Shown one piece after another: positions 1-64,000 of a DNA stretch of 64,000 bases. The position numbers were made by a program, and so were the translations under genes. The DNA is taken from the NCBI GenBank assembly GCA_905221605.1, contig CAJNDS010000757.1, positions 197,001 to 261,000 on the forward strand, read 5' to 3'. The first letter of the stretch is position 1. Each line of letters opens with the position of its first letter. The DNA comes from Symbiodinium natans. Its lineage: Eukaryota > Sar > Dinophyceae > Suessiales > Symbiodiniaceae. The notes beneath the pieces are model-generated. The model ran no database searches and was not told the DNA's origin. It was given only the letters and a program-made list of their open reading frames with translations.

Positions 1-231
1 TAAAGAGCAACGAATGGGAGTTTACGAAAATGGGCCCCTAGAATAGACTCCCAATTATTTTAGGATTCCCTTGTAATGAGGACCCCAAGAAGGTGCCCCA
101 AAACTTCGGAAAACCCCCAGGGGGCTGAACAGAAGAATCCCGCCGTCTGGCTGTCTCAGGGTAATTAGGCAGCCAATCCCGGCGTGAGCCTTGCTACACT
201 GGGAGCACACTAGGCCCAGCGTAGACAAGGG

Positions 232-372
232 CTTGGAGGTTCATGGTACTTATGAACCAGTCATAACTGTACCTATAACCCACTTATGAGACCCCCTAAG
301 TGCCTTAATATGGTTAGAAGCACAGTTATAAGTACAGTTACAAGTGGTTAATAAGTACCATGAACCTCCAAG
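232..372. mobile_element. Foldback (MITE-like) element, copy 1
   Basis: A perfect 22-bp inverted repeat (232-253 and 351-372) encloses about 97 bp whose inner parts are also partly complementary. The same element recurs at 825-962 in reverse orientation. It has no coding capacity and looks like a non-autonomous foldback transposon. The small open frames across it are artefacts. Confidence 0.8.
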
Positions 373-717
373 GGGGCTGAGCAAATGCTTCATGAGGTTG
401 CGTGTCCCGAGTAGCTGGCCATCCAGGAAGAAGACATTGGCCGCTTCGGGGGCTGCAGCACTTGAAGCTTCAGATTTTTTGACTGGGAGGTCGCGGCTCA
501 ACATGCCGGGCTGCCTTCTGATGAAATCGGCAGGTCCTCTGGCCACCCAGGAGTACCATTTTGGATTGAAGAGTAAGGTTCCAGTACCCACGCCCTTATC
601 CCTATTTTGGGTAAAGGATAGGAAGCCCTAAACCCGAAACCCGAAGCAAACCAGAAGACGGGTACCCTGTGCTGGCCGAAAATACTGGGCGTACCCTCAG
701 GGTTAGCGAGCCCCCAG

Positions 718-747
718 GTGGATGGCCAGAGGGCAGAAACCTGGAGT
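718..747 (+). CDS. Candidate micro-exon (weak)
   Basis: Between CCCTAAA (612-640) and TTTAGGG (750), the sequence CCCCAG|GTG...AGT|GCTTTAG gives an open frame, VDGQRAETWS, with an AG|G acceptor and a GC donor. It is short and has no homology support of its own. It could be an upstream exon of EF-A or chance. Confidence 0.18.
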
Positions 748-824
748 GCTTTAGGGTTTAGGGTTTAGGGTTTAGGGTGCAGGGTTTAGGGCTAGGGAAA
801 AGCCCCAAGGCCCTAGTTGTCTAT

Positions 825-962
825 TTGGAGGTTCATGGTACTTATTAACCAATTATAACTGTACTTACAACTGTACTTGTAACCATATGAAGGCACTTGG
901 GGGGCTTATAAGTGGGTTATAAGTACAGTCATAATTGGTTAATAAGTACCATGAACCTCCAA
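825..962. mobile_element. Foldback (MITE-like) element, copy 2
   Basis: A perfect 32-bp inverted repeat (825-856 and 931-962) begins TTGGAGGTTCATGGTACTTA. Its interior matches copy 1 read on the other strand. It lies between TTTAGGG and CCCTAAA arrays. Confidence 0.85.
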
Positions 963-1138
963 GAAGGGTTTTTGGGGCTTTGGGCCCTAACCCCTAACCC
1001 CTAAACCCTAAACCCTAACCCCTAAACCCTAAACCCTAAACCCTAAACCCTAAACCCTAAACCCTAAACCCTAAACCCTAAACCCCAAACCCCAAACCCT
1101 AAACCCTAAACCCTAAACCCTACCAAAGCAGGACCGCT

Positions 1139-1880
1139 GGGTCTGAGCCTTGGGCTCAGGGATTCGAACTTCGGAAGCGGGCGGGACCCACCTCTGCTTG
1201 GCGGTTATTGGGTACTTAGTACCCCAATTATAAATGGGGTGTAGGGTGTTGAGTTTAGGGTTTAGGGTTTAGGGTTTAGGGTTTCGGGTTTAGGGTTTAG
1301 GGTTTAGCGTTTAGGGTGTACGGTTTAGGGGGTGCCCTAATGGGGTCATAATTGGGTTATGAGTACAGTCATCATTGGGTTACTAAGTACCCTGTGAGGC
1401 ATGAGGATCTGCCAGACGCCCGAAGGCGTGACATCAGTTTTGTTTCTTGCCTTTTCAATCTGGAGTCGCGCGCTTCATGAAACCTCGCAATAAGCAAAGT
1501 TGTCACAAGAAAAAGGCAAAAGGGAATCTCTGCAACATCTTCTAGCGCAACTACTCACCGACGCCGCCCCCGGTGGCGGGGTTTAGCACAGATCCGGTTG
1601 TGCAGCAGCCACCTGGGCCATCCCTGTGGACGCCTCGAGTGGCCCGAGTCTGCATATGCCAAGCTCCTCTGCCAAGCCACCGTTTAGGGTTTAGGGCTTC
1701 GAGAGCTTTTAGGGCTTTTAAGGCTTTTAGGGCTTTTAGGGCTTTTCCCGTGCGAGCTGCGAGTTGTGAACTCTGATCACCCGGTACATGAGGCAAGTCC
1801 GGAAGTGGAAACGTCAATGTTGAAATGGGTCTTGCGCATGAGAGTTTCGCATTGCGACTTGCTGCTGTGCATGCTTGCCT
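1139..1880. repeat. Dispersed repeat family, copy 1 (pair with 3866-4395)
   Basis: Several blocks match 3866-4395 in the same order: a GGTCTGAGCC...TTCGAACTTCGGA block, GAGGCATGAGGATCTGCCAG, a region with CTTCATGAAAC, and ATGTTGAAATGGGTCT followed by GAGAGTTTCGCAT. Different telomere-like insertions interrupt the two copies. No protein is recognised. Confidence 0.7.
1203..1392. mobile_element. Diverged foldback element interrupted by TTTAGGG repeats
   Basis: The ends (GGGTACTTAGTACCCCAATTAT and ATAATTGGGTTATGAGTAC...ACTAAGTACCC) resemble the termini of the elements at 232 and 825. About 90 bp of TTTAGGG repeat sits in the middle, so telomere-like repeats have expanded or inserted inside an older element. 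Confidence 0.55.
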
Positions 1881-2466
1881 ACAGCCCAACCAAAACGAAG
1901 TGTCCTAAACCCTAAACCTAAATCCTAAACCCTATAGGGTGTATAAACCCTGATCTAATGAAGCTTCGGGGCTTCGGCTTCTGCTGTCGGTCTTAAACAT
2001 AAGACCCTAGACTATAATCCCGAAACCCTTAGGAGAGTACGATACCCTAAACCCTAAACCAAACCCCAAACCCTAAACCATAAACCCTCAAAAAGAGACC
2101 GAATGGTTCTGAACCCGCGGGAACCACGCGCAGGGCGTCTTGCGCCAGCATTCGGGCGTTCATGATGCGGGATGAAGGCTTTCGGCTGACAAGCTCCATG
2201 ATAGCCTTACTTCGCCTATAGTTGAGCTTTTAAACTTTCTTGGGTTTCCTTATTTGTAGGAATGTTGAAGTTTAACCTTTTTTTCCCCTTGGTTATTGGA
2301 GAAGCTTGCAGCTGCCCGTGAGCTTTAAACCCTGAACCCCGACATCCCAATGGCCCAAGGGTTTAGGGCTGATGGTTCGTTTTTCGTATTTTTTCTGTTT
2401 TTTTTTTTTTTTTTTCGTCTTTTTTTTTGGTTTCAGGTGAACCCTAAACCCTAAACCCTCAACCCT

Positions 2467-2746
2467 AAAAACCCTAAAAACCCTAAAAACCCTAAAAACC
2501 CTAAAAACCCTAAAAACCCTAAAAAACACTAAAAACCCTAAAAACCCCAAAAACCCCAAAAACCCCAAAAACCCTAAAAACCCTAAAAACCCTAAAAACC
2601 CTAAAAACCCTAAAAACCCTAAAAACCCTAAAAACCCTAAAAACCCCAAAAACCCTAAAAACCCTAAAAACCCTAAAAACCCTAAAAACCATAAAAACCC
2701 TAAAAACCCTAAAAACCCTAAAAACCCTAAAAACCCTAACCCTAAA
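2467..2746. repeat. Homogenised CCCTAAAAA (9-mer) array
   Basis: About 30 units of the 9-base variant CCCTAAAAA, with occasional CCCCAAAAA. The open frame across it (a Leu-Gly-Phe repeat on the minus strand) is a translation of the repeat and not a gene. Confidence 0.95.
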
Positions 2747-3213
2747 CCCTAAACCCTAAACCCAAGACCATGAAAATACGAAAAAAAAACAGAAAAAACA
2801 CGAAAAAAAAACCTGGACCCAGGGTTTAGGGTTTAGGGTTTAGGGTTTAGGGTTTAGGGTTTAGGGTTTAGGGTTTAGAGCATAGGGTTCAGGGTTTAGT
2901 GTTTAGGGTTTAGGGTTTAGGCCTGGGGCTTCTCGGCTTCAGGGATCTTTCTTTATGGCCACCGCGAGAGGAGCACGGCGTTGAAGTTGCATGGCAGGTC
3001 GCAGCTCGCGCTGCCCGACCGCCTGCAGAAATGCAGGTCCTCGTGCTACTCGGGAGTAACGTAGGGTCGGAATAGTTACCACTAGTATTCCCTTCTTGTC
3101 CCTTTTATACATATACTTTAATAGCCCATCCACCCCCCCTCCACCCTAAACCCTAAACCCTAAACCCTAAACCCTAAACCCTAAACCGTGAGGCCCCTAT
3201 ATTAGCGTTGTAG

Positions 3214-3291
3214 GGATGGACAGCGGCCTTACATGGGCTTCTCAGCGGGGCAGTAGGGGGCACTTCGAAGCCCAACTGGAACTACGCATGG
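3214..3291 (+). CDS. Candidate exon, frame uncertain
   Basis: GTTGTAG|GG at 3213 and CATG|GTTTAG-type sequence at 3291 bound a non-repetitive 78-bp block between CCCTAAA (3146-3185) and TTTAGGG (3292). One frame reads through from an ATG (MDSGLTWASQ...EAQLELRM). Another reads DGQRPYMGFSAGQ before a stop. It may belong to EF-A, which starts downstream, but no clear EF-hand residues are visible. Confidence 0.3.
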
Positions 3292-3388
3292 GTTTAGGGT
3301 TTAGGGTTTAGGGTTTAGGGTTTAGGGTTTAGGGTTTAGGGACCTCCACGCGCCTTTAGATGCCCTAAAAACCGTAGACCTCACCTAG

Positions 3389-3500
3389 AGGTTCAGACTT
3401 AGTAACACAATTATAGCTGTACTTAGAACCCAACGGATAACCCCATTTGGGTTCTTAAGGGGCTTATAAGTTGTTTATAAGTACACTTATAGTTGGGTAA
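3389..3500. mobile_element. Degraded foldback element
   Basis: It has the layout of the elements at 232 and 825 (AGAGGTTCAGACTTAGTAAC, then TTATAGCTGTACTTA, then CTTATAAGTTG and a mirror-image half). Its right end is replaced by CCCTAAA repeats at 3501. Confidence 0.5.
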
Positions 3501-3865
3501 CCCTAAACCCTAAACCCTAAACCCTAAACCCTAAACCCTAAACCCTAAACCCTGAACCTCCAAGCACCCTGGAAGGTAGACGCCAGCCCACCTCGTTGGA
3601 TGCTTGCCTGAACCTCTTAGGCCTAAACCCTTGCGCCTCGAGTCGTCAAAGCTTCTCTGGTGCGCGGGCACGTCTCCCTAAACCCTAAACCCTAAACCCT
3701 AAACCCTAAACCCTAAACCCTAAACCCTAAACCCTAAACCCTAAACCCTAAACCCACAAATCAGACACCTGAGGCCCGGAGTGCTTCGGCTTTGGGGTCT
3801 AGGGTTGAGGGTTTGGGGTTTGAGGGCTTGTCTAAGGTTTAGGGTTTAGGGTTTAGGGTTACCTC

Positions 3866-4395
3866 TGGGTCTGAGCCTGCGGCTCAGGGCTTCGAACTTC
3901 GGATGCGGGTCATGCTGGCCGACGTCTGTGGACATGAGGCATGAGGATCTGCCAGAAGCCAGAAGGCGTGACGTCAGTTACGCTTCACGTTTTATCAACC
4001 GGAGTTGCACACTTCATGAAACATAAAGCAATGTTGTCAAAAGTTAAAGGAGAAAGGTAAGTCTGTACTTGCTGCAACTCCAAGTTAGGGTAGCTATTCA
4101 CCATTGTGCAACCCGGCCAGCCTTGTGCCTCGAGTCTGCACATGACGAGCTCCTGCCAAGTCGAGGGTTGAGGATTTAGGGTTGAGGGTAAAGGGCCTTT
4201 ACGGGCTTTCAAGGGCTTTTACGGGCTTTTAAGGGCCTTCTAGGGCCTTTAAGGGCTTTTCACGTGCGAGCGGCGAGTTGCGAATTCTGATCACCCGATG
4301 CATGAGGCAAGTCTGGAAGTGGAACCGTCCATGTTGAAATGGGTCTGCACAGGAGAGTTTCGCATGGCGACTTGCTGCTGCGCATGCGCTCCTAC
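3866..4395. repeat. Dispersed repeat family, copy 2
   Basis: This matches blocks at 1139-1880 in order. The two copies are about 2.7 kb apart in the same orientation, consistent with a segmental duplication or an uncharacterised element. Confidence 0.7.
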
Positions 4396-5304
4396 TATAG
4401 CCACTTTTACCTAAGAAGTATATACTTTTTGTCCTATCATTTAGGGAATTAGCGATGAGGGATGTACACTCCATGTTTTATGGTCTTCGGGCTTGCGCAT
4501 GCGACGACCCTCGAGCTGTCAACAGATTTTTCCCGATGCCTAAGGCGAGATCCGATCGATCACCAAAGGTGTAGGCCCTTGGTCGATTCGTCATTGTCCT
4601 TTGTTGGCTTTGATAGTCCCTAAACCCTAAACCCTAAACCCTAAACCCTAAACCCTAAACCCTCAACCCTCAACCCTCAACCCTAAACCCTAAACCCTAC
4701 CTGCACAGGTGTCTAGTCTGATGTGTGGAAGTGTTTGGAAGACGTGAAAATCATGTCAACCCCTAAGCCCAAACCCTAAACCCTAAGCCCTAAGCCCTAA
4801 AATCATGTCAACCCCGAAGCCTTAAACCCCAAACCCTCAAGGGCCCACCTAGCAACACGCATTGCGACCAGCCACTGCACAGGTTTGCTGATTGCTGACG
4901 AAAACAGTTAGGGTTTAGGGTTTAGGGTTTAGGGTTTAGGGCCTAGGGCTTAGGGTTAGGTTCTGCGGTTGGGGTTAGGTTTTAGTTCGGGTTTAGCCTA
5001 AAGCCCCTGAACCCTAATTAAACCCTCTGAGACTTAAGCCCTAAACCCCGAAAATCCTCTGAGCCTTAAGCCCTAAACCCTAGTTGCAAACCCTAATGGC
5101 TCAACTCAAGCGCGGAGGCCCTTTAGCCCCCCGAATTCTCAAACAGGTTTAGTACTGGGGTGGGTGCCGGGAGGGTGCAGGAAAAGTAGGATTTAAAGGC
5201 ATCACAATGTAGAGGGGCTTGAGGGTTAAAGGTCCAGGGCAATCATTTGGCAGTGCAATGCCTTCACATCATTCTGCCTAAACCCTAAACCCTAAACTTG
5301 TCAG

Positions 5305-5361
5305 GAGTATGGCTGCGAGACCCAGTGGGGACTTGACCAGCGAAGTTTCTTCTCTATGGTG
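5305..5361 (+). CDS. EF-A exon: helix before EF-hand loop 1
   Basis: TTGTCAG|GAG opens the exon and GTG|GTTCTCC closes it, in phase 0. It encodes EYGCETQWGLDQRSFFSMV, which aligns without gaps to DYGCIPTEGLSKEAFFALV, assembled from EF-B exons at 52091 and 53953. The frame stays open past the donor to GTTTAG at 5399. The exon is preceded by CCCTAAA (5277-5297) and followed by TTTAGGG (5410). Confidence 0.75.
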
Positions 5362-6295
5362 GTTCTCCATGGCTTGTGTTGCCTTCGGGCCTACCTGGGC
5401 CAGTTTGGGGTTTAGGGTTGACGGCTTAGGGTTTAGGGCTTAGGGTTAGTTGTAGCTCCTGTTCGTGGGTATCTAGTGCTTGGTGTGAAGCAGCAGAATG
5501 CTTGAAAGAAAGGTGCCCCAAGCAGCGGAACTACAATTCAAGGTCCCGGTTGGGTTTCTAGGTAGCTGTTGCAAGACACCTCCTGTTCGGTACCCAAAAC
5601 CCGCAACCTGAAACCCTGAAGCGTAGAGACTCCTAAGCCTCCCTCATTAAGGAGGACTTGTGGAATTTCATTAGGATCGCGAATGCGCTCTAAGGAGAAA
5701 CCTTCTACTTTCAAAGATCAACTGCCGAAATCGAAGTTTGATTTCCACCACCCCCTGAATCAAAAGATGGTCCGCCCCACATCACAGATTGGATAAGTAT
5801 TCTTGAATCAAGTACAGAATGTTGAGGTCTCTGGGTACGGAGGACTCACTTGTTTTTGGAAAGAGATCGAATCCCCTATGACTTGAAAGGCCTACCCCCT
5901 AAACCCTTCTGATGAGCCCTTTTAAACACCTTGTTATGCCTAGGTTGCACTAGGACTCTGGAGTCGTTAGGAATACCAAACTCGCTTAAGAACCCCAAAA
6001 AACAAAAACAATCGTCTCCATATTACCCTGAATAGGGAAGAATAATTTTATCGCTAACGCGAGGCCGCCTCGGCAAGGGTACCGAGGCGGCAGGAAGGGG
6101 CAGTGCCCTAAACCCTAAACCCTTAGCTTCGGGGTTTAGGAGTTTAGGGTTAACCCTAAACCCTAAACCCTAAACCCTAAACCCTAAACCCTAAACCCTA
6201 AACCCTAAACTTAACCCTAAGCCCGCAACTGACCCTACACACGGCCTTGGACACCAAAGGCTGGTCGGAACCTGGATTCAGCTTGGTGTTTCTCA

Positions 6296-6550
6296 GGTTC
6301 GTACTGTTGCTATAGAATCAAGGGAGTCATAATATGGCCCTTCTATTCCCTTAGAGGATCTTTGACAAGGGTCCCCAAGGGTACAACCTTAGGGAGGTTC
6401 GTACTGCTGCTATAGAATCAAGGGGAGTCATAATTATGGCCCTTCTATTCAGCTTGCTGTTTTTAAGGTTAGTATCTGTTGCTATAGAATCCCTTATATT
6501 CCCTTAGAGGATCTTTGACAAGGGTCCCCAAACCCAAGGGTACAACCTTA
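6296..6550. repeat. Three partial direct copies of an ~85-bp unit
   Basis: The blocks GTACTGTTGCTATAGAATCA, ATATGGCCCTTCTATTC and CTTAGAGGATCTTTGACAAG recur with deletions at 6299, 6400 and 6473. This sits in an EF-A intron and has no coding potential. Confidence 0.75.
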
Positions 6551-6956
6551 GGGGGCCGAGGCAGAGTCCCATGATCGAATTTATATATGCTTGCACCACA
6601 ATGGTATTTGACTTGAAGTTCCTTCACAAGACCCCAAAGTTGGGTGTGCTTTTAACCTTCAACCCTAAACTAAACTTTAAACAAACCCTCATTTGCATGT
6701 CCCCTACAGTACACCCGAAACCCTACACCCTAAATCCTAAACCCTAGACGCGCACCACAATCCAACTTTCCCCTGACACCTCCCGGAATGTGGCAGGCCC
6801 AGCAACCTCCGAAGTCACCCCGAAAGCCCGCCTAAGAGAGCATTTTTTAGGGTTTAAGGTTTTGGGTTTTGGGTAGGATCCCTAAACCCCAAACCCGAAA
6901 CCCCAAACCCCAAACCCTAAACCCTTAAGAGCGTGTTTGATCGGGCTTCTCGCCAG

Positions 6957-7007
6957 GATACGTCCTCCGAGAACGGCTGCTACTGCTCCGATGAGGAGCT
7001 GGCGAGG
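6957..7007 (+). CDS. EF-A exon: EF-hand loop 1
   Basis: CGCCAG|GAT starts in phase 0 directly after the FFSMV helix. It encodes DTSSENGCYCSDEELAR: loop positions 1 (D), 5 (E) and 12 (D) are acidic and a Gly is near the centre. EF-B has the equivalent DDESDRGCYCTE. A GC donor (AGG|GCC) ends the exon. The intron in EF-A lies just before loop residue 1, whereas in EF-B it cuts the loop after residue 6. Confidence 0.78.
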
Positions 7008-7350
7008 GCCCCCGGAGGATGTGGTTCCCTGAGACCCTAGCCGTAAACCTACACCCTAAACCCCAAGCCCTAAACCCTAAACCCTAAACCCTAAACCCTA
7101 AACCCCAAACCCAAAACCCTCAACCCTAGCCCTAAACCCTGGCCCTAAACCCTAAACCCTAATCTCTAAACCCTAGCCCTAAACCCTAAAGCTCAAAATC
7201 TAAGGGAAGGATGATTCGGGTTCAGGGTTTGGAAACTACTGGCCCGTTGCCTTCTTTAAAAGGGTTCTGAAGCATGGGCCCGTTGGGATATATATGGGTA
7301 ATATAAATTCACCATGTCAACCCTAAACCCTAAACCTTAAACCCTAAACC

Positions 7351-7585
7351 CGGGAACCTCATAAGCCTAGACCTCTGCATAACCTGGGTTTAGGAATTTG
7401 GGGTTTCGGGTTTTTGGGTTAGAAACCTTAAAAACCTAGACCCCAACATAACCTGGGTTTGAGGTTCTCGGTTTAGGGTTTAGGGTTAGAAACCTTAAAA
7501 ACCTAGACCCCTGGGTTTAGGGGTTTAGGGTTCGAGTTTGGGGTTGGGAAACTGAACGTCTAGACCCCAAAAGAACCTGGGTTTA
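7351..7585. repeat. Tandem ~75-bp repeat (three imperfect copies)
   Basis: Units containing CCTAGACCCC, AACCTGGGTTT and a TTTAGGG remnant repeat at 7355, 7430 and 7500. Non-coding intron DNA of EF-A. Confidence 0.65.
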
Positions 7586-7823
7586 ACGTTCACTAAGTTT
7601 ACTGAACCCTGAGTCCTGTAGGGTATTCCCTTCTTTGGGGGGGGGGCTACTTAGCCGCAACACGGGAGTTCAGGGTTTAGGGTGTAGGCTTCCTGAACCC
7701 CAACAAACCCTAAACCCTCAACCCTCAACCCTAAACCCTAAACCCTCAACCCTAAACCCTAAACCCTAAACCCTAAACCCTAAGGTTAGATCATCCAGAC
7801 CCCCGCACCCGATCCCGCCCCAG

Positions 7824-7851
7824 GCAGAGATACTGGAGAAGCTGAAATCGA
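7824..7851 (+). CDS. EF-A exon: exiting helix of EF-hand 1
   Basis: GCCCCAG|GCA opens it. It encodes AEILEKLKS, a helical segment continuing DEELAR in phase 0. The 3' end is ambiguous: a GC donor after 7851 gives the phase required by the next exon, but a second GC donor after 7858 would add SSE and shift phase. Confidence 0.45.
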
Positions 7852-8766
7852 GCTCCGAGCTGACTGCACGCTCGCACCCCAGCCATCGGAGCCCTAAATC
7901 CTCAACCCTAAGCTCTCCGCCCTAAACCCTAAGCCCTAAGCCCTAGCCCTAAACCCTAAGCAATTGGGATTTCGGGTTGCCGTGGTTTTGGGAAGTTGGG
8001 AGTTTGCTTTACATGAGTTGGTGGTCTCTTTAAGTAGGGGTTCTGTTTTATAGGGGTATATATTCGGGGGGAGGTATCTAGAGGCTATGTTCAGCTATGA
8101 GGGTAACAGATACAGAGGCCACCGGCGTTTGTAAAGTTTGCGGTGTAGGGCTTAGAGGGTGAGGGATTCCTTAGACCCTAAACCCCAGGCCCTTTTTCCG
8201 GCTTAGGGCTTGGGTTAAGGGGTTAGGGGTTTAGGGCTTAGGGCTTAGGGCTTAGGGCTCAGGGCTTAGGGCTTAGGGTTTGGGGTTAGGGGTGTAGGGG
8301 TGTAGGGGTGTAGGGTTTTTTGGGTGTAGGGTTTGGGGTTTAGGGTTTAAGGTGGGTTTAGGCTTTGCAGGGTTTGGAGTGCAGGGATCATGAGCCCCGG
8401 AAGCCTCAACCCTGAAACCCACTGACTATTCTAAACCCTAAACCCTAAACCCTAAACCCTGAACCCTAAACCCGAAACCCGAAACCCGAAACCCGAACCC
8501 TAAACCCTAAACCTCTTAAGCTGGTCTCCTGCGCACACCTTGGCCGTGCATGCAGAAGCAGGAGCAACCGTAAACCCTTCATACTCTAAGCCCTAAACCC
8601 TAAACCTTAAACCCTAAACCCTAAACCTTAAACCCTAAACCCTAAACCCTAAACCCTAGAGGCTCTAGCCACTAAACCCCAAAGACTTTGAAACGCCAAA
8701 CCCCTAACGCTTCTTTCCCCAACCCTAAACCCGAAACCCTAAACCATAAGCCCGGCAGACAGCCAG

Positions 8767-8807
8767 GAAAACACCTGAAGTGCGATGTTTTCGGGCGCTT
8801 CGACGAG
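8767..8807 (+). CDS. EF-A exon: entering helix and first residues of EF-hand loop 2
   Basis: AGCCAG|GA opens and GACGAG|GACTTTAGG closes it with a GA donor in phase 0. It encodes KHLKCDVFGRFDE. Joined to the exon at 10416, it completes DEDSDGYLNSQE with acidic residues at 1, 3, 5 and 12 and Gly at 6, a textbook loop. This contiguity is the main reason to accept the GA donor. Confidence 0.65.
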
Positions 8808-9219
8808 GACTTTAGGGGTTTGGGGTTTAGGGTGTAGGGTTTAGGCTTCTTCAAGATTCCCGGTGTAGGGTTTCGAGTGCAGCGGGTTGTTTTTTTTGGG
8901 CCCCTATTCCTGTTTGCCACTCTGCTTCATGCGACAGCTGTAGTGCCCTGAACGTCAAAACCCTCAAAGCTCGTGTTCTAGGCCCCTCGTCCCCTAGTTC
9001 CCACCTCCAAACCCTTCCGTTAGTAGTTCTGTGCTGCCGCTGTCACCTGTGGCAGTGCATGGTACTATCGACCCTAAGCCTTAAACGCTAAACCCTAGAC
9101 CCTAAACCTTAAACCCAAAACCAGAGGCCAAGTCGGGCATGACGATCGTTGCATGTGTGGGGGCCGATTGCCTTCAAGGTCACACTTGACATGGGTTTGC
9201 CCTAACACGCAACACTTAC

Positions 9220-9386
9220 GTGTGTCCATCGCTGCGCCGCGCAGCCGGGCCGAAGAGCGACTGTTCACGCGCCATGTCGTGGAATTCCCGCAGCCTCCCC
9301 CTGCAGTCGACCTCGATGATTTCAGAGAAGAGATCCCACAGAGGCTTGACGTGGCGATCGGCCAGGCGGCGCCTGATGCTGCTATC
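9220..9386 (-). CDS. Coding-like segment, probably minus strand, unrecognised
   Basis: On the minus strand, CGACAAG|GATAGC opens and CACAC|GTAAGTG closes a 167-nt open block with G/C-rich third positions (DSSIRRRLADRHVKPLWDLF, then SEIIEVDCRGRLREFHDMAR). The donor is an excellent GT consensus. On the + strand the same DNA is also open (DLDDFREEIPQRL...), so the strand is not certain. It lies in an intron of EF-A and breaks the usual flanking rule, having CCCTAAA on both sides. It could be a transposon fragment or a nested exon. Confidence 0.4.
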
Positions 9387-9599
9387 CTTGTCGCATCGGA
9401 TGCAAGAAAGCCCCTAAACCCTAAACCCTAAACCCCAAACCCTAAACCCTAAACCCTAAACCCCAAAGCCTACACACCCAGCAGCCGCAGCCTGAGGGAT
9501 GCTTTCCGGCTTCGATGGGGCATGGATGCCAGGAAACCTACAGTTTTGTTCTGTTTTGCTGAGGGTTTAGGGTCTAGGGTTTAGGGGTTAGGGGTTAGC

Positions 9600-9705
9600 G
9601 GTTTAGGGTTTAGGGGCTTAGGGGCTTAGGGGCTTAGGGGCTTAGGGGCTTAGGGGCTTAGGGGCTTAGGGGCTTAGGGGCTTAGGGGCTTAGGGGCTTA
9701 GGGGT
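9600..9705. repeat. Homogenised TTAGGGGC array
   Basis: About a dozen perfect copies of the variant TTAGGGGC between ordinary TTTAGGG units, in an EF-A intron. Confidence 0.95.
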
Positions 9706-10415
9706 TTACGGGACGGCGGGCCTCCATAAGGAACGGTTTAGGGTTCAAACGACCATCGTCAGCTCCCTTGGGCCTCTTGATGCTGATGTAAGTTATATGT
9801 TCTGTAGACTCAAGAGTAACCTAGGTATAAAAAGGGCGGCCTTTTGTTTTAAAGGGGGTTATACGGGACCCTAAACCCTAAAAGAAATGGGAATAAGGGC
9901 CTACTCCTGGTCCAACTTCTAGACCCTAAGCCTTTCCTAAATGAATTCTAAGCCGTACGCCTAAGCCCAAACCCCAGAGGCTACCCCCCCCCCCCCCCCC
10001 CCCCTGCGCCCCCCCCTCCCCCCAGACTAAACCCCTACACGACTCGGACTTACATAGATGCCTAAAACCCTAGATGCCTCAAGCCTAAACCCCTGAACCC
10101 TAAACCCCCGAAACCTTAATCCCTAAAACCCTGAACCCAAACCGGGGCCCCGAACAACCCCACAGTCTAAACAGGGGGAGGGTTCAGGGTTTAGGGTTAG
10201 TGTTTTGGTTCAGGGGTTTTAGGATTAAAAGGGTTTAGAGGTTTATAGGAGTTATAGGATTTATAGGCTTTACAGGCTTTGCAGGGTTGAGGGTTTATAG
10301 GGTTTAGGGTTTCTAGGGGTTAGGTAGTGGGGGCTTCTGATGGCGCGTGTTAAGGGTTGAAGGATAGTTTGGGGCTCGGGGTTGTGGCCAAGGGTCCGAC
10401 AGAACAGCCCGGAAG

Positions 10416-10470
10416 GACTCCGACGGATACCTGAACTCACAGGAAGCGCAGGCCTTCGCCGAAGAGACAG
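10416..10470 (+). CDS. EF-A exon: EF-hand loop 2 and exiting helix
   Basis: CGGAAG|GAC starts in phase 0. It encodes DSDGYLNSQEAQAFAEET plus one base. Two donors keep phase 1: GA after 10470 (fits EF-B spacing) or GT after 10485 (GTAGGGTG), which would insert GEASL. The block is flanked downstream by TTTAGGG (10497). Confidence 0.75.
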
Positions 10471-11109
10471 GAGAGGCATCTTTAAGTAGGGTGTAGGGTT
10501 TAGGGTTTAGGGTTTCGGGTTTCGGGTTTGGGGTTTAGGATTTGGGGTGTAGGGCCTATGTAAACTGGGTTTTGGAGTACTTTGGTTCTGGGTTCCTATT
10601 AAAAGCTACTTATACCAACAGGTATCTTTATTTGTCCAGGGTTTACTCCAAAGTAGGGATTTATGATTGCCCATGTTGTGGTTCTTTTAAAGGGGGTATG
10701 GGGGTATATAAGGGGTGCCCCTATTTTCGGAAATCCCCATTTGTACTAAGAAGCTAGTTTGTCCGTGCTCAACTGTGGTACACCTGGCCCAGATCATTCT
10801 ACGGCCTCGGACTAGGCTCAATCGTTTATGGTTTGGGGTGTTCTTTTTGACCGTGTGGTCGCGCATCATGGCAAACCCTAAGCCGTAAACCCTAAACCCC
10901 AAACCCTAGACCTTATACTCGGGTAGGCACTCGTATATCAGGAGTGGAGGCTTTGATTCGGGCCTCGTTTGCGGTCTTGCGTTTGTTGTGATGAGGCATA
11001 GAAATCCAAGAGGTTTTGTTTCCCTAAACACTAAACACTAAACCCTAAACCCAAAAAACCTTAAACCCTAAATCCAAAAGAATTGTCAAGAGGTTTTGTT
11101 TGTACAGAG

Positions 11110-11162
11110 GATTTGATGGCGATGTGGCGATCTGGAGCGAGGAGTTCCGGGACCTTTGCCAG
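11110..11162 (+). CDS. EF-A exon: linker helix after EF-hand 2
   Basis: TGTACAGAG|GA opens it in the phase left by the previous exon. It encodes FDGDVAIWSEEFRDLCQ(E), matching FGCSEDEWDEAFAELCDD in EF-B (shared W, F and LC positions). The donor may be GA after 11162 or GT after 11168. TTTAGGG and TTGAGGG arrays follow at once. Confidence 0.72.
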
Positions 11163-11221
11163 GAGAGGGTTCAGGGCTTAGGGTAGGGTTTAGGGTTTAG
11201 GGTTTAGGGTTTAGGGTTTAG

Positions 11222-11238
11222 GGTTTAGGGTTTAGGGT

Positions 11239-11305
<67 letters not shown>

Positions 11306-11306
11306 G
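11222..11306. repeat. Homogenised TTGAGGG array
   Basis: After a run of TTTAGGG, about ten consecutive TTGAGGG units occur before TTTAGGG resumes. This is a local spread of one variant. Confidence 0.93.
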
Positions 11307-11861
11307 TTTAGGGTTTAGGGTTTAGGGTTTACCCGAAAATCTTGAGATCTTTAAACCCAAGCTTACCCTAAAAACTATGCCCTAACCCCTGTAAAACCCT
11401 AAACCCTATAACTCCTACGTGGGGTTCAGGGAAAAGCCTGGAAACCCGAACTGTAATCAGCAAGCCTTTAGGCCTGGGTCTCTTGCTCAAGGCTCCCACA
11501 GCCCCCTTTAGGAATTGTATCTCTTGTTGTAATCTATATAAAGTCCAATGGATGTGAAGACTACCTTATGTTAGTAAGGTTCTGAGGGGAGGATAGGCTC
11601 CAGCCTCTGCACTAGTTTAGACCTCAAAACCCAGCAGTCTTCTGCGAGTAGATCACTCGCAAGACTTCCTGCGCCTAAGCATTCTAAAGCCAGGTACTCC
11701 TAGGAATGCCTGACCCCCTGCACCCTGATCTGGTCAAACCCTAAACTCTAAACCCTAAACCCGAAACCCTAAACAGAACTAAAGACACTAAGCCCTAAAC
11801 CCTAAACCCTAAAGCCTGAACCCTAAACCCTAAACCCTAAACCCTAAACCCTAAACCCTAA

Positions 11862-11960
11862 ATCGTACTGTTCGCCAACAGCCTCGCGCAGCGTTTTTTC
11901 ACCGCTGAGCGCAAGCTCCCCGGGCGCCGGCGCTGGCGCGCGGGGCCAGGCCCGGACTGA
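11862..11960 (+). CDS. Candidate terminal exon of EF-A (weak)
   Basis: This GC-rich 100-bp block lies between CCCTAAA (11817-11861) and TTTAGGG (11968). One frame, IVLFANSLAQRFFTAERKLP..., ends at TGA 11958-11960, 473 bp before the SEC22 start codon, where a gene end would be expected. Two other frames are open for much of it, so the assignment is weak. Confidence 0.22.
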   Translation: MVLFANSLAQRFFTAERKLPGRRRWRAGPGPD

Positions 11961-12433
11961 GTTCAGAGTTTAGGGTTTGGGGTTTGGGGTTTGGGGTTTT
12001 GGGTTTGGGGTTTGGGGTTTAAGGTTTAGGGTATGGGGTTTGGTGTTTAGGGTTTAGGGTTCAGGGTTTAGGGGCCTGTGGTGTTTTTGTTTGCTTTCTA
12101 GAAGTTTGGGGTTTATGTGGGTTTAGGCATTGGGGATTTGGGGTTTGGGTCTCGGGGTTTCTGGCTGCGGGCTTGGAATGTGGGGTTTTTTTGGCTTAGC
12201 CACGCGTGCAAGAGTTTAGGGTTTGTTAGGGTGCTTCGTGCTTAGGGTTTCGCGTTTGGGTTGTTTCGGGGGCCAGGGCGCAGGGTTCCGCTTCAGGGCC
12301 AGACTTCTGGCTTTCTAGCGCACCGTTGGCTTCGCAAGGCTACCCTGAACCACACACCCTAAACCCTAGCCCATAACCCTAAACCCTAAACCCTAAACCC
12401 TAAACCCTAAACCCTAAATCCCTGGGAGGCAGC

Positions 12434-12508
12434 ATGGCGCACGTGACCTTCATTGCGAGGAGCATGGATGGCCTAATCCTGGTCGAAACCTGGGACGACT
12501 CCAACAAG
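12434..12508 (+). CDS. SEC22: SEC22 exon 1: start and longin strand 1
   Basis: The ATG at 12434 begins MAHVTFIARSMDGLILVETW, matching the conserved SEC22 start (M-x-x-x-T-x-IARxxDGLxL). A GC donor (AACAAG|GCCCGG) ends it in phase 0 after DDSNK. TTTAGGG begins 8 bp into the intron. The AG at 12427-12428, six bases before the ATG, is a possible trans-splice acceptor if a spliced leader is used. Confidence 0.93.
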
Positions 12509-13496
12509 GCCCGGAGTTTAGGGTTATAGGGTTTAGGGTTCAGGGAACCCTGCATAAACCGCATAAACCCTGAAACCCTCTAGGGATCCTTACTAAGCCG
12601 CATAACCTTAAAACCCTATAGGGAACCCTTCACAAACCTTACAAACCCTAAAACCTATAAACCCTGCAGAATCCTTATTACCGACAGACCCTACAGAAGA
12701 CCTGCCGTTGTAGGGTTTAGGGTTTGAGTTTAGGGTTTAGGGTTTAGGTTTAGGGGTTTAGGGTTTAGGGTTTAGGGTTTAGGGTTTAGGGTTTAGGGTT
12801 TAGGGTTTAGGGTTTAGGGTTTAGGGTTTAGGGTTTAGGGTTTAGGGTTTAGGGTTTAGGGTTTAGATCCCACCGGGCAACCCCAAACAGCCACTTCAGG
12901 GGCATAAGAAGGGAGCCCTAGAAGGGACCCTTATTCCCCTAAACCCTAAACCCTAAACCCTAAAACCTAAACCCTACAGCCCCTAAACTTTGGACCTTAA
13001 GCGCAGACAGCGAGTGCCCCCCCCCCCCCCCCCCTGTGTGCCCATCTCCTCTGCCTCTGTTTCATGGATTCAGGGGTCCACAAAACCCTCAAGCCCAAAA
13101 GTTTGGTAAGCCCTCAACCCTAAACCCTAAACACCACCTAAAGCCCACAACACCCTAAGCTTTCTACACCCTAAAATCTACCCAAACCCCTAGACACCCT
13201 AAGCTCTAAATACCCCAACACCTAGCGCCCCAAGCCCTAAACCCCACGCACCCAAAGCTCCCTAACCCGCCTAGACCTGATACGCCCACACCCCAAAGCT
13301 GAAATTCATAAAGCCCCCACCCCTAAGACCCCCAACCCCCAAACCCTTCGACCCTAAACCGCAAACCCTTAAAACCCAAACCCCTAGACCCAAAACCTAA
13401 ACCCCAAACCCCTAAACCCTTAGATCCCAAATCTCAAACCCCCGAACCCTCAAACCCCAAGCCCCAAACCCAGGGGCCGCAATTCGGAGAGCCGAG

Positions 13497-13557
13497 GTTT
13501 CAAAGCAGGTCAAGGATCAGGCCAAGCAGCTCCTAAGATCTTTGGCCTTCATCTCCG
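13497..13557 (+). CDS. SEC22: SEC22 exon 2: longin helix
   Basis: CCGAG|GTT opens it. It encodes VSKQVKDQAKQLLRSLAFIS, matching the SEC22 helix Q-AKQLFRKL. A GC donor (TCCG|GCTTAAGG) gives phase 1. Some SEC22 residues normally found between this helix and the FHY strand are missing, so the loop is short or another micro-exon exists in intron 2. Confidence 0.9.
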
Positions 13558-15858
13558 GCTTAAGGTTTAGGGTTTAGGGTTTAGGGTTTAGGGTTTAGGG
13601 TTTAGGGCTCTATAGTTCCTTGATATGGTCCCTTACCTTGTGAGAAGGGTTCTGAAGTATTGGCCCTTGGGTTGTATAGGGCATGTAAGGGGTATAGAAG
13701 GGTTGCGAAATTAAGTGCCCATACTGCTACCATTAGCTTAAGAACCCCCCCCCCCCAAAAAAAAAAAAAATGAAAAGAAAACTATGTTACCCTTGCATGG
13801 AAGAATGTTTTTTTGCTGTTTTTAAGCAAATAGTAGATTAAGGGGCCATGTCTCTGCCCTTAGGCTGCTTCTCCTTCGGGGCTCAGACTATAAGAAGGCT
13901 TTTTCCTTGTGGTTGTAGGGTTCAAAGTGTTTACAGGGTTGGTACTCTAAACCCTAAACCCTTAACCCCCCTACACCTTGAGCCCTAAACTGTTTAGGAA
14001 CTGGGTTTTGCGGTTTGGCGGGCTGAGGGTTCAGGGATGTGGGCAAGGGGCAGCAGCAGGGCTCTAAGGTGAAGGGGCTCGACGTCCGGTTTCCAGGGCC
14101 TGCAGGGTTTACTACTGTTTGCTTTAGAACGCCCCAAAAGCAAACAAGAATCAAGAATCCCTATCTTACCCTTATCCGGAAGAACATATTCTTGTTTGGT
14201 TCTTAAGCAATTCGTAGTTTAAGTGCTAAGGGCCTAGGGGGTTCGGTTCGACAAGGGGCCCTGGCTGTCTGATTCGGGCTACTTGAGCATGAAGGGACCC
14301 GTGTAGCTGCTCTGGGGGGGGGGGGGATTGAGCTTAGGTACCTTGATTAGCAAGAACGGGATGCAAGCTCTGAAGCTTTCTTCGAAGTTGCGCAGATCCC
14401 ACCTCCTCAAAGCCCCGGCTCCGAACAGCCCCAAAGTAGGTAACGACTTTGGACCCAAAGATAGGTACTATTTGTCTCTACCCTTTCAACCCTAAACTAA
14501 AAAGACTCTAAACCGGGATAGACAGCTGAAACCCGAAGACCCTTTAAGCCCTGAAGACACGGCCCCCCCCCCCCACCCCCAAGGAAAGCTGCACAACATG
14601 CCGCCGAGATGTTCCGTGGAAGGCCTTTTCTACGTTTGGGGTTTGGGGTTTTGGGGGGTTAAACCCTGACGTGGTTGCAGCACTGGCTCACCTAGAACTT
14701 TTGCTGCAGCAAGAAGTGTGCCAAAACACCAACTCAAAACCGCAAAACCCCCAAACCCCACAACCCTAAACACCCTGAACCCTAAACCCCAAACCCCACA
14801 ACAATAAAACGCAACAACCCAACAATCCCACACCCGCCCCGGACCCGAAAAGGCACCACTGGGGAGACTCCTTTCATTTTTTTGGAGGGGGGTGGGGGGG
14901 GGGGGTACATAAAAGGGTCCGTGGGTGAAGTGTGGGTCATATGTGCAGTTCCCTAACTTTAGTCTCTTTTTGCTTGGAATGCTTGATACAGGGCTTTGTG
15001 CTCTCTTTCGAATAAGCAATCCCCTCCCCCCCCCCCCGCCCGAGGGATTTGGGGCTTAGGGTTTAAGAACCGTACAAGGGACCAGAACTCGAAGAACCCC
15101 CTCGCCCCTCGAAGGGGTTCCGGGCCGAAGAGATGTAAACCTACGCCAGATCAACCTGAGACCTTTACTAGGTAGGCCCTTGGGACATTTTATATTTTCC
15201 CTTATTTGGGTTTAAGAGGATCATATTCAGGAATATTTTTCAGAGGGCTTTAGGGGCCAACCTAGTTTAGGGTTGAGGGTTCAGGGTTCAGGGTTCAGGG
15301 TTAGGGTTTAGGGTTCAGGGTTTAGGGATTTTTCTTCAAAGGTGCAGTGGGCTGTCGCTCTGCACGAACTCCAGGGTTTAGGGTTTAGGGGGTCTGTGGT
15401 TGAGCGTTTAGTGGTTGAACTGATTTTAGCTGAACCTGCAAGTGGTCCGTTGCTTGAGGGCCCCGGACCCTCTTTAAGGCTCAAGGTTTAGGGCAGCCCC
15501 CAAACCCTAAACCCTAAACCCCAGACCCCCGAAACCCCAAAACCCAAACCCTAAACGCAGTTCTGAGAGCAGAATAGGATGTAGGGCTTAGGGCGTAGAG
15601 ACATCCTCCGCCCCGCAGAGTCTCTACATTTTTGGTGAAGCGCTTGTGGAGTTTAGTCTTTAGGCTTTAGGCTTTCCTAGTATGACTAGGACCGGGAGTA
15701 GGCCTTGATTGTCCTGTTTTTAGGGTTGGGGTTCCCTTATAATCCCCTTAAAACCAAAAGGGTGCCCCTTTTTTTCCTGGATTCCTCCCGGGTCTAGTAG
15801 CCCTAAACCCTAAACCCTCATATTGGTCCCCTTATGGCCCGCTTAGCTGTTCAAAAAG

Positions 15859-15897
15859 GAGCAGGCGACTTCGTCTTTCACTACACCATAGAGAATG
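15859..15897 (+). CDS. SEC22: SEC22 exon 3: FHY strand of the longin domain
   Basis: CAAAAAG|GA opens it. It encodes AGDFVFHYTIEN plus G, the counterpart of YVFHYIIE in plant and animal SEC22. The GC donor AATG|GCGCCG leaves phase 1. An alternative acceptor (GAGCAG|GC) would drop two residues without changing frame. Reading past the donor gives AAAMFPKS, which does not fit the family. Confidence 0.9.
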
Positions 15898-15924
15898 GCG
15901 CCGCGGCCATGTTTCCAAAATCCG

Positions 15925-16732
<808 letters not shown>

Positions 16733-17105
16733 TTTTCTATGAGAAGATATAGGAGCTATTTCATCTCCTACTCAGAGATAGAGTAACTCTTTCGCAAACG
16801 AATAAGAGCGTCTTAATCTCCCGACACTGGGTAGGGGAGCTCACATCTCTACGATCTCCTATCTTCTATCTCAGTCTCGCAATATGTCATGAGAGGCCTC
16901 CGCTAGCTTTGCGCAGGAAAAGAAAGAGAGTTCTCTACTATGTCAGTTTTTTCAGAAATAGCTTCTCTATCAATGAAGAGGTCATAAGAGAAGCCCTTTA
17001 TCTCTTCATAAGAAATGACAAAGCCCTTCGAACTTTTTACGAGAGATCTCTCCTTTACCCTAAATAAAACAACTAAACATGTGAAGGCCTTTCTTTACTC
17101 CTTAA
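16733..17105. repeat. Direct repeat, copy 1 (pair with 18083-18470)
   Basis: CTATGAGAAGATA, CTCCTACTCAGAGATAGA, TCATGAGAG, AAAGAGAGTTCTCTAC, GAGATCTCTCCTTTACCCT and GAAGGCCTTTCT occur in the same order here and at 18083-18470, with small indels. The pieces are 1.35 kb apart in the same orientation. No open frame is preserved. Confidence 0.75.
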
Positions 17106-18082
17106 GTGGGGACATTACACAACTCATCAGTTTCTATCGTTTATGTGAGAGAGTCTATTCTATCTTTAAATGGGTCATCTGAAAGCTCCTTTGTCTCTTT
17201 GAAGGGGATGAGTCTCTTCTGAAAAGGCTCCTCCAAGGTATCCCCGCTCTCCTTCTTTCTTTAGGGAATGACAGAGCTCCTTAGCCTTATTTACCCTTAT
17301 TCCTCATGGCAGGCTGCATTGCTGGGGCCAAGGCGCACAAGAAACTTCAAACCAGCAGAGCACGTCTGCATTTCCAGCCGATATGGTCTTGCAGCCGCTG
17401 CAGCTTCGTAGGGCGTGGTCTACGAGACATCTTGAACATGCACACACATCGTCTCTCTTCTGCCGGTCTGGGACACAGAAGACAAGTTCCAACACCTGAT
17501 CCCGAGCATCAGGTTCCTCACAAGTAGCGGTAGGCCCTTCACCCCGGATTTTTAGGGGCTGGGAGTAGTTTTTAACAGGCAACGCGAGGTGGGGTTGGAC
17601 TGCGTAATCTTGCAAAAGTCTTTCTCCCACTTGAAGAAGTGTTTCCTAGAAAGAGATATCGGGAAGGATCTCTCATTTCCTCGAGAGAGGGATCTTTTAT
17701 TGAAAATACAATACATGAGGCTTTTCATGTTCCATTAGGAGACAGAGAGGTCTCTCATTCTGCATTAACAGATCGAGGACATCGTTCATTTCCGTTTTTC
17801 ATTTGCTATGAGAAGGTAGGGGGGCGGGGGGGGGGGGGAATGGGCTCTCTCATTTCCGATTGCGAGACAGAGGGGCATAGAGGGGATCTCTGATGTCTTC
17901 GAAAGAGAGATCCTCCACTCAGGAGGGACACAAGTTATTCCATTTCCAAAAGAATAGAGGAGCTCTTAATGCCCCATCTCTTATTATAAATAAACAGAGA
18001 GGATGACGTCGATTCGTTTCCATTCTTTTGTTCTTGTTTATCAAAGGTCTCTTCGTTTCCTACACAGGACTTCTTTTGATTC
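17106..18082. other. Spacer between direct repeats, no gene seen
   Basis: AT-rich DNA full of short TCTC/GAGA motifs, with a G-run at 17818-17838 and a GC-richer insert of about 260 bp near 17300-17560. Open frames overlap on both strands and none shows a recognisable domain. Confidence 0.5.
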
Positions 18083-18470
18083 CTATGAGAAGATAGAAGG
18101 CTCTTCTTTCGTCTCCTACTCAGAGATAGAAAGATTGCATTGGTAATACAAAAGAAATCATAAGAGCTCTCTCACGCCCTCTCTTTTGTGTCTCGTCAAT
18201 AGGTAGAGAAATTCTCAGCTCTACCGTTTCCTATTTTTTACCTGAAAGAGCTTCTGTCTCTCGCAATAGGTCATGAGAGACCTCCTCTATCTTTTTGCAG
18301 GAAATGAAAGAGAGTTCTCTACAATTTCTGTGTTTCAGAAATGTTTCTCAAGCAATAAGAGAAGCCGTTTGTCGCTTCATAGGCAACGACGGAGCTCTAC
18401 TACCTTTTTTCTTGAGATCTCTCCTTTACCCTCAATAAAAGCTTTGAAGGCCTTTCTCTATCCCTTAGAT
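18083..18470. repeat. Direct repeat, copy 2
   Basis: This matches 16733-17105. The stretch between them (17106-18082) has looser GAGAGATCTCT-like motifs that look like older copies, and a GC-richer insert at 17300-17560. Confidence 0.75.
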
Positions 18471-18474
18471 TGGA

Positions 18475-18800
18475 CCCTAAGAATTTGGGCTACCCTAAGA
18501 ATCCAAAGCTACCCTAAGAATCCAGGCTACCGCCAAAACAAAAAAACACAACCCCAAGAATGGGCTACCCCAAGAATCCAGGCTACCTTAAGAACCCAGG
18601 CTACTCTAAAACACCAGGCTACCACCAAAAAGCAAGCTCAAGCCTAAGAATCCAGGCTTATCGTAAGAATACAGGCCACCCCTAAGAATCCAAGCTATCC
18701 TAAAAATCCAGGCCACCACCAAACAAGAACTCAGCCCTAAGAATACAGGCTACCCTAAAAAGCTTCCCTTAATAATCGAGTCTACCCTAAGAATCCAAAA
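18475..18800. repeat. 17-bp minisatellite (CCTAAGAATCCAGGCTA)
   Basis: Units of CCTAAGAATCCAGGCTA and close variants repeat about 18 times with some spacing. The apparent open frame ending at 18647 reads into this repeat. Confidence 0.9.
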
Positions 18801-18807
18801 TACTAAA

Positions 18808-19005
18808 ATAGAAAGTGAATGAACAAAGTGAAATGAACGCCCCCATTATCTTCTTTCTTTCGCTAAATCACAGATCACACGTTCATTTCATTCACTGTAT
18901 CTGTTGAGATTAGTTGAAAGAAGATAATAGTGGGCGCGCAAAAAGAGAACACAAAGAATGCCCCGTTCATTCGTTCACATGTTCACTTCATTCTCGTATT
19001 AATAT
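18808..19005. mobile_element. Foldback element with GTTCATTTCA ends
   Basis: AATGAAC...CCCATTATCTTCTTTC on the left is mirrored by GAAAGAAGATAATAGTGGG...GTTCATTCGTTCAC on the right around a ~40-bp loop. The arms are imperfect. Likely a non-autonomous element. Confidence 0.55.
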
Positions 19006-19109
19006 TGTAACCTCTGGAATGAATTCTGGGTGGTGAAAAGAATTGAATACCAGAAGTTAATAATGCAAAAAAACAAAATTTGTAACACTTATAAAATAAT
19101 TTAATTCTG

Positions 19110-19300
19110 GTGCCCCCCAAAAGAATTTAATTATTCAAATCAGGGATTTGAGTAATTAACGTATGTAAGTTCTGGGGCCTCCCAAAAGAATTTAATTATT
19201 CAAATCAGGGACTTAAATAGTTAAATTATTTAAATTCTGCGGCCTCCCAAAAGAATTTAAGTATTCAAATCAGGGATTTGAACAATTAAATTATTTATTT
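19110..19300. repeat. ~75-bp direct repeat, three copies
   Basis: CCCAAAAGAATTTAATTATT followed by CAAATCAGGGA occurs at about 19115, 19190 and 19250. AT-rich, non-coding. Confidence 0.85.
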
Positions 19301-19349
19301 AAATTATGCAAATGATTTAAATTATTTGAAATATTTAAATTATTTGAAC

Positions 19350-19537
19350 GGTCTGGCTGTTGGAGGAATGAATTTATTTGAATAATTACATTCGGGAGGA
19401 ATGAATTTATTTGAATAATTACATTCGGTAGGCCCCAAATATAATTTAAATAATTTAAACAGTTTAATTATTTAAAATATTTTGGGGCCTCAAGAATTTA
19501 ATTATTCAAATAAATTCATTCCTCCAACAGCCAGACC
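19350..19537. repeat. Perfect 39-bp inverted repeat (foldback)
   Basis: Left arm 19350-19388 starts GGTCTGGCTGTTGGAGGAAT. Right arm 19499-19537 is its exact complement. A partial third copy of the arm sits at 19394-19425. Confidence 0.9.
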
Positions 19538-19796
19538 ATTTAAATAATTTCAATAATTTATATAATTCACATGATTTAAATAATTTCATTATTCCTTTTT
19601 CCGCCTCATCCCCGCACCCCTTCGCAAGCAAACGAATTCCAAGCCCTCACAGGGGACATACTTCATCAGGGACGCGGGAGAGTTTGAAGTGAAGAAGTCT
19701 CGTTAAATAGCTTAATTCGTTGAAGTAATGGGATTGTTTTACATGAGTATCACTTCCGTGAATAAATTATTTAAACTATTTAAAGTATTTAATTTA

Positions 19797-22700
19797 TTAA
19801 GCTTCCTTCTACACTTGAGCAAACCAGGCTTTATAAACTGTATAAATTTCATAAATTTTATAAAAATTTTCAAAATTTCACCTTAAAGGGTAAGATGTAT
19901 AAAATTTATACAACTTATAAAAAATATTTGGGTTTCAGGCGTCCCGGGAAACTGTAAAATTCATAAAACTTATAAACTTTCTTAAATGTATAAGTTTATA
20001 AATTTATAAAGCTTCCTTCTACACTTGAGCAAACCAGGCTTTATAAGTTATAAAATTTCACCTTAAGAGTAACATTTATAGAATTTATAAAATCTATAAA
20101 GTTTTGGGTTCAGGCGTCCCCGGAAACCTTAAAATTTATTAAATTTATAAAATTTTTTAAAATTTATAAAATTTATAAAGCTTCCTTCTAAACTTGAGCA
20201 AACCAGGCTTTATAAATTTTATAAATTTTAGAAATTTCACCTTAAAGGGTAAAATTTGTAAAATTTATAAAATTTATAAAGTTTTGGGTTCAGGCGTCCC
20301 GGGAAACCTTTAAATTTAATAAAATTTATAAAACCTCTAAAATTTATACAATTTATAAAATTTAAAAAGCGCCCTTCTAAACTTGAACAAACCAGGCTTT
20401 ATAAATTTTATAAATTTTATAAATTTCACCTTAAAGGGTAAAAATTATAAAATTTATAAAACTTATAAAGTTTTGGGTTCAGGCGTCCCGGGAAACCTTT
20501 GGGACGCCTGAACCCAAAACTTTATAAATTTTATAAATTTTATAAATTTTACCCTTTAAGGTGAAATTTATAAAATTTATAAAAATTTATAAAGCCTGGT
20601 TTGCTCAAGTTTAGAAGGAAGCTTTATAAATTTTATAAATTTTATAATTTTTATAAATTTTATAAATTTTAAAGGTTTCCCGGGACGCCTGAACCCAAAA
20701 CTTTATAAATTTTATAAATGTTTTAAATTTTACCCTTCAAGGTGAAATTTATAAAATTTATAAAATTTATAAACCCTGGTTTGCTCAAGTTTAGAAGGAA
20801 GCTTTATAAATTTTATAAATTTTATAAATTTTATTAATTTTATAAATTGTATAAATTTTATAAATTTTCCCCTTAAGGTGAAATTGATAAAATTTATAAA
20901 AAATTATAAAGCCTGTTTTGCTCAAGTTTAGAAGGAAGCTTTATAAATTTTAAAAATTTTATAAATTTTATAAATTTTATAAATTTTAAAGGTTTCCCGG
21001 GACGCCTGAACCCAAAACTTTATAAATTTTATAAATTTTATAAATTTTTCCCTTAAGGTGAAATTTATAAAATTTATAAAATTTATAAAGCCTGGTTTGC
21101 TCAAGTTTAGAAGGAAGCTTTATAAATTTTATAAATTTTATAAATTTTATACATTTTATAAATTTTATAAATTTTAAAGGTTTCCCGGGACGCCTGAACC
21201 CAAAACTTTATAAATTTTATAAATTTTATAAATGTTACCCTTTAAGGTGAAATTTATACAATTTATAAAATTTTTAAAGCCTGGTTTGCTCAAGTTTAGC
21301 AGGAAGCTTTATAAATTTTATAAATTTTATAAATTTTATAAATTTTAAAGGTTTCCCGGGACGCCTGAACCCAAAACTTTATAAATTTTATAGATTTTAT
21401 AAATTTTACCCTTTAAGGTGAAATTTAGAAAATTTTTAAAATTTATAAAGCCTGGTTTGCTCAAGTTTAGAAGGAAGCTTTATAAATTTTAAAAATTTTT
21501 ATAAATTTTATAAATTTTATAAATTTTAAAATTTATAAAATTTATAAAGCTTCCTTCTAAACTTGAGCAAACCAGGCTTTATAAATTTTATAAATTTTAT
21601 AAATTTCACGTTAAGGGTAAAATTTAGAAAATTTATAGAATTTATAATTTTTGGGTTCAGGCGTCCCGGGAAACCTTTAAAATTTATAAAATTTATAAAA
21701 TTTATAAAATTTATAAAATTTATAAAATTTTTAAAATTTATAAAGCTTCCTTCTAAACTTCAGCAAACCAGGCTTTATAAATTTTTTTTATAAATTTTAT
21801 AAATTTTTCCCTTAAGGTGAAATTTATAAAATTTATAAAGCCTGGTTTGCTCAAGTTTAGAAGGAAGCTTTATAAATTTTTATAAATTTTATAAATTTTA
21901 TAAATTTTAAAGGTTTCCCGGGACGCCTGAACCCAAAACTTTATAAATTTTATAAATTTTATAAATATTACCCTTTAAGGTGAAATTTATAAAATTTATA
22001 AAATTTTTAAAGCCTGGTTTGCTCAAGTTTAGAAGGAAGCTTTATAAATTTTATACATTTTATAAATTTTATAAATTTTAAAGGTTTCCCGGGACGCCTG
22101 AACCCAAAACTTTATAAATTTTATAAATTTTTATAAAATTTACCCTTTAAGGTGAAATTTATAAAATTTTTAAAATTTATAAAGCCTGGTTTGCTCAAGT
22201 TTAGAAGGAAGCTTTATAACTTTTAAAAATTTTTATAAATTTTATAAATTTTATAAATTTTAAAGGTTTCCCGGGACGCCTGAACCCAAAACTTTATAAG
22301 TTTTATAAATTTTATAAATTTTACCCTTAAGGTGAAATTTATAAAATTTATAAAATTTATAAAGCCTGGTTTGCTCAAGTTTAGAAGGAAGCTTTATAAA
22401 TTTTTATAAATTTTATAGATTTTAAAGGTTTCCCGGGACGCCTGAACCCAAAACTTTATAAATTTTATAAATTTTATAAATTTTACCCTTTAAGGTGAAA
22501 TTTATAAAATTTATAAAATTTATAAAGCCTGGTTTGCTCAAGTTTAGAAGGAAGCTTTATAAATTTTTATAAATTTTATAAATTCTATAAATTTTATACA
22601 TTTTATAAATTTATAAATTTTAAAAGTTTCCCGGGACGCCTGAACCCAAAACTTTATAAATTTTATAAATTTTATAAATTTTACCCTTAAGGTGAAATTT

Positions 22701-23735
22701 ATAAAATTTATAAAAATTTATAAAGCCTGGTTTGCTCAAGTTTAGAAGGAAGCTTTATAAATTTTTATAAATTTCATAAATTTTATAAATTTTGTAAATT
22801 TTATGAATTTTAGAGGTTTCCCGGGACGCCTGAACCCAAAACTTCATAAATTTTATAAATTTTATAAATTTTACCCTTTAAGGTGAAATTTATAAAATTT
22901 ATAAAGTTTATAAAGCCTGGTTTGCTCAAGTTTAGAAGGAAGCTTTATAAATTTTAAAAATTTTATAAATTTTATAAATTTTATAAATTTTATAAATTTT
23001 ATAAATTTTATAAATTTTATAAATTTTATAAATTTTAAAGGTTTCCCGGGACGCCTGAACCCAAAAATTATAAATTTTATAAATTTTCTAAATTTTACCC
23101 TTAACGTGAAATTTTTAAAATTTATAAAATTTATAAAGCCTGGTTTGCTCAAGTTTAGAAGGAAGCTTTATAAATTTTATAAATTTTATAAATTTTATAA
23201 ATTTTATAAATTTTATAAATTTTAAAGGTTTCCCGGGACGCCTGAACCCAAAACTTTATAAATTTTATAATTTTTATAAATGTTACCCTTTAAGGTGAAA
23301 TTTATAAAATTTATAAAATTTTTAAAGCCTGGTTTGCTCAAGTTTAGCAGGAAGCTTTATAAATTTTTATAAATTTTATAAATTTTATAAATTTTAAAGG
23401 TTTCCCGGGGCGCCTGAACCCAAAACTTTATAAATTTTCTCAATTTTATAAATTTTACCCTTTAAGGTGAAATTTATAAAATTTATAAAGCCTGGTTTGC
23501 TCAAGTTTAGAAGGAAGCTTTATAAATTTTATAAATTTTATAGATTTTATAAATTTTAAAGGTTTCCCGGGACGCCTGAACCCAAAACTTTATAAATTTT
23601 ATAAATTTTTATAAAATTTACCCTTAAGGTGAAATTTATAAAATTTATAAAATTTATAAAGCCTCGTTTGCTCATGTTTAGAAGGAAGCTTTATAAATTT
23701 TATAAATTTTATAGATTTTGCCTTAAGAGTAAAAT
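19797..23735. repeat. AT-rich satellite, ~170-190-bp unit, about 23 copies, two orientations
   Basis: Each unit has two GC-containing islands in TTTATAAA filler: CCTGGTTTGCTCAAGTTTAG plus AAGGAAGC, and GGTTTCCCGGGACGCCTGAA. Roughly 17 units read one way and 6 the other. The first four are inverted relative to most, the switch at 20470-20520 is a near-perfect palindrome with 20-bp arms, and two more inverted units sit at 21540-21790. The open frames within are Phe-Ile-Lys repeat translations. The array lies in SEC22 intron 3. Confidence 0.96.
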
Positions 23736-24779
23736 TTATAAAACTTAAAAAGTTTATTTCTTAAACATTTTAATTATAGATACCTATAAGTATACAAATA
23801 TATATAGAGACATACAGAAGGGGATTTCCCACACTATACATAGAGGTCCTACGTACATAGGGCTTATAGGGCTTATAGGGCTTAGGGCTTAGGGTTTAGG
23901 GTTTAGGGTTGAGAATGCCTAAGAGCCCCTTCTCCCAGCCCCTACCTTAGGGACCAAATATGCCCTAAAAGGGTTTAGGGTTCATATACCTTAATCGGGA
24001 TTTCAGTAGTACAGGGTATATGGCCCCCAATTTTAGGGTTGATTAGGTCCAAAAAATTGAACCCGAAACCCGAAACCATCACCTGAGGAGTCAACATTTC
24101 CAACATGGTGGGCCGCTTTGGGGGGGGGGGGGGGGATTATTGAGATAGACAACCCGTCAACACGTAGGTTCTACATGCCCCACCCCACCCCCACGCCCCA
24201 CCCCACCCCACCCCAAATCCCCCGTGAGTTCGTGGCTCTATTGTACAAAGGCCAGCTTTTGAGTTTTCACAGGCAAGCGTAAGTGCCCCCCCCCACCCGG
24301 AGACTCAGACCTGAGTTTGGCTGTGGGGTTTAGGGTTTAGGGTTTGTTGTAACTATCCCTATCGGCCCTATCGCCCTTTGCCCTAAACATCGTCATTGAG
24401 GTTTGGAAAAGACTCAAAGTTTGGGAGTCCAGGATTCAGGTCTTCATGGCATAGAGGGTTAGGGTTTAGGGTTTAGGGTTTAGGGTTTAGGGTTTAGGGT
24501 TTAGGGTTTAGGGTTTAGGGTTTAGGGTTTAGGGTTTAGGGTTTAGGGTTTAGGGTTTAGGGTTGCGGGTTGCGGGTTGCGGGTTGCGGGTTTAGGAGTG
24601 GCGCGCCCGGATTTGTGGCTCCACCAGCGGCGCCAGCTCTGTTATATCAATTTGTGTGACACGTACTACGTACCCAGCCCTCCCTAGACCCTACACTTTT
24701 GTGGGGAGGCACACCTTCGTAGCCCCTATAAACCCTAAACCCTAAACCCCAAAGCCTAAACCCTGAACCCCGAACCCAG

Positions 24780-24809
24780 GTGTATGCTACATGGCCCTCT
24801 TTGACAAGG
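24780..24809 (+). CDS. SEC22: SEC22 exon 4: 30-nt micro-exon
   Basis: ACCCAG|GT opens it and AAGG|GCGCCTGG closes it with a GC donor. It encodes VCYMALFDK and supplies the VCYL strand of SEC22. Phase 1 at both ends matches exons 3 and 5. It is 8.9 kb from exon 3 and is directly preceded by CCCTAAA repeats. A longer minus-strand open frame here is spurious. Confidence 0.9.
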
Positions 24810-25825
24810 GCGCCTGGGCTGCAAGAATATGAGGTTCCCTTCTAAACGCGGATAGCTCTGGGCACTTATAGTACAAGTAGGGGCGTAGGGAGGAAAGATT
24901 GTTTCAAGCCTGCCCTTCATATAGAGACCCCCAAATATGTAGTAGGATTCCCTCATAATAAGGACACCAACAAGGGCGGCCACCCGCACATAGGGATTCG
25001 GGCCTTCGGGGGGTTTTTGGGGGGAATGAAGAAGGGACACCCTAAACCCTAAACCCTAAACCCTAAACCCTAAACCCTAAACCCTAAACCCTAAACCCTA
25101 AACCCTAAACCCTAAACCCTAAACCCTACACCCTAAACCCTAAACCCTAAACCGCCTGCGGCATGACTACTGTGGACTCCGTCTCGGCACTGAAGGCGCT
25201 GAAAGCTCGAACCCTAGACCCGAAACCCTAAACCCTGAACCCTAGACCCTAGACCCTAAACCCTAGACCCTAAACCCTAGACCCTAAACCCGAAACCCGA
25301 ATCTGTGACTGTCTCCGCTGGTCAAATTCCTCTTGTCCGTCCCAAGTTCAGTCCAAAAGTCCTGCTTCGTGGTTATTTATGAAGAATATACAAGTACAGA
25401 CCGGAGAAAAAAAACATACCACTGCTATAATACACGATTTCCAAAAACAGAATCCCTTATTCGCCAGCGTTTTTTTTGTAGCACTCCCCTCTCGAAGCCG
25501 GCAAATATTGCCTTAATCTCTTCTTCGCTCCTAGCGATGCGAAACTGAGGAAGTCTCGCTGACATCTGAGATTAGTATAAAACACAGATGCTTGTCTGTT
25601 ACACTGCGGTCGGTTGGTTTTGAACTTTCGACTGTTCAAGTAAGGTTGCGGCCTGGTTTCTTGAAAGCTCATTGCAAGGTAGTAGAAGGATCGAAGCCCT
25701 CCAGCAAAGTACCCATGAGCCTGAAGCCCTAAACTAGACCCGAAACCCTACACCCTAAACCCTAAACCCTAAACCCTAAACCCTAAACCCTAAACCCTAA
25801 ACCCTAAACCCTAAACCCTTCCGAG

Positions 25826-25860
25826 GCTATCCCAAGAATCTGTCATTTTGCTTCCTTGAG
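25826..25860 (+). CDS. SEC22: SEC22 exon 5: YPKxL-F-FLE motif
   Basis: TTCCGAG|GC opens it. It encodes GYPKNLSFCFLE (first Gly shared with exon 4), matching the SEC22 signature YPKKLAFxYLEDL. A GC donor (CTTGAG|GCGCGC) closes it in phase 0. CCCTAAA repeats abut the acceptor. Confidence 0.93.
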
Positions 25861-26136
25861 GCGCGCGGGAGACAGGTGAAGGGTTCGTGCGTGGCGCGAC
25901 CCCGAAACCCTCAGCCCTAAGCCCCAAGCCCCAAGTCCCCGACCTTTGGGCAAAAGGGTTTAGGGTTTAGGGTTTAGGGTTTAGGGTTTAGGGTTTAGGG
26001 TTTAGGGTTGAACACGAAACCCTGAACCCCAAACCCCGAGCCCCAAGCCCTGATGAAGGGTTTTGGGGTGGCCTCAGTTGCAAGAAGCCTTGGCCTTCTG
26101 TAGCCCGGCTACAGAACGGAGGTACACAATGATATC

Positions 26137-26175
<39 letters not shown>

Positions 26176-26340
26176 CATATATATATATACATATAAGCAC
26201 AATTGCTTTTTCTACGGATATGCATATATATATATATATATGTATATAGCTTCCTTCTGCTCTCTCTCTCTCTCTTTCTATACGTGTATATATATATATT
26301 ATTTATACTTATATATATATATATATATCTGTAGAGAGAG
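26137..26340. repeat. (AT)n-rich microsatellite block
   Basis: Several (AT)n runs with CATATA, (TC)n and (AGAG)n interruptions. The 118-residue frame across it (Tyr-Ile repeats) is not a gene. SEC22 intron 5. Confidence 0.95.
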
Positions 26341-26788
26341 ACAGAGAGTATTGCTCAATTATCTTTCTGCGGGGGGTTATCATCCAGAGGCTTGGGGGCC
26401 TTCTTCAGCCTCCGGGTGAGGCGATCTCAAGGTTTCTCAGACTTTCGCCCCGAAGCAAAAGGCCCTAGGCTTCATGTAAACACCTCTAAACCCTAAAACC
26501 CTAAACCCTAAAACCCTAAACCCTTAACCCTTAACCCTAAAACCCTAAACCCTAAAGGCCTAAAGCCCTAAACCCTAAAACCCTGAACCCTAAACCCTAG
26601 GTGTCCCCTGGTGAAAGCACCCTCGGCAAAGGCTCCCGTAGGACCCTACGTAACAGTAGCCACCAACATCTCTGAATCCGAATCCATCATCCCAAGGAAC
26701 CTCTCTAGAAGCTAAGCCCTAAACCCCAAACCCCAAAACCAGTAAACCCTAAACACCAAACCCCAAAACCCTGAAACCCGAATTAGGA

Positions 26789-26907
26789 CTTACCCTAAGG
26801 GTCCATGTACCTAATTATGGAATACTTGGGCCTTAAAGTACTTCCTATATAAGGACTTTTGGGTCTAAGTATATAATAATAAGGTACATGGTCCCTTAGG
26901 GTTAGGG
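26789..26907. mobile_element. Foldback element in SEC22 intron 5
   Basis: TACCCTAAGGGTCCATGTAC on the left is mirrored by GTACATGGTCCCTTAGGGTT on the right, and the interior is also partly self-complementary (TAATTATGGAATACTT / AAGTATATAATAATAA). It ends 35 bp before exon 6. Confidence 0.65.
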
Positions 26908-26941
26908 CCGAGCATCCAAAACCCCACCAAACTGTGTCCAG

Positions 26942-26990
26942 GACATCCACCAGCAGTTTCAGCAGGAGCTTCAGAGGGAGTTTGGCACAG
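26942..26990 (+). CDS. SEC22: SEC22 exon 6: helix following FLE
   Basis: GTCCAG|GAC opens it in phase 0, so FLE joins DIHQQFQQELQREFGT, equivalent to YLEDLHSEFDEQ in the family. A GC donor (CACAG|GCCTCTG) leaves phase 1. TTTAGGG begins about 50 bp downstream. Confidence 0.92.
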
Positions 26991-27296
26991 GCCTCTGTTT
27001 TTTGTCAACCTCAAAAGCCCTAAGCTCCTAAGCTCCTAAGTGAGGGTTTAGGGTTTAGGGTTTAGGGTTTAGGGTTTAGGGTTTAGGGTTTAGGGTTTAG
27101 GGTTTGGATTTTGGGGTTTTAAGGCCTGTTGCCTTTGCCCAGCCTGGGGTCCTGGGGATGGTTCATTCCAAGCCTTCAACCCTAAACCCGAAACCCTAAA
27201 CCCTAAACCCTAAACCCTAAAGCCCCAATGTCGGGTCCTTACGGGAGGCGGGCTTGTGTGGGGTAAGTACCTAGGGAACCTTAGGGAAGTTATAGG

Positions 27297-27425
27297 GTTT
27301 AGAGGGTTTAGAGGGTTTAGAGGGTTTATAGGGTTTAGAGGGTTTAGAGGGTTTAGAGGGTTTATGGGGTTTATAGCGTTTATAGGGTTTATAGGGTTTA
27401 TAGGGCTTATGGGGTTTATAGGGTT
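27297..27425. repeat. GGGTTTAGA / GGGTTTATA variant array
   Basis: Nine-base variants of the heptamer occur in two homogenised sub-runs (GGGTTTAGA, then GGGTTTATA), in SEC22 intron 6. Confidence 0.9.
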
Positions 27426-28303
27426 TTTTTAGGGTTTGTGGGGTTAAGGGTGTTCCCTTGAGGCCCCTGGTAGCCTTTGAGCTCGCTGCTTCCGCTGCTT
27501 CTCGTGGGTGCGACTATAAGTTCGGCTTCGGGGTTGGAGTTTAGGGTTTAGGGTTTTAGGGTTTAGGGTTTAGGGTTTAGGATTTAGGGTTTAGGGTTTC
27601 GGGTTTAGGGTTTAGGGTTTAGGGTTCAGAGTTCTTGTTAAGGAGCCTAGATGATGGTACCACAATCGGGTCATACAGTGGACAGCTTCTTGCGGTCACT
27701 CAGTTTCGAGCTCCTTAGCACGAACCTAGGCTTCTCTTGAAGTTAGTCTAGGGTCTACGGTATCATTTACAAGGGGAAGGGCTGGCTGAGGAGAGTTTGG
27801 GGTTTGGGGTTTTGGGTTTAGGGTTTAGGGTTTAGGGCATTCAGGTATTGGGCTTAACCCTAAACCCCAAACTTGAACCCTAAATTCTGAACACTGGACA
27901 CCCCAAGACCTAAAGACTTACATCCTACACCCCCAAACCCTTTAACCCAGCAACCCTACACATCCCTAGGCCTTCTGGGGTATTGAGAATCGGGGGCACT
28001 CCAAAATGCTCAAATCCACCATGCAGGATTTCCCAACCCAATGCCCTATACCCTAGACCCTCGTTGTGGAATCAGGTTCCAGTACGAGGGCTGACGAGGC
28101 CGCCAGGAACACTGGAGTTGTCGCCTTTCGACCGGCTGCCGGAGAAAGCTCACTTCCGCCGGGCTCCGGGGCGGCGCCGGTTTAGGGTTTCGGGTTTAGG
28201 TTTTATGTTTTAGTTAGGGTTTAGCGTTTAGGGTTTAGGGTTTAGGGCGTGCTGCCTTTGTGGTGTTGGCTGAGATTGACCCTGACGTTCGGGCCTGGTG
28301 CAG

Positions 28304-28402
28304 TTGAGCAGACTTGAGACGCGCTGCGATCTGCTGATCAACGCCATGCGGAAGGTCAGCATTGCGCGGCTGCGGAGACGAGCGCTCGTGCCCGTTGTTT
28401 AG
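28304..28402 (+). CDS. Coding-like fragment in SEC22 intron 6, unrecognised
   Basis: GTGCAG|TTG opens a frame with G/C-rich third positions, LSRLETRCDLLINAMRKVSI followed by ARLRRRALVPVV, ending at TAG formed by GTTTAG. A GT donor at 28397 is equally possible. It is basic and helical. It does not fit SEC22, so it is a nested or mobile-element fragment, or chance. Confidence 0.35.
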   Translation: MSRLETRCDLLINAMRKVSIARLRRRALVPVV

Positions 28403-28966
28403 GGCCGGGCGTCTAGTGCGTGAAGTTTCACAGCTAGCGAGCTTAGGGCTCATTTTAGGGTTCGGATCCCAAGCCGCTCTGTTCAAAGGATACCCTGGGA
28501 CCCATAGTCGTAGTTCCTTGGCCCTGAGCCCAAGCCCCTAAACTTTCTTGGGCTGTCTTTGCCCCCCCCCGGTCGTCCCTAAAAAAACCTAAACCCTACA
28601 AACCCCAGACCCTAAAAACCCTAAACCCCCAAAACCCTAAACCCTAAAAACCTAAACCCTCTTAACCTTCAAACCCTAAACCCAGAAAAGTAAGGTATAA
28701 ATATAAAGAAGAGGGGAGTCTGTGCCCCGGAGCCTATTTGGGCAACTAGAATGCCAGTCATAGCCTTAGACAGAACAACACTCCAGATCCTTGAGCCCGA
28801 AGCCCGAAGCCCCAAAGTTTAAACCCTAAACCCTAAACCCTAAACCCTAAACCCTAAACCCTAAACCCTAAACCCTAAACCCTAAACCCTAAACCCTAAA
28901 CCCTAAACCCTAAACCCTAAGCGCTTCAGCAAGTAGATTCGCGACCCCCCCTGCCCTGCTCACGCC

Positions 28967-29464
28967 ATGTCCAACGGGGTCATGACACCCAATGCCAGTC
29001 TGGCAGCGCCAGGCACGCCCAATCTCGCAACAGTGGGGCTGAGCACCATGCAAAAACACATCGTTGAAAAAGCCATACTACAAGACGCCCTAGCAGAAGA
29101 AGCAACGGCCAAGCAGGCGATGAGCCAATCAGAGAAAGTGCTTCTACTCGCCAAAGCTCAACGAGACACCTGCAAGACACGATTACAACTCGTGACCCAC
29201 ATGGTCGCCGAGGCAAGAAGAGCAGAGAAGCAAAGAAGCAAGGCAACGCCCAAGGACAGAAAGCAAGACACAACACAGAAACAAGCAGGACAAAAGAAGG
29301 GAGAAGGCACACCAAAAAACAACACAAACAAGGACCAGGCGCAGGAAGCACCACCACCAACGATGGTGACGAAAGAGAGATGGAAGGAGGCATCCGAGAC
29401 CCGCTTGACGATGAAGACAGGCGAGCCGGTTCGGCTTCTCAGCTGCAAGTTTCGAAGTATCTAG
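28967..29464 (+). CDS. Hypothetical 165-residue Lys/Ala-rich protein
   Basis: The longest non-repetitive frame in the window starts MSNGVMTPNASLAAPGTPNL. Residues 25-85 look like a coiled coil (AEEATAKQAMSQSEKVLLLA, then RAEKQRSK). A Lys/Gln/Asn-rich low-complexity tail follows (residues 90-130). No family is recognised. Four overlapping frames on the other strand reflect the skewed composition. It could be the gag-like or accessory frame of an element, a nested gene, or an exon. The frame stops at TAG 29462-29464. Confidence 0.4.
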   Translation: MSNGVMTPNASLAAPGTPNLATVGLSTMQKHIVEKAILQDALAEEATAKQAMSQSEKVLLLAKAQRDTCKTRLQLVTHMVAEARRAEKQRSKATPKDRKQDTTQKQAGQKKGEGTPKNNTNKDQAQEAPPPTMVTKERWKEASETRLTMKTGEPVRLLSCKFRSI

Positions 29465-30819
29465 GAGTTCATCGCGTAGGAACGTGTAAGAGTGGACACA
29501 TAGTGTTCCATTGCACCAAGATAGCGGATAAACCACACGAGCAGCTGCGTCACGTGTTGTAAAGTGCCTTGATGAAATGCAACAACTAAGGCGCGGATCG
29601 ACGAATGAGGTCGAGCTCGCAGACTGCCATGCGCTATCAGAAGATTTGCAAAGGGTGACTACATTTCGCGTGGATGGATGTCCACATGCGAGTCAAATAT
29701 GTCAGCGCGACTCTCATGCCGCCGAGACCAATGATTCAGCGACGACATTCTCTTCTGTCACTAATTATAAACTGAAACCAGGTTTCAGTCGAAGAGTTAC
29801 GTTTAGGCTCAAGCTGACCCCTGCAGTTGAACTCACCTCTCAATGTATCAGTTGACCATGCCTCCATGCCATGCAGCATGCAGGCGAGAAATGACTTGCG
29901 CCCTGAATGTACAACATGTCCAAGTCAAGCCAAACCGAAAGGATGATTTTGGGTGGAAGTTCACAGCGATTTCGCTGCGCCGATATGGCTTTGGCTCTCC
30001 ACGGATGCCACCGTGGAAACACTAAAGGCGCGCGCGCACGTCCAAATGTATGTAAAAACGCATATACCCACGAACGAAAGGCTCGCCACGTTCAAGCTCG
30101 GAGGCGCCGGCGAAACCAAAGGCCCGAGCGTGGCCTTAAAGCGACGAGCACTTCAAGCCATCGCCCCAAGCAAACCTCTTTGGCAGATCGAGCCGATCTT
30201 CTCCGCAGGGTCGATGCCTGCAAAGGCCGGGAGCTGAAGTCCCCAGCAGCAATGGCGTTGGAATTTTAATCGGCTTCGCCCTTGGCAAATGTGGATGCCA
30301 TTTAGTGCTGTACAGGCTACAGGCTACATCTAGGCATCTCAGCGACCTAGAGGCTACATGCTGCTCATAGGAGTAAAAAAGTAAAATAGGGTTACACCCA
30401 CCCATTGCAGCCTGCACGGACCAACTCAGCTGGATGAAATGCCTGTGTGTAGCCCGACTATGCAGTAGGAACGGGGATCCTGCAGCTTTCGTGGTAGTTC
30501 ATGGAGTAGCAGCGACGGCGAAAGAAACAAGAGCCCAAGGCTCTTGCTGACGTGCAACGTGGTGCAAGCCTTGAGTGCCAGACTTGGGGGTGTAAGGTGC
30601 GGCGTAGTGTAAATGGAGGCGCGAGCTCGTAACGAGAAGGATGGGAGTCATGCGGTGTGGTGGACGGGGGGCTGCACGCCTCACGTGTTGGATCAGATGG
30701 CATGCATGATGAGGCATTGGAAAAACGCTGTGGCTTTTGGGCTCATGAGCTCCAACAACACCTCGTTGATGCCATCCTCATGTGAATCGGCGCGGGCGGT
30801 GCGTAATGACACCACAAAC

Positions 30820-30872
30820 ACGGACACACGCACACACGCACACACACACACACAGACACACACACACACACG
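30820..30872. repeat. (CA)n microsatellite
   Basis: About 25 CA units with a few substitutions. The Cys-Val repeat peptides on the minus strand come from it. Confidence 0.95.
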
Positions 30873-31784
30873 GTTAGCACGCTTTGCAGCACTTGCTTGC
30901 AGATACTCTGGTGTCGCCGAGCCCGACTGGAGCGCAGCGGCAACTTGTTCTGTGAAGTCGGCCGGCTGCGAATCCACAAGGCAGAGAGCTCTAGATAGCA
31001 GGTATTACAGAAAAATTCCTTGAGACGTTAAGCATACCCTGCCAGGAAGCCCTGGTGCTGCCGTTACTCCTGACGCCAAGCGCCAATAAAGTGAAAGTTC
31101 ACCACAACGTGCGTCACGTGGGACTCGGTCCACGTTTCACCCTGTCTCGTATGTGAAGACAGGTCAGTAGAACAGCCGCTGGAAGAAATAGTGAATAAAT
31201 TGTCCAAAATGCGGAATGCCACAAAATTGAGCAAGCAAGCAACGTGTCGAACTAGCAACGCAACTCAAACCTGCATTGCAACAGATGCAGTAAAATTGCT
31301 TCAACACACACATATGGTGATACGCAGCGCGCGTAAAGGAAAAATAGTGGTCTTGCTGTTTCGTTGCTGCGGTGCCTAAATGCACCGCACCTTGCACGGC
31401 TGTATGAAGGTCGGTTCAAGCGCCGACATCCCGCCCGTCTCCTTCGCCCCCCCCATAGCCAGTCAGCATGCCTTTCCTCGTCTGGCTGGACACACAAGAG
31501 GCCGGTTCAGCAGGTTAAAAAATTGTCGAACAGGTCGGTTCATGTCCACCACACACCGAGCAGGTCTCTTACATGATCGAGGAAGACTATGTGTGGGCCA
31601 CCTCGGATTGCTGGGTCCAGAGGCAACGGCTTTCGGTCCGCAACTTTGCAGTGATGGAGCTTGATTGGAGGCATACAGCTACCACCCCACATACCAGGCG
31701 GACGGCGCAACATGTTGAAACGCAATCCAGCGGAAAGTGATCATGATGGTGAGGACATGCGAAGGACAAGGCTTCCACACTTCC

Positions 31785-31895
31785 CGGGGGGGGAGTGGGA
31801 GTGGGTGGGGGGAGCGGGTGGGGGGAGTGGGTGGGGAGTAGGGGAGGAGTGGAGTGGAGTGGGTGGGAGTGGGGGGGAATGGGGAGTGGGGGCAG
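31785..31895. repeat. G-rich GGGAGTGGGTG tract
   Basis: Irregular GGGAGTGGGTGGGG units. The long proline-rich frames opposite are low-complexity artefacts. Confidence 0.85.
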
Positions 31896-32607
31896 TGGAG
31901 AAACCCATCGTTTCCGAGGAAGCTCGCGCAGGCTGGGGAGCCGTCCAAGGAATGGGGCGGGTCCGAACACCCCAAACACCACAAATTTGGTGCATTTCCC
32001 CGTTTTTTGGGGAGTCACTTCTGCTGGGATCCGAGCACTTTTGAGGAGTGGAATGCTGTTTGTTTCTTTGGAAAGGGTTTTGGAGTGGGAGCAGGGGGAG
32101 TCGGGGGGATGCAGGAGGGAAGCGCAGAGTCCTTCTCCCCCGCCACCCCCCTTCTTGTCCAATCCTAAACCCGAAACTCTACACCCTAACCCGAAACCCT
32201 AAATCCTGAATCTTAAACCCTACACCCTAAACCCTAAACTCTAAACTCTAACCCCAAACCCTAAACCTTAAATCCTAGCGCCCAAACCCTGAACCCTAAA
32301 CCCTATACCTTAAATCGCAAATCCTAAACCTTACAACCTGAACTCTTAACTCATGAACTCTAACTTGTAACCCTCAAACCCTAAACCCTTGAACCCAAAA
32401 CCTCAAACCACCTGATGCTTAGAGACTCTGTTTAAGTAAATTGAGCTTGTGAATTCAAAAGAGGTTTATGTAAATTGAAAGAACCCTAAACCCTGAACTC
32501 TAAACAGTCTAAGCCCTGAACCCTAAACCCCAAACCCCTAAACCCTAATCCTAAGCCCTAAACCCTACCCAAGAATCCTAACACCCCCTGAGCCGCACAC
32601 CCGACAG

Positions 32608-32660
32608 GTTCTGTAGATTACAGGTCTCACATTGAGACCATTGCACCTCGGCAACCGGGG
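32608..32660 (+). CDS. SEC22: SEC22 exon 7: linker to the PYxF strand
   Basis: CCGACAG|GT opens it in the required phase. It encodes GSVDYRSHIETIAPRQPG; SHIET(I)A matches NIETAA of plant SEC22. The 3' end is uncertain: GC donors after 32660 and after 32642 both keep phase 0. The exon is 5.6 kb from exon 6, beyond the repeat-free island. Confidence 0.8.
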
Positions 32661-33467
32661 GCTGAGGGGTTTTATTTTCTTTGAGGGTTTCGGATTTGGG
32701 GTTTAGGGTTTAGGGTTTTCAGGGCTTAAGGTGGTCGGGGTTGAGGGGCCTTGGGGCTCTGGAGGGTTGAGGGCTTTGCCCATTGCTTCCGACTTCTCCC
32801 ACTTTGGCTCGGAGTAGCTGGCTTTTGGAGTCGGTTCGGGGCTTGGTGTTTAGGGTTTAGGGTTTAGGGGTTGGGGTTTAGGGTTTGGGGTTTGGGGTTT
32901 AGGGCTTCGAGGATAAGGTTGGGTCGGGGCTCTACATTCGCAGCCTAATCACCCGCCTCTCGAACCCCTACAATCTGCAGCGAATCATTGCACATGATTC
33001 CTACTCTTCCGCAAGATCCAGGACAGCTTGAGTTGGGTCGCTTGACTTGTAGGAGTCTTACAAGAGGCTTACGGAAATCCTACACTGGCTGATAGAGGCT
33101 TTGATATGGGGGTCTACGACAATAGGGGGCCCCCTTTTTTTGCCCCAAACCCTAAACCCTAAACCCTAGACCCTAGACCCTAGACCCTAAACCCTAAACC
33201 CTAAACCCCAAGTTAAGTAGTAGGATTCCCTTATGATGAGGACCCCAATAAGGTACCCTTACTGTCGTAAACCCATCCTGCACACCTGCAGCTGCCCTAA
33301 ACCCTAAACCCTAAACCCTAAACCCTAAACCCTAAACCCTAAACCCTAAACCCTAAACCCTAAACCCAAACCCTAAACCCTAAACCTTAAACCCCTAAAC
33401 CCTAAACCCCTCAACCCCTGAACCCCTCAACCCCTCAACCCCTAAACCCTCTGTCCTTTGAAGTAAG

Positions 33468-33529
33468 GAGAAGCCCTACTACTTCATCAAGTTCGACAGG
33501 CAAATAACGAAGATCCTCGGCATGCAGCG
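33468..33529 (+). CDS. SEC22: SEC22 exon 8: PYYFIKFD strand
   Basis: AGTAAG|GAG opens it. It encodes EKPYYFIKFDRQITKILGMQ plus two bases, matching RPYAFIKFDTFIQKT. It ends with one of the two clear GT donors in the gene (CAGCG|GTTAGT), phase 2. Confidence 0.94.
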
Positions 33530-33747
33530 GTTAGTCAAAGGGGCTGTGAGGGAGACTTTGCAGCTTTGGAAGCCCCATAAACCTTTGTAAACCCTCAACC
33601 CTAAACCCTGAACCTTAAACCCTCTTTGGGGTCTAGGTTTGAGGGCTTAGGGTTCAGGGCCAGTTTAGGGTTCAAGGTTTGTTACCCTAAACCTTCAACC
33701 CGAAACCCTAAACCCTAAACCCCGTAAACCCTGACACCCCGAACCCC

Positions 33748-33900
33748 AAAAAGCCGCAAAACCCCAAGCCCCCTTCACGCCCCTTGCCAGAACGAGACGG
33801 CGGAGAAAGGGCCACCTCTGAAATGCCGCATGTACGATGCGATGATCCACTGCTAGTTGCTCGCCGGATACAAGGCGGAAAACGACCGTCCTGGCCATGA
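33748..33900. other. Non-repetitive coding-like block, strand unclear
   Basis: The minus strand is fully open from an ATG at 33898 (MARTVVFRLVSGEQLAVDHR, then IVHAAFQRWPFLRRL). The + strand reads PLKCRMYDAMIHC, a TAG, then LLAGYKAENDRPGHDK. It lies in SEC22 intron 8 just before the block at 33986. A decayed mobile-element fragment is possible. Confidence 0.3.
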
Positions 33901-33985
33901 CAAACTACCCTAAACCCTAAACCCTAAACCCTAAACCCTAAACCCTAAACCCTAAACCCTAAACCCTAAACCCTAAACCCCAAAC

Positions 33986-34159
33986 CGCCCGTGGGTCATG
34001 GTAGTGGCGTTCGCGGGGCCGGAGCGTAGACCGGTCATGCAGGCGCTGTGGGGCAGCCAAGTGCTGCAACCACTGTTCCGCAAACGGGATGGGTCGTGGC
34101 CGGACATCGGGGCCAAAGCAGGTACGCATCGCATGGGTCTGATCACGCAAGAGATGAAG
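33986..34159 (+). CDS. Coding-like block in SEC22 intron 8, unrecognised
   Basis: It is exactly bounded by CCCTAAA (33906-33985) and a GTTTAGGG donor (ATGAAG|GTTTAG), as exons here are. The + frame is open for 58 codons (RPWVMVVAFAGPERRPVMQA, then LWGSQVLQPLFRKRDGSWPD). The minus strand is open too. SEC22 exons 8 and 9 join in phase without it, so it is not part of the normal protein. It could be a cassette exon or an element fragment. Confidence 0.35.
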
Positions 34160-34689
34160 GTTTAGGGTTTGGGGTTTAGGGTTTCGGGTTTAGGGTTTAG
34201 GGTTTAGGGCTCAGAGGTGTTGGGGGTTTGAGGGTGTTGGCATGAAGCCAATCTAAGGGCCTGCGATGTTTTTATCAACTCTCAGATCCTAAGCCCCAAA
34301 TTACCCCAAACCCTAAGGGCTCAGGGTTCAGGGTTTAGGGTTTAGGGTTTAGGGTAACCCCAAACGTAACCTGGAAGATCAGAACCCGTTTCTAAGCCTC
34401 CGTGCTGGTGTTTTCAGGATTCGTCAACCTTGAGACCCTTGACGCTAAGATTTCCGTACCTGCCAGACCCACAGGGTTTAGGGTTTAGGGTTTAGGGTTT
34501 AGGGTTTAGGGAAAGCCTTCAAAAGTACAGACCGCACTTGTAACTGCCCTTCACACCCTTAACACCTTCTGCTAGAAACCCTAAACCTTAAAATCTGACC
34601 CCTAAACCCTAAACTAAAACCTAAACCCCAAACCCGAAACCCCAGACCCTAAACCCTAAACCCTGTATTGAATTTGCTTGGGGGCGGGG

Positions 34690-34930
34690 TTCCTGAAGCT
34701 CGAAGGGCAATTTAGGGTTTAGGATCTAGGGTCTTGGACTTTGGGGTTTCAGGGTTTTGGGTTTCGGATTTAGGGTTAAGGTTTTTGGGTGTAGGGGTTT
34801 TGGGTTTAGGAATTTGGTTTAGGATTTTGGGTTTTGGGCTTTGGTTTATGGGTGTAGGGTTTACGAGTTAAGGGTTTAGGATTTTTGGGTCTAAGGGTTT
34901 CGGGTTAGGGATTAATGGTTAAGGGTTTAG
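34690..34930. other. Degenerate TTTAGGG-like intron DNA
   Basis: GGTTTTGGGTTTAGG-type sequence with many substitutions, an old heptamer array. Nothing else is seen. Confidence 0.7.
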
Positions 34931-35401
34931 TAAGGGTCTGGGGAGGGATGAGGTCAAGGCTGACCCAGAGATGATCCGGTTCTTTGGGCAGCCTATGCTC
35001 GCGCACGCTCGCAGGGCTAGTGTTATTTCCCTCGCACTTTGGGGTTTTGGGTTTAGAGTTTGGGGTTTGGGGTATAGGGTTTGGGCTTTTGCTGGGGGCT
35101 TGGGTCCATTCCAGGGATTTAGGGTTTAGGGTTTAGGGTTTAGGGTATCTCTTTAGATGTTTAGAAGATCTGGCTCGGGCTTCCCTTCGCAACCCCAAAC
35201 CCAAAACTCTGAACTCTCAACCCTGAACCCTAAACCCTGAACCCTGAACCCTAAACCCTGAACCCTGAACCCTAAACGCTGAACCCTGAACCCTAAACCC
35301 TAAACCCTAAACCCTAAACCCTAAACCCTAAACCCTAAACCCTAAACCCTACTCCAACTCCAACCTTCAAACCCCCCCGGCAAACCCCCCGGCTGGCCGA
35401 G

Positions 35402-35467
35402 GAAGAACGCTGAGTACCGGGACCCCAAGTCCTCGAAAGCGCTCAGCAAGCTGAAGCACGGCTTGAG
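35402..35467 (+). CDS. SEC22: SEC22 exon 9: start of the SNARE helix
   Basis: GGCCGAG|G completes an Arg codon from exon 8, then KNAEYRDPKSSKALSKLKHG and L follow. Ungapped alignment to SEC22 continues into exon 10 if the exon ends after TTGAG. The intron would then begin GGTTTAGGG, with GT one base further on. The exact base is unresolved because the exon runs straight into a TTTAGGG array. Confidence 0.9.
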
Positions 35468-36785
35468 GGTTTAGGGTTTAGGGTTTAGGGTTTAGGGTTT
35501 AGGGTTTAGGGTTTAGGGTTTAGGGTTTAGGGTTTAGGGTTTAGGGTTTAGGGGCTTAGCGGCTTAGGGTCTAGGGCTTCTGGTGTTTCAACCGCAAGCC
35601 CTCTTCTATGTAAGGTTCTTTAATCTTCCTAGCCCCCCACGCCCTAGAACCCCAAGGATTGAGGGTTTAGGGATGAGGTCTAGGCTTGACACGCCGGGCA
35701 AAAGCCCTTAACACGCACCGCTCCCACTCAAACCCTAAACCCTAAACCCTAAACCCTAAACCCTAAACCCTAAACCCTAAACCCTAAACCCTAAACCCTA
35801 AGCCCAGAAGAGTGGAAGCCCCCAAGCTTGAGCCCGATTCCTGCATCATGAACCCGATGCCCCAAACCCTGAAGCCAGAAAGCCCTCCTCCCGGCAAGAC
35901 CTTGAGCTCTCAGGAGCTGAAAGCTGCAGGATTTCAGGTTTAGGGGCCTCAGAGTAGGCCCTAAACCCTAAACCCTAAACCCTAAACCCTTTAGGTTTCC
36001 TAGGGTTTAGCATTAGGGGTTTACAGGGTTTCCGGGTTTACAGGGCTTGAAACCCTAAGCCCTAGACCCCAAACCCGATAAGTCGCAGCATTTCGGGGGT
36101 TTCTTTTTCGAGAGCTGAGGAACAGCAACCTACAGGAGGTCTCAAACATCATGAGGCCGGGCGCCCGGCTTCGGGGGGGTTCAGGAGTTGGGCTTCGGGG
36201 CCTATCAAGGGATGAAGACTCGTACCCGTAAGGTTGCACCCCTAAACGTTCCCTTAATCTTCTACCCTAAACCCTAAACCCTACACCCTAAAGCCCTAAA
36301 GACCACAACCTTAAGGGGCCAGGGTAGAGTCCCTAGAGTTTAGGGTTCCGAGTGGTTTAGGGTTTAGGGTATAGGGTAGCCTAGTGTGCTGAGTGCTGTT
36401 TAGGGGTAAGCGTGGGATGAGCTGAGCTCGGACTCAGGGCTTGGCCCCAAAGAGATTTAGGGCTCAGGGTTTAGGGCTGCGGGTTTGGGAGTGGGGGTTT
36501 AGGTTTTAGGGTTTAGGGTTTAGGGTTCAGGGTTTAGGGTTTCAAAGCCAAAGTATGAAGCTCCAAACTCAGCGAAACCGTACACCAAGCCGGCGCCCCT
36601 ACGTAGGGCTCGGGGTTTTGGCCGCCGTCGTCCCGAGACCCACCTTTAGGGTCTGAGGTTGGGGCCCGAAGCCCCCAACCCTAAACCCTTTAAACCCTAA
36701 ACCCTAAACCCTAAACCCTAAACCCTAAACCCTAAACCCTAAACCCTAAACCCTAAACCCTAAACCCTAAACCCTAAACCCTATA

Positions 36786-37040
36786 AACCCTAAAGCCTAC
36801 AAACCCTGGACCCTATAAACGCCATAAAGCCCTAAGCCCTAACCCCATAAGCCCCTTAAAACCCTAAAAAACCCTGTACGCCCTGTAAGCTCTATGAACC
36901 CTAGTAAGCCGAATGAACCCTATAAAAGACTCATAAGAACCTCCTTAAAAAAAACCAAAACCCTAAACCAAAACCCTATAAAAGACTCATAAGAACTTCA
37001 TTAAAAAAGACAACCAAAACCCTATAAAGAACCTTTAAAA
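36786..37040. repeat. CCCTATAAA variant repeats before SEC22 exon 10
   Basis: Degenerate CCCTATAAA / AACCCTATAAAAGACTCATA units (the last appears twice, 36919 and 36976) run up to the acceptor at 37056. Confidence 0.75.
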
Positions 37041-37056
37041 ACCAAAAACACGACAG

Positions 37057-37114
37057 GCAGAACATCGACGAGATCTTGAAGCGCGGGGAGAACCTTGAGT
37101 CGGTGGGGAGGAAG
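37057..37114 (+). CDS. SEC22: SEC22 exon 10: SNARE motif with zero-layer Arg
   Basis: CGACAG|GCAG opens it. It encodes QNIDEILKRGENLESVGRK, matching NIEEVLQRGEALSALDSK; the Arg in KRG is the R-SNARE zero-layer residue that pairs with three Gln residues of partner SNAREs. A GC donor (GGAAG|GCCTCG) closes it in phase 0. Confidence 0.95.
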
Positions 37115-37830
37115 GCCTCGGAATTTTCTGCAGTGGCCTTTTCATTTGTTTGCATGAGAGGGTTTAGGGTTTAGGGTTTAGGGTTTAGGGTGAAAAGGGG
37201 TTTCGGGAGGGTTGTTCAGGGGTTTGGGGGCTTTTTTGTTTTTTTTTTCTAATGGGGGTTTAGGGCTTAGGGTGAAAGGGTTGTTCCTCTCTTTTTTGTT
37301 TGGGGGGGATTGTTTAGGGGTTTGGGAATTTGGGAAGGGGGGGGGGGTTGGCCATATTTTTTTTTTTAGGGTTTAGGTTCTTTTTTGGATTGTTCTGGAT
37401 TTTTGGAGTTTAGGGTTTTGGGAGGGTTTGGGGTTGGGTTTTTTAGGGTTGAGATTTTTAGCTGTTTGGGGGGTTGAGGTTTGGGGTTGGGGTTTGGGGT
37501 TTAGGTTCTTTCAGGGGTTTGGGGTTTTGGGGTTTGGAATTTGGGGTTCAGTTGTGGTTTTGGGGTTTAGGGTTTTGGGTTTAGGGTCCAGGGCTTGGGT
37601 TTTTTTCGGGGGGTCTTCATAGTTAGCGGGATGCCCTTTCTTCTACCAGGTTATTGTGGGAAAACGTAGGGGAGGGGCCTGGGCCCTGAACCCTACACCC
37701 AAAACTAAACCCTAAAGCCCAAACCCCAAACCCCACACCCCACACCCTAGAACCTAAAACCCAAATCCTAAACCCAAAACCCCAAACCCCAAACCCTAAA
37801 CCCTAAACCCTAACCCTAGTGTTCGTGAAG

Positions 37831-37892
37831 GCCAACAGCATCAAGGAGGAGTCGAAGAAGTTCCGGGGCATGACGCAGCAGCTGAGCTTCCA
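37831..37892 (+). CDS. SEC22: SEC22 exon 11: C-terminal half of the SNARE helix
   Basis: GTGAAG|GCC opens it in phase 0. It encodes ANSIKEESKKFRGMTQQLSF and matches ANNLSSLSKKYRQDAKYLN. A GC donor (TTCCA|GCCACT) leaves phase 2. CCCTAAA is immediately upstream. Confidence 0.94.
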
Positions 37893-38315
37893 GCCACTTG
37901 GGCTCTGGGCTTTTCTGAAAACAGGGCTTAGGGTTTGGGGTTTGGGGTTAAGGGGTTTAAGGTTTAGGTTTGGGGTTTAGGGCGGCCGGTTTAGGGTCCA
38001 TGTCCTGGGAGTTTTAACGGTTTTGGTGTTAGTTGGATTTGTTTACATAGGATAGGGTTTGGGGTTTAAACTTAGGGTTCAGGGTCTGGGGTTTAGGGTG
38101 TGCTAGACATTGAAGGCTTTGCGGAATGTCTGGGTTTGTACAGGGTGCGTGCATAGAAAGTTGATCCCAACCCCAAAGCCTAGACCCGAACCCAAAACCT
38201 CAAACCCTAAACTCAAACCTAAACCCAACAATCCTAAACCCTAAAAACCTAAACCCTGAAACCTGTAACCCTGCAACCCGGCAACCCTTTAACCTGAGCC
38301 CTAAACAAAGCCCAG

Positions 38316-38338
38316 GACGATGTTGCAGAAGCCGCCTG
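38316..38338 (+). CDS. SEC22: SEC22 exon 12: 23-nt micro-exon before the membrane anchor
   Basis: GCCCAG|G completes a Gln codon, then TMLQKPP. A GT donor that is itself the telomere-like heptamer (CCTG|GTTTAGAG) leaves phase 1. A shorter version ending after CAGAA would join QK directly to WAAR, as in the family, but would then lack a normal acceptor. Confidence 0.75.
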
Positions 38339-39442
38339 GTTTAGAGACGGCGGTCATGGGGCTCCCTAAACTCCTTAATTCCTGAACGGTCTCTTTAGGG
38401 TTTAGGGTTTAGGGTTTAGGGTTTATTGAAATTATTCCGGGTTCAGGTTCGGGAAGTTTCGAGGAAAGTTTCGGTTTTTAAACTTTTGAATAATTTCAAG
38501 TTACAGGGGGCTTGAGGGTTTAGGGTTTAGGGTTTCATGTTGCACCAGCTTGAGTGTGCGGTCCGCCCTGAACTGTCGAATGACTTTGTCCTCTTTAGAC
38601 CGTCCCGGGATTTGACATGACCCTAAACCCTAAACCCTAAACCTCAAAGGGGATGAGTAAATATGATTTTGAAAGGGACGGAGAGGCCCTTCAAGCCACT
38701 TTTTGGCGCACCGCGTTAATTTTCACACGACACCCGGAAGACTTGCTCAAATTGCGGACCTCATGTTTCTGCGGCCCGAAACAGTCACACGGTCCTGAAT
38801 AGCCCGGACAACGTAACTGCATTCTGGGGGCTGAGTCCAACATTAGGGTGCAGGGTTCAGGGTTTGGGGATTAGGCCCTTGACGCCCTAAACTCCTTCAA
38901 CCCGATCTGCAGGCTTCGCTTTGCAGCGCACTGTCGATTTAGGGTCTGGGGGTTCGGCTGTCTGGGCAGAGTTATCATGTCGGCTAAGCCCTTCTAAATC
39001 CTGAACCCCGAAAGAGCCCCTGTCTTTCATCGGCTAAATCGAGAACAGTCTTCAAACTCCCTTACCACACTTCCTACGACCACCGAAAGCCCTGTCCTAA
39101 CCCTATCTAAGCTTCAGGGTTTAGGGTCTAGGGTTGAGGGTTGAGCCTGAAGGGTTCAGGGTTTTAGGCTGCTGCCAGTAGCCCAGAACCTCGCATCGCC
39201 CAGACTCCCTCAACGCCTGAACCCTAATCCCTAAACCCTAAACCCTCCTTGATGAAGTATGTAACGACTTCTGGGGGCGGTTGAAAAGTATCCTTGGTAC
39301 CAACTTGCAGGGCTTCTGGGTGTCAGGCTTTGGTGGTTTCAGGGTTTCGGCTCGACTGGATACAGCTTGGAACCCCGAAAGCCCACTTCGCGGAAAAAAA
39401 GACACGCGCTTTAGGGTTTAGGGTTTAGGGTTTAGGGTTTAG

Positions 39443-39534
39443 GGGCTCCGGAGTGGGCAGCTAGGTACGGCATCTTCGTCGTCGTGGGGCTGATGGTGTT
39501 CCTGCTGATCTGCTTCAAACTTCTCAAAACGTGA
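39443..39534 (+). CDS. SEC22: SEC22 exon 13: transmembrane anchor and stop
   Basis: The acceptor is the telomere-like repeat itself (GTTTAG|GG). The exon encodes GAPE, then WAARYGIFVVVGLMVFLLIC and FKLLKT, ending at TGA 39532-39534. This is the single C-terminal membrane segment with a very short lumenal tail typical of a tail-anchored R-SNARE. The next gene's candidate exons begin about 0.2-2.3 kb downstream. Confidence 0.93.
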
Positions 39535-39744
39535 GGCTGCTTAGCCCTGCCGCGCCCTGTGGCAGTCTCCCGCACAGAAGCCCTAGGACCCCTCAACCCT
39601 AAACCCCTAAACCCCTGAACCCGAAACCCTAAACCCTAAGCCCTAAACCCTAAACCCTAAACCCTAACAAGGTCCTAGTAGAACATGCCTCCATGTCTGA
39701 AGGCTTCGGCCCTTGAGGTCTCTTTCTGTTTCCGGTTGGCAAAG

Positions 39745-39777
39745 AGCAGAGCTACTGGTGCAACACAAATCGCTTCG
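39745..39777 (+). CDS. Candidate exon after SEC22 (weak)
   Basis: Between CCCTAAA (39613-39667) and TTTAGGGG (39785), the frame (E)QSYWCNTNRF ends with a GT donor (TTCG|GTTCAAG). It may be an early exon of EF-B. No homology is visible. Confidence 0.3.
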
Positions 39778-39781
39778 GTTC

Positions 39782-39945
39782 AAGGGTTTAGGGGCTTAGG
39801 GGTTTAGGGGTTTAGGGGTTTAGGGGTTTAGGGGTTTAGGGGCTTAGGGGTTTAGCGGTTTAGGGGTTTAGGGGTTTAGGGGTTTAGGGGTTTAGGGGTT
39901 TAGGGGTTTAGGGGTTTAGGGGTTTAGGGGTTTAGGGGTTTACTG
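39782..39945. repeat. Homogenised TTTAGGGG (8-mer) array
   Basis: About 19 copies of TTTAGGGG, with two TTAGGGGC variants. Located just after the SEC22 stop. Confidence 0.95.
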
Positions 39946-40594
39946 TTTAGGGTTAGGCCATCGACTTCAAAGCGCAATCCCCTAAAAAGGGTTACATAGG
40001 GGGAAGATAGGTTATGCCTAGTTCCCCAACTCCCCACTGAGAGCTAGATAGATGTTTCGGATTTCGATGTCTTCGCTGGGTGCTTCGTACAAGGTTGACT
40101 GCAGGGGCGCGCCTTCAGTGCGTTAACGTCGGCTCGACTTGCAGATTTGAGCCCCACCTGCACATCCGACCGATTAGGCTCGACAAAAAACCGAAGTGCG
40201 CGGAAGCCCTGAACCCTAAACCCCAAACCTTAAACCCTGAAGCCTAAAAACCCTAAACCCCAAACCCCAAACCCTAAACCCTAAACCCCAAACCCCAAAC
40301 CCAAACCATAAACCCTAAACCCTAAATGAACCCGATAAACCCCAGTGCTCGAAAATAGGAGGCCAGCCCGTAGGGCTTAGAACTGGCGACTCGACAGCTT
40401 GTGTAGATCCGATTTCAACCTCCTCAGTTCGGGTTTAGGGTTTGGGGTTTGGGGTTTGGGGTTTAGGGTTTATAAGGCCCTATAAACCCTATAACAGACA
40501 AATTACCTACAGCCCTGCATAGAGCCTGTAAACCCTATAAACCCTACTACATACAAACCTAAGACCCAAAAGACCCTATGAAACCCGATAAGAA

Positions 40595-40709
40595 GCCTCA
40601 ACGGCGGGCTCAAGTGTCGCCGCCTCACCATCAAGTCAGAAACGCTGACGTATCCATTGCTCCAGCGCATCAACCTCTCAAGACCTTCCCAAACCTCGAG
40701 AGCCTTCTG
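40595..40709 (+). CDS. Candidate exon, possibly of EF-B
   Basis: Non-repetitive 115-bp block between degenerate CCCTATAAA and TTTAGGG (40714). The frame with the best codon bias reads GGLKCRRLTIKSETLTYPLL then QRINLSRPSQTS, closing at CTG|GTCTTTAGG. A second frame is also open. No domain is recognised. Confidence 0.33.
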
Positions 40710-40914
40710 GTCTTTAGGGTTTAGGGTTTGGGGTTTAGGGTTTAGGGTTTGGGGTTTAGGGTTTAGGGTTCAGGTGGGTGATTTCTTAGTAGCTCGGTGG
40801 TGGCTTTTCTTGATGATTTTTGGGGGTTAGGGTCCTGTATCAACTCCCCTCAAAAAAGGGGTTCCCTCTCTTCCAAAAGGGTTCAGGGTTTAGGCTTTTG
40901 GGTTTAGGGCAATG

Positions 40915-41200
40915 TTAGCGGTTCCAATGCATCAAACTCTCAGAAGCGGACCTTCCCGCGTAGTATGCTAGAACGAGACTGCTGTGTGTAACCGCATGGG
41001 CAAGGCTTAGCAGGTTAGTATAGTGGACCAGGGCCACAGGAGCATTTGCCAACTTCGATAGCACGGCTACGTCGCGTGGCGACGTGCTGCCAGCGTACGG
41101 CCAACGGACAAACACGCCGTCAGAGCCGGCTGGTCTCGCATTTGTTACCTTATTGAGTGTGGCGCATGCCAAGGCCATCTAATGGCAAGACGTGTGGGTG
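40915..41200. other. Non-telomeric block, no confident gene
   Basis: A 285-bp unique block with an 87-residue minus-strand frame starting MALACATLNKVTNARPAGSD. Codon bias is modest and no splice or domain support is visible. It may be an element fragment. Confidence 0.35.
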
Positions 41201-41704
41201 GGTTGTTTCGAGAGTTCAGGGTTCAGAGTGTAGGGTAGCTACGTAGCCTAAGGGAGGCCATGGTAGAGTATTAGTACAGTATTCGATTATTCCACTACTA
41301 CTATATTATACTATTCGTATAGTATTGCATTATATATTTTTCGACATCTCTCCAGCTAGGAGGATTAACCAACTTGCGGCTGCCTACAGTCGGGAACCAA
41401 AAGCGCGCTTGACACTCGCTCGTTCAAGCTTACCCCCTCCCCGTGACATTAAACCCCCCCACCCCAACCCCACCCACGCCCCGAATATGAAATACTCTGA
41501 CTATAGTGACATTATACCCTAAACCCTAAACCCTAAATGCGTGCATAGTGTATTGGGGGTATTTAGTTTTTGGGCGGAGGGGACTAGGAATGCGCCTTAA
41601 CGACACGCTCCGAACCCCGACCGCGGAGCCCTCCTGATAAACCCGAAGCTTTGAACCCAGATTGCTGGCCCTAAACCCCAAACCCTAAACCCCAAACCCT
41701 AAAC

Positions 41705-41835
41705 CCTAAACCCCCAAACCCCCAAACCCCCAAACCCCAAACCCCAAACCCCAAACCCCAAACCCCAAACCCCAAACCCCAAAACCCAAACCCCAAACCC
41801 CAAACCCCAAACCCCAAACCCCAAACCCTAAACCC
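41705..41835. repeat. Homogenised CCCCAAA array
   Basis: About 15 copies of the variant CCCCAAA between CCCTAAA units, just upstream of the exon candidate at 41859. Confidence 0.93.
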
Positions 41836-41858
41836 TAAACCCTAAACCCTCCCTTTAG

Positions 41859-41943
41859 AACAGACTCGGGCTCTTTGGTTCCCTGGGCGGCTGTTACCCA
41901 ATGCTCCAGACAGTGCGGGAGTGGAAAGGCAGCACGAGCTCGG
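41859..41943 (+). CDS. Candidate EF-B exon
   Basis: CCTTTAG|AAC to TCGG|GTAGGTT, between CCCTAAA and TTTAGGG. The frame with strongest third-position G/C reads NRLGLFGSLGGCYPMLQTVR then EWKGSTSS. The acceptor lacks the usual AG|G. Its place in EF-B rests on position only. Confidence 0.38.
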
Positions 41944-42029
41944 GTAGGTTGCGGGTTTGGGGTTTAGGGTTTAGGGTCGCCTGAGGCCCTAAACTGCCCG
42001 GAGCCGTAAGACCTAAACTGGTTGAGAAG

Positions 42030-42071
42030 GTGCACTCATTCCCCCACTATGATGTCAAACCACGATTTCAG
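42030..42071 (+). CDS. Candidate EF-B exon
   Basis: GAGAAG|GTG opens and TTTCAG|GCTTCTG closes a 42-nt block encoding VHSFPHYDVKPRFQ with the AG|G and GC signals typical here. Homology is not visible. Confidence 0.38.
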
Positions 42072-42464
42072 GCTTCTGACGAATTGTGCGATTTGGGGTT
42101 AGGTTTAGGTGTTTAGTTTGGTGGACGGGGCATTGGCGTGAGGACGCGGGGCTCTGCTTGGGGCAGTTTGTGCTGGTGTGTTGATTTGCAACTCTGTGTT
42201 CTTGATACAGGAACTTGGATTAGACTAACATGGCAGGGCTACAACGGAAATGATTGTGTCCTTTCATCATCACAGTGCTTACTTTAGGTTCCTTAACATG
42301 CTTAACGGCAACCCAGCAGAAGGATGCCAGGTGAGCCTTAAACACTAAACCCTATACCCTATACCCTAAACCCTAAACCCTAAACCCCAAGCCCTAAAGC
42401 CTAAAGCCTAAAGCCTAAACCCTAAACCCTAAACCCTAAACCCTAAACCCTAAACCCTCACCAG

Positions 42465-42509
42465 GAGGCACGGTGCCTGCCAGATCAGGGGGCTGGCGCC
42501 CGAGGAGGG
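42465..42509 (+). CDS. EF-B exon: turn before EF-hand helix
   Basis: CACCAG|GAGG opens it. It encodes RHGACQIRGLAPEE plus a partial Gly codon. CQIRGLAPEEG aligns without gaps to CDDYGCIPTEG of the second EF-B module. The GT donor (GAGG|GTGTTA region) leaves phase 2, which does not fit the next exon's apparent start, so this junction is unresolved. Confidence 0.55.
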
Positions 42510-43060
42510 GTGTTAAAGGAGCTCGTCGTTGTACCCCAAAGCGCCTAGGGTTTGGGGTTTGGGGTTTAGGATTTAGGGTTTGGGGTTTAGGGTTTAGGGC
42601 TTGGGGTTTAGGGTTTAGGGTTTGGGGTTTGGGGTCTAGGGTTTGGGGTTTTGGTGGGGTTTTTGGGGGCTCAGGGTATGAGCCCGTGAGAATTAAAATG
42701 TCTAGTTCTGACGCCTGTCGCCGTGAGTTTGAAATCGGATCTTCCAGCTGCAGGTAATTCGGAAACAGCCTCCCCCTAAGCTCTAGACCCTAAGCCCTAC
42801 ACCCTAAGCCCGGAACCGTAAACCCCTAAACCCCTAAACCCGAAACCCTAACCCCTGAATATCAAAAAGCCCTACGCTCCCAACAGCTCCTAGATCCTAA
42901 CAGCCCTTAGAAGCCCTTAAGAGCCCGTTAACAGCCCTTGAAAGGCCTAGAAGCCCTTTAAAAGCCCTTAGGAGCCCTTCAGAGCCCTTTAACAGCCCTT
43001 AGAAGCCTTCGAAATAAAAGCCCTTAGAAGCCCTTAAAAGCCCTTACGCTGCGTGCCCAG

Positions 43061-43106
43061 TGGAGCTTCCCATCCTTTAGCTGGCTGGTCGACCAGGGGG
43101 AGCGAG
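43061..43106 (+). CDS. EF-B exon: helix into a degenerate EF-hand loop
   Basis: GTGCCCAG|TGG opens it and CGAG|GCAGC closes it with a GC donor in phase 1. It encodes WSFPSFSWLVDQGER(G), aligning to LSKEAFFALVDDESDRG. The loop is one residue short, so calcium binding here is doubtful. The acceptor lacks the usual following G. Confidence 0.65.
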
Positions 43107-43911
43107 GCAGCTTTTGGTGAGGGCTTTGGTTCAGGACTTGGGAGGGTTGCGGGCTTAGGGTTTTTAGGAGGGTTTAGGGTTGGGAGGGTTCAGGCCTAGG
43201 TTTCAGGTTAGGAGGGTTTAGGGCTTGGGGTTAGGAGGGTTTAGGGCTTATAGAGGGTTACGAGGGTCGACGAGGGTTTAGGGCTTAGGTTAGGAGGGTT
43301 AGGAGGGTTAGGGTTTAGGCGTAGGGTTTAGTTTTGAGGGTTCCCTCGCACTTTAGGGTTTTAGGGTTGTTTTTTCAGGGCTCTAAGGCCTCCCAAAAAG
43401 TTTCTCTTACCTCACAGCCCCTCTTATATCTGACATGGTTTAGGGTTTAGGGTCCCTTCCGAGCTACTAGTTGCAGCACAGGCCCTTCTGTGTTCCAAGC
43501 CAGATATTGATTCCCCCCCCCCCCCCCCCCCCCTGTGCGCGGGTAGATGCACCTGCAGCCCTTCGGGTTTAGGGTTTAGGGTTTGCGGTTCAGGGTTTAG
43601 GGTTTAGGGATTAGGGTTCAGGGTTCAGGGTTCAGGGTTTTCGGATTGGGGTGCCGAGTGTCTTCCGCGTACATTGTTCGTGGTGCTTAGGAGGATGCTG
43701 GAGGATCCCTGCCGGCCATGCAGAATGCAGGGTTTAGGGTTTAGGGTTTAGGGTTTAGGGTTCAGGGTTCAGGGTTCGGGGTTGGGACAACATGAGATGA
43801 GATTCGATTGCTCCGCAAAGTGGATCGCCGATGCTGCAGGGCTGCTTAGCGTAGCTTTGGGGCTGCCAGGGGCCTGTACTAAACCTGCCCCCGGGATGAT
43901 TGATCTAAATA

Positions 43912-44238
43912 GTGGGCCCCTTTCGTACCCTAAACCCTAGACCCGAAACCCCAGAAAAACCCTTAAGCCTAAACCCTGGTACCCTAGGCGTTAAGGGAGA
44001 TATAGTTGACAATCAAGACAGTGCTTTTAATTTCCTCCGCTGGTTGCCACGCCCCGGGCCCCGCGAACCAGCCCGCCGCAGAATCTTCAACTTTGAAGCC
44101 ATAGCCCCCCAAGCTTCCCAATTCAGGGATGGGGCTCTGCTTCGAGACTCGCAAACATGCTTGTGGGCTACTGTTATGAAGCTTCGTAGAGTTACGAAGC
44201 TTCTGGGTTCAACAAAGGCAGATCTCCACAGTCTTTAG
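43912..44238. other. Open block without assigned gene
   Basis: The + strand is open for 108 codons (mid-part VDNQDSAFNFLRWLPRPGPR) but begins in CCCTAAA-derived sequence and ends past a hairpin at 44178-44203. It lies in an EF-B intron between two exons that join in phase without it. Probably non-coding or an element fragment. Confidence 0.3.
44178..44203. repeat. 11-bp perfect hairpin (GAAGCTTCGTA / TACGAAGCTTC)
   Basis: Two exact 11-bp arms with a 4-bp loop in an EF-B intron. Function unknown. Confidence 0.85.
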
Positions 44239-44521
44239 ACTTGGTGGCCCTGTTGTGCCCCTTTACTTTTTCTTTGGCTCCACATTCCCCTGTAAAGTAG
44301 CCAACCCCAAACAAGGTGCCTTATCATAATATGGTTCCTGGCCCTAAACCCTAAACCCTAAACTCTAAACCTTAAACCCTTAACCCTAAGCCCATATAAC
44401 TTATAAACCCTAAGCCCTCCTTACTGTGTAATCTGGTTTCTGGCCTAACCCTAAACCCTAAACCCTAAACCCTTAACCCTAAACCCTACACCCTAAACCC
44501 TAAACCGGAGAGTCGACACAG

Positions 44522-44571
44522 GCGTTTATTGCACCGACGAGGAGCTTCGCCTCATGCTGCAGGGCCGCAAG
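44522..44571 (+). CDS. EF-B exon: end of first EF-hand loop and exit helix
   Basis: CGACACAG|GC completes the Gly codon from 43106. It encodes VYCTDEELRLMLQGRK, matching CYCTENQLQAMLLHG and CYCSDEELAR in sister modules. It ends with a GT donor (CGCAAG|GTTCC), 6 bp before TTTAGGG. Confidence 0.78.
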
Positions 44572-45449
44572 GTTCCTTTAGGGTCGGGGGCTTGGGGGTT
44601 TAGGGTTTAGGGTTTAGGGTTTAGGGTTTAGGGTTTAGGGTTTAGGGTTGGGGGTTTAGGGTTTAGGGTTGGAGGTTTATGGTTTGGGGTTTAGGGTTTA
44701 GGGTTTAGGGTCGGGGTCGTCAGCCCGAAACCCTCAAACCTAAACCCTAAACCCTCTTACGACCCTAACCCTAAACCCGAAACCGTAAACCCCCAAAGCC
44801 TAGGGTTTAGGGTTTAGGGTTCAGGGTTCAGGGTTTAGGGTTTAGGGGGCCTATAACCCAGTTTTGGCCCTGCCGTGCTTTTGGGAAGTGCCCCCCCCCC
44901 CCCCCCCCCCGCAAGTTCGTGCATGGAGCTTTGCAGCACGAGCTTGGGCTTGCGAGGGTCTCGCCATCTTCCTCGAAAAATTGGCTTTGAAAGGTTTAGG
45001 GTTTAGGGTTAGGGTTTCGGGTTTGGGGTTTAGGGTTTAGGGTTTAGAGTTTGGGGTTTGGGGTTTCTGCTAGAATGCCCAGTAGCAACCTTACTCCGTT
45101 TTTGTGGGGCGTCAGAACTTCATAAGCTCCTTTGAGCCAAAACGGTACCAGAGGGTACCTTTTTATGCTCACGTTCCTGGAAAACTTAGCCAGCGTAACG
45201 ATTTTGAGTTGTACTTTATGCCGACAGACCCCTCAACCCCCAAACCGCCAAACCCCTAAACCCCTAAACCCCTAAGCCCCTAAACCCCTAAATCCCTAAA
45301 CGCCTAAACCCCTGAACCCCTAAACCCCTAAACCCTAAACTCAGCCACTGGTGCATCCTAGCTTCCCCTCACTGGTACCGATCTTTCCAGAGTTTGATCC
45401 CGCGAAAGAGCTTGGGGGGATATGAGGTGCCTATTTCCCCGTTCCCTAG

Positions 45450-45620
45450 GAAGAACCCCTAAACCCCTCAACCGCCAAACCCCTAAACCCCTAAACCCCT
45501 AAACCCCTAAACCCCTAAACCCCTAAACCCCTAAACCCCTAAACCCCTCAACCCCTCAACCCCTCAACCCCTCAACCCCTCAACCCCTCAACCCCTAAAC
45601 CCCTAAACCCCTAAACCCTA
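45450..45620. repeat. Homogenised CCCCTAAA / CCCCTCAA array
   Basis: Eight-base units CCCCTAAA with an internal block of CCCCTCAA. A related run lies at 45238-45330. Confidence 0.93.
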
Positions 45621-45646
45621 AACCCCAAAAAAGAATCCCCGGCCAG

Positions 45647-45688
45647 GTCTCAAATCCACTGCCCCCAGCACCGGCCGACGGTTTCTGG
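45647..45688 (+). CDS. Probable EF-B linker exon
   Basis: CGGCCAG|GTC to TTCTGG|GCATTGG encodes VSNPLPPAPADGFW in phase 0, continuing from the phase-0 end at 44571. It is proline-rich, as expected of a linker. It sits between CCCCTAAA and TTTAGGG arrays. Confidence 0.5.
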
Positions 45689-45983
45689 GCATTGGGCTTA
45701 GGAAGTGTTGGTTTAGGGTTTAGGGTTTAGGGTTTAGGGTTTAGGGTTTAGGGTTTAGGGTTTAGGGTTTTGGTTGGGATTTCAGGAGAGCCTTTCGAGC
45801 TCCGGGTTTCAGGGTGTAGGGTTGGGGGGTTCAGGGACTACATGGGGCATTGGGATTGGCGAACAGGCTGCGGTTTTTGTGGGATGGTAGGCTCTAACCT
45901 ATCGTGGTGTAGGGTTCCCCAAAACCCGAAGCCCTAAGCCCTAAACCCTAAACCCTAAACCCTAAACCCTCTGCTTATTGCAG

Positions 45984-46019
45984 GTCGTCGGATGCCTGAT
46001 GAGACCCTCCCTGCGGCCA
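45984..46019 (+). CDS. Probable EF-B linker exon
   Basis: ATTGCAG|GTC to CGGCCA|GTCCTC encodes VVGCLMRPSLRP in phase 0, with a clean AG|G acceptor and a GT donor. CCCTAAA precedes and TTTAGGG follows at 46041. Confidence 0.48.
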
Positions 46020-46085
46020 GTCCTCAAAACAGAAAAGCCTAGTTTAGGGTTTAGGGTTTAGGGTTTATAGAAATTGTATAGGGTT

Positions 46086-46925
46086 TGGGTCCGGAGTTTT
46101 GACCGCATTTTGTGCGGTTTTGTTTTTTGCTTTTGGTTCAAAAAAGCTGAAAAACACTGGCTTTTTCAGCCTTTTTTCAAGCCTTCGAAAAAACGCTCTC
46201 CAGAGTTTCGAGCGGGCGCAACCTAAGGAAAATCCCTATGTTTTTGCTCGAATTCGGGGTTTTTGAAGACCCAAAATGGCAAAACATCGCTAAAATCAGC
46301 CATTGTGGGGCTGCAAACCTTTTGGCCTTAATTCAGGGCCTGTGCAGGCTCGATTCGCAAAAAATGCCATTTTGGGTGGTTTCCAAGGCCGCCAACCTAA
46401 GGAAAATCCCTATGTTTTGGCCTTAACTCAGGGTTTTTGAAGGCCCAAATGGTCAAAAATCGCAAAAATTTGCCATTTTGGTGGTCTCCAGGCTGCCAAA
46501 CTAGGGCCAAACTGGTCAAACATCACAAAAATGTGCCATTTTGATGGTTTCCAAGGCCGCCAACCTAAGGAAATCCCTATGTTTTTGCATTATTTCCTTG
46601 TTTCCGGGTTTTTGAAAGCCCAAAATGGTCAAAAATCGCCAAAATTGGTAATTTTGTGGCTGCCAACCTAAGGAAAATCCCTATGTTTTGCCTTAATTCC
46701 GGGTTTTTGAAGGCCCAAAATGGTCAAAAATCACGAAAATTTGCCACTTGGGTGTTTCCAAGGCTGCCAATCTAGGGAAAATCCTTATGTTTTGGCCTGA
46801 ATTCAAGGTTTGTGAAGGCTCAAATGGACAACAGTTTGCCATTTGTGTGGTTTGCAAAATCCTTATCTTTTGTCCTTAAAACAGGGCCTGCGAAGGCGCA
46901 CCATTGTGCTTGGTGAGGCTATACA
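46086..46925. repeat. ~105-bp tandem repeat, about seven degenerate units
   Basis: Units carry CCTAAGGAAAATCCCTATGT, GGTTTTTGAAGGCCCAAA, TGGTCAAAAATCGCAAAA and TTTGCCATTTT. Starts are near 46220, 46395, 46564, 46670 and 46762. There are no heptamers inside. Located in an EF-B intron. Confidence 0.9.
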
Positions 46926-47189
46926 ATTTCCATTTATACAGGTCTTGAGGGTTTAGGGTTTAGGGTTTAGGGTTTAGGGTTTAGGGTTTAGAGTTTAGGG
47001 TTTAGGATTTAGGGCTTAGGGTTTGTAGGCTTTAAGGTTGGGGTCTGAACCCCAGACCCCCAACACCTTGAAGCCACAAGCCTCCTGGAAGCAACCCAAA
47101 CCCCTAAACCCTAAACCCAATAAGGGCCTAGCAACCCTAAACCCTAAACCCTGAACCCTGAACCCTGAACCCCAACAGAAGTTGCCCAG

Positions 47190-47242
47190 GGCCCCGCGGC
47201 CGCCCCTCCAGGTCCTCCTGGTCTGGAGGCCTCCATGGCAGG
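47190..47242 (+). CDS. Probable EF-B linker exon (Pro/Ala-rich)
   Basis: TGCCCAG|GGC to CAGG|GTTGAGG encodes GPAAAPPGPPGLEASMA in phase 0. An upstream acceptor at 47178 would use another frame. Flanks are CCCTAAA/CCCTGAA and TTTAGGG. Confidence 0.45.
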
Positions 47243-48044
47243 GTTGAGGGTTTAGGGTTTAGGGTTTAGGGTTTAGGGTTTAGGGTTTAGGGTTTAGGGT
47301 TTAGGGTTTTGTAGGGGGCTCTTGTTGGGGTATCTTAGGGTATCCAGCGGCTGTATTGAGGTATAAGGGTAACAGATAAAGAGGCCATGGCAAGGTCTGC
47401 GGATTTTTCAGGCCATGGGGTTTAGGGTTTCGGGTTTAGGGTCTAGGGTATTAGGGTTCAGGGTTTAGGGCAAGGGTTTTTGGTTTAGGGCTTAGGGTTT
47501 GAGGGTTCGGGTTTAGGGCTTAGGGTTTTAGGGCTTTAGGGTTTGCAGTTTTTTGGGTTTAGGGTTTTAGGGTTTAGGGTTTCAGGGTATTAAGGTTTAG
47601 AGTTTAGGGCCGTTGAGGAGCAGGGTTTCGGGTTTCGGGCTTAGGGTTTAGGGTTTTATTGTTTAGGGTTTAGGGTCCAAAGCCCTAAACACTGAGTATG
47701 TTTTGCTTGGTATTTCACTTTACCCAGCTGCGGGACCGTGGGTGCAGCTTTAAGTTAGGGTTTAGGGTTTAGGGTTTAGGGTTTAGGGTTTAGGGTTTAG
47801 GGTTTAGGGTTTAGGGTTTAGGGTTTAGGGCTTAGGGTTTAGGGTTTAGGGTTGGGCTCGGGGGGGGATAGCTACAATTGGGGTTCGACGTCCCCTGAAC
47901 AGGGTTGTAGTGCAGGTGGTTCTTAATCAATGCCCGAACCTCCAACTTTTGGTATGTTCTGGCGGTCAGGACAACCATCGACCCCCACCTACTGACCCAA
48001 CCACTGCCAAAATTAGTTTACTTCGAACATCCCCACCCTCTCTT

Positions 48045-48315
48045 GGTGGAGATACTCTGGGGTTGGGCACTCCAGCAACACTCTGGGGCTGGGCACTCGA
48101 GGGAGACTGTGGGGTTGGGCTCCAGGGAGAGGGCACTCTAGGGAGACTTTGGGACAGTGGGGTGGGAGACTCTGGGGCACTCCGGGGACACTCCAGAGTT
48201 GGGCATAGGGAGACTCTGGGTTGGGCTGGGGTTCCCTGGCACTCCAGGGACACTCCAGAGTTGGGCACTCCCGGAACACTTTGGGGTTGGGCAATTCAGG
48301 GATGAGCGAGGAGTA
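48045..48315. repeat. ~30-bp minisatellite (GGTTGGGCACTCCAGGGA)
   Basis: About nine imperfect units of GGTTGGGCACTCCAGGGA plus ACACTCTGG, open in several frames on both strands because of its regular length. Not a gene. Confidence 0.85.
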
Positions 48316-49181
48316 GACCGGGCGAGGAGAAGAATTCCGGGCGAGGAGAAGAGTGGAGTTTAAAATCTAACAACCCCACATCGAGGGTGGGGAAAAACAA
48401 CAAAGATCCGAAACCTTCGCGGCCTACACTCTGCTCGACTTTGCCTAGGATTTAGGGTTTACGGTTTTGGGTTTCCGAAACCCTAAACCCTGAACCCATT
48501 AACCCTCCAACCCCAAATTTTCGACGCCAAAGAATCAGCATTTCATCACCTCAGGAAAGCATTGCTCGGCCCTGAAAGCCCTACCACCACCCACCCACCC
48601 GTCCAAGCGCCACAAACCCTAAACCCTAAACCCCATAAAACCCTAGACCCTAAACCCTAAGCCCTAGGGGTTCGGGTGTAGGGCTTAGGGTTCAGGGCTT
48701 AGGTCTGCAAGCCTCGAAAGTAAACCCTCCACCCTGAACCTGACACCCTAAGCGACCTAAACCCTCAGGCCTCAACCTTAAACCCAAGAGGGTTTAGGGT
48801 TTAGGGTCTGGGGTTTAGGGTTTAGGGGTTTTGGTTTAGGGTTTAGGGTTTAGGGTTTAGGTTCTCCAAGTTTCGTGGGCCTTTGGTGTGGTTCCTTGCC
48901 CTCTTTCATGGGTTCTGATGTGTGGGCCCTGGAGGTTGTGGTCTTGAAGGGGTCCCCTTTTAAGTGCCCAGATTAAGGGACCATGCAGCTACGCTTACAG
49001 AATCGAACTAGGCCCAAGAGCAACTTAGGAAAAAAGGGGTTTAGGGTTCATTCAGGGTTTAGGGTTTAGGGTTCAGGGTTCAGGGTTTAGGGTTTAGGGG
49101 TGTCGGGCCCTTGGAAGTGGGGTTTAGGGGTGACCCAAGGGACCATGTAACTACCCTAAGAAACCTGAGCTCCTTGCCCAG

Positions 49182-49241
49182 CCCCCGGATCGCCAGCAGC
49201 TCAAGGAGAGCGTGCAAGAGTCTCAGAGACACCTCGGGGAG
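49182..49241 (+). CDS. Probable EF-B exon: Gln/Glu-rich helix
   Basis: TTGCCCAG|CCC to GGGGAG|GGGGG encodes PPDRQQLKESVQESQRHLGE, 20 codons with good third-position G/C, running into a G tract. The acceptor lacks the usual G and the donor is masked by the tract, so the ends are approximate. Confidence 0.5.
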
Positions 49242-49916
49242 GGGGGGGGGGGTTTAGGTTTAGGGGGGGTTAGGGTTTGGGGTTTGGGGGTTCAAGGGTT
49301 TAGGGTTTGGGGGGTTAGTTTAGTTTAGGTTTTAGGGGTGGGGGATTACAGACCCAGTTACGTAGGGGGGAGGGGCGAAACCCTCAACCCTCAGCCTAAA
49401 AATGCGTAGGGCATAGGGTTCGGGCTGGGGGAGCGAGCCATCTGGGTCGATCCTTGCAGAAGGTTCGGGTGTAGGGTTTGGGGTCTAGGGTTTCGTGTTT
49501 AGGGCTTGGGGTTGAGGGTTTTTGGGCTTGGGGTGTGGAAGCAAGTCGGAGGCCTAGATTTAGAGAGTGCCGGTCGGCTGACATTGCAACCCAAACCCTA
49601 AACTTGGGTCAAGAGGCCAAGGCAAAACCCGCATTTGCCGGCAGCCTTTATGGGCTAATTTAGGACACTTGCTCAAGAAATGCTTGTAATTAAACTCGGT
49701 GGCGGGATATTGTATACTTTCCTTAAACCTTGTTGGGTTTAATCTTGGTAGCCTAGTGGTACCCTTTCCCCTTTTTTGTTCAAGGTCCCCTTATACGGTA
49801 ACCAGCCCCAAACAGATTGCCCTTAGTAAGATATGGCTACTGGGCTACCAAGATTTTCCTTTATTGGCTTTAATAGGACCTTGGGCAGGCTCTTAAAATT
49901 CTCCCTTATCTGGCTG

Positions 49917-50012
49917 GTTCTTGGTAGGGGATGAGAGAATGAGGGACCCTATATATACTCTTTAAGGGATGATACAGGGCCCTCATTCCCTCATTCCCTA
50001 CTAAGAACCAGG
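49917..50012. mobile_element. Foldback element (~30-bp arms)
   Basis: GGTTCTTGGTAGGGGATGAG on the left mirrors CTCATTCCCTACTAAGAACC on the right with few mismatches, around a ~35-bp loop containing TATATATA. EF-B intron. Confidence 0.75.
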
Positions 50013-50219
50013 AGACTAGGCCTTACGTAATAGGTGGGCCCTTAAAATTCTCTCTTATTGGGCTTGTGAACATGATGTTCAGGAATATTTGTTCAGAGGG
50101 TCTCACGGGCCATCATGGCCTAGGAGTCGTTTTCAAAGGGTTGCCAGGGCCGACCCAAAACCCTAAACCCTAGACCCTAAACCCTAAACCCTAAACCCTA
50201 AACCCTAAACCTAGTACAG

Positions 50220-50302
50220 GGGGAGCTATGGCTTGGCTCAGCACCCGTGGAGCTTCTTCGTCAGGTTCTGCATGTTCGACTCGGACCGCGATCGCCGACT
50301 AG
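50220..50302 (+). CDS. EF-B exon: entering helix and EF-hand loop
   Basis: AGTACAG|G opens and CTAG|GCGGGC closes it with a GC donor, phase 1. It encodes GSYGLAQHPWSFFVRFCMFD then SDRDRRL. The loop DSDRDRRLGCEE is completed by the next exon: acidic at 1, 3, 5 and 12, with Arg at 6 where Gly is usual. CCCTAAA precedes and TTTAGGG follows. Confidence 0.82.
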
Positions 50303-51365
50303 GCGGGCGGTTAGGGTTTAGGGTTTCGGGTTTAGGGTTTAGGGTTTTGGGTTTAGGGTTTAGGGTTTAGGTTTAGGGTTTAGGGTTTAGGGTTTAGGGT
50401 TGAGGGTTTAGGGTTTAGGGTTTAGGGTTTAGGCTTAGGGTTTAGGGTTTAGGGTTTAGGGTTTAGGGTTTACCCTTTTTGCCTTCTCTTGCTTCAGGGG
50501 TCGGGTTCCCGTTATCAACAAACAAGGGTTTCCAAGAGCATCCCAAACCCTAATTAGACCCTAAGCCTTAAAGCCTCTAATCGGTGATTCTGGAGACTCC
50601 TACGTATTGCAGTTTGTCTCTTAAAGCTGCCCTAGCATTTCTGATGAACTGGTTGCCTTGTATAAGGTGAGTTGTCTGGTGCCGCTGCTGAACCCTAAAA
50701 CCCTACAGACCCCAAAAGTCCTAGCAACCATCAAAAAGCCCTAAAAACCGCTAAAGAACAACCAAAACCCTAGCATCGGTTCAGTTGATGCCTAGCAACC
50801 AAACTTCGAGCCCCCCTAACCTCCTTGTAGCCTTGTTTTTGGTTCTAGATTCCCATATAAAGTAACCGACCCCCCAAAAAGGGTCCCCATCTTAGAATAT
50901 GGTTACTGGCCCTAAACCCTAAACTTTAAGTTCTAAACCCTAAACCCTAAACTTTAAACCCTAAACCCTCTCTACCAAGCTTCGGTGCTTACCCGGTTTA
51001 GGGTTTTGGGTCTAGCGTCCTGCAAGTACGAGTCGTGATGTGGGTTCGGGTTCTCATGGTGGATTTCGGTAGTGTGCATATGTAGTGTAGATCGACACAC
51101 ATACGTACGCTTCTGGGTTAGCCCCCCCCCCCCCCCCCGCCGCTTGAGTATGGGGTTTACGGGTTCCTCGGATGGGCCCAGGGTTTCATGCGGGTTTGAG
51201 GGTGCCGAGGTTTCGATGGCCTACGCCCTAAACCCCAAACCCTAAGCCGGAAACCCTAAACCCTAAACCCTAAACCCTAAACCCTAAACCCTAAACCCTA
51301 AACCCTAAACCCTAAACCCTAAACCCTAAACACTAAACACTAAACACTAAACCCTAACCAAAGAG

Positions 51366-51436
51366 GCTGCGAGGAGCTCTGGGCTTTCGCTCAGCTCAGC
51401 CCCGACTTCGGGTGCAGCGAGGACGAGTGGGACGAG
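51366..51436 (+). CDS. EF-B exon: loop end and linker helices
   Basis: CAAAGAG|GC completes a Gly. It encodes CEELWAFAQLSPDFGCSEDE then WDE, closing at GACGAG|GCCATG (GC donor, phase 0). The W, F and LC spacing matches the EF-A exons at 10416-11162. Confidence 0.85.
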
Positions 51437-51922
51437 GCCATGAGTTCTTTTGCATTTTTAGATTAAGGGTTAGGGTTTAGGGTTTAGGGTTTGGCGTTTA
51501 GGTTTTATGTAATACAAAAACCCTACTAGGGTTTAGGGTCTCTTGCTTCTTGAAGGGGGGTTTCCGAATTAGGGGTACCTTATTGGGGGGGGGGGGTGCC
51601 TTCGCCCTCCCTGACCCCCTTCCGGTCCCCCCTGGTTCCCGGCCCCCTGGCCCTCTGGCGCGCTTGGCCCGACCCCGCGCTTCGAGAACTGAATAAGTCT
51701 TTAGAAGTGGGCTGTTGTCTGAGTTTAGGCCCAAACCCTAGAAGGAATAGGTTTGGGTGGCTTTGCCGCCTTGGACGGCGTGGGGTGGGAGAAAAGTGTT
51801 AGATGGCCCTCCACAATCGGGCCAAAGCTGCTCTTCGCACCTCACGAAGCTTTCGAGCTGGGTCCGAAACCTAACCTGCACAGCATCTACGCCCTATCAC
51901 AGCAAACCCTAAACCCTAAACC

Positions 51923-51954
<32 letters not shown>

Positions 51955-51956
51955 AC

Positions 51957-52066
51957 CCGCAACCCGCAACCCTGAACCCTGAACCCTGAACCCTGAACCC
52001 TGAACCCTGAACCCTGAACCCTGAACCCTGAACCCTGAACCCTGAACCCTGAACCCTGAACCCTGC
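51957..52066. repeat. Homogenised CCCTGAA array
   Basis: About 14 copies of the variant CCCTGAA, with CCCTCAA and CCCGCAA runs just upstream. A stepwise change of variant along one array. Confidence 0.95.
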
Positions 52067-52090
52067 ACCCAACCCCTAGATCCTGCACAG

Positions 52091-52136
52091 GCCTTTGCCG
52101 AACTCTGCGACGACTACGGCTGCATCCCGACGGAAG
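52091..52136 (+). CDS. EF-B exon: helix AFAELCDDYGCIPTE
   Basis: GCACAG|GCC in phase 0 and GGAAG|GCCCCGG (GC donor) in phase 1. It is preceded by a CCCTGAA array and followed by TTTAGGG-like repeat. It aligns to EYGCETQ in EF-A. Confidence 0.85.
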
Positions 52137-53164
52137 GCCCCGGTGAAGGGAAGCCCTAGGGCTTTTACGGTTTAGGGTTTGGGGTTTGGGGTTTGGGTTT
52201 TAGGCTTGGCTCGCATCTACATCTCCCATTGCCCACCGTGAGGGCGTTCAGAATGTCGGGGCTCATGGGGGTCATGAAGGGATGGAACCCAAACTTTAAA
52301 CCCGAAATCCTAAACCATTACTGTCGGCCTGCCCATAGGGTTTTCTTCGGGTGCAGGGAATGAAAGGAGGTGAGTTTGATTATGTTTTGTTGCGCTTATT
52401 CCTGTTCCTTCACTCACTACCAACCTGCTGCAGGGTGAGGACCTGCCCCGAACACAGACTCATGTTTAAACAATTGTTTGAATTCATGTTTTGGTCTCAA
52501 ACTCCACTCCGCTTCTATGTCGTCACTCAAATTGAGATTGTGGCTCAGGGGGGCTGGGGCGGGGGGGGGGGTGTAGGGTTTGGGGTTTAGGGATTGGGGC
52601 GGGGGGAGGCGCATTTCAAAGAGTTCAGACAGCGTATTCCAGGCCTGAGCTTAATGCCCCAGTGCTATGAGCAAGCATCGGAGAAAGCAAGTTGAACCTT
52701 CCATGGGTCTTTGAGGATTCCCCAATGCAACCAAATACCCTCATCCCCCAAAACCGCTCCCCTACGCCCGAGCCTAATAAACCCCGAACCCTAAACCCAT
52801 AACCCCCAAAAACCAAAACCCCTTGAACCCCCTTAACCTTCCTAAACCTTGCTAAGCCGTAAACTCCCTAAACCTTACCTCCCCAAGCCTTAAGCCCTAA
52901 ACCGTTTATATAAACCCTCTACCCTCTGAACCCCTTAAGTCCTCAACCCTAAACCCTCTATGTAAACCCTCGACGTCGGACGCTTTAGACTCTACACCCC
53001 CTACCCCAAACCCTAAACCCCAAACACCAAACCCCCAACCCCAAACCCTAACCCCAAATTTAAGAGCCTCCGGCTCAAGCCGCCGACCCCGCTGGAGCAT
53101 AGTTGAGAGGTCTAAACCCGCTCGCATGGTTCGAAGATCATCCCAGCCTGCTCGGCAGAGTTCT

Positions 53165-53360
53165 GTGAAACGTTTGGGGGGGGGTAGGGGTTAGCACCAG
53201 AACAACCTCAAGCAGGGGGTGGGGGTGGGGGGGGGGGGGGTAGGGGGGGGGTGGGGGGCGGGGGGGGGGGGGGGGGGGTGGTGGGGTGGGGGTGGGGGGG
53301 GTGGGGGTTGGGGTGGTGGGGTGGGGGTGGGGGGGGGGGTGGTGGGGGTGGGGGGGTGCC
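53165..53360. repeat. Poly-G / GGGGTGGGG tract
   Basis: A nearly pure G tract with scattered T, able to form G-quadruplexes. Poly-Pro and poly-Gly frames here are artefacts. Confidence 0.95.
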
Positions 53361-53952
53361 GAAAACGCTGATTTTGCTCCCATCCAACACGCCGCCAGTA
53401 GCCCTAAACCCCAACCCTAAACCCCAAACCCTAAACCCCAAACCCCTAACCCCCTAACCCCAATCCCCAAACCCTAAACCTTAAACCCCAAACCCTACTG
53501 CAGCGGTCCTTGGCTCTGGGGGCGCAGTGGTGGTCGATGTTGGGCATGATGCGGTTCGTGAAGGGTTTAGGGTTTATTTAGGGTTTAGGGTGTAGGTTTG
53601 AGGGTTTAGGTTTCAGGGTTTAGGGTTTAGGGTTTAGGGTTCAGAGTTTAGGGTGAGCGTGCAGATGCTTCTGGGTCGTCCTCGGGGAGTTCGTCGAGTT
53701 CGCAACAGTTCTTTCACTGACTGGGGGGACTGTTAAGTCGCGCTTGGGAAAGTGATCCCAGCCGAGAAAAAACCTAACCCCAGTCCCCAAGCCTTAAACC
53801 CCAAACCCTAAACCCTAAACCCCAAACCCCAAACCCTTCACCCGAAACCCCGCACCCTCAACCCCAAACCTCAAACCCTAAGCCTAAACCCCAATCCTTA
53901 AACCCCAAACCCCAAACCCCAAACTCCAAACCCTACACCCCAAACACCCCAG

Positions 53953-54002
53953 GCCTCAGCAAGGAGGCCTTCTTCGCGCTGGTGGATGACGAGTCGGATC
54001 GG
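53953..54002 (+). CDS. EF-B exon: helix and start of EF-hand loop
   Basis: CCCCAG|GC completes a Gly. It encodes LSKEAFFALVDDESDR and ends at GATCGG|GCATCC (GC donor, phase 0). The intron falls inside the calcium-binding loop, whereas in EF-A it falls just before it. Confidence 0.85.
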
Positions 54003-54451
54003 GCATCCTGGCCTGAAGGGGGCTCAGGGGGGTTAGGGTTTAGGTTTTTGTGGGGGTTTAGGGTTTAGGGTTTAGGGTTTAGGGTTTAGGGCTAGGGTTT
54101 GGGTACTTTTAGGCTTGAAGTCTTGCCGGAGGTCCAGCTTGAGGGCACTGGCTCTCCTGCCCTCCTTGTTGCTTTCTCCGCCCCAATCCCTAAACCCTAA
54201 ACCCTAAACCCTAAACCCTAAACCCTAAACCCTAAACCCTAAACCCTAAACCTGTTTAAGCCAAAAAGGGTGCCCTTCCTATTCTTAGGTTACTCCTGCG
54301 GGTCTAGGTAAATGTTCCGTGTCTAATATCATGTTTGAGAGGAATGTGGCTTGTCTGAAGCACTACCAATGATTTCAACACCAAGACTGTAGGATACCAC
54401 GACGATGACGCTGCTGATGCTGATGAAATCTGTAAACCCCAAGCCCTGCGA

Positions 54452-54452
54452 C

Positions 54453-54510
<58 letters not shown>

Positions 54511-54538
54511 ATGATGATTATGATGATTATGATGATTA
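54452..54538. repeat. (ATG)n / (GAT)n microsatellite
   Basis: About 28 trinucleotide units. The poly-Met frame is not a gene. EF-B intron. Confidence 0.97.
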
Positions 54539-54851
54539 GGGTTTGGGTTTCAGAACCTAAGGGTACCAGACTCCCAATGCCGGAAGAGTCTAGTTCTAGC
54601 AGCGCTTCAGGGACGACGTCAGGGTTTCCGAGTTCACGGGGCGTAGGATTTAGGGTGCAGAGCTTAGGGGGTTTGGGGGTTTAGGGGTTCAGAGTTTGGG
54701 GTTTAGGGTTTTGGGGTTTTAGGTTGAGGTTTGCGGGGTTTATGAAGTACACCTGTACAGCCCAACCCTAAACCCTAAACCCTAAACCCTAAACCCTAAA
54801 CCCTAAACCCTAAACCCTAAACCCTAAATGCAAGGGGTTCTGCAACGCAAG

Positions 54852-54899
54852 GGCTGCTACTGCACGGAGAACCAGCTGCAAGCGATGTTGCTGCACGGA
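54852..54899 (+). CDS. EF-B exon: end of EF-hand loop and exit helix
   Basis: CGCAAG|GGC in phase 0 encodes GCYCTENQLQAMLLHG and ends at CACGGA|GCTTCAG (GC donor). Joined to the previous exon the loop reads DDESDRGCYCTE. CCCTAAA precedes (54764-54828) and TTTAGGG follows (54928-55010). Later exons are not identified. Confidence 0.85.
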
Positions 54900-55319
54900 G
54901 CTTCAGCCCTGGGCTTGGAATCAGAAGGGTTTAGGGTTTAGGGTTTAGGGTTTAGGGTTTAGGGTTTAGGGTTTAGGGTTTAGGGTTTAGGGTTTAGGGT
55001 TTAGGGTTTAGGGCTTGCAGATTTTTTGGGGGATTTTAGGGTCTAGGTTTAGAGTTCAGGGGGGAACCCTATAACTACCCATTTTGGCGGGATTTTGGGG
55101 TTTTGTGTTCAGGGCTGTTTCAAGTTTAGGCAACCCGATACTCAAAGCCCGAAATCTTGGGTTGCTTGCTTTCGCAACGTGTGCTTTGGCTCAGCAATCG
55201 CTTGGGCCTCTCCGTGACTCGTCTTTGGGCGGTCAACAGGGGTCCCTCATAAGCCGGTTTAGGGTTTAGGGTTTGGGGTTTAGGGTTTAGGGTTTAGGGT
55301 TTGGGGTTTAGGGTTTAGG

Positions 55320-55620
55320 GTTTAGGGTTTAGGTGCCCTTCTTAGGGAGTTTCCGGCTGCGGCTGCGAGGCGACGAAGCCCAGCAGAAGACTGTCGACGG
55401 GCAGCCATGATATGCAGCCCTACCCTAAGTCCTAAGCATGTAGAAGCATTCCCTTCAACCCTTAAACCCTTAAGCCCTTCAAGCCTTAAGCTCTTAAGCC
55501 CTTCAACCCTTAAGCCCTTCAACCCTTAAGCCCTTCAACCCTTCAACCCTCAAAGCCTTAAACCCTCAACCCTCACGCTTCCCAGGCTCCGGCACGGCAG
55601 CTGGCAGGCACCCTAGGGTT
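55320..55620. other. Repeat-derived CCCTTAAG / CCCTTCAA block
   Basis: After a ~100-bp unique stretch, units such as AACCCTTAAGCCCTTCAAGC repeat. The small Leu-rich frames are repeat translations. No gene seen. Confidence 0.6.
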
Positions 55621-55934
55621 CATACGGGGTTTACGGCTGTGCTTTAGGGCTTAGGGTTTAGGGTTTTAGGGTTTAGGGTTTAGGGTTTTAGGGTTTAGGG
55701 TTTAGGGTTTAGGGTTTTAGGGTTTGTTTGCCATCGAACACCCCAGGCCCTAACCCTAGACGCTCTAAACCATAGACCCTATAAGCCCTAAACCATAATC
55801 CCCTAAACCCCTTGATCCCTAAACCCTAAACCCAAGTTGACCCTGCTCCCGGAGCCCAGGGTGTGGACGTGCCGGTGTCAGGGTTAAATGTCTTATATAA
55901 GGGTTGGCCTGGTAGGATGACATTGTTTTCACAC

Positions 55935-56035
55935 CCCGGGTGGTTGAGGGCCTTTGCACATATCTGGCAGTGAACCCGGAACCCCTCCATCCAGCCGTCT
56001 TGGCGGATCTCCTTTTCCTCGCCGAAGATGTAAGC
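55935..56035 (-). CDS. Coding-like segment on the minus strand, unrecognised
   Basis: On the minus strand TTAAG|GCT opens and CCCGG|GTGTGAAA closes 101 nt encoding AYIFGEEKEIRQDGWMEGFR then VHCQICAKALNHPG, with a C-x2-C pair and good codon bias. The frame stays open to 55830. It has the AG|G and GT signals of an exon but CCCTAAA on both sides. It could be a minus-strand gene exon or a mobile-element fragment. Confidence 0.45.
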
Positions 56036-57087
56036 CTTAACCCCCAAACGCCTAGCCCTAAACCCTAAACCCCAGCCCCCAAACCCTCCCAAACCCTCAA
56101 GCCCTCAACCCTAAACCCTAGCCCTCAAGCCCTAAACCCCAAACTCTAAACCCCAAAACCCTGTCTTCTGGACTTTCTGTTGAACTCGGAAGCGGGGATT
56201 CGGGGGAGAGGTCGCCCTCGGAGCAAAGGCCAGCGCTGCGAGCTTTAGGGCTTGGCATTTAGGGCTTAGGGTTTAGGGATTGGGTTTAGGGTTTAGAGTT
56301 TCGGGCTTAGGGTTCAGGGCCGTTGAGGAGTGGGGGTCAGGGTTGAGGGTTGAGGGTTTCGGGTCCATTTAGGGCTGAGGGTCTGTGGTCTAGGTCTTAG
56401 GGGCTTCGGGCTTAAAGTGCTGGTTAGGGACCAGTGTTATCAGGGGCGAGGAGCCTTCGGCTCAAGCCACCGACCCGAAAGGGTTTAGGGTTTAGGGTTT
56501 AGGGTTTAGGGTTTAGGGTTTAGTGTTTAGGGTTTAGGGTTTAGGGTTTAGGGTTTAGGGTTTAGGGTTTAGGGTCTTAGTAACCTTCTGGCCTTCCTGC
56601 GGTACAACCCGAAACCGTAAACCCTGAACCAAGCTGCGTAGCAGAATCTTTGTAGGTTCCGATTATTTGGAGGTGTCTTATGGTTCTTTTGGGGGTTGTT
56701 AGGACTCAGAATGAGGGTTTGAGGTTTAGGGTTTAGGGTTTAGGGTTCAGGGTTCAGTTTTCAGGGTTCAGGGTTTAGGGTTTAGGGTTTAGGGTTTAGG
56801 GAGCTGAGGAACTCCAGGGATGTTGCTTACCACCACCGGTACGATTCAATGTAGAAGATAAAATTGGCTTCCGCTGAAAGAAGTTAGGGCTTAGGACCCA
56901 ACGACAGGGCGCCGTGTCTTCTTCTCCTTCTTCTTGGGTGCTGAAGGGTTTTCGGGTTTAGGGTTTAGGTTTTAGGGTTTAGGGTTTAGGGTTTAGGGTT
57001 TAGGGTTTAGGGTTTAGGGGAAGTTCAAGTATGCGAAAGGGCCCCCGACCTCCTAGCCCTGACTTCTCACTGCCCAACCCAAGTTCC

Positions 57088-57135
57088 TCAAGCACTTCAC
57101 GCCCTTTGACCCTCAACTTGAGACCCGGAATTTAG
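57088..57135 (+). CDS. Candidate exon (FLKHFTPFDPQLE)
   Basis: CAACCCAAG|TTC opens a + strand frame FLKHFTPFDPQLETR with good codon bias, just before degenerate TTTAGGG. It may be the end of EF-B or the start of the Lys-rich gene. The acceptor lacks the usual G. Confidence 0.3.
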   Translation, partial: SSTSRPLTLNLRPGI

Positions 57136-57266
57136 GGATTAGGGCTTTAGGGTTTAGGGTGTAGGGTTTAGGGTTTAGAATCCTAAAGCCTAAAGTCCCA
57201 AGCTTCAGACCTCTCCCTTCAAGCCCCCCCCACACAGGGAACCTCACGGAAGCCGCGCCTCCCCAG

Positions 57267-57332
57267 GCGAGAGCAGCAAGGGCAAGGGAGCCAGCAAGGG
57301 AGCCAAGGGCAAAGATCCGTTTGACGAAGCAG
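57267..57332 (+). CDS. Lys-rich gene exon 1 (candidate)
   Basis: CCCCAG|GC to GCAG|GATGG encodes ESSKGKGASKGAKGKDPFDE plus A. Upstream, CACACAG at 57237 is an alternative acceptor in frame. Without splicing the frame stops at TAA in CCCTAAA (57340), so a GA donor is assumed. Confidence 0.5.
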
Positions 57333-58078
57333 GATGGCCCTAAACCCTAAACCCTAACCGGAATCCCTAAGCCCCAAGCCCCAAACCCCAATCCCTACAC
57401 AACCCCAAACCCTAAACCCTAAACCCTAAACCCTAAACCCTAAACCCTAAACCCTAAACCCTAAACCCTAAACCCTAAACCCATTAGGGCGGGACTTCGG
57501 GGAGGGTCTACAGGGCTTGACAGGCTCATCTCATCACCAAGCACGCAATCGAAGCCTCAAGCCCTCTACACCCCAAACCCCAAACCCACATTCGGAAGCA
57601 AACCATAGCCGTAAGGCCCCCCGGGCCCAGAACTGGGGTTGACTTGGAGTTTTGTCTACCGTCCTGTGTGGGCCAACCCTAAACCCTAAACCCTAAACCC
57701 TAAACCCTAAACCGTGGCTCCCCAAAAGTGCGTGGCCAAAGCACACCATGGAGCTGGCGAGTTGTGAGCTATGTACGACGGGCAGCTGACCCAACACAAC
57801 AACAAAGGTCACCACCGCGGACGCGCGAAATCTTTAACCCCCCCCCCCCCCCCCCCCCCCAGGGTTCTTGGGTTTAGGGTTTAGGGTTTAGGGTTTGACC
57901 AAATGGAAGTGATGAGGGGCACGTTGCTCTCGAGGGGGTTTGGGGTTTCAGGTTTAGGGTTGATAGGGTTCAGGTCTTCTCAAACCCTAAACCCTAAACG
58001 CCCTAAACCTAAGCCCTAAGCCCTAAACCCGAGCTTCAGCCGCGGGCGGGAGGAGACCCCTGGGCGGCAGCGGCAGAG

Positions 58079-58119
58079 ATGCCCCGCAGCAAAGGCAAGG
58101 AGAAAGGCGGCCGAAAGCA
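58079..58119 (+). CDS. Lys-rich gene exon (candidate; possible start)
   Basis: GGCAGAG-ATG begins MPRSKGKEKGGRK and runs to AAGCA|GTTTGGGG, a heptamer-like GT donor. CCCTAAA precedes (58013-58030). The ATG may be a true start or internal. Confidence 0.45.
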
Positions 58120-58319
58120 GTTTGGGGTTTGGGGGTTTTGGGTCTTTGGGATTTTGGAGTTTCAGGGTTTTGGAGCTTTGAGGTTTGAGGGTAGTGTTTA
58201 GGTTTCCAGGTGTGAGGGTTTTCGGGTTTTGGGTTTTCAGGGTTCTAAGGGTTCTAGGGTTTTGGGGTTTTAGGGTTTTAGGGTTTTTGGGTTTTGAGGT
58301 ATTTGGGGTAGTGTTTTGG

Positions 58320-58640
58320 GTTCCCTAAGCCCCAGCCAGAAACTCAGCTCCCCCCATGATCGCATCCAAACGCCGGCTCGCCCACAAAGTCCTTAAAGGA
58401 GTTGGTGCCTTTGCTTGGGGTCTTACCGTGCTCAGGGCAATACTTGCATGCGGATATCTGCAAGCTCCTGCAAGGGTCCGGGGCAAATTTGCAAGGCATT
58501 TACTTGGGCGAACTGCAGGATTCGAGTTCATTGGCGGTTTAGGGTTTGGGGTTTGGGGTTTAGGGTTTAGGGTGAGATTTAGGTCCTTGCTCAGGATGTC
58601 TCTTGCCTGTGGTGCTTCGCTACAGCCCTGAGCCACAGGC
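58320..58640. other. Unique block with overlapping frames, no confident gene
   Basis: The + strand is open from ATG 58356 (MIASKRRLAHKVLKGVGAFA) and the minus strand across most of the block; both run into a TTTAGGG-type repeat at 58540. Codon bias does not decide. Possibly an element fragment. Confidence 0.35.
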
Positions 58641-58998
58641 ACCAAAATGTCAAAACACCCTGCCAAGTGCTTCTATGACCCAGAGGCCCTTGTTGCGTTG
58701 TTCCCTTCATTTCCCGTAGAGTCCCCTTTGAACCCAAAAGGGTAGCCTTGTTATTCCTAGGTGACTCCTGGGTCTAGGCTTCGAAGGCGACGGTGCTTCT
58801 TGCGGCATATGCTCCCGAGGCAGCAGCCTGCCTAATGGTTGTGTTCCCTTCTGAAAGCCATCACAACCACAACAAGGGTTCCGGTGTTACTGCAACGCTA
58901 ACTCCAAACCCTAAACCCCAAACCCTAAACCCCAAACCCTAAACCCTAAACCCTAAACCACAAACCCTAAACCCTAAACCCTAAACCCTAAACCTCAG

Positions 58999-59062
58999 CT
59001 GGACACACAGATGGCAGCATGGGCAGGCAAGGGCAAAGCCGCCGCGGAGAGGGAGCAGAAAG
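58999..59062 (+). CDS. Lys-rich gene exon (candidate)
   Basis: CCTCAG|CTG to AGAAAG|GTGCCA encodes LDTQMAAWAGKGKAAAEREQ plus K, with a consensus GT donor. CCCTAAA precedes (58908-58993) and TTTAGGG-like sequence follows. Confidence 0.5.
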
Positions 59063-59158
59063 GTGCCACTCCAGGGCACACCGGGTTTTTGGGGTTTGGG
59101 GTCTAGGTTTTCAGGGTTTTAGGGCTTAGTGTTTAGGGTTTAGGGTTTAGGGGGCTTA

Positions 59159-59287
59159 GCCCTAAACCCTAAACCCTAAACCCTAAACCCTAAACCCTAA
59201 ACCCTAAACCCTAAACCCTAAACCCTAAACCCTAAACCCTAAACCCTAAACCCTAAACCCTAAACCCTAAACCCTAAACCCTAAACC
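59159..59287. repeat. Long pure CCCTAAA array
   Basis: Eighteen uninterrupted CCCTAAA units, among the longest and cleanest in the window, directly after a TTTAGGG block. Together they form a large potential hairpin. Confidence 0.97.
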
Positions 59288-59749
59288 TTTACATTTTCAG
59301 GGTTTTAGGTGTTTAAGGTTCCAGTCCAGGGCACTTCGGGTTGCAGGGTTTAGGGTTTAGGCTGTCAGGGTTTTAGGGCTTAGGGATTTAGGGTTTCGGG
59401 TTTCAGGGCGGCCTTGGAAGTGGAAGTGCCAAACCCTCAAGCAACGAGCTCTAACATCCAATTCTGCAGTGCAGGACGAAGCTCGCAGTCCTCATCCGGC
59501 ACCCTAAAACCGAAACCCTAAACCCTAAACCCTAAACCCTAAACCCTAAACCCTAAACCCTAAACCCCCACCCCCAAAAAAACAGAAACCGTGCAGACAC
59601 TCTGACAACACGTTGGGCGCCGGGGGGGCGGGTTTAAACCGTAATCCCTAAACCGAAACCCAGAACTTCAACCCGCAATCCGTGCCGCAGGGCTACCCTA
59701 CGGGAGGTTTTAGGGTTAGGGTTCAGGGTTTAGGGTTTAGGAGTCCTCT

Positions 59750-60245
59750 TGGACGCTATAAGTTCAGACTGTAGGCCGCGCCCAATAAGTCGTTCACATA
59801 CAAGTGCTGGGTCTTCGTGCTGAGCCTTCGAGCATTTTGCCTTTGACATGTTTGAGCTGGATAAACCCGGACTGGGGCGACACAATTTGCTGGCCTGGAG
59901 ACATTCACAGTCAATCCGCTCGCCACCTCACGTATGTGTGATTGAAATGATGCTCTTGGGCAAGTGGGTGGGACCCACGAAAAGCCGGGCACAGCCGGCG
60001 GTTTTGAAGGCTCTGTGATGGCATCCTGACACAACGAACCCCTCTGGGGCACGGATCTGCCCTTGTGACGGTGGCAAACCAAAAGGGGAAGTGCCTCTTG
60101 AAACGCTCTGGCACGCAGAAGCAAAAAGAAGTAGAACCTGAATTCCTAGCATCCTGTGGGTGGTCAGCTATGACCCTGTGGATACTGAGTGAACAGTGAA
60201 GAGACTTGTTTCTCGTTCCTTGTAAGTAGGGCCTACAGGGTCGAG
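59750..60245. other. Non-telomeric block with minus-strand frames
   Basis: About 500 bp without heptamers. Two overlapping 122-codon minus-strand frames exist (starts at 60124 and 60279), neither with a recognisable domain nor consistent codon bias. Likely non-coding or an old element. Confidence 0.4.
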
Positions 60246-60267
60246 GGCTCAAACCCCTGACGCTCAG

Positions 60268-60324
60268 GCAGCAAAGCAAAGGGAAAAGACAAGACCGCGC
60301 CTGCCAGCCAGCGAGACGACCCAG
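60268..60324 (+). CDS. Lys-rich gene exon, duplicate A
   Basis: CGCTCAG|GC to CCCAG|GCTGAC encodes SKAKGKDKTAPASQRDDP(G). It is a near copy of the exon at 61409. Homology also covers about 20 bp of upstream and some downstream intron. A frame shared with the copy and a kept GC donor argue that it is still functional. Confidence 0.6.
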
Positions 60325-61408
60325 GCTGACGCATCTTCACCTACAGAGCTAAGCGCCTTTATAAGCCCCTACTGCCTAAACCCTGGACCCTAAACTCTTT
60401 GTCGTTTTCAGGTTTCCCTAAACCCGAAACCCTAAACCCTAAGCCCTAAACTAAACCCTAAACCCCAAACCCCAAACCCCAAACCCTAAACCCATCTGGG
60501 CATCCGAGCTGACTTCTTCTGAGAAGTGTGGCGTGAGGTTAGCAGTTTCATCATCGGCTCAAGGGTGGTGTGAGGGTGCCAGAAGCCTGCCCCGCGACTC
60601 TGGATGTCTGACCCCCTTGCAAACCCTAAACCCTAAACCCTAAACCCTAAACCCTAAACCCTAAACCCTAAACCCTAAACCCTAAGCTGTAGTCCGAGTC
60701 TCGGACGGAAGGGCTGGGAGCGGAAGCTCGCCAACCCACGAGCCCACTGTTTCCCTCGTTCCTAAGTCCTACATCCTCAATCAATCCTAAACCCTAAACC
60801 CTCTTTTGTTATTGCACGTACTTCCGAAGGTTTCCCAAGCTCCCACGCCTCCCCCTTGGGTTTAGGGCCGGGAATCTGGGATCTTCCCCCTTATACTAGC
60901 AGTTTTCTAGTAGGGATTGTAATTGTAGTAGGGGGTACTGAATCCCTATGACAATGAAGGACGGTTACGGGGGAACATCCCAATCCGGAATCTTTAAGTT
61001 TAGGGTGTAGCGTCTGCCCCAAATCGCCCTAAACCCTAAACCCTAAACCCTCAACCCTAAACCCTAAGCTTACGTGCGAGTTCTGAGTCTTTGAAGTATA
61101 GGTTGCCCTGACGTTTTTGGGTCAGTCGAACTCCTAGAGCTGGCGTTGGGTTGAGGCAAAGAGAAGGGTTTACGGTTTAGGGTTTCGGGTTTAGGCTTTA
61201 GGCGTTTTCGTCCTAGGTTACTGGGCAGCCTAGCAAAGGTTAACCTTCCCCTTTTGATGCTGCACGAGTAAGGCCAGAGCCTCTCCGATGCCCAATCCGC
61301 GCGAATCCCTGGAATGGTAGCACTTTGCAAGGACCTGCACCGTGCTGCAACGAAAACCAATTTAGGGTTTCAGGTTTCGGGTTTAGGGCTAAAGCCCCTG
61401 ACCCTCAG

Positions 61409-61465
61409 GCAGCAAAGGAAAAGGAAAAGGCAAGACCGCGCCTGCCGGCCAGCAAGACGATGCAG
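61409..61465 (+). CDS. Lys-rich gene exon, duplicate B
   Basis: CCCTCAG|GC to TGCAG|GCCGAC encodes SKGKGKGKTAPAGQQDDA plus G in phase 1, joining in phase to the exon at 61713. It lies 1.14 kb after its duplicate. Confidence 0.65.
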
Positions 61466-61712
61466 GCCGACTCTTTTTAACTGCGTCCGGGATAGCCGGG
61501 GCGTCTGTTTTACAGGGCTAGGTGCCATTAGAAGCCTTTTGCACTTTGCGGAGTCTGATCTGAGCCCTAAAGGCGGTGAACCCTAAACCCTAAACCCTAG
61601 ACTCTAGACCCTAGACCCTAAACCCTAAACCCTAGACCCTAAACCCTAAACCCTAAACCCTAAACCCTAGTTCTTTCTAAGGGTCCTTTCTGGGGCCATG
61701 ATCCTTGCGCAG

Positions 61713-61790
61713 GCTTTGATCCTTGGGCCACGCCAGAAGCCCAGCGGGCCCGAGAGAAGATGCAGCAGAAGGCAGCCTTGAACGTGCAGG
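61713..61790 (+). CDS. Lys-rich gene exon: FDPWATPEAQRAREKMQQK
   Basis: TGCGCAG|GC to GCAGG|GTTTTAG encodes FDPWATPEAQRAREKMQQKA then ALNVQ, an amphipathic helix-like segment. CCCTAAA precedes (61572-61670) and TTTAGGG follows (61796). The start GFDPW echoes KDPFDEAG at 57310. The next exon would lie in or beyond the low-complexity right end. Confidence 0.65.
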
Positions 61791-61884
61791 GTTTTAGGGT
61801 TTAGGGTTTGGGGTTTGGGCTTAGGGTTTAGGGTTTAGGGTTTAGGGTTAGGGCGTTATAGCTCAAGGGCGAAGGGGTTTTGAG

Positions 61885-62160
61885 TTGAGTTTCAATATGG
61901 GCATCTCTTTTTTTTAACCTCGCCGTCCTTTTTTTGACCTCGTGTCTTTATTTCAACCTCGTCATCTGGATTTGAACCTCGCCCCTTTTCCAGTCTTCTT
62001 TTTGACCTTACCCCGTCTGATGTTTAACCTCGTCTATCTTAATTTCCTCTCTGCGGCTTATTTCCCCAGGCAGAGAGAATCTTAAAACCAACCTCGGAAA
62101 TCTGATTTCCAACCTCGTCTGTCTCATTTCCAACCTCGTCCGTCTTATTTAAAACCTCGC
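61885..62160. repeat. ~28-bp repeat (AACCTCGTC-TCTTATTTCC)
   Basis: About nine irregular units built on ACCTCGTC followed by TTTATTTC-like sequence. Not coding. Confidence 0.85.
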
Positions 62161-62269
62161 CGAAGGCATGGTCCCACAAGGCCCAGCCCGGCTGGCCGGC
62201 CCAGCCAGAATGAAGGGCGGAAGGGCTTTTTTGCTTAAGGGCTCAGGGTTACCGCCCCCCTCGCCCCTC

Positions 62270-63725
62270 GCACACGTCACCATTCCCCCGCACCCACCGT
62301 TCCCGCCATTTCCCACCATCACCCCACCATTTCTCGCCATTTCCCACCATTTCCCAACACCATTACCGCCAATACCCACCCTTACCCACCATTCCCACCA
62401 TTACCCATAAATACCCACCGTGCCCACCATTAGCCACCCTTCCCACCATTACGTGGCGCTGGTGGGTAATGCAAGGGTGGGTACTGGCGGGTAATCGTGG
62501 GGTGGGCAATGGTGGGTAATGGTGGGCAATGGTGGGTAATGGTGGGCAATGGTGGGAATGGTGGGTAATCGTGGGAAGGGTGTGGCGCGCTGGGAATGGT
62601 GGCTAGAATGGTGGGAGTTGTGGGTCATGGTGGGCCACGGTGGGTGGGCGATGGCGGGAATGGTGGGTAAGGGTGGGTAATGGTGGGCACTGCTGCGTAA
62701 TGTAGGCAATGATGGTGTGCTGCAATACCCACCATCCGCACCCTTGTCCACCATTACCCACCAACACCCACCATTCTCACCCAAACCATTGCCAACCGCC
62801 ATTCCAAACCACCGCCGCCGTTACCCGATGACCCGAACCCACCATTCCCACCATTGTCTACCATTCCCGCCAGTCCCACCAAACCAATCACTACCCGCAA
62901 TACCCACCATTACCCACCACCAGCCGTTCTGCACCATTGCCCACCCTTGCCCACCATTCTCGCCGTTACCCGCCGTCCCACCACGACCCACCATTGCCCA
63001 CCAATCACCCACCCTCCACCATTACCCACCATCTCCCTCCCTGCCCGCGATTCCCCCTTCCCACCATGATTAAACCACTACCCGCCATTCATTCCCCGCA
63101 CCCACATGTACCGCAAGTAACGTCGGGTAATGGTGGAATGTTGGGGGTTGGTGGGATGGTGGGAATGGTGGGTAGTGGTGGGCAATGGTGGGGAATGGTG
63201 GGTATAATGGTGGGTCAATGGTGGAAATGGTGTTTAATGGTGGGCAATGTTGGGAACGGTGGTTGATTGTGGTGTTGGTGGGTACTCGAAGGTACTCAAT
63301 AATGGTGCGTAATGGTGGGAAATTAATGGTGGGTAGGGATGTAATTGTGGGTCATGGTGGCAAGGGGGAATCGTGGGAACAGTGGGCAACGGTGGGCGAT
63401 GGTGGGTAATGGCGGGAATCATGGAGAGCGGTGCGTGTGCGGGCGATGGGAAGGGTGGCTAATGGTGGGTAGGGGTGGATAACGGTGGGTATTTATGGGT
63501 AAGGGAATGGTGGGTATTGGTGGGTAATGTTGAGGAATGGTGGGACATGGTGAGAATGTGGGTGATGGTGGGAAATGGTGGGTGCTGGTGGGAAAGAATG
63601 TTGGGCAATGGTGGGTAAAGATGTTAATGGTGGGACTGGCGGGAATGGTAGGCAACGGATGGCAACGGTGGGAATGGGGGGAATGGCGAGTAATGGTGGG
63701 TAATGTTGGGTAAGGGTGGGTCATC
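62270..63725. repeat. TTACCCACCA decamer arrays in alternating orientation
   Basis: Degenerate 10-bp units (TTACCCACCA or its complement TGGTGGGTAA) fill 1.45 kb in four blocks: C-rich 62275-62452, G-rich 62455-62715, C-rich 62725-63110, G-rich 63115-63725. Adjacent blocks are mutually complementary. All open frames here (His/Pro/Thr or Gly/Asn/Trp repeats) are artefacts. Confidence 0.95.
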
Positions 63726-64000
63726 GTGGATTGGTAATGGAGGGCCTATTTGTTTGGGTCTTTTTTTTGGGGGGGGCCTTTTTTTTTTGGTCGATTTTCT
63801 TGGATTTTCCTAAGAAAACCACTATTCCCTCCATATTTTTAAAGGATTTGATGCATTTTCGTGGTTTTTCGTACGAAAAACAGTAATTCCTCTGTGGTTT
63901 CATAGGAAAGCTCTATTTCTGGTAGGTTTTAGAAGGAAGAAGGAAAGAAAGGACGGAAGGAAGGATGAAAGAAAGGAAGAAAACAAGGAAGGAAGGAAGG
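63726..64000. other. AT-rich end with GGAA microsatellite
   Basis: Contains a short TTTTTCGTACGAAAAA palindrome near 63866 and, from about 63935, (GGAAGGAAA)n repeats running off the window. No gene seen. Confidence 0.8.

What the first reader, a model, noticed from the sequence alone, without database searches (positions are those of the whole stretch)
12434..39534. A whole SEC22 R-SNARE gene hidden in 13 tiny exons among telomere-like repeats
Seen: thirteen blocks of 23-92 nt, each carrying a SEC22 motif in the right order and joinable in one frame (705 nt including stop) from MAHVTFIAR to the tail anchor. Known: SEC22 is a conserved longin R-SNARE of about 215-220 residues with these motifs. 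Coding sequence is about 2.6% of the gene span, and exon 4 (30 nt) is 8.9 kb from exon 3. No ORF-based caller would find it.
Basis: partly seen in the sequence, partly recalled or inferred. Interest (0 to 1): 0.9.

Follow-up and report, generated by a model that had tools for sequence, protein, structure and literature searches.

The report
SEC22 gene amid oriented telomere repeats
A dinoflagellate's SEC22 membrane-traffic gene is intact but cut into 15 very short exons, and where telomere-like repeats occur in this genome they tend to face opposite ways on the two sides of short islands such as exons, which may help the cell find its exons.

Summary
The gene is real, but its anatomy differs from the finding. 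A spliced alignment to a close relative's SEC22 (P0001) gives 15 exons, not 13. The CDS is 678 nt (225 aa) over 27,101 bp; 205 of 225 residues are identical, with no gap. Easily missed exons include 14584-14622, 32608-32642 and a 15-nt microexon at 38316-38330. All 14 introns are non-canonical (11 GC-AG, 3 GA-AG, no GT-AG), and every acceptor is AG|G, as described for Symbiodinium. One SEC22 locus turned up in the 759-Mb assembly. The source is a Suessiales-like dinoflagellate.

The new part is repeat orientation. In 20 introns of three genes, exact telomere heptamers run TTTAGGG after the donor (481 T: 31 C in the first 120 nt) and CCCTAAA before the acceptor (48 T: 450 C in the last 120). 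Assembly-wide, CCCTAAA...TTTAGGG pairs 135-165 nt apart outnumber the reverse order 375,946 to 112,694 (overlapping matches). I read these as strand-specific splicing cues. The orientation is measured; the function is inferred. No transcript of this organism was available.

The parts
12434..12508 (+). SEC22 exon 1 (start codon, MAHVTFIARSMDGLILVETWDDSNK)
   Evidence: spliced alignment to P0001; donor GC
13497..13536 (+). SEC22 exon 2
   Evidence: AG|G acceptor, donor GA
14584..14622 (+). SEC22 exon 3 (KLHNMPPRCSVE)
15859..15897 (+). SEC22 exon 4
   Evidence: donor GC, followed by the 8,882-nt intron 4
24780..24809 (+). SEC22 exon 5, 30 nt (VCYMALFDK)
25826..25860 (+). SEC22 exon 6 (YPKNLSFCFLE)
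   Evidence: donor GC
26942..26990 (+). SEC22 exon 7
   Evidence: donor GC
32608..32642 (+). SEC22 exon 8 (SVDYRSHIETI)
   Evidence: 11 of 11 residues identical to P0001; donor GC
33468..33511 (+). SEC22 exon 9 (EKPYYFIKFDRQITK)
   Evidence: donor GA
35402..35452 (+). SEC22 exon 10
   Evidence: donor GA; this end removes the one-residue insertion of the draft
36120..36155 (+). SEC22 exon 11, start of SNARE motif
   Evidence: donor GC
37057..37114 (+). SEC22 exon 12 (QNIDEILKRGENLESVGRK, holds the R-SNARE arginine)
   Evidence: donor GC
37831..37892 (+). SEC22 exon 13
   Evidence: donor GC
38316..38330 (+). SEC22 exon 14, 15-nt microexon (TMLQK)
   Evidence: 5 of 5 residues as in P0001; AG|G acceptor, donor GC
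39465..39534 (+). SEC22 exon 15, tail anchor and stop
15898..24779 (+). SEC22 intron 4 (8,882 nt), holding an AT-rich stretch at about 18.8-23.8 kb
26991..32607 (+). SEC22 intron 7 (5,617 nt), holding a stretch at about 29.0-32.1 kb without telomere-like repeat runs
8781..11165 (+). gene A: three EF-hand exons (8781-8807, 10416-10470, 11110-11165), two GA-AG introns, used as further introns
   Evidence: junctions set by hand; homologous modules without introns on C1087
50220..54899 (+). gene B: five EF-hand exons (50220-50302, 51366-51436, 52091-52136, 53953-54002, 54852-54899), four GC-AG introns, used as further introns
   Evidence: junctions set by hand

Best explanation
This is the SEC22 longin R-SNARE gene of a Suessiales-like dinoflagellate, intact and without a second copy found. 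Its pre-mRNA is cut at 14 spliceosomal introns with GC or GA donors and AG|G acceptors. The telomere-like repeats are not random litter. In this genome they are sorted by strand around exons, with the C-rich strand (CCCTAAA) before the acceptor and the G-rich strand (TTTAGGG) after the donor, within about 150 nt of the splice sites. I propose that this order helps exon recognition. CCCUAAAC before an acceptor holds no AG and resembles a branch site (CUAAAC). The reverse strand would place a decoy acceptor, UUUAG|GG, every seven bases. Runs of GGG after a weak GC or GA donor could mark the exon end. Shown: exons, junctions by homology, repeat order and its genome-wide excess at exon-like distances. 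Inferred: that the gene is expressed, and that the order acts in splicing rather than being a relic of how the introns arose.
For: Gene: gapless 205 of 225 identity; optimal path and controls; domains (226-aa version); one locus among the scored candidates.

Repeat order: 13 of 14 SEC22 introns and 19 of 20 introns in all have more G+T at the 5' end than at the 3' end (60-nt ends, means 0.67 and 0.31; 0 of 4000 random placements in the window outside its AT-rich stretch reach it). Exact heptamers 481:31 and 48:450 (SEC22 alone 297:29 and 38:286). The effect falls to near 0.5 beyond 150 nt. 17 of 23 exons lie between a C run and a T run (10 of 15 in SEC22). Inside the SEC22 span the non-exon gaps show no such bias, 5 short (31-150 nt) and 5 long C-to-T against 9 and 7 T-to-C (P = 1).

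Whole window: C-to-T gaps 41 short and 17 long, T-to-C 21 and 35 (P = 6e-4). Outside the window: 47 loci, 13 with more than 30 heptamer positions; C-to-T 19 and 7, T-to-C 4 and 15 (P = 8e-4; gaps of 30 nt or less, 2 and 1, left out). Whole assembly at 135-165 nt: 375,946 against 112,694.
Against: Exceptions: the 5' ends of SEC22 introns 3, 9 and 11 carry mostly C heptamers and that of intron 5 none; the 3' ends of intron 14 and of gene A intron 1 carry T heptamers, and the last 150 nt of gene B intron 2 carry none. Of six helicase loci inspected I could place one donor (L020), and it is followed by C-type sequence (keto 0.30). The branch-site idea is only partly borne out: a CTAA lies within 60 nt of the acceptor in 11 of 20 introns, and an extra AG lies within 15 nt upstream in 12 of 20 (counted from the list), so no clean AG-free zone exists. 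At 90-120 nt the window shows no excess of C-to-T (19 against 28). The genome counts are overlapping matches, so they are not numbers of exons. The six introns of genes A and B were chosen and their junctions set by hand with the flanks in view. No RNA data for this organism could be used.
Confidence: 0.55

Rival explanations
1. Relic of intron birth or growth: breaks in genes were healed by telomerase on both ends and rejoined. A rejoined break reads TTTAGGG...CCCTAAA, the order seen inside introns, so the order would record history and have no function.
For: The order in introns is that of a head-to-head telomere fusion (recalled). Insertion of telomeric repeats during repair of double-strand breaks is stated for primates and rodents (abstract start of PMC7215372).
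Against: Close T-to-C joins are rare: 2 of 62 T-to-C transitions in the window are 12 nt or less apart. Non-exon islands in the SEC22 span show no order (26 gaps compared), although healing should mark any break.
Confidence: 0.25
2. Hairpin or introner-like introns: the complementary ends pair and bring the exons together, as proposed for Amoebophrya introner elements.
For: Intron ends are strongly complementary (20 introns, median duplex energy -79.8 kcal/mol; composition-shuffled -52.5, random points -56.8). Amoebophrya introners with inverted repeats are reported (passages of PMC7789003).
Against: Pairing is not specific: 5' and 3' ends of different introns give -76.4, pairing across an exon -84.6, and two 5' ends -66.8. 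After masking the heptamers the SEC22 introns share no sequence with each other at E 1e-4.
Confidence: 0.12
3. Pseudogene or chance patchwork of SEC22-like fragments.
For: Coding is only 2.5% of the span and no transcript of this organism was seen.
Against: No internal stop, no gap, uniform splice sites, single locus found, score 975 against at most 266 in the GC/GA/GT controls.
Confidence: 0.02
4. The repeat order is a by-product of some other strand bias, such as transcription or replication direction.
For: Dinoflagellate genes lie in one direction over long stretches (passage of PMC4083563), which can give strand bias.
Against: Such a bias would keep one strand along a gene. Here the strand switches at most exons.
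Confidence: 0.05

Closest known systems
Sec22b family R-SNARE (PDB 2nup, 8hr0, 1ifq)
   Same: Longin domain, SNARE motif with the KRGE/QRGE arginine region, C-terminal hydrophobic tail; matches over most of the chain
   Different: a longer link before the PYxFI(K/E)FD motif than in the Sec22b chains (draft alignment), shared with the other dinoflagellate proteins aligned; the protein itself is ordinary
Symbiodinium spliceosomal introns
   Same: GC and GA donors and AG followed by G (PMC4083563 passage; PMC5177918 table passage)
   Different: 0 of 20 introns modelled here use GT; the SEC22 exons average 45 nt against 109.5 bp published for S. microadriaticum; intron ends carry oriented telomere-like repeats, which none of the passages I read mention
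Amoebophrya introner elements
   Same: non-canonical introns with complementary ends (PMC7789003 passages)
   Different: there arms of 8-20 nt, varied splice motifs and repeated families; here telomere-repeat tracts, a GC/GA-AG|G rule and no shared intron family
Interstitial telomeric sequences
   Same: telomere repeats inside chromosomes (abstract start of PMC7215372)
   Different: here dense, inside introns, and ordered by strand around exons

Membership tests
SEC22 R-SNARE | Longin domain at the N-terminus | tested here: met
   PF13774 76.6 bits, cut-off 26.2 (226-aa version)
SEC22 R-SNARE | Synaptobrevin/SNARE motif | tested here: met
   PF00957 56.2 bits, cut-off 26.4 (226-aa version)
SEC22 R-SNARE | arginine at the central layer of the SNARE motif | tested here: met
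   EILKRGENLESV aligns with EVLQRGEALSAL of Sec22b; that this R is the central-layer residue is recalled
SEC22 R-SNARE | C-terminal membrane anchor | tested here: met
   YGIFVVVGLMVFLLICFKLLKT at the end of exon 15, hydrophobic by inspection; no topology program was run
SEC22 R-SNARE | function in ER-Golgi traffic | not testable with these tools
   needs experiment
Symbiodinium-type introns | GC or GA donors besides GT | tested here: met
   SEC22 11 GC, 3 GA, 0 GT by unbiased alignment; genes A and B 4 GC, 2 GA set by hand
Symbiodinium-type introns | G after the AG acceptor | tested here: met
   14 of 14 in SEC22, where the G was not asked for; 6 of 6 in genes A and B, set by hand
Symbiodinium-type genes | neighbouring genes on one strand | tested here: met
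   genes A, SEC22 and B all on +; three genes only
Symbiodinium-type genes | spliced leader added by trans-splicing | not tested
   needs transcripts
Amoebophrya introner elements | introns belong to repeated sequence families | tested here: not met
   no similarity between different SEC22 introns at E 1e-4 after masking heptamers; other loci were not compared
Amoebophrya introner elements | complementary intron ends | tested here: met
   but the pairing is not intron-specific
Amoebophrya introner elements | direct repeats at the exon/intron boundaries | tested here: inconclusive
   short shared AG or AAG at several junctions (sequences), which splice consensus alone would give; no count was made

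The most novel reading that the evidence does not exclude
Across this dinoflagellate genome, short exons are bracketed by telomere repeats in divergent order, CCCTAAA-exon-TTTAGGG, and the splicing machinery or RNA-binding proteins read the two strands as separate marks for exon start and exon end, making up for weak GC and GA donors. Telomere sequence would then be a genome-wide splicing code.
Probability: 0.35. Interest if true: 0.85.

Novelty: new variant of a known kind. Interest (0 to 1): 0.6.

Why it matters
The SEC22 gene alone is an ordinary household gene with the split structure expected of a dinoflagellate. The strand order of telomere repeats around its exons, and the excess of that order in the whole assembly, is a simple rule that could help predict exons that callers miss. 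It also bears on how such intron-rich genomes with weak splice sites are read, and it makes a question about intron origin against intron function testable by comparing species.

Tried and rejected
A 13-exon model built by hand was rejected after alignment to relatives showed missing stretches. Its exon at 28107 was false. A 226-aa version with an extra lysine was replaced after the spliced alignment found a GA donor at 35453. Searches used older exon ends (exon 10 was 3 nt longer); the main counts were repeated with the corrected end.

A TIR-hairpin reading was weakened and an introner-family reading. The telomere-fusion reading was weakened. Eimeria and chromerid origins, early guesses, were dropped: the SEC22 tree places the window with P0001 (98/94), then P0008, then Polarella, away from Vitrella and Chromera. 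DEAD-box loci (53 matches, 30 loci) were mostly long frames without repeats and gave one donor I could place, against the rule. A coding-score scan did not separate strands well enough to be used (46 plus and 21 minus candidates at score 12). A homology search with genes A and B found nothing at E 0.001, so their junctions rest on the homologous modules on C1087 (5 of the loci were aligned). I noticed genes A and B by reading translations with the flanking sequence in view, so their choice was not blind to the repeats. Of the 47 outside loci, 30 came from the helicase search and 17 were placed by me at round positions; two of those (L055, L056) extend stretches already seen to hold repeats, and some loci overlap. 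L077 was chosen from the hits and is therefore biased; it is in no count here. Rfam at gathering scores and the tRNA scan found nothing in the window. The domain search PF00957 of the assembly found no match, not even this locus.

Literature searches listed no paper whose title or abstract start describes oriented telomere repeats at exon borders; several lists were cut (for example 15 of 99, 15 of 136, 10 of 164). Only passages of PMC7789003, PMC11453091, PMC9860276, PMC8045281, PMC4083563 and PMC5177918 were read. Roy et al. 2023 (Curr Biol) on dinoflagellate introners was seen only as a reference.


Full report
What is there. The window is C757:197001-261000 of an unnamed assembly of 759,417,921 bases in 2,543 contigs. 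A protein search with the 221-aa SEC22 draft found 103 relatives at E 0.001 or better; the best, P0001 (225 aa, source 'ena', 3 contigs, the longest 836 bases), covers the whole query. Named relatives include Polarella, Alexandrium, Prorocentrum, Vitrella and Chromera, covering 94 to 99% of the query. In a tree of 21 rows the window groups with P0001 (98/94), then P0008 (97/88), then Polarella (92/90), then P0002 (100/96). The source is therefore Suessiales-like. The assembly size is close to that listed for Symbiodinium natans (762 Mb, Table 1 of PMC11453091, passage), but the species is not shown.

The gene. I aligned P0001 to 12301-39700 with a spliced dynamic programme that was run with each of 16 donor pairs and an AG acceptor. 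GC scored best (928) and GT third worst (620). GC with GA gave 975, and adding GT gave nothing more. With GC, GA and GT the reverse complement scored 225 and eight shuffles 233 to 266. The traceback gives 15 exons: 12434-12508, 13497-13536, 14584-14622, 15859-15897, 24780-24809, 25826-25860, 26942-26990, 32608-32642, 33468-33511, 35402-35452, 36120-36155, 37057-37114, 37831-37892, 38316-38330 and 39465-39534. The CDS is 678 nt with stop and 225 aa, identical to P0001 at 205 of 225 positions without a gap. Introns run from 423 to 8,882 nt; 11 start GC and 3 GA; all 14 end AG and are followed by G, although the programme did not ask for that G.

Is it a gene or a relic? The frame is open, domain scores of the near-identical 226-aa version are well over the cut-offs, and among the scored candidates of the assembly there is no other SEC22 match but one at E 6.99 (8 of 9 hits are this locus). 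That search can miss diverged short exons, and the domain search missed even this locus. I take it as the working copy. There is no transcript of this organism in hand; P0001, which holds all 15 exon equivalents in one reading frame on a short contig, may be a transcript of a relative.

What is ordinary. GC and GA donors, AG|G acceptors, many exons per gene and genes on one strand are described for Symbiodinium (passages of PMC4083563, and PMC5177918). The SEC22 exons are shorter than the published mean (45 nt here; 109.5 bp in S. microadriaticum). Microexons of 15 nt or less are known in plants (abstract start of PMC8831610).

What is not ordinary. Reading the introns, I saw that exons tend to have CCCTAAA on their left and TTTAGGG on their right. 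To test it I used 20 introns of three genes: the 14 of SEC22, two of gene A and four of gene B. A and B are EF-hand-like genes whose junctions I set by hand; homologous modules without introns on contig C1087 support the joins (gene A 45 positions without gap; gene B positions 16-96 over all four joins, with two small gaps). Exact heptamers in the first 120 nt after donors are 481 TTTAGGG-type against 31 CCCTAAA-type; in the last 120 nt before acceptors they are 48 against 450 (SEC22 alone 297:29 and 38:286). The share of G+T is 0.67 in the first 60 nt and 0.31 in the last 60 nt, 19 of 20 introns in that sense, and none of 4,000 random placements in the window reaches it. For SEC22 alone it is 13 of 14. 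The effect fades to near 0.5 beyond 150 nt. By the plain measure of which heptamer lies nearest, SEC22 gives T at 9 of 14 5' ends and C at 12 of 14 3' ends. Sequence outside heptamers keeps a weaker skew (0.56 and 0.43). Positions within repeat tracts overlap, so heptamer counts are not independent events; the per-intron sign count is the safer figure.

Is it about exons or about the repeats? In the SEC22 span, gaps without an exon show no order: C-to-T 5 short and 5 long, T-to-C 9 short and 7 long. Of 23 exons, 17 lie between a C run and a T run, 3 between two C runs, 2 in the reverse order and 1 between two T runs (for SEC22 alone 10, 3, 2 and 0 of 15; the outer flanks of end exons are included). 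In the whole window C-to-T gaps of 31-150 nt number 41 against 17 longer ones, T-to-C gaps 21 against 35 (P 6e-4). Outside the window, in 47 loci (143.8 kb, some overlapping; 13 with more than 30 heptamer positions), the numbers are 19 against 7 and 4 against 15 (P 8e-4); several gaps come from one locus, so these P values are optimistic. In the whole assembly the pattern CCCTAAACCCTAAA N135-165 TTTAGGGTTTAGGG matches 375,946 times and the reverse order 112,694 times. The distance was chosen after the window had shown an excess at 120-210 nt. At 90-120 nt only the T-to-C order was counted (47,188), and in the window itself that distance shows no C-to-T excess (19 against 28).

Exceptions. The 5' ends of SEC22 introns 3, 9 and 11 carry mostly C-type and that of intron 5 no heptamers; the 3' ends of intron 14 and of gene A's first intron carry T-type, and gene B's second intron has none in its last 150 nt. 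One helicase exon elsewhere has a donor followed by C-type sequence. Many sampled loci of the same genome, mostly genes in long open frames, hold almost no repeats.

How it may work. I favour strand-specific splicing cues. CCCUAAAC has no AG and looks like a branch site, while UUUAG|GG repeats an AG|G acceptor every seven bases and would mislead if it stood before the true acceptor. GGG runs after donors resemble known intronic enhancers (recalled). The first idea is only partly met: a CTAA lies within 60 nt of 11 of 20 acceptors and another AG within 15 nt of 12 of 20. The strand switch at most exons speaks against transcription or replication bias. Complementary ends could pair, but as well between different introns and across exons, so a specific hairpin is not supported. 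A healing-and-fusion origin fits the order but not the rarity of direct joins or the lack of order at non-exon islands.

Verdict. The finding is a real gene with corrected anatomy. The gene is a new member of a known family. The ordered repeats were not described in any title or abstract start listed by my ten searches, nor in the passages read of six papers; I rate them a new variant of known dinoflagellate intron structure.

Noticed in passing
window 8781-11165 and 50220-54899: Two EF-hand-like genes (A and B) of one family on either side of SEC22; EF-hand matches below the curated cut-offs, modules alike (16 of 42 identical).
   Followed up: partly
G000:C1087:21374-25985 (L059-L069): A run of at least 11 EF-hand modules of the same family in long open frames, unlike the split genes A and B.
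   Followed up: partly
window 18800-23800: AT-rich stretch with a tandem array (unit about 172-190 bp) in both orientations inside SEC22 intron 4.
   Followed up: no
window 28967-29464: 165-aa ORF in a repeat-free stretch inside SEC22 intron 7; weak match to DUF4100 below the cut-off, perhaps a mobile element.
   Followed up: partly
window 57200-61800: Islands reading Lys/Gly-rich peptides such as ESSKGKGASKGAKGKDPFD, perhaps another split gene.
   Followed up: no
window 9179-9405: Long open stretch between two exons of gene A (SRAEERLFTRHVVEFPQPPP...), no Pfam match for the 56 residues tested.
   Followed up: partly
window 62250-63730: Degenerate GGTGGGTAAT-type tandem repeats in both orientations.
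   Followed up: no
L040-L056: Of 17 stretches placed by me, 7 (L041, L044, L045, L049, L051, L053, L054) hold under 3 telomere heptamers per kb, 7 (L040, L043, L048, L050, L052, L055, L056) hold 70-188, and 3 lie between: the repeats look compartmented.
   Followed up: partly
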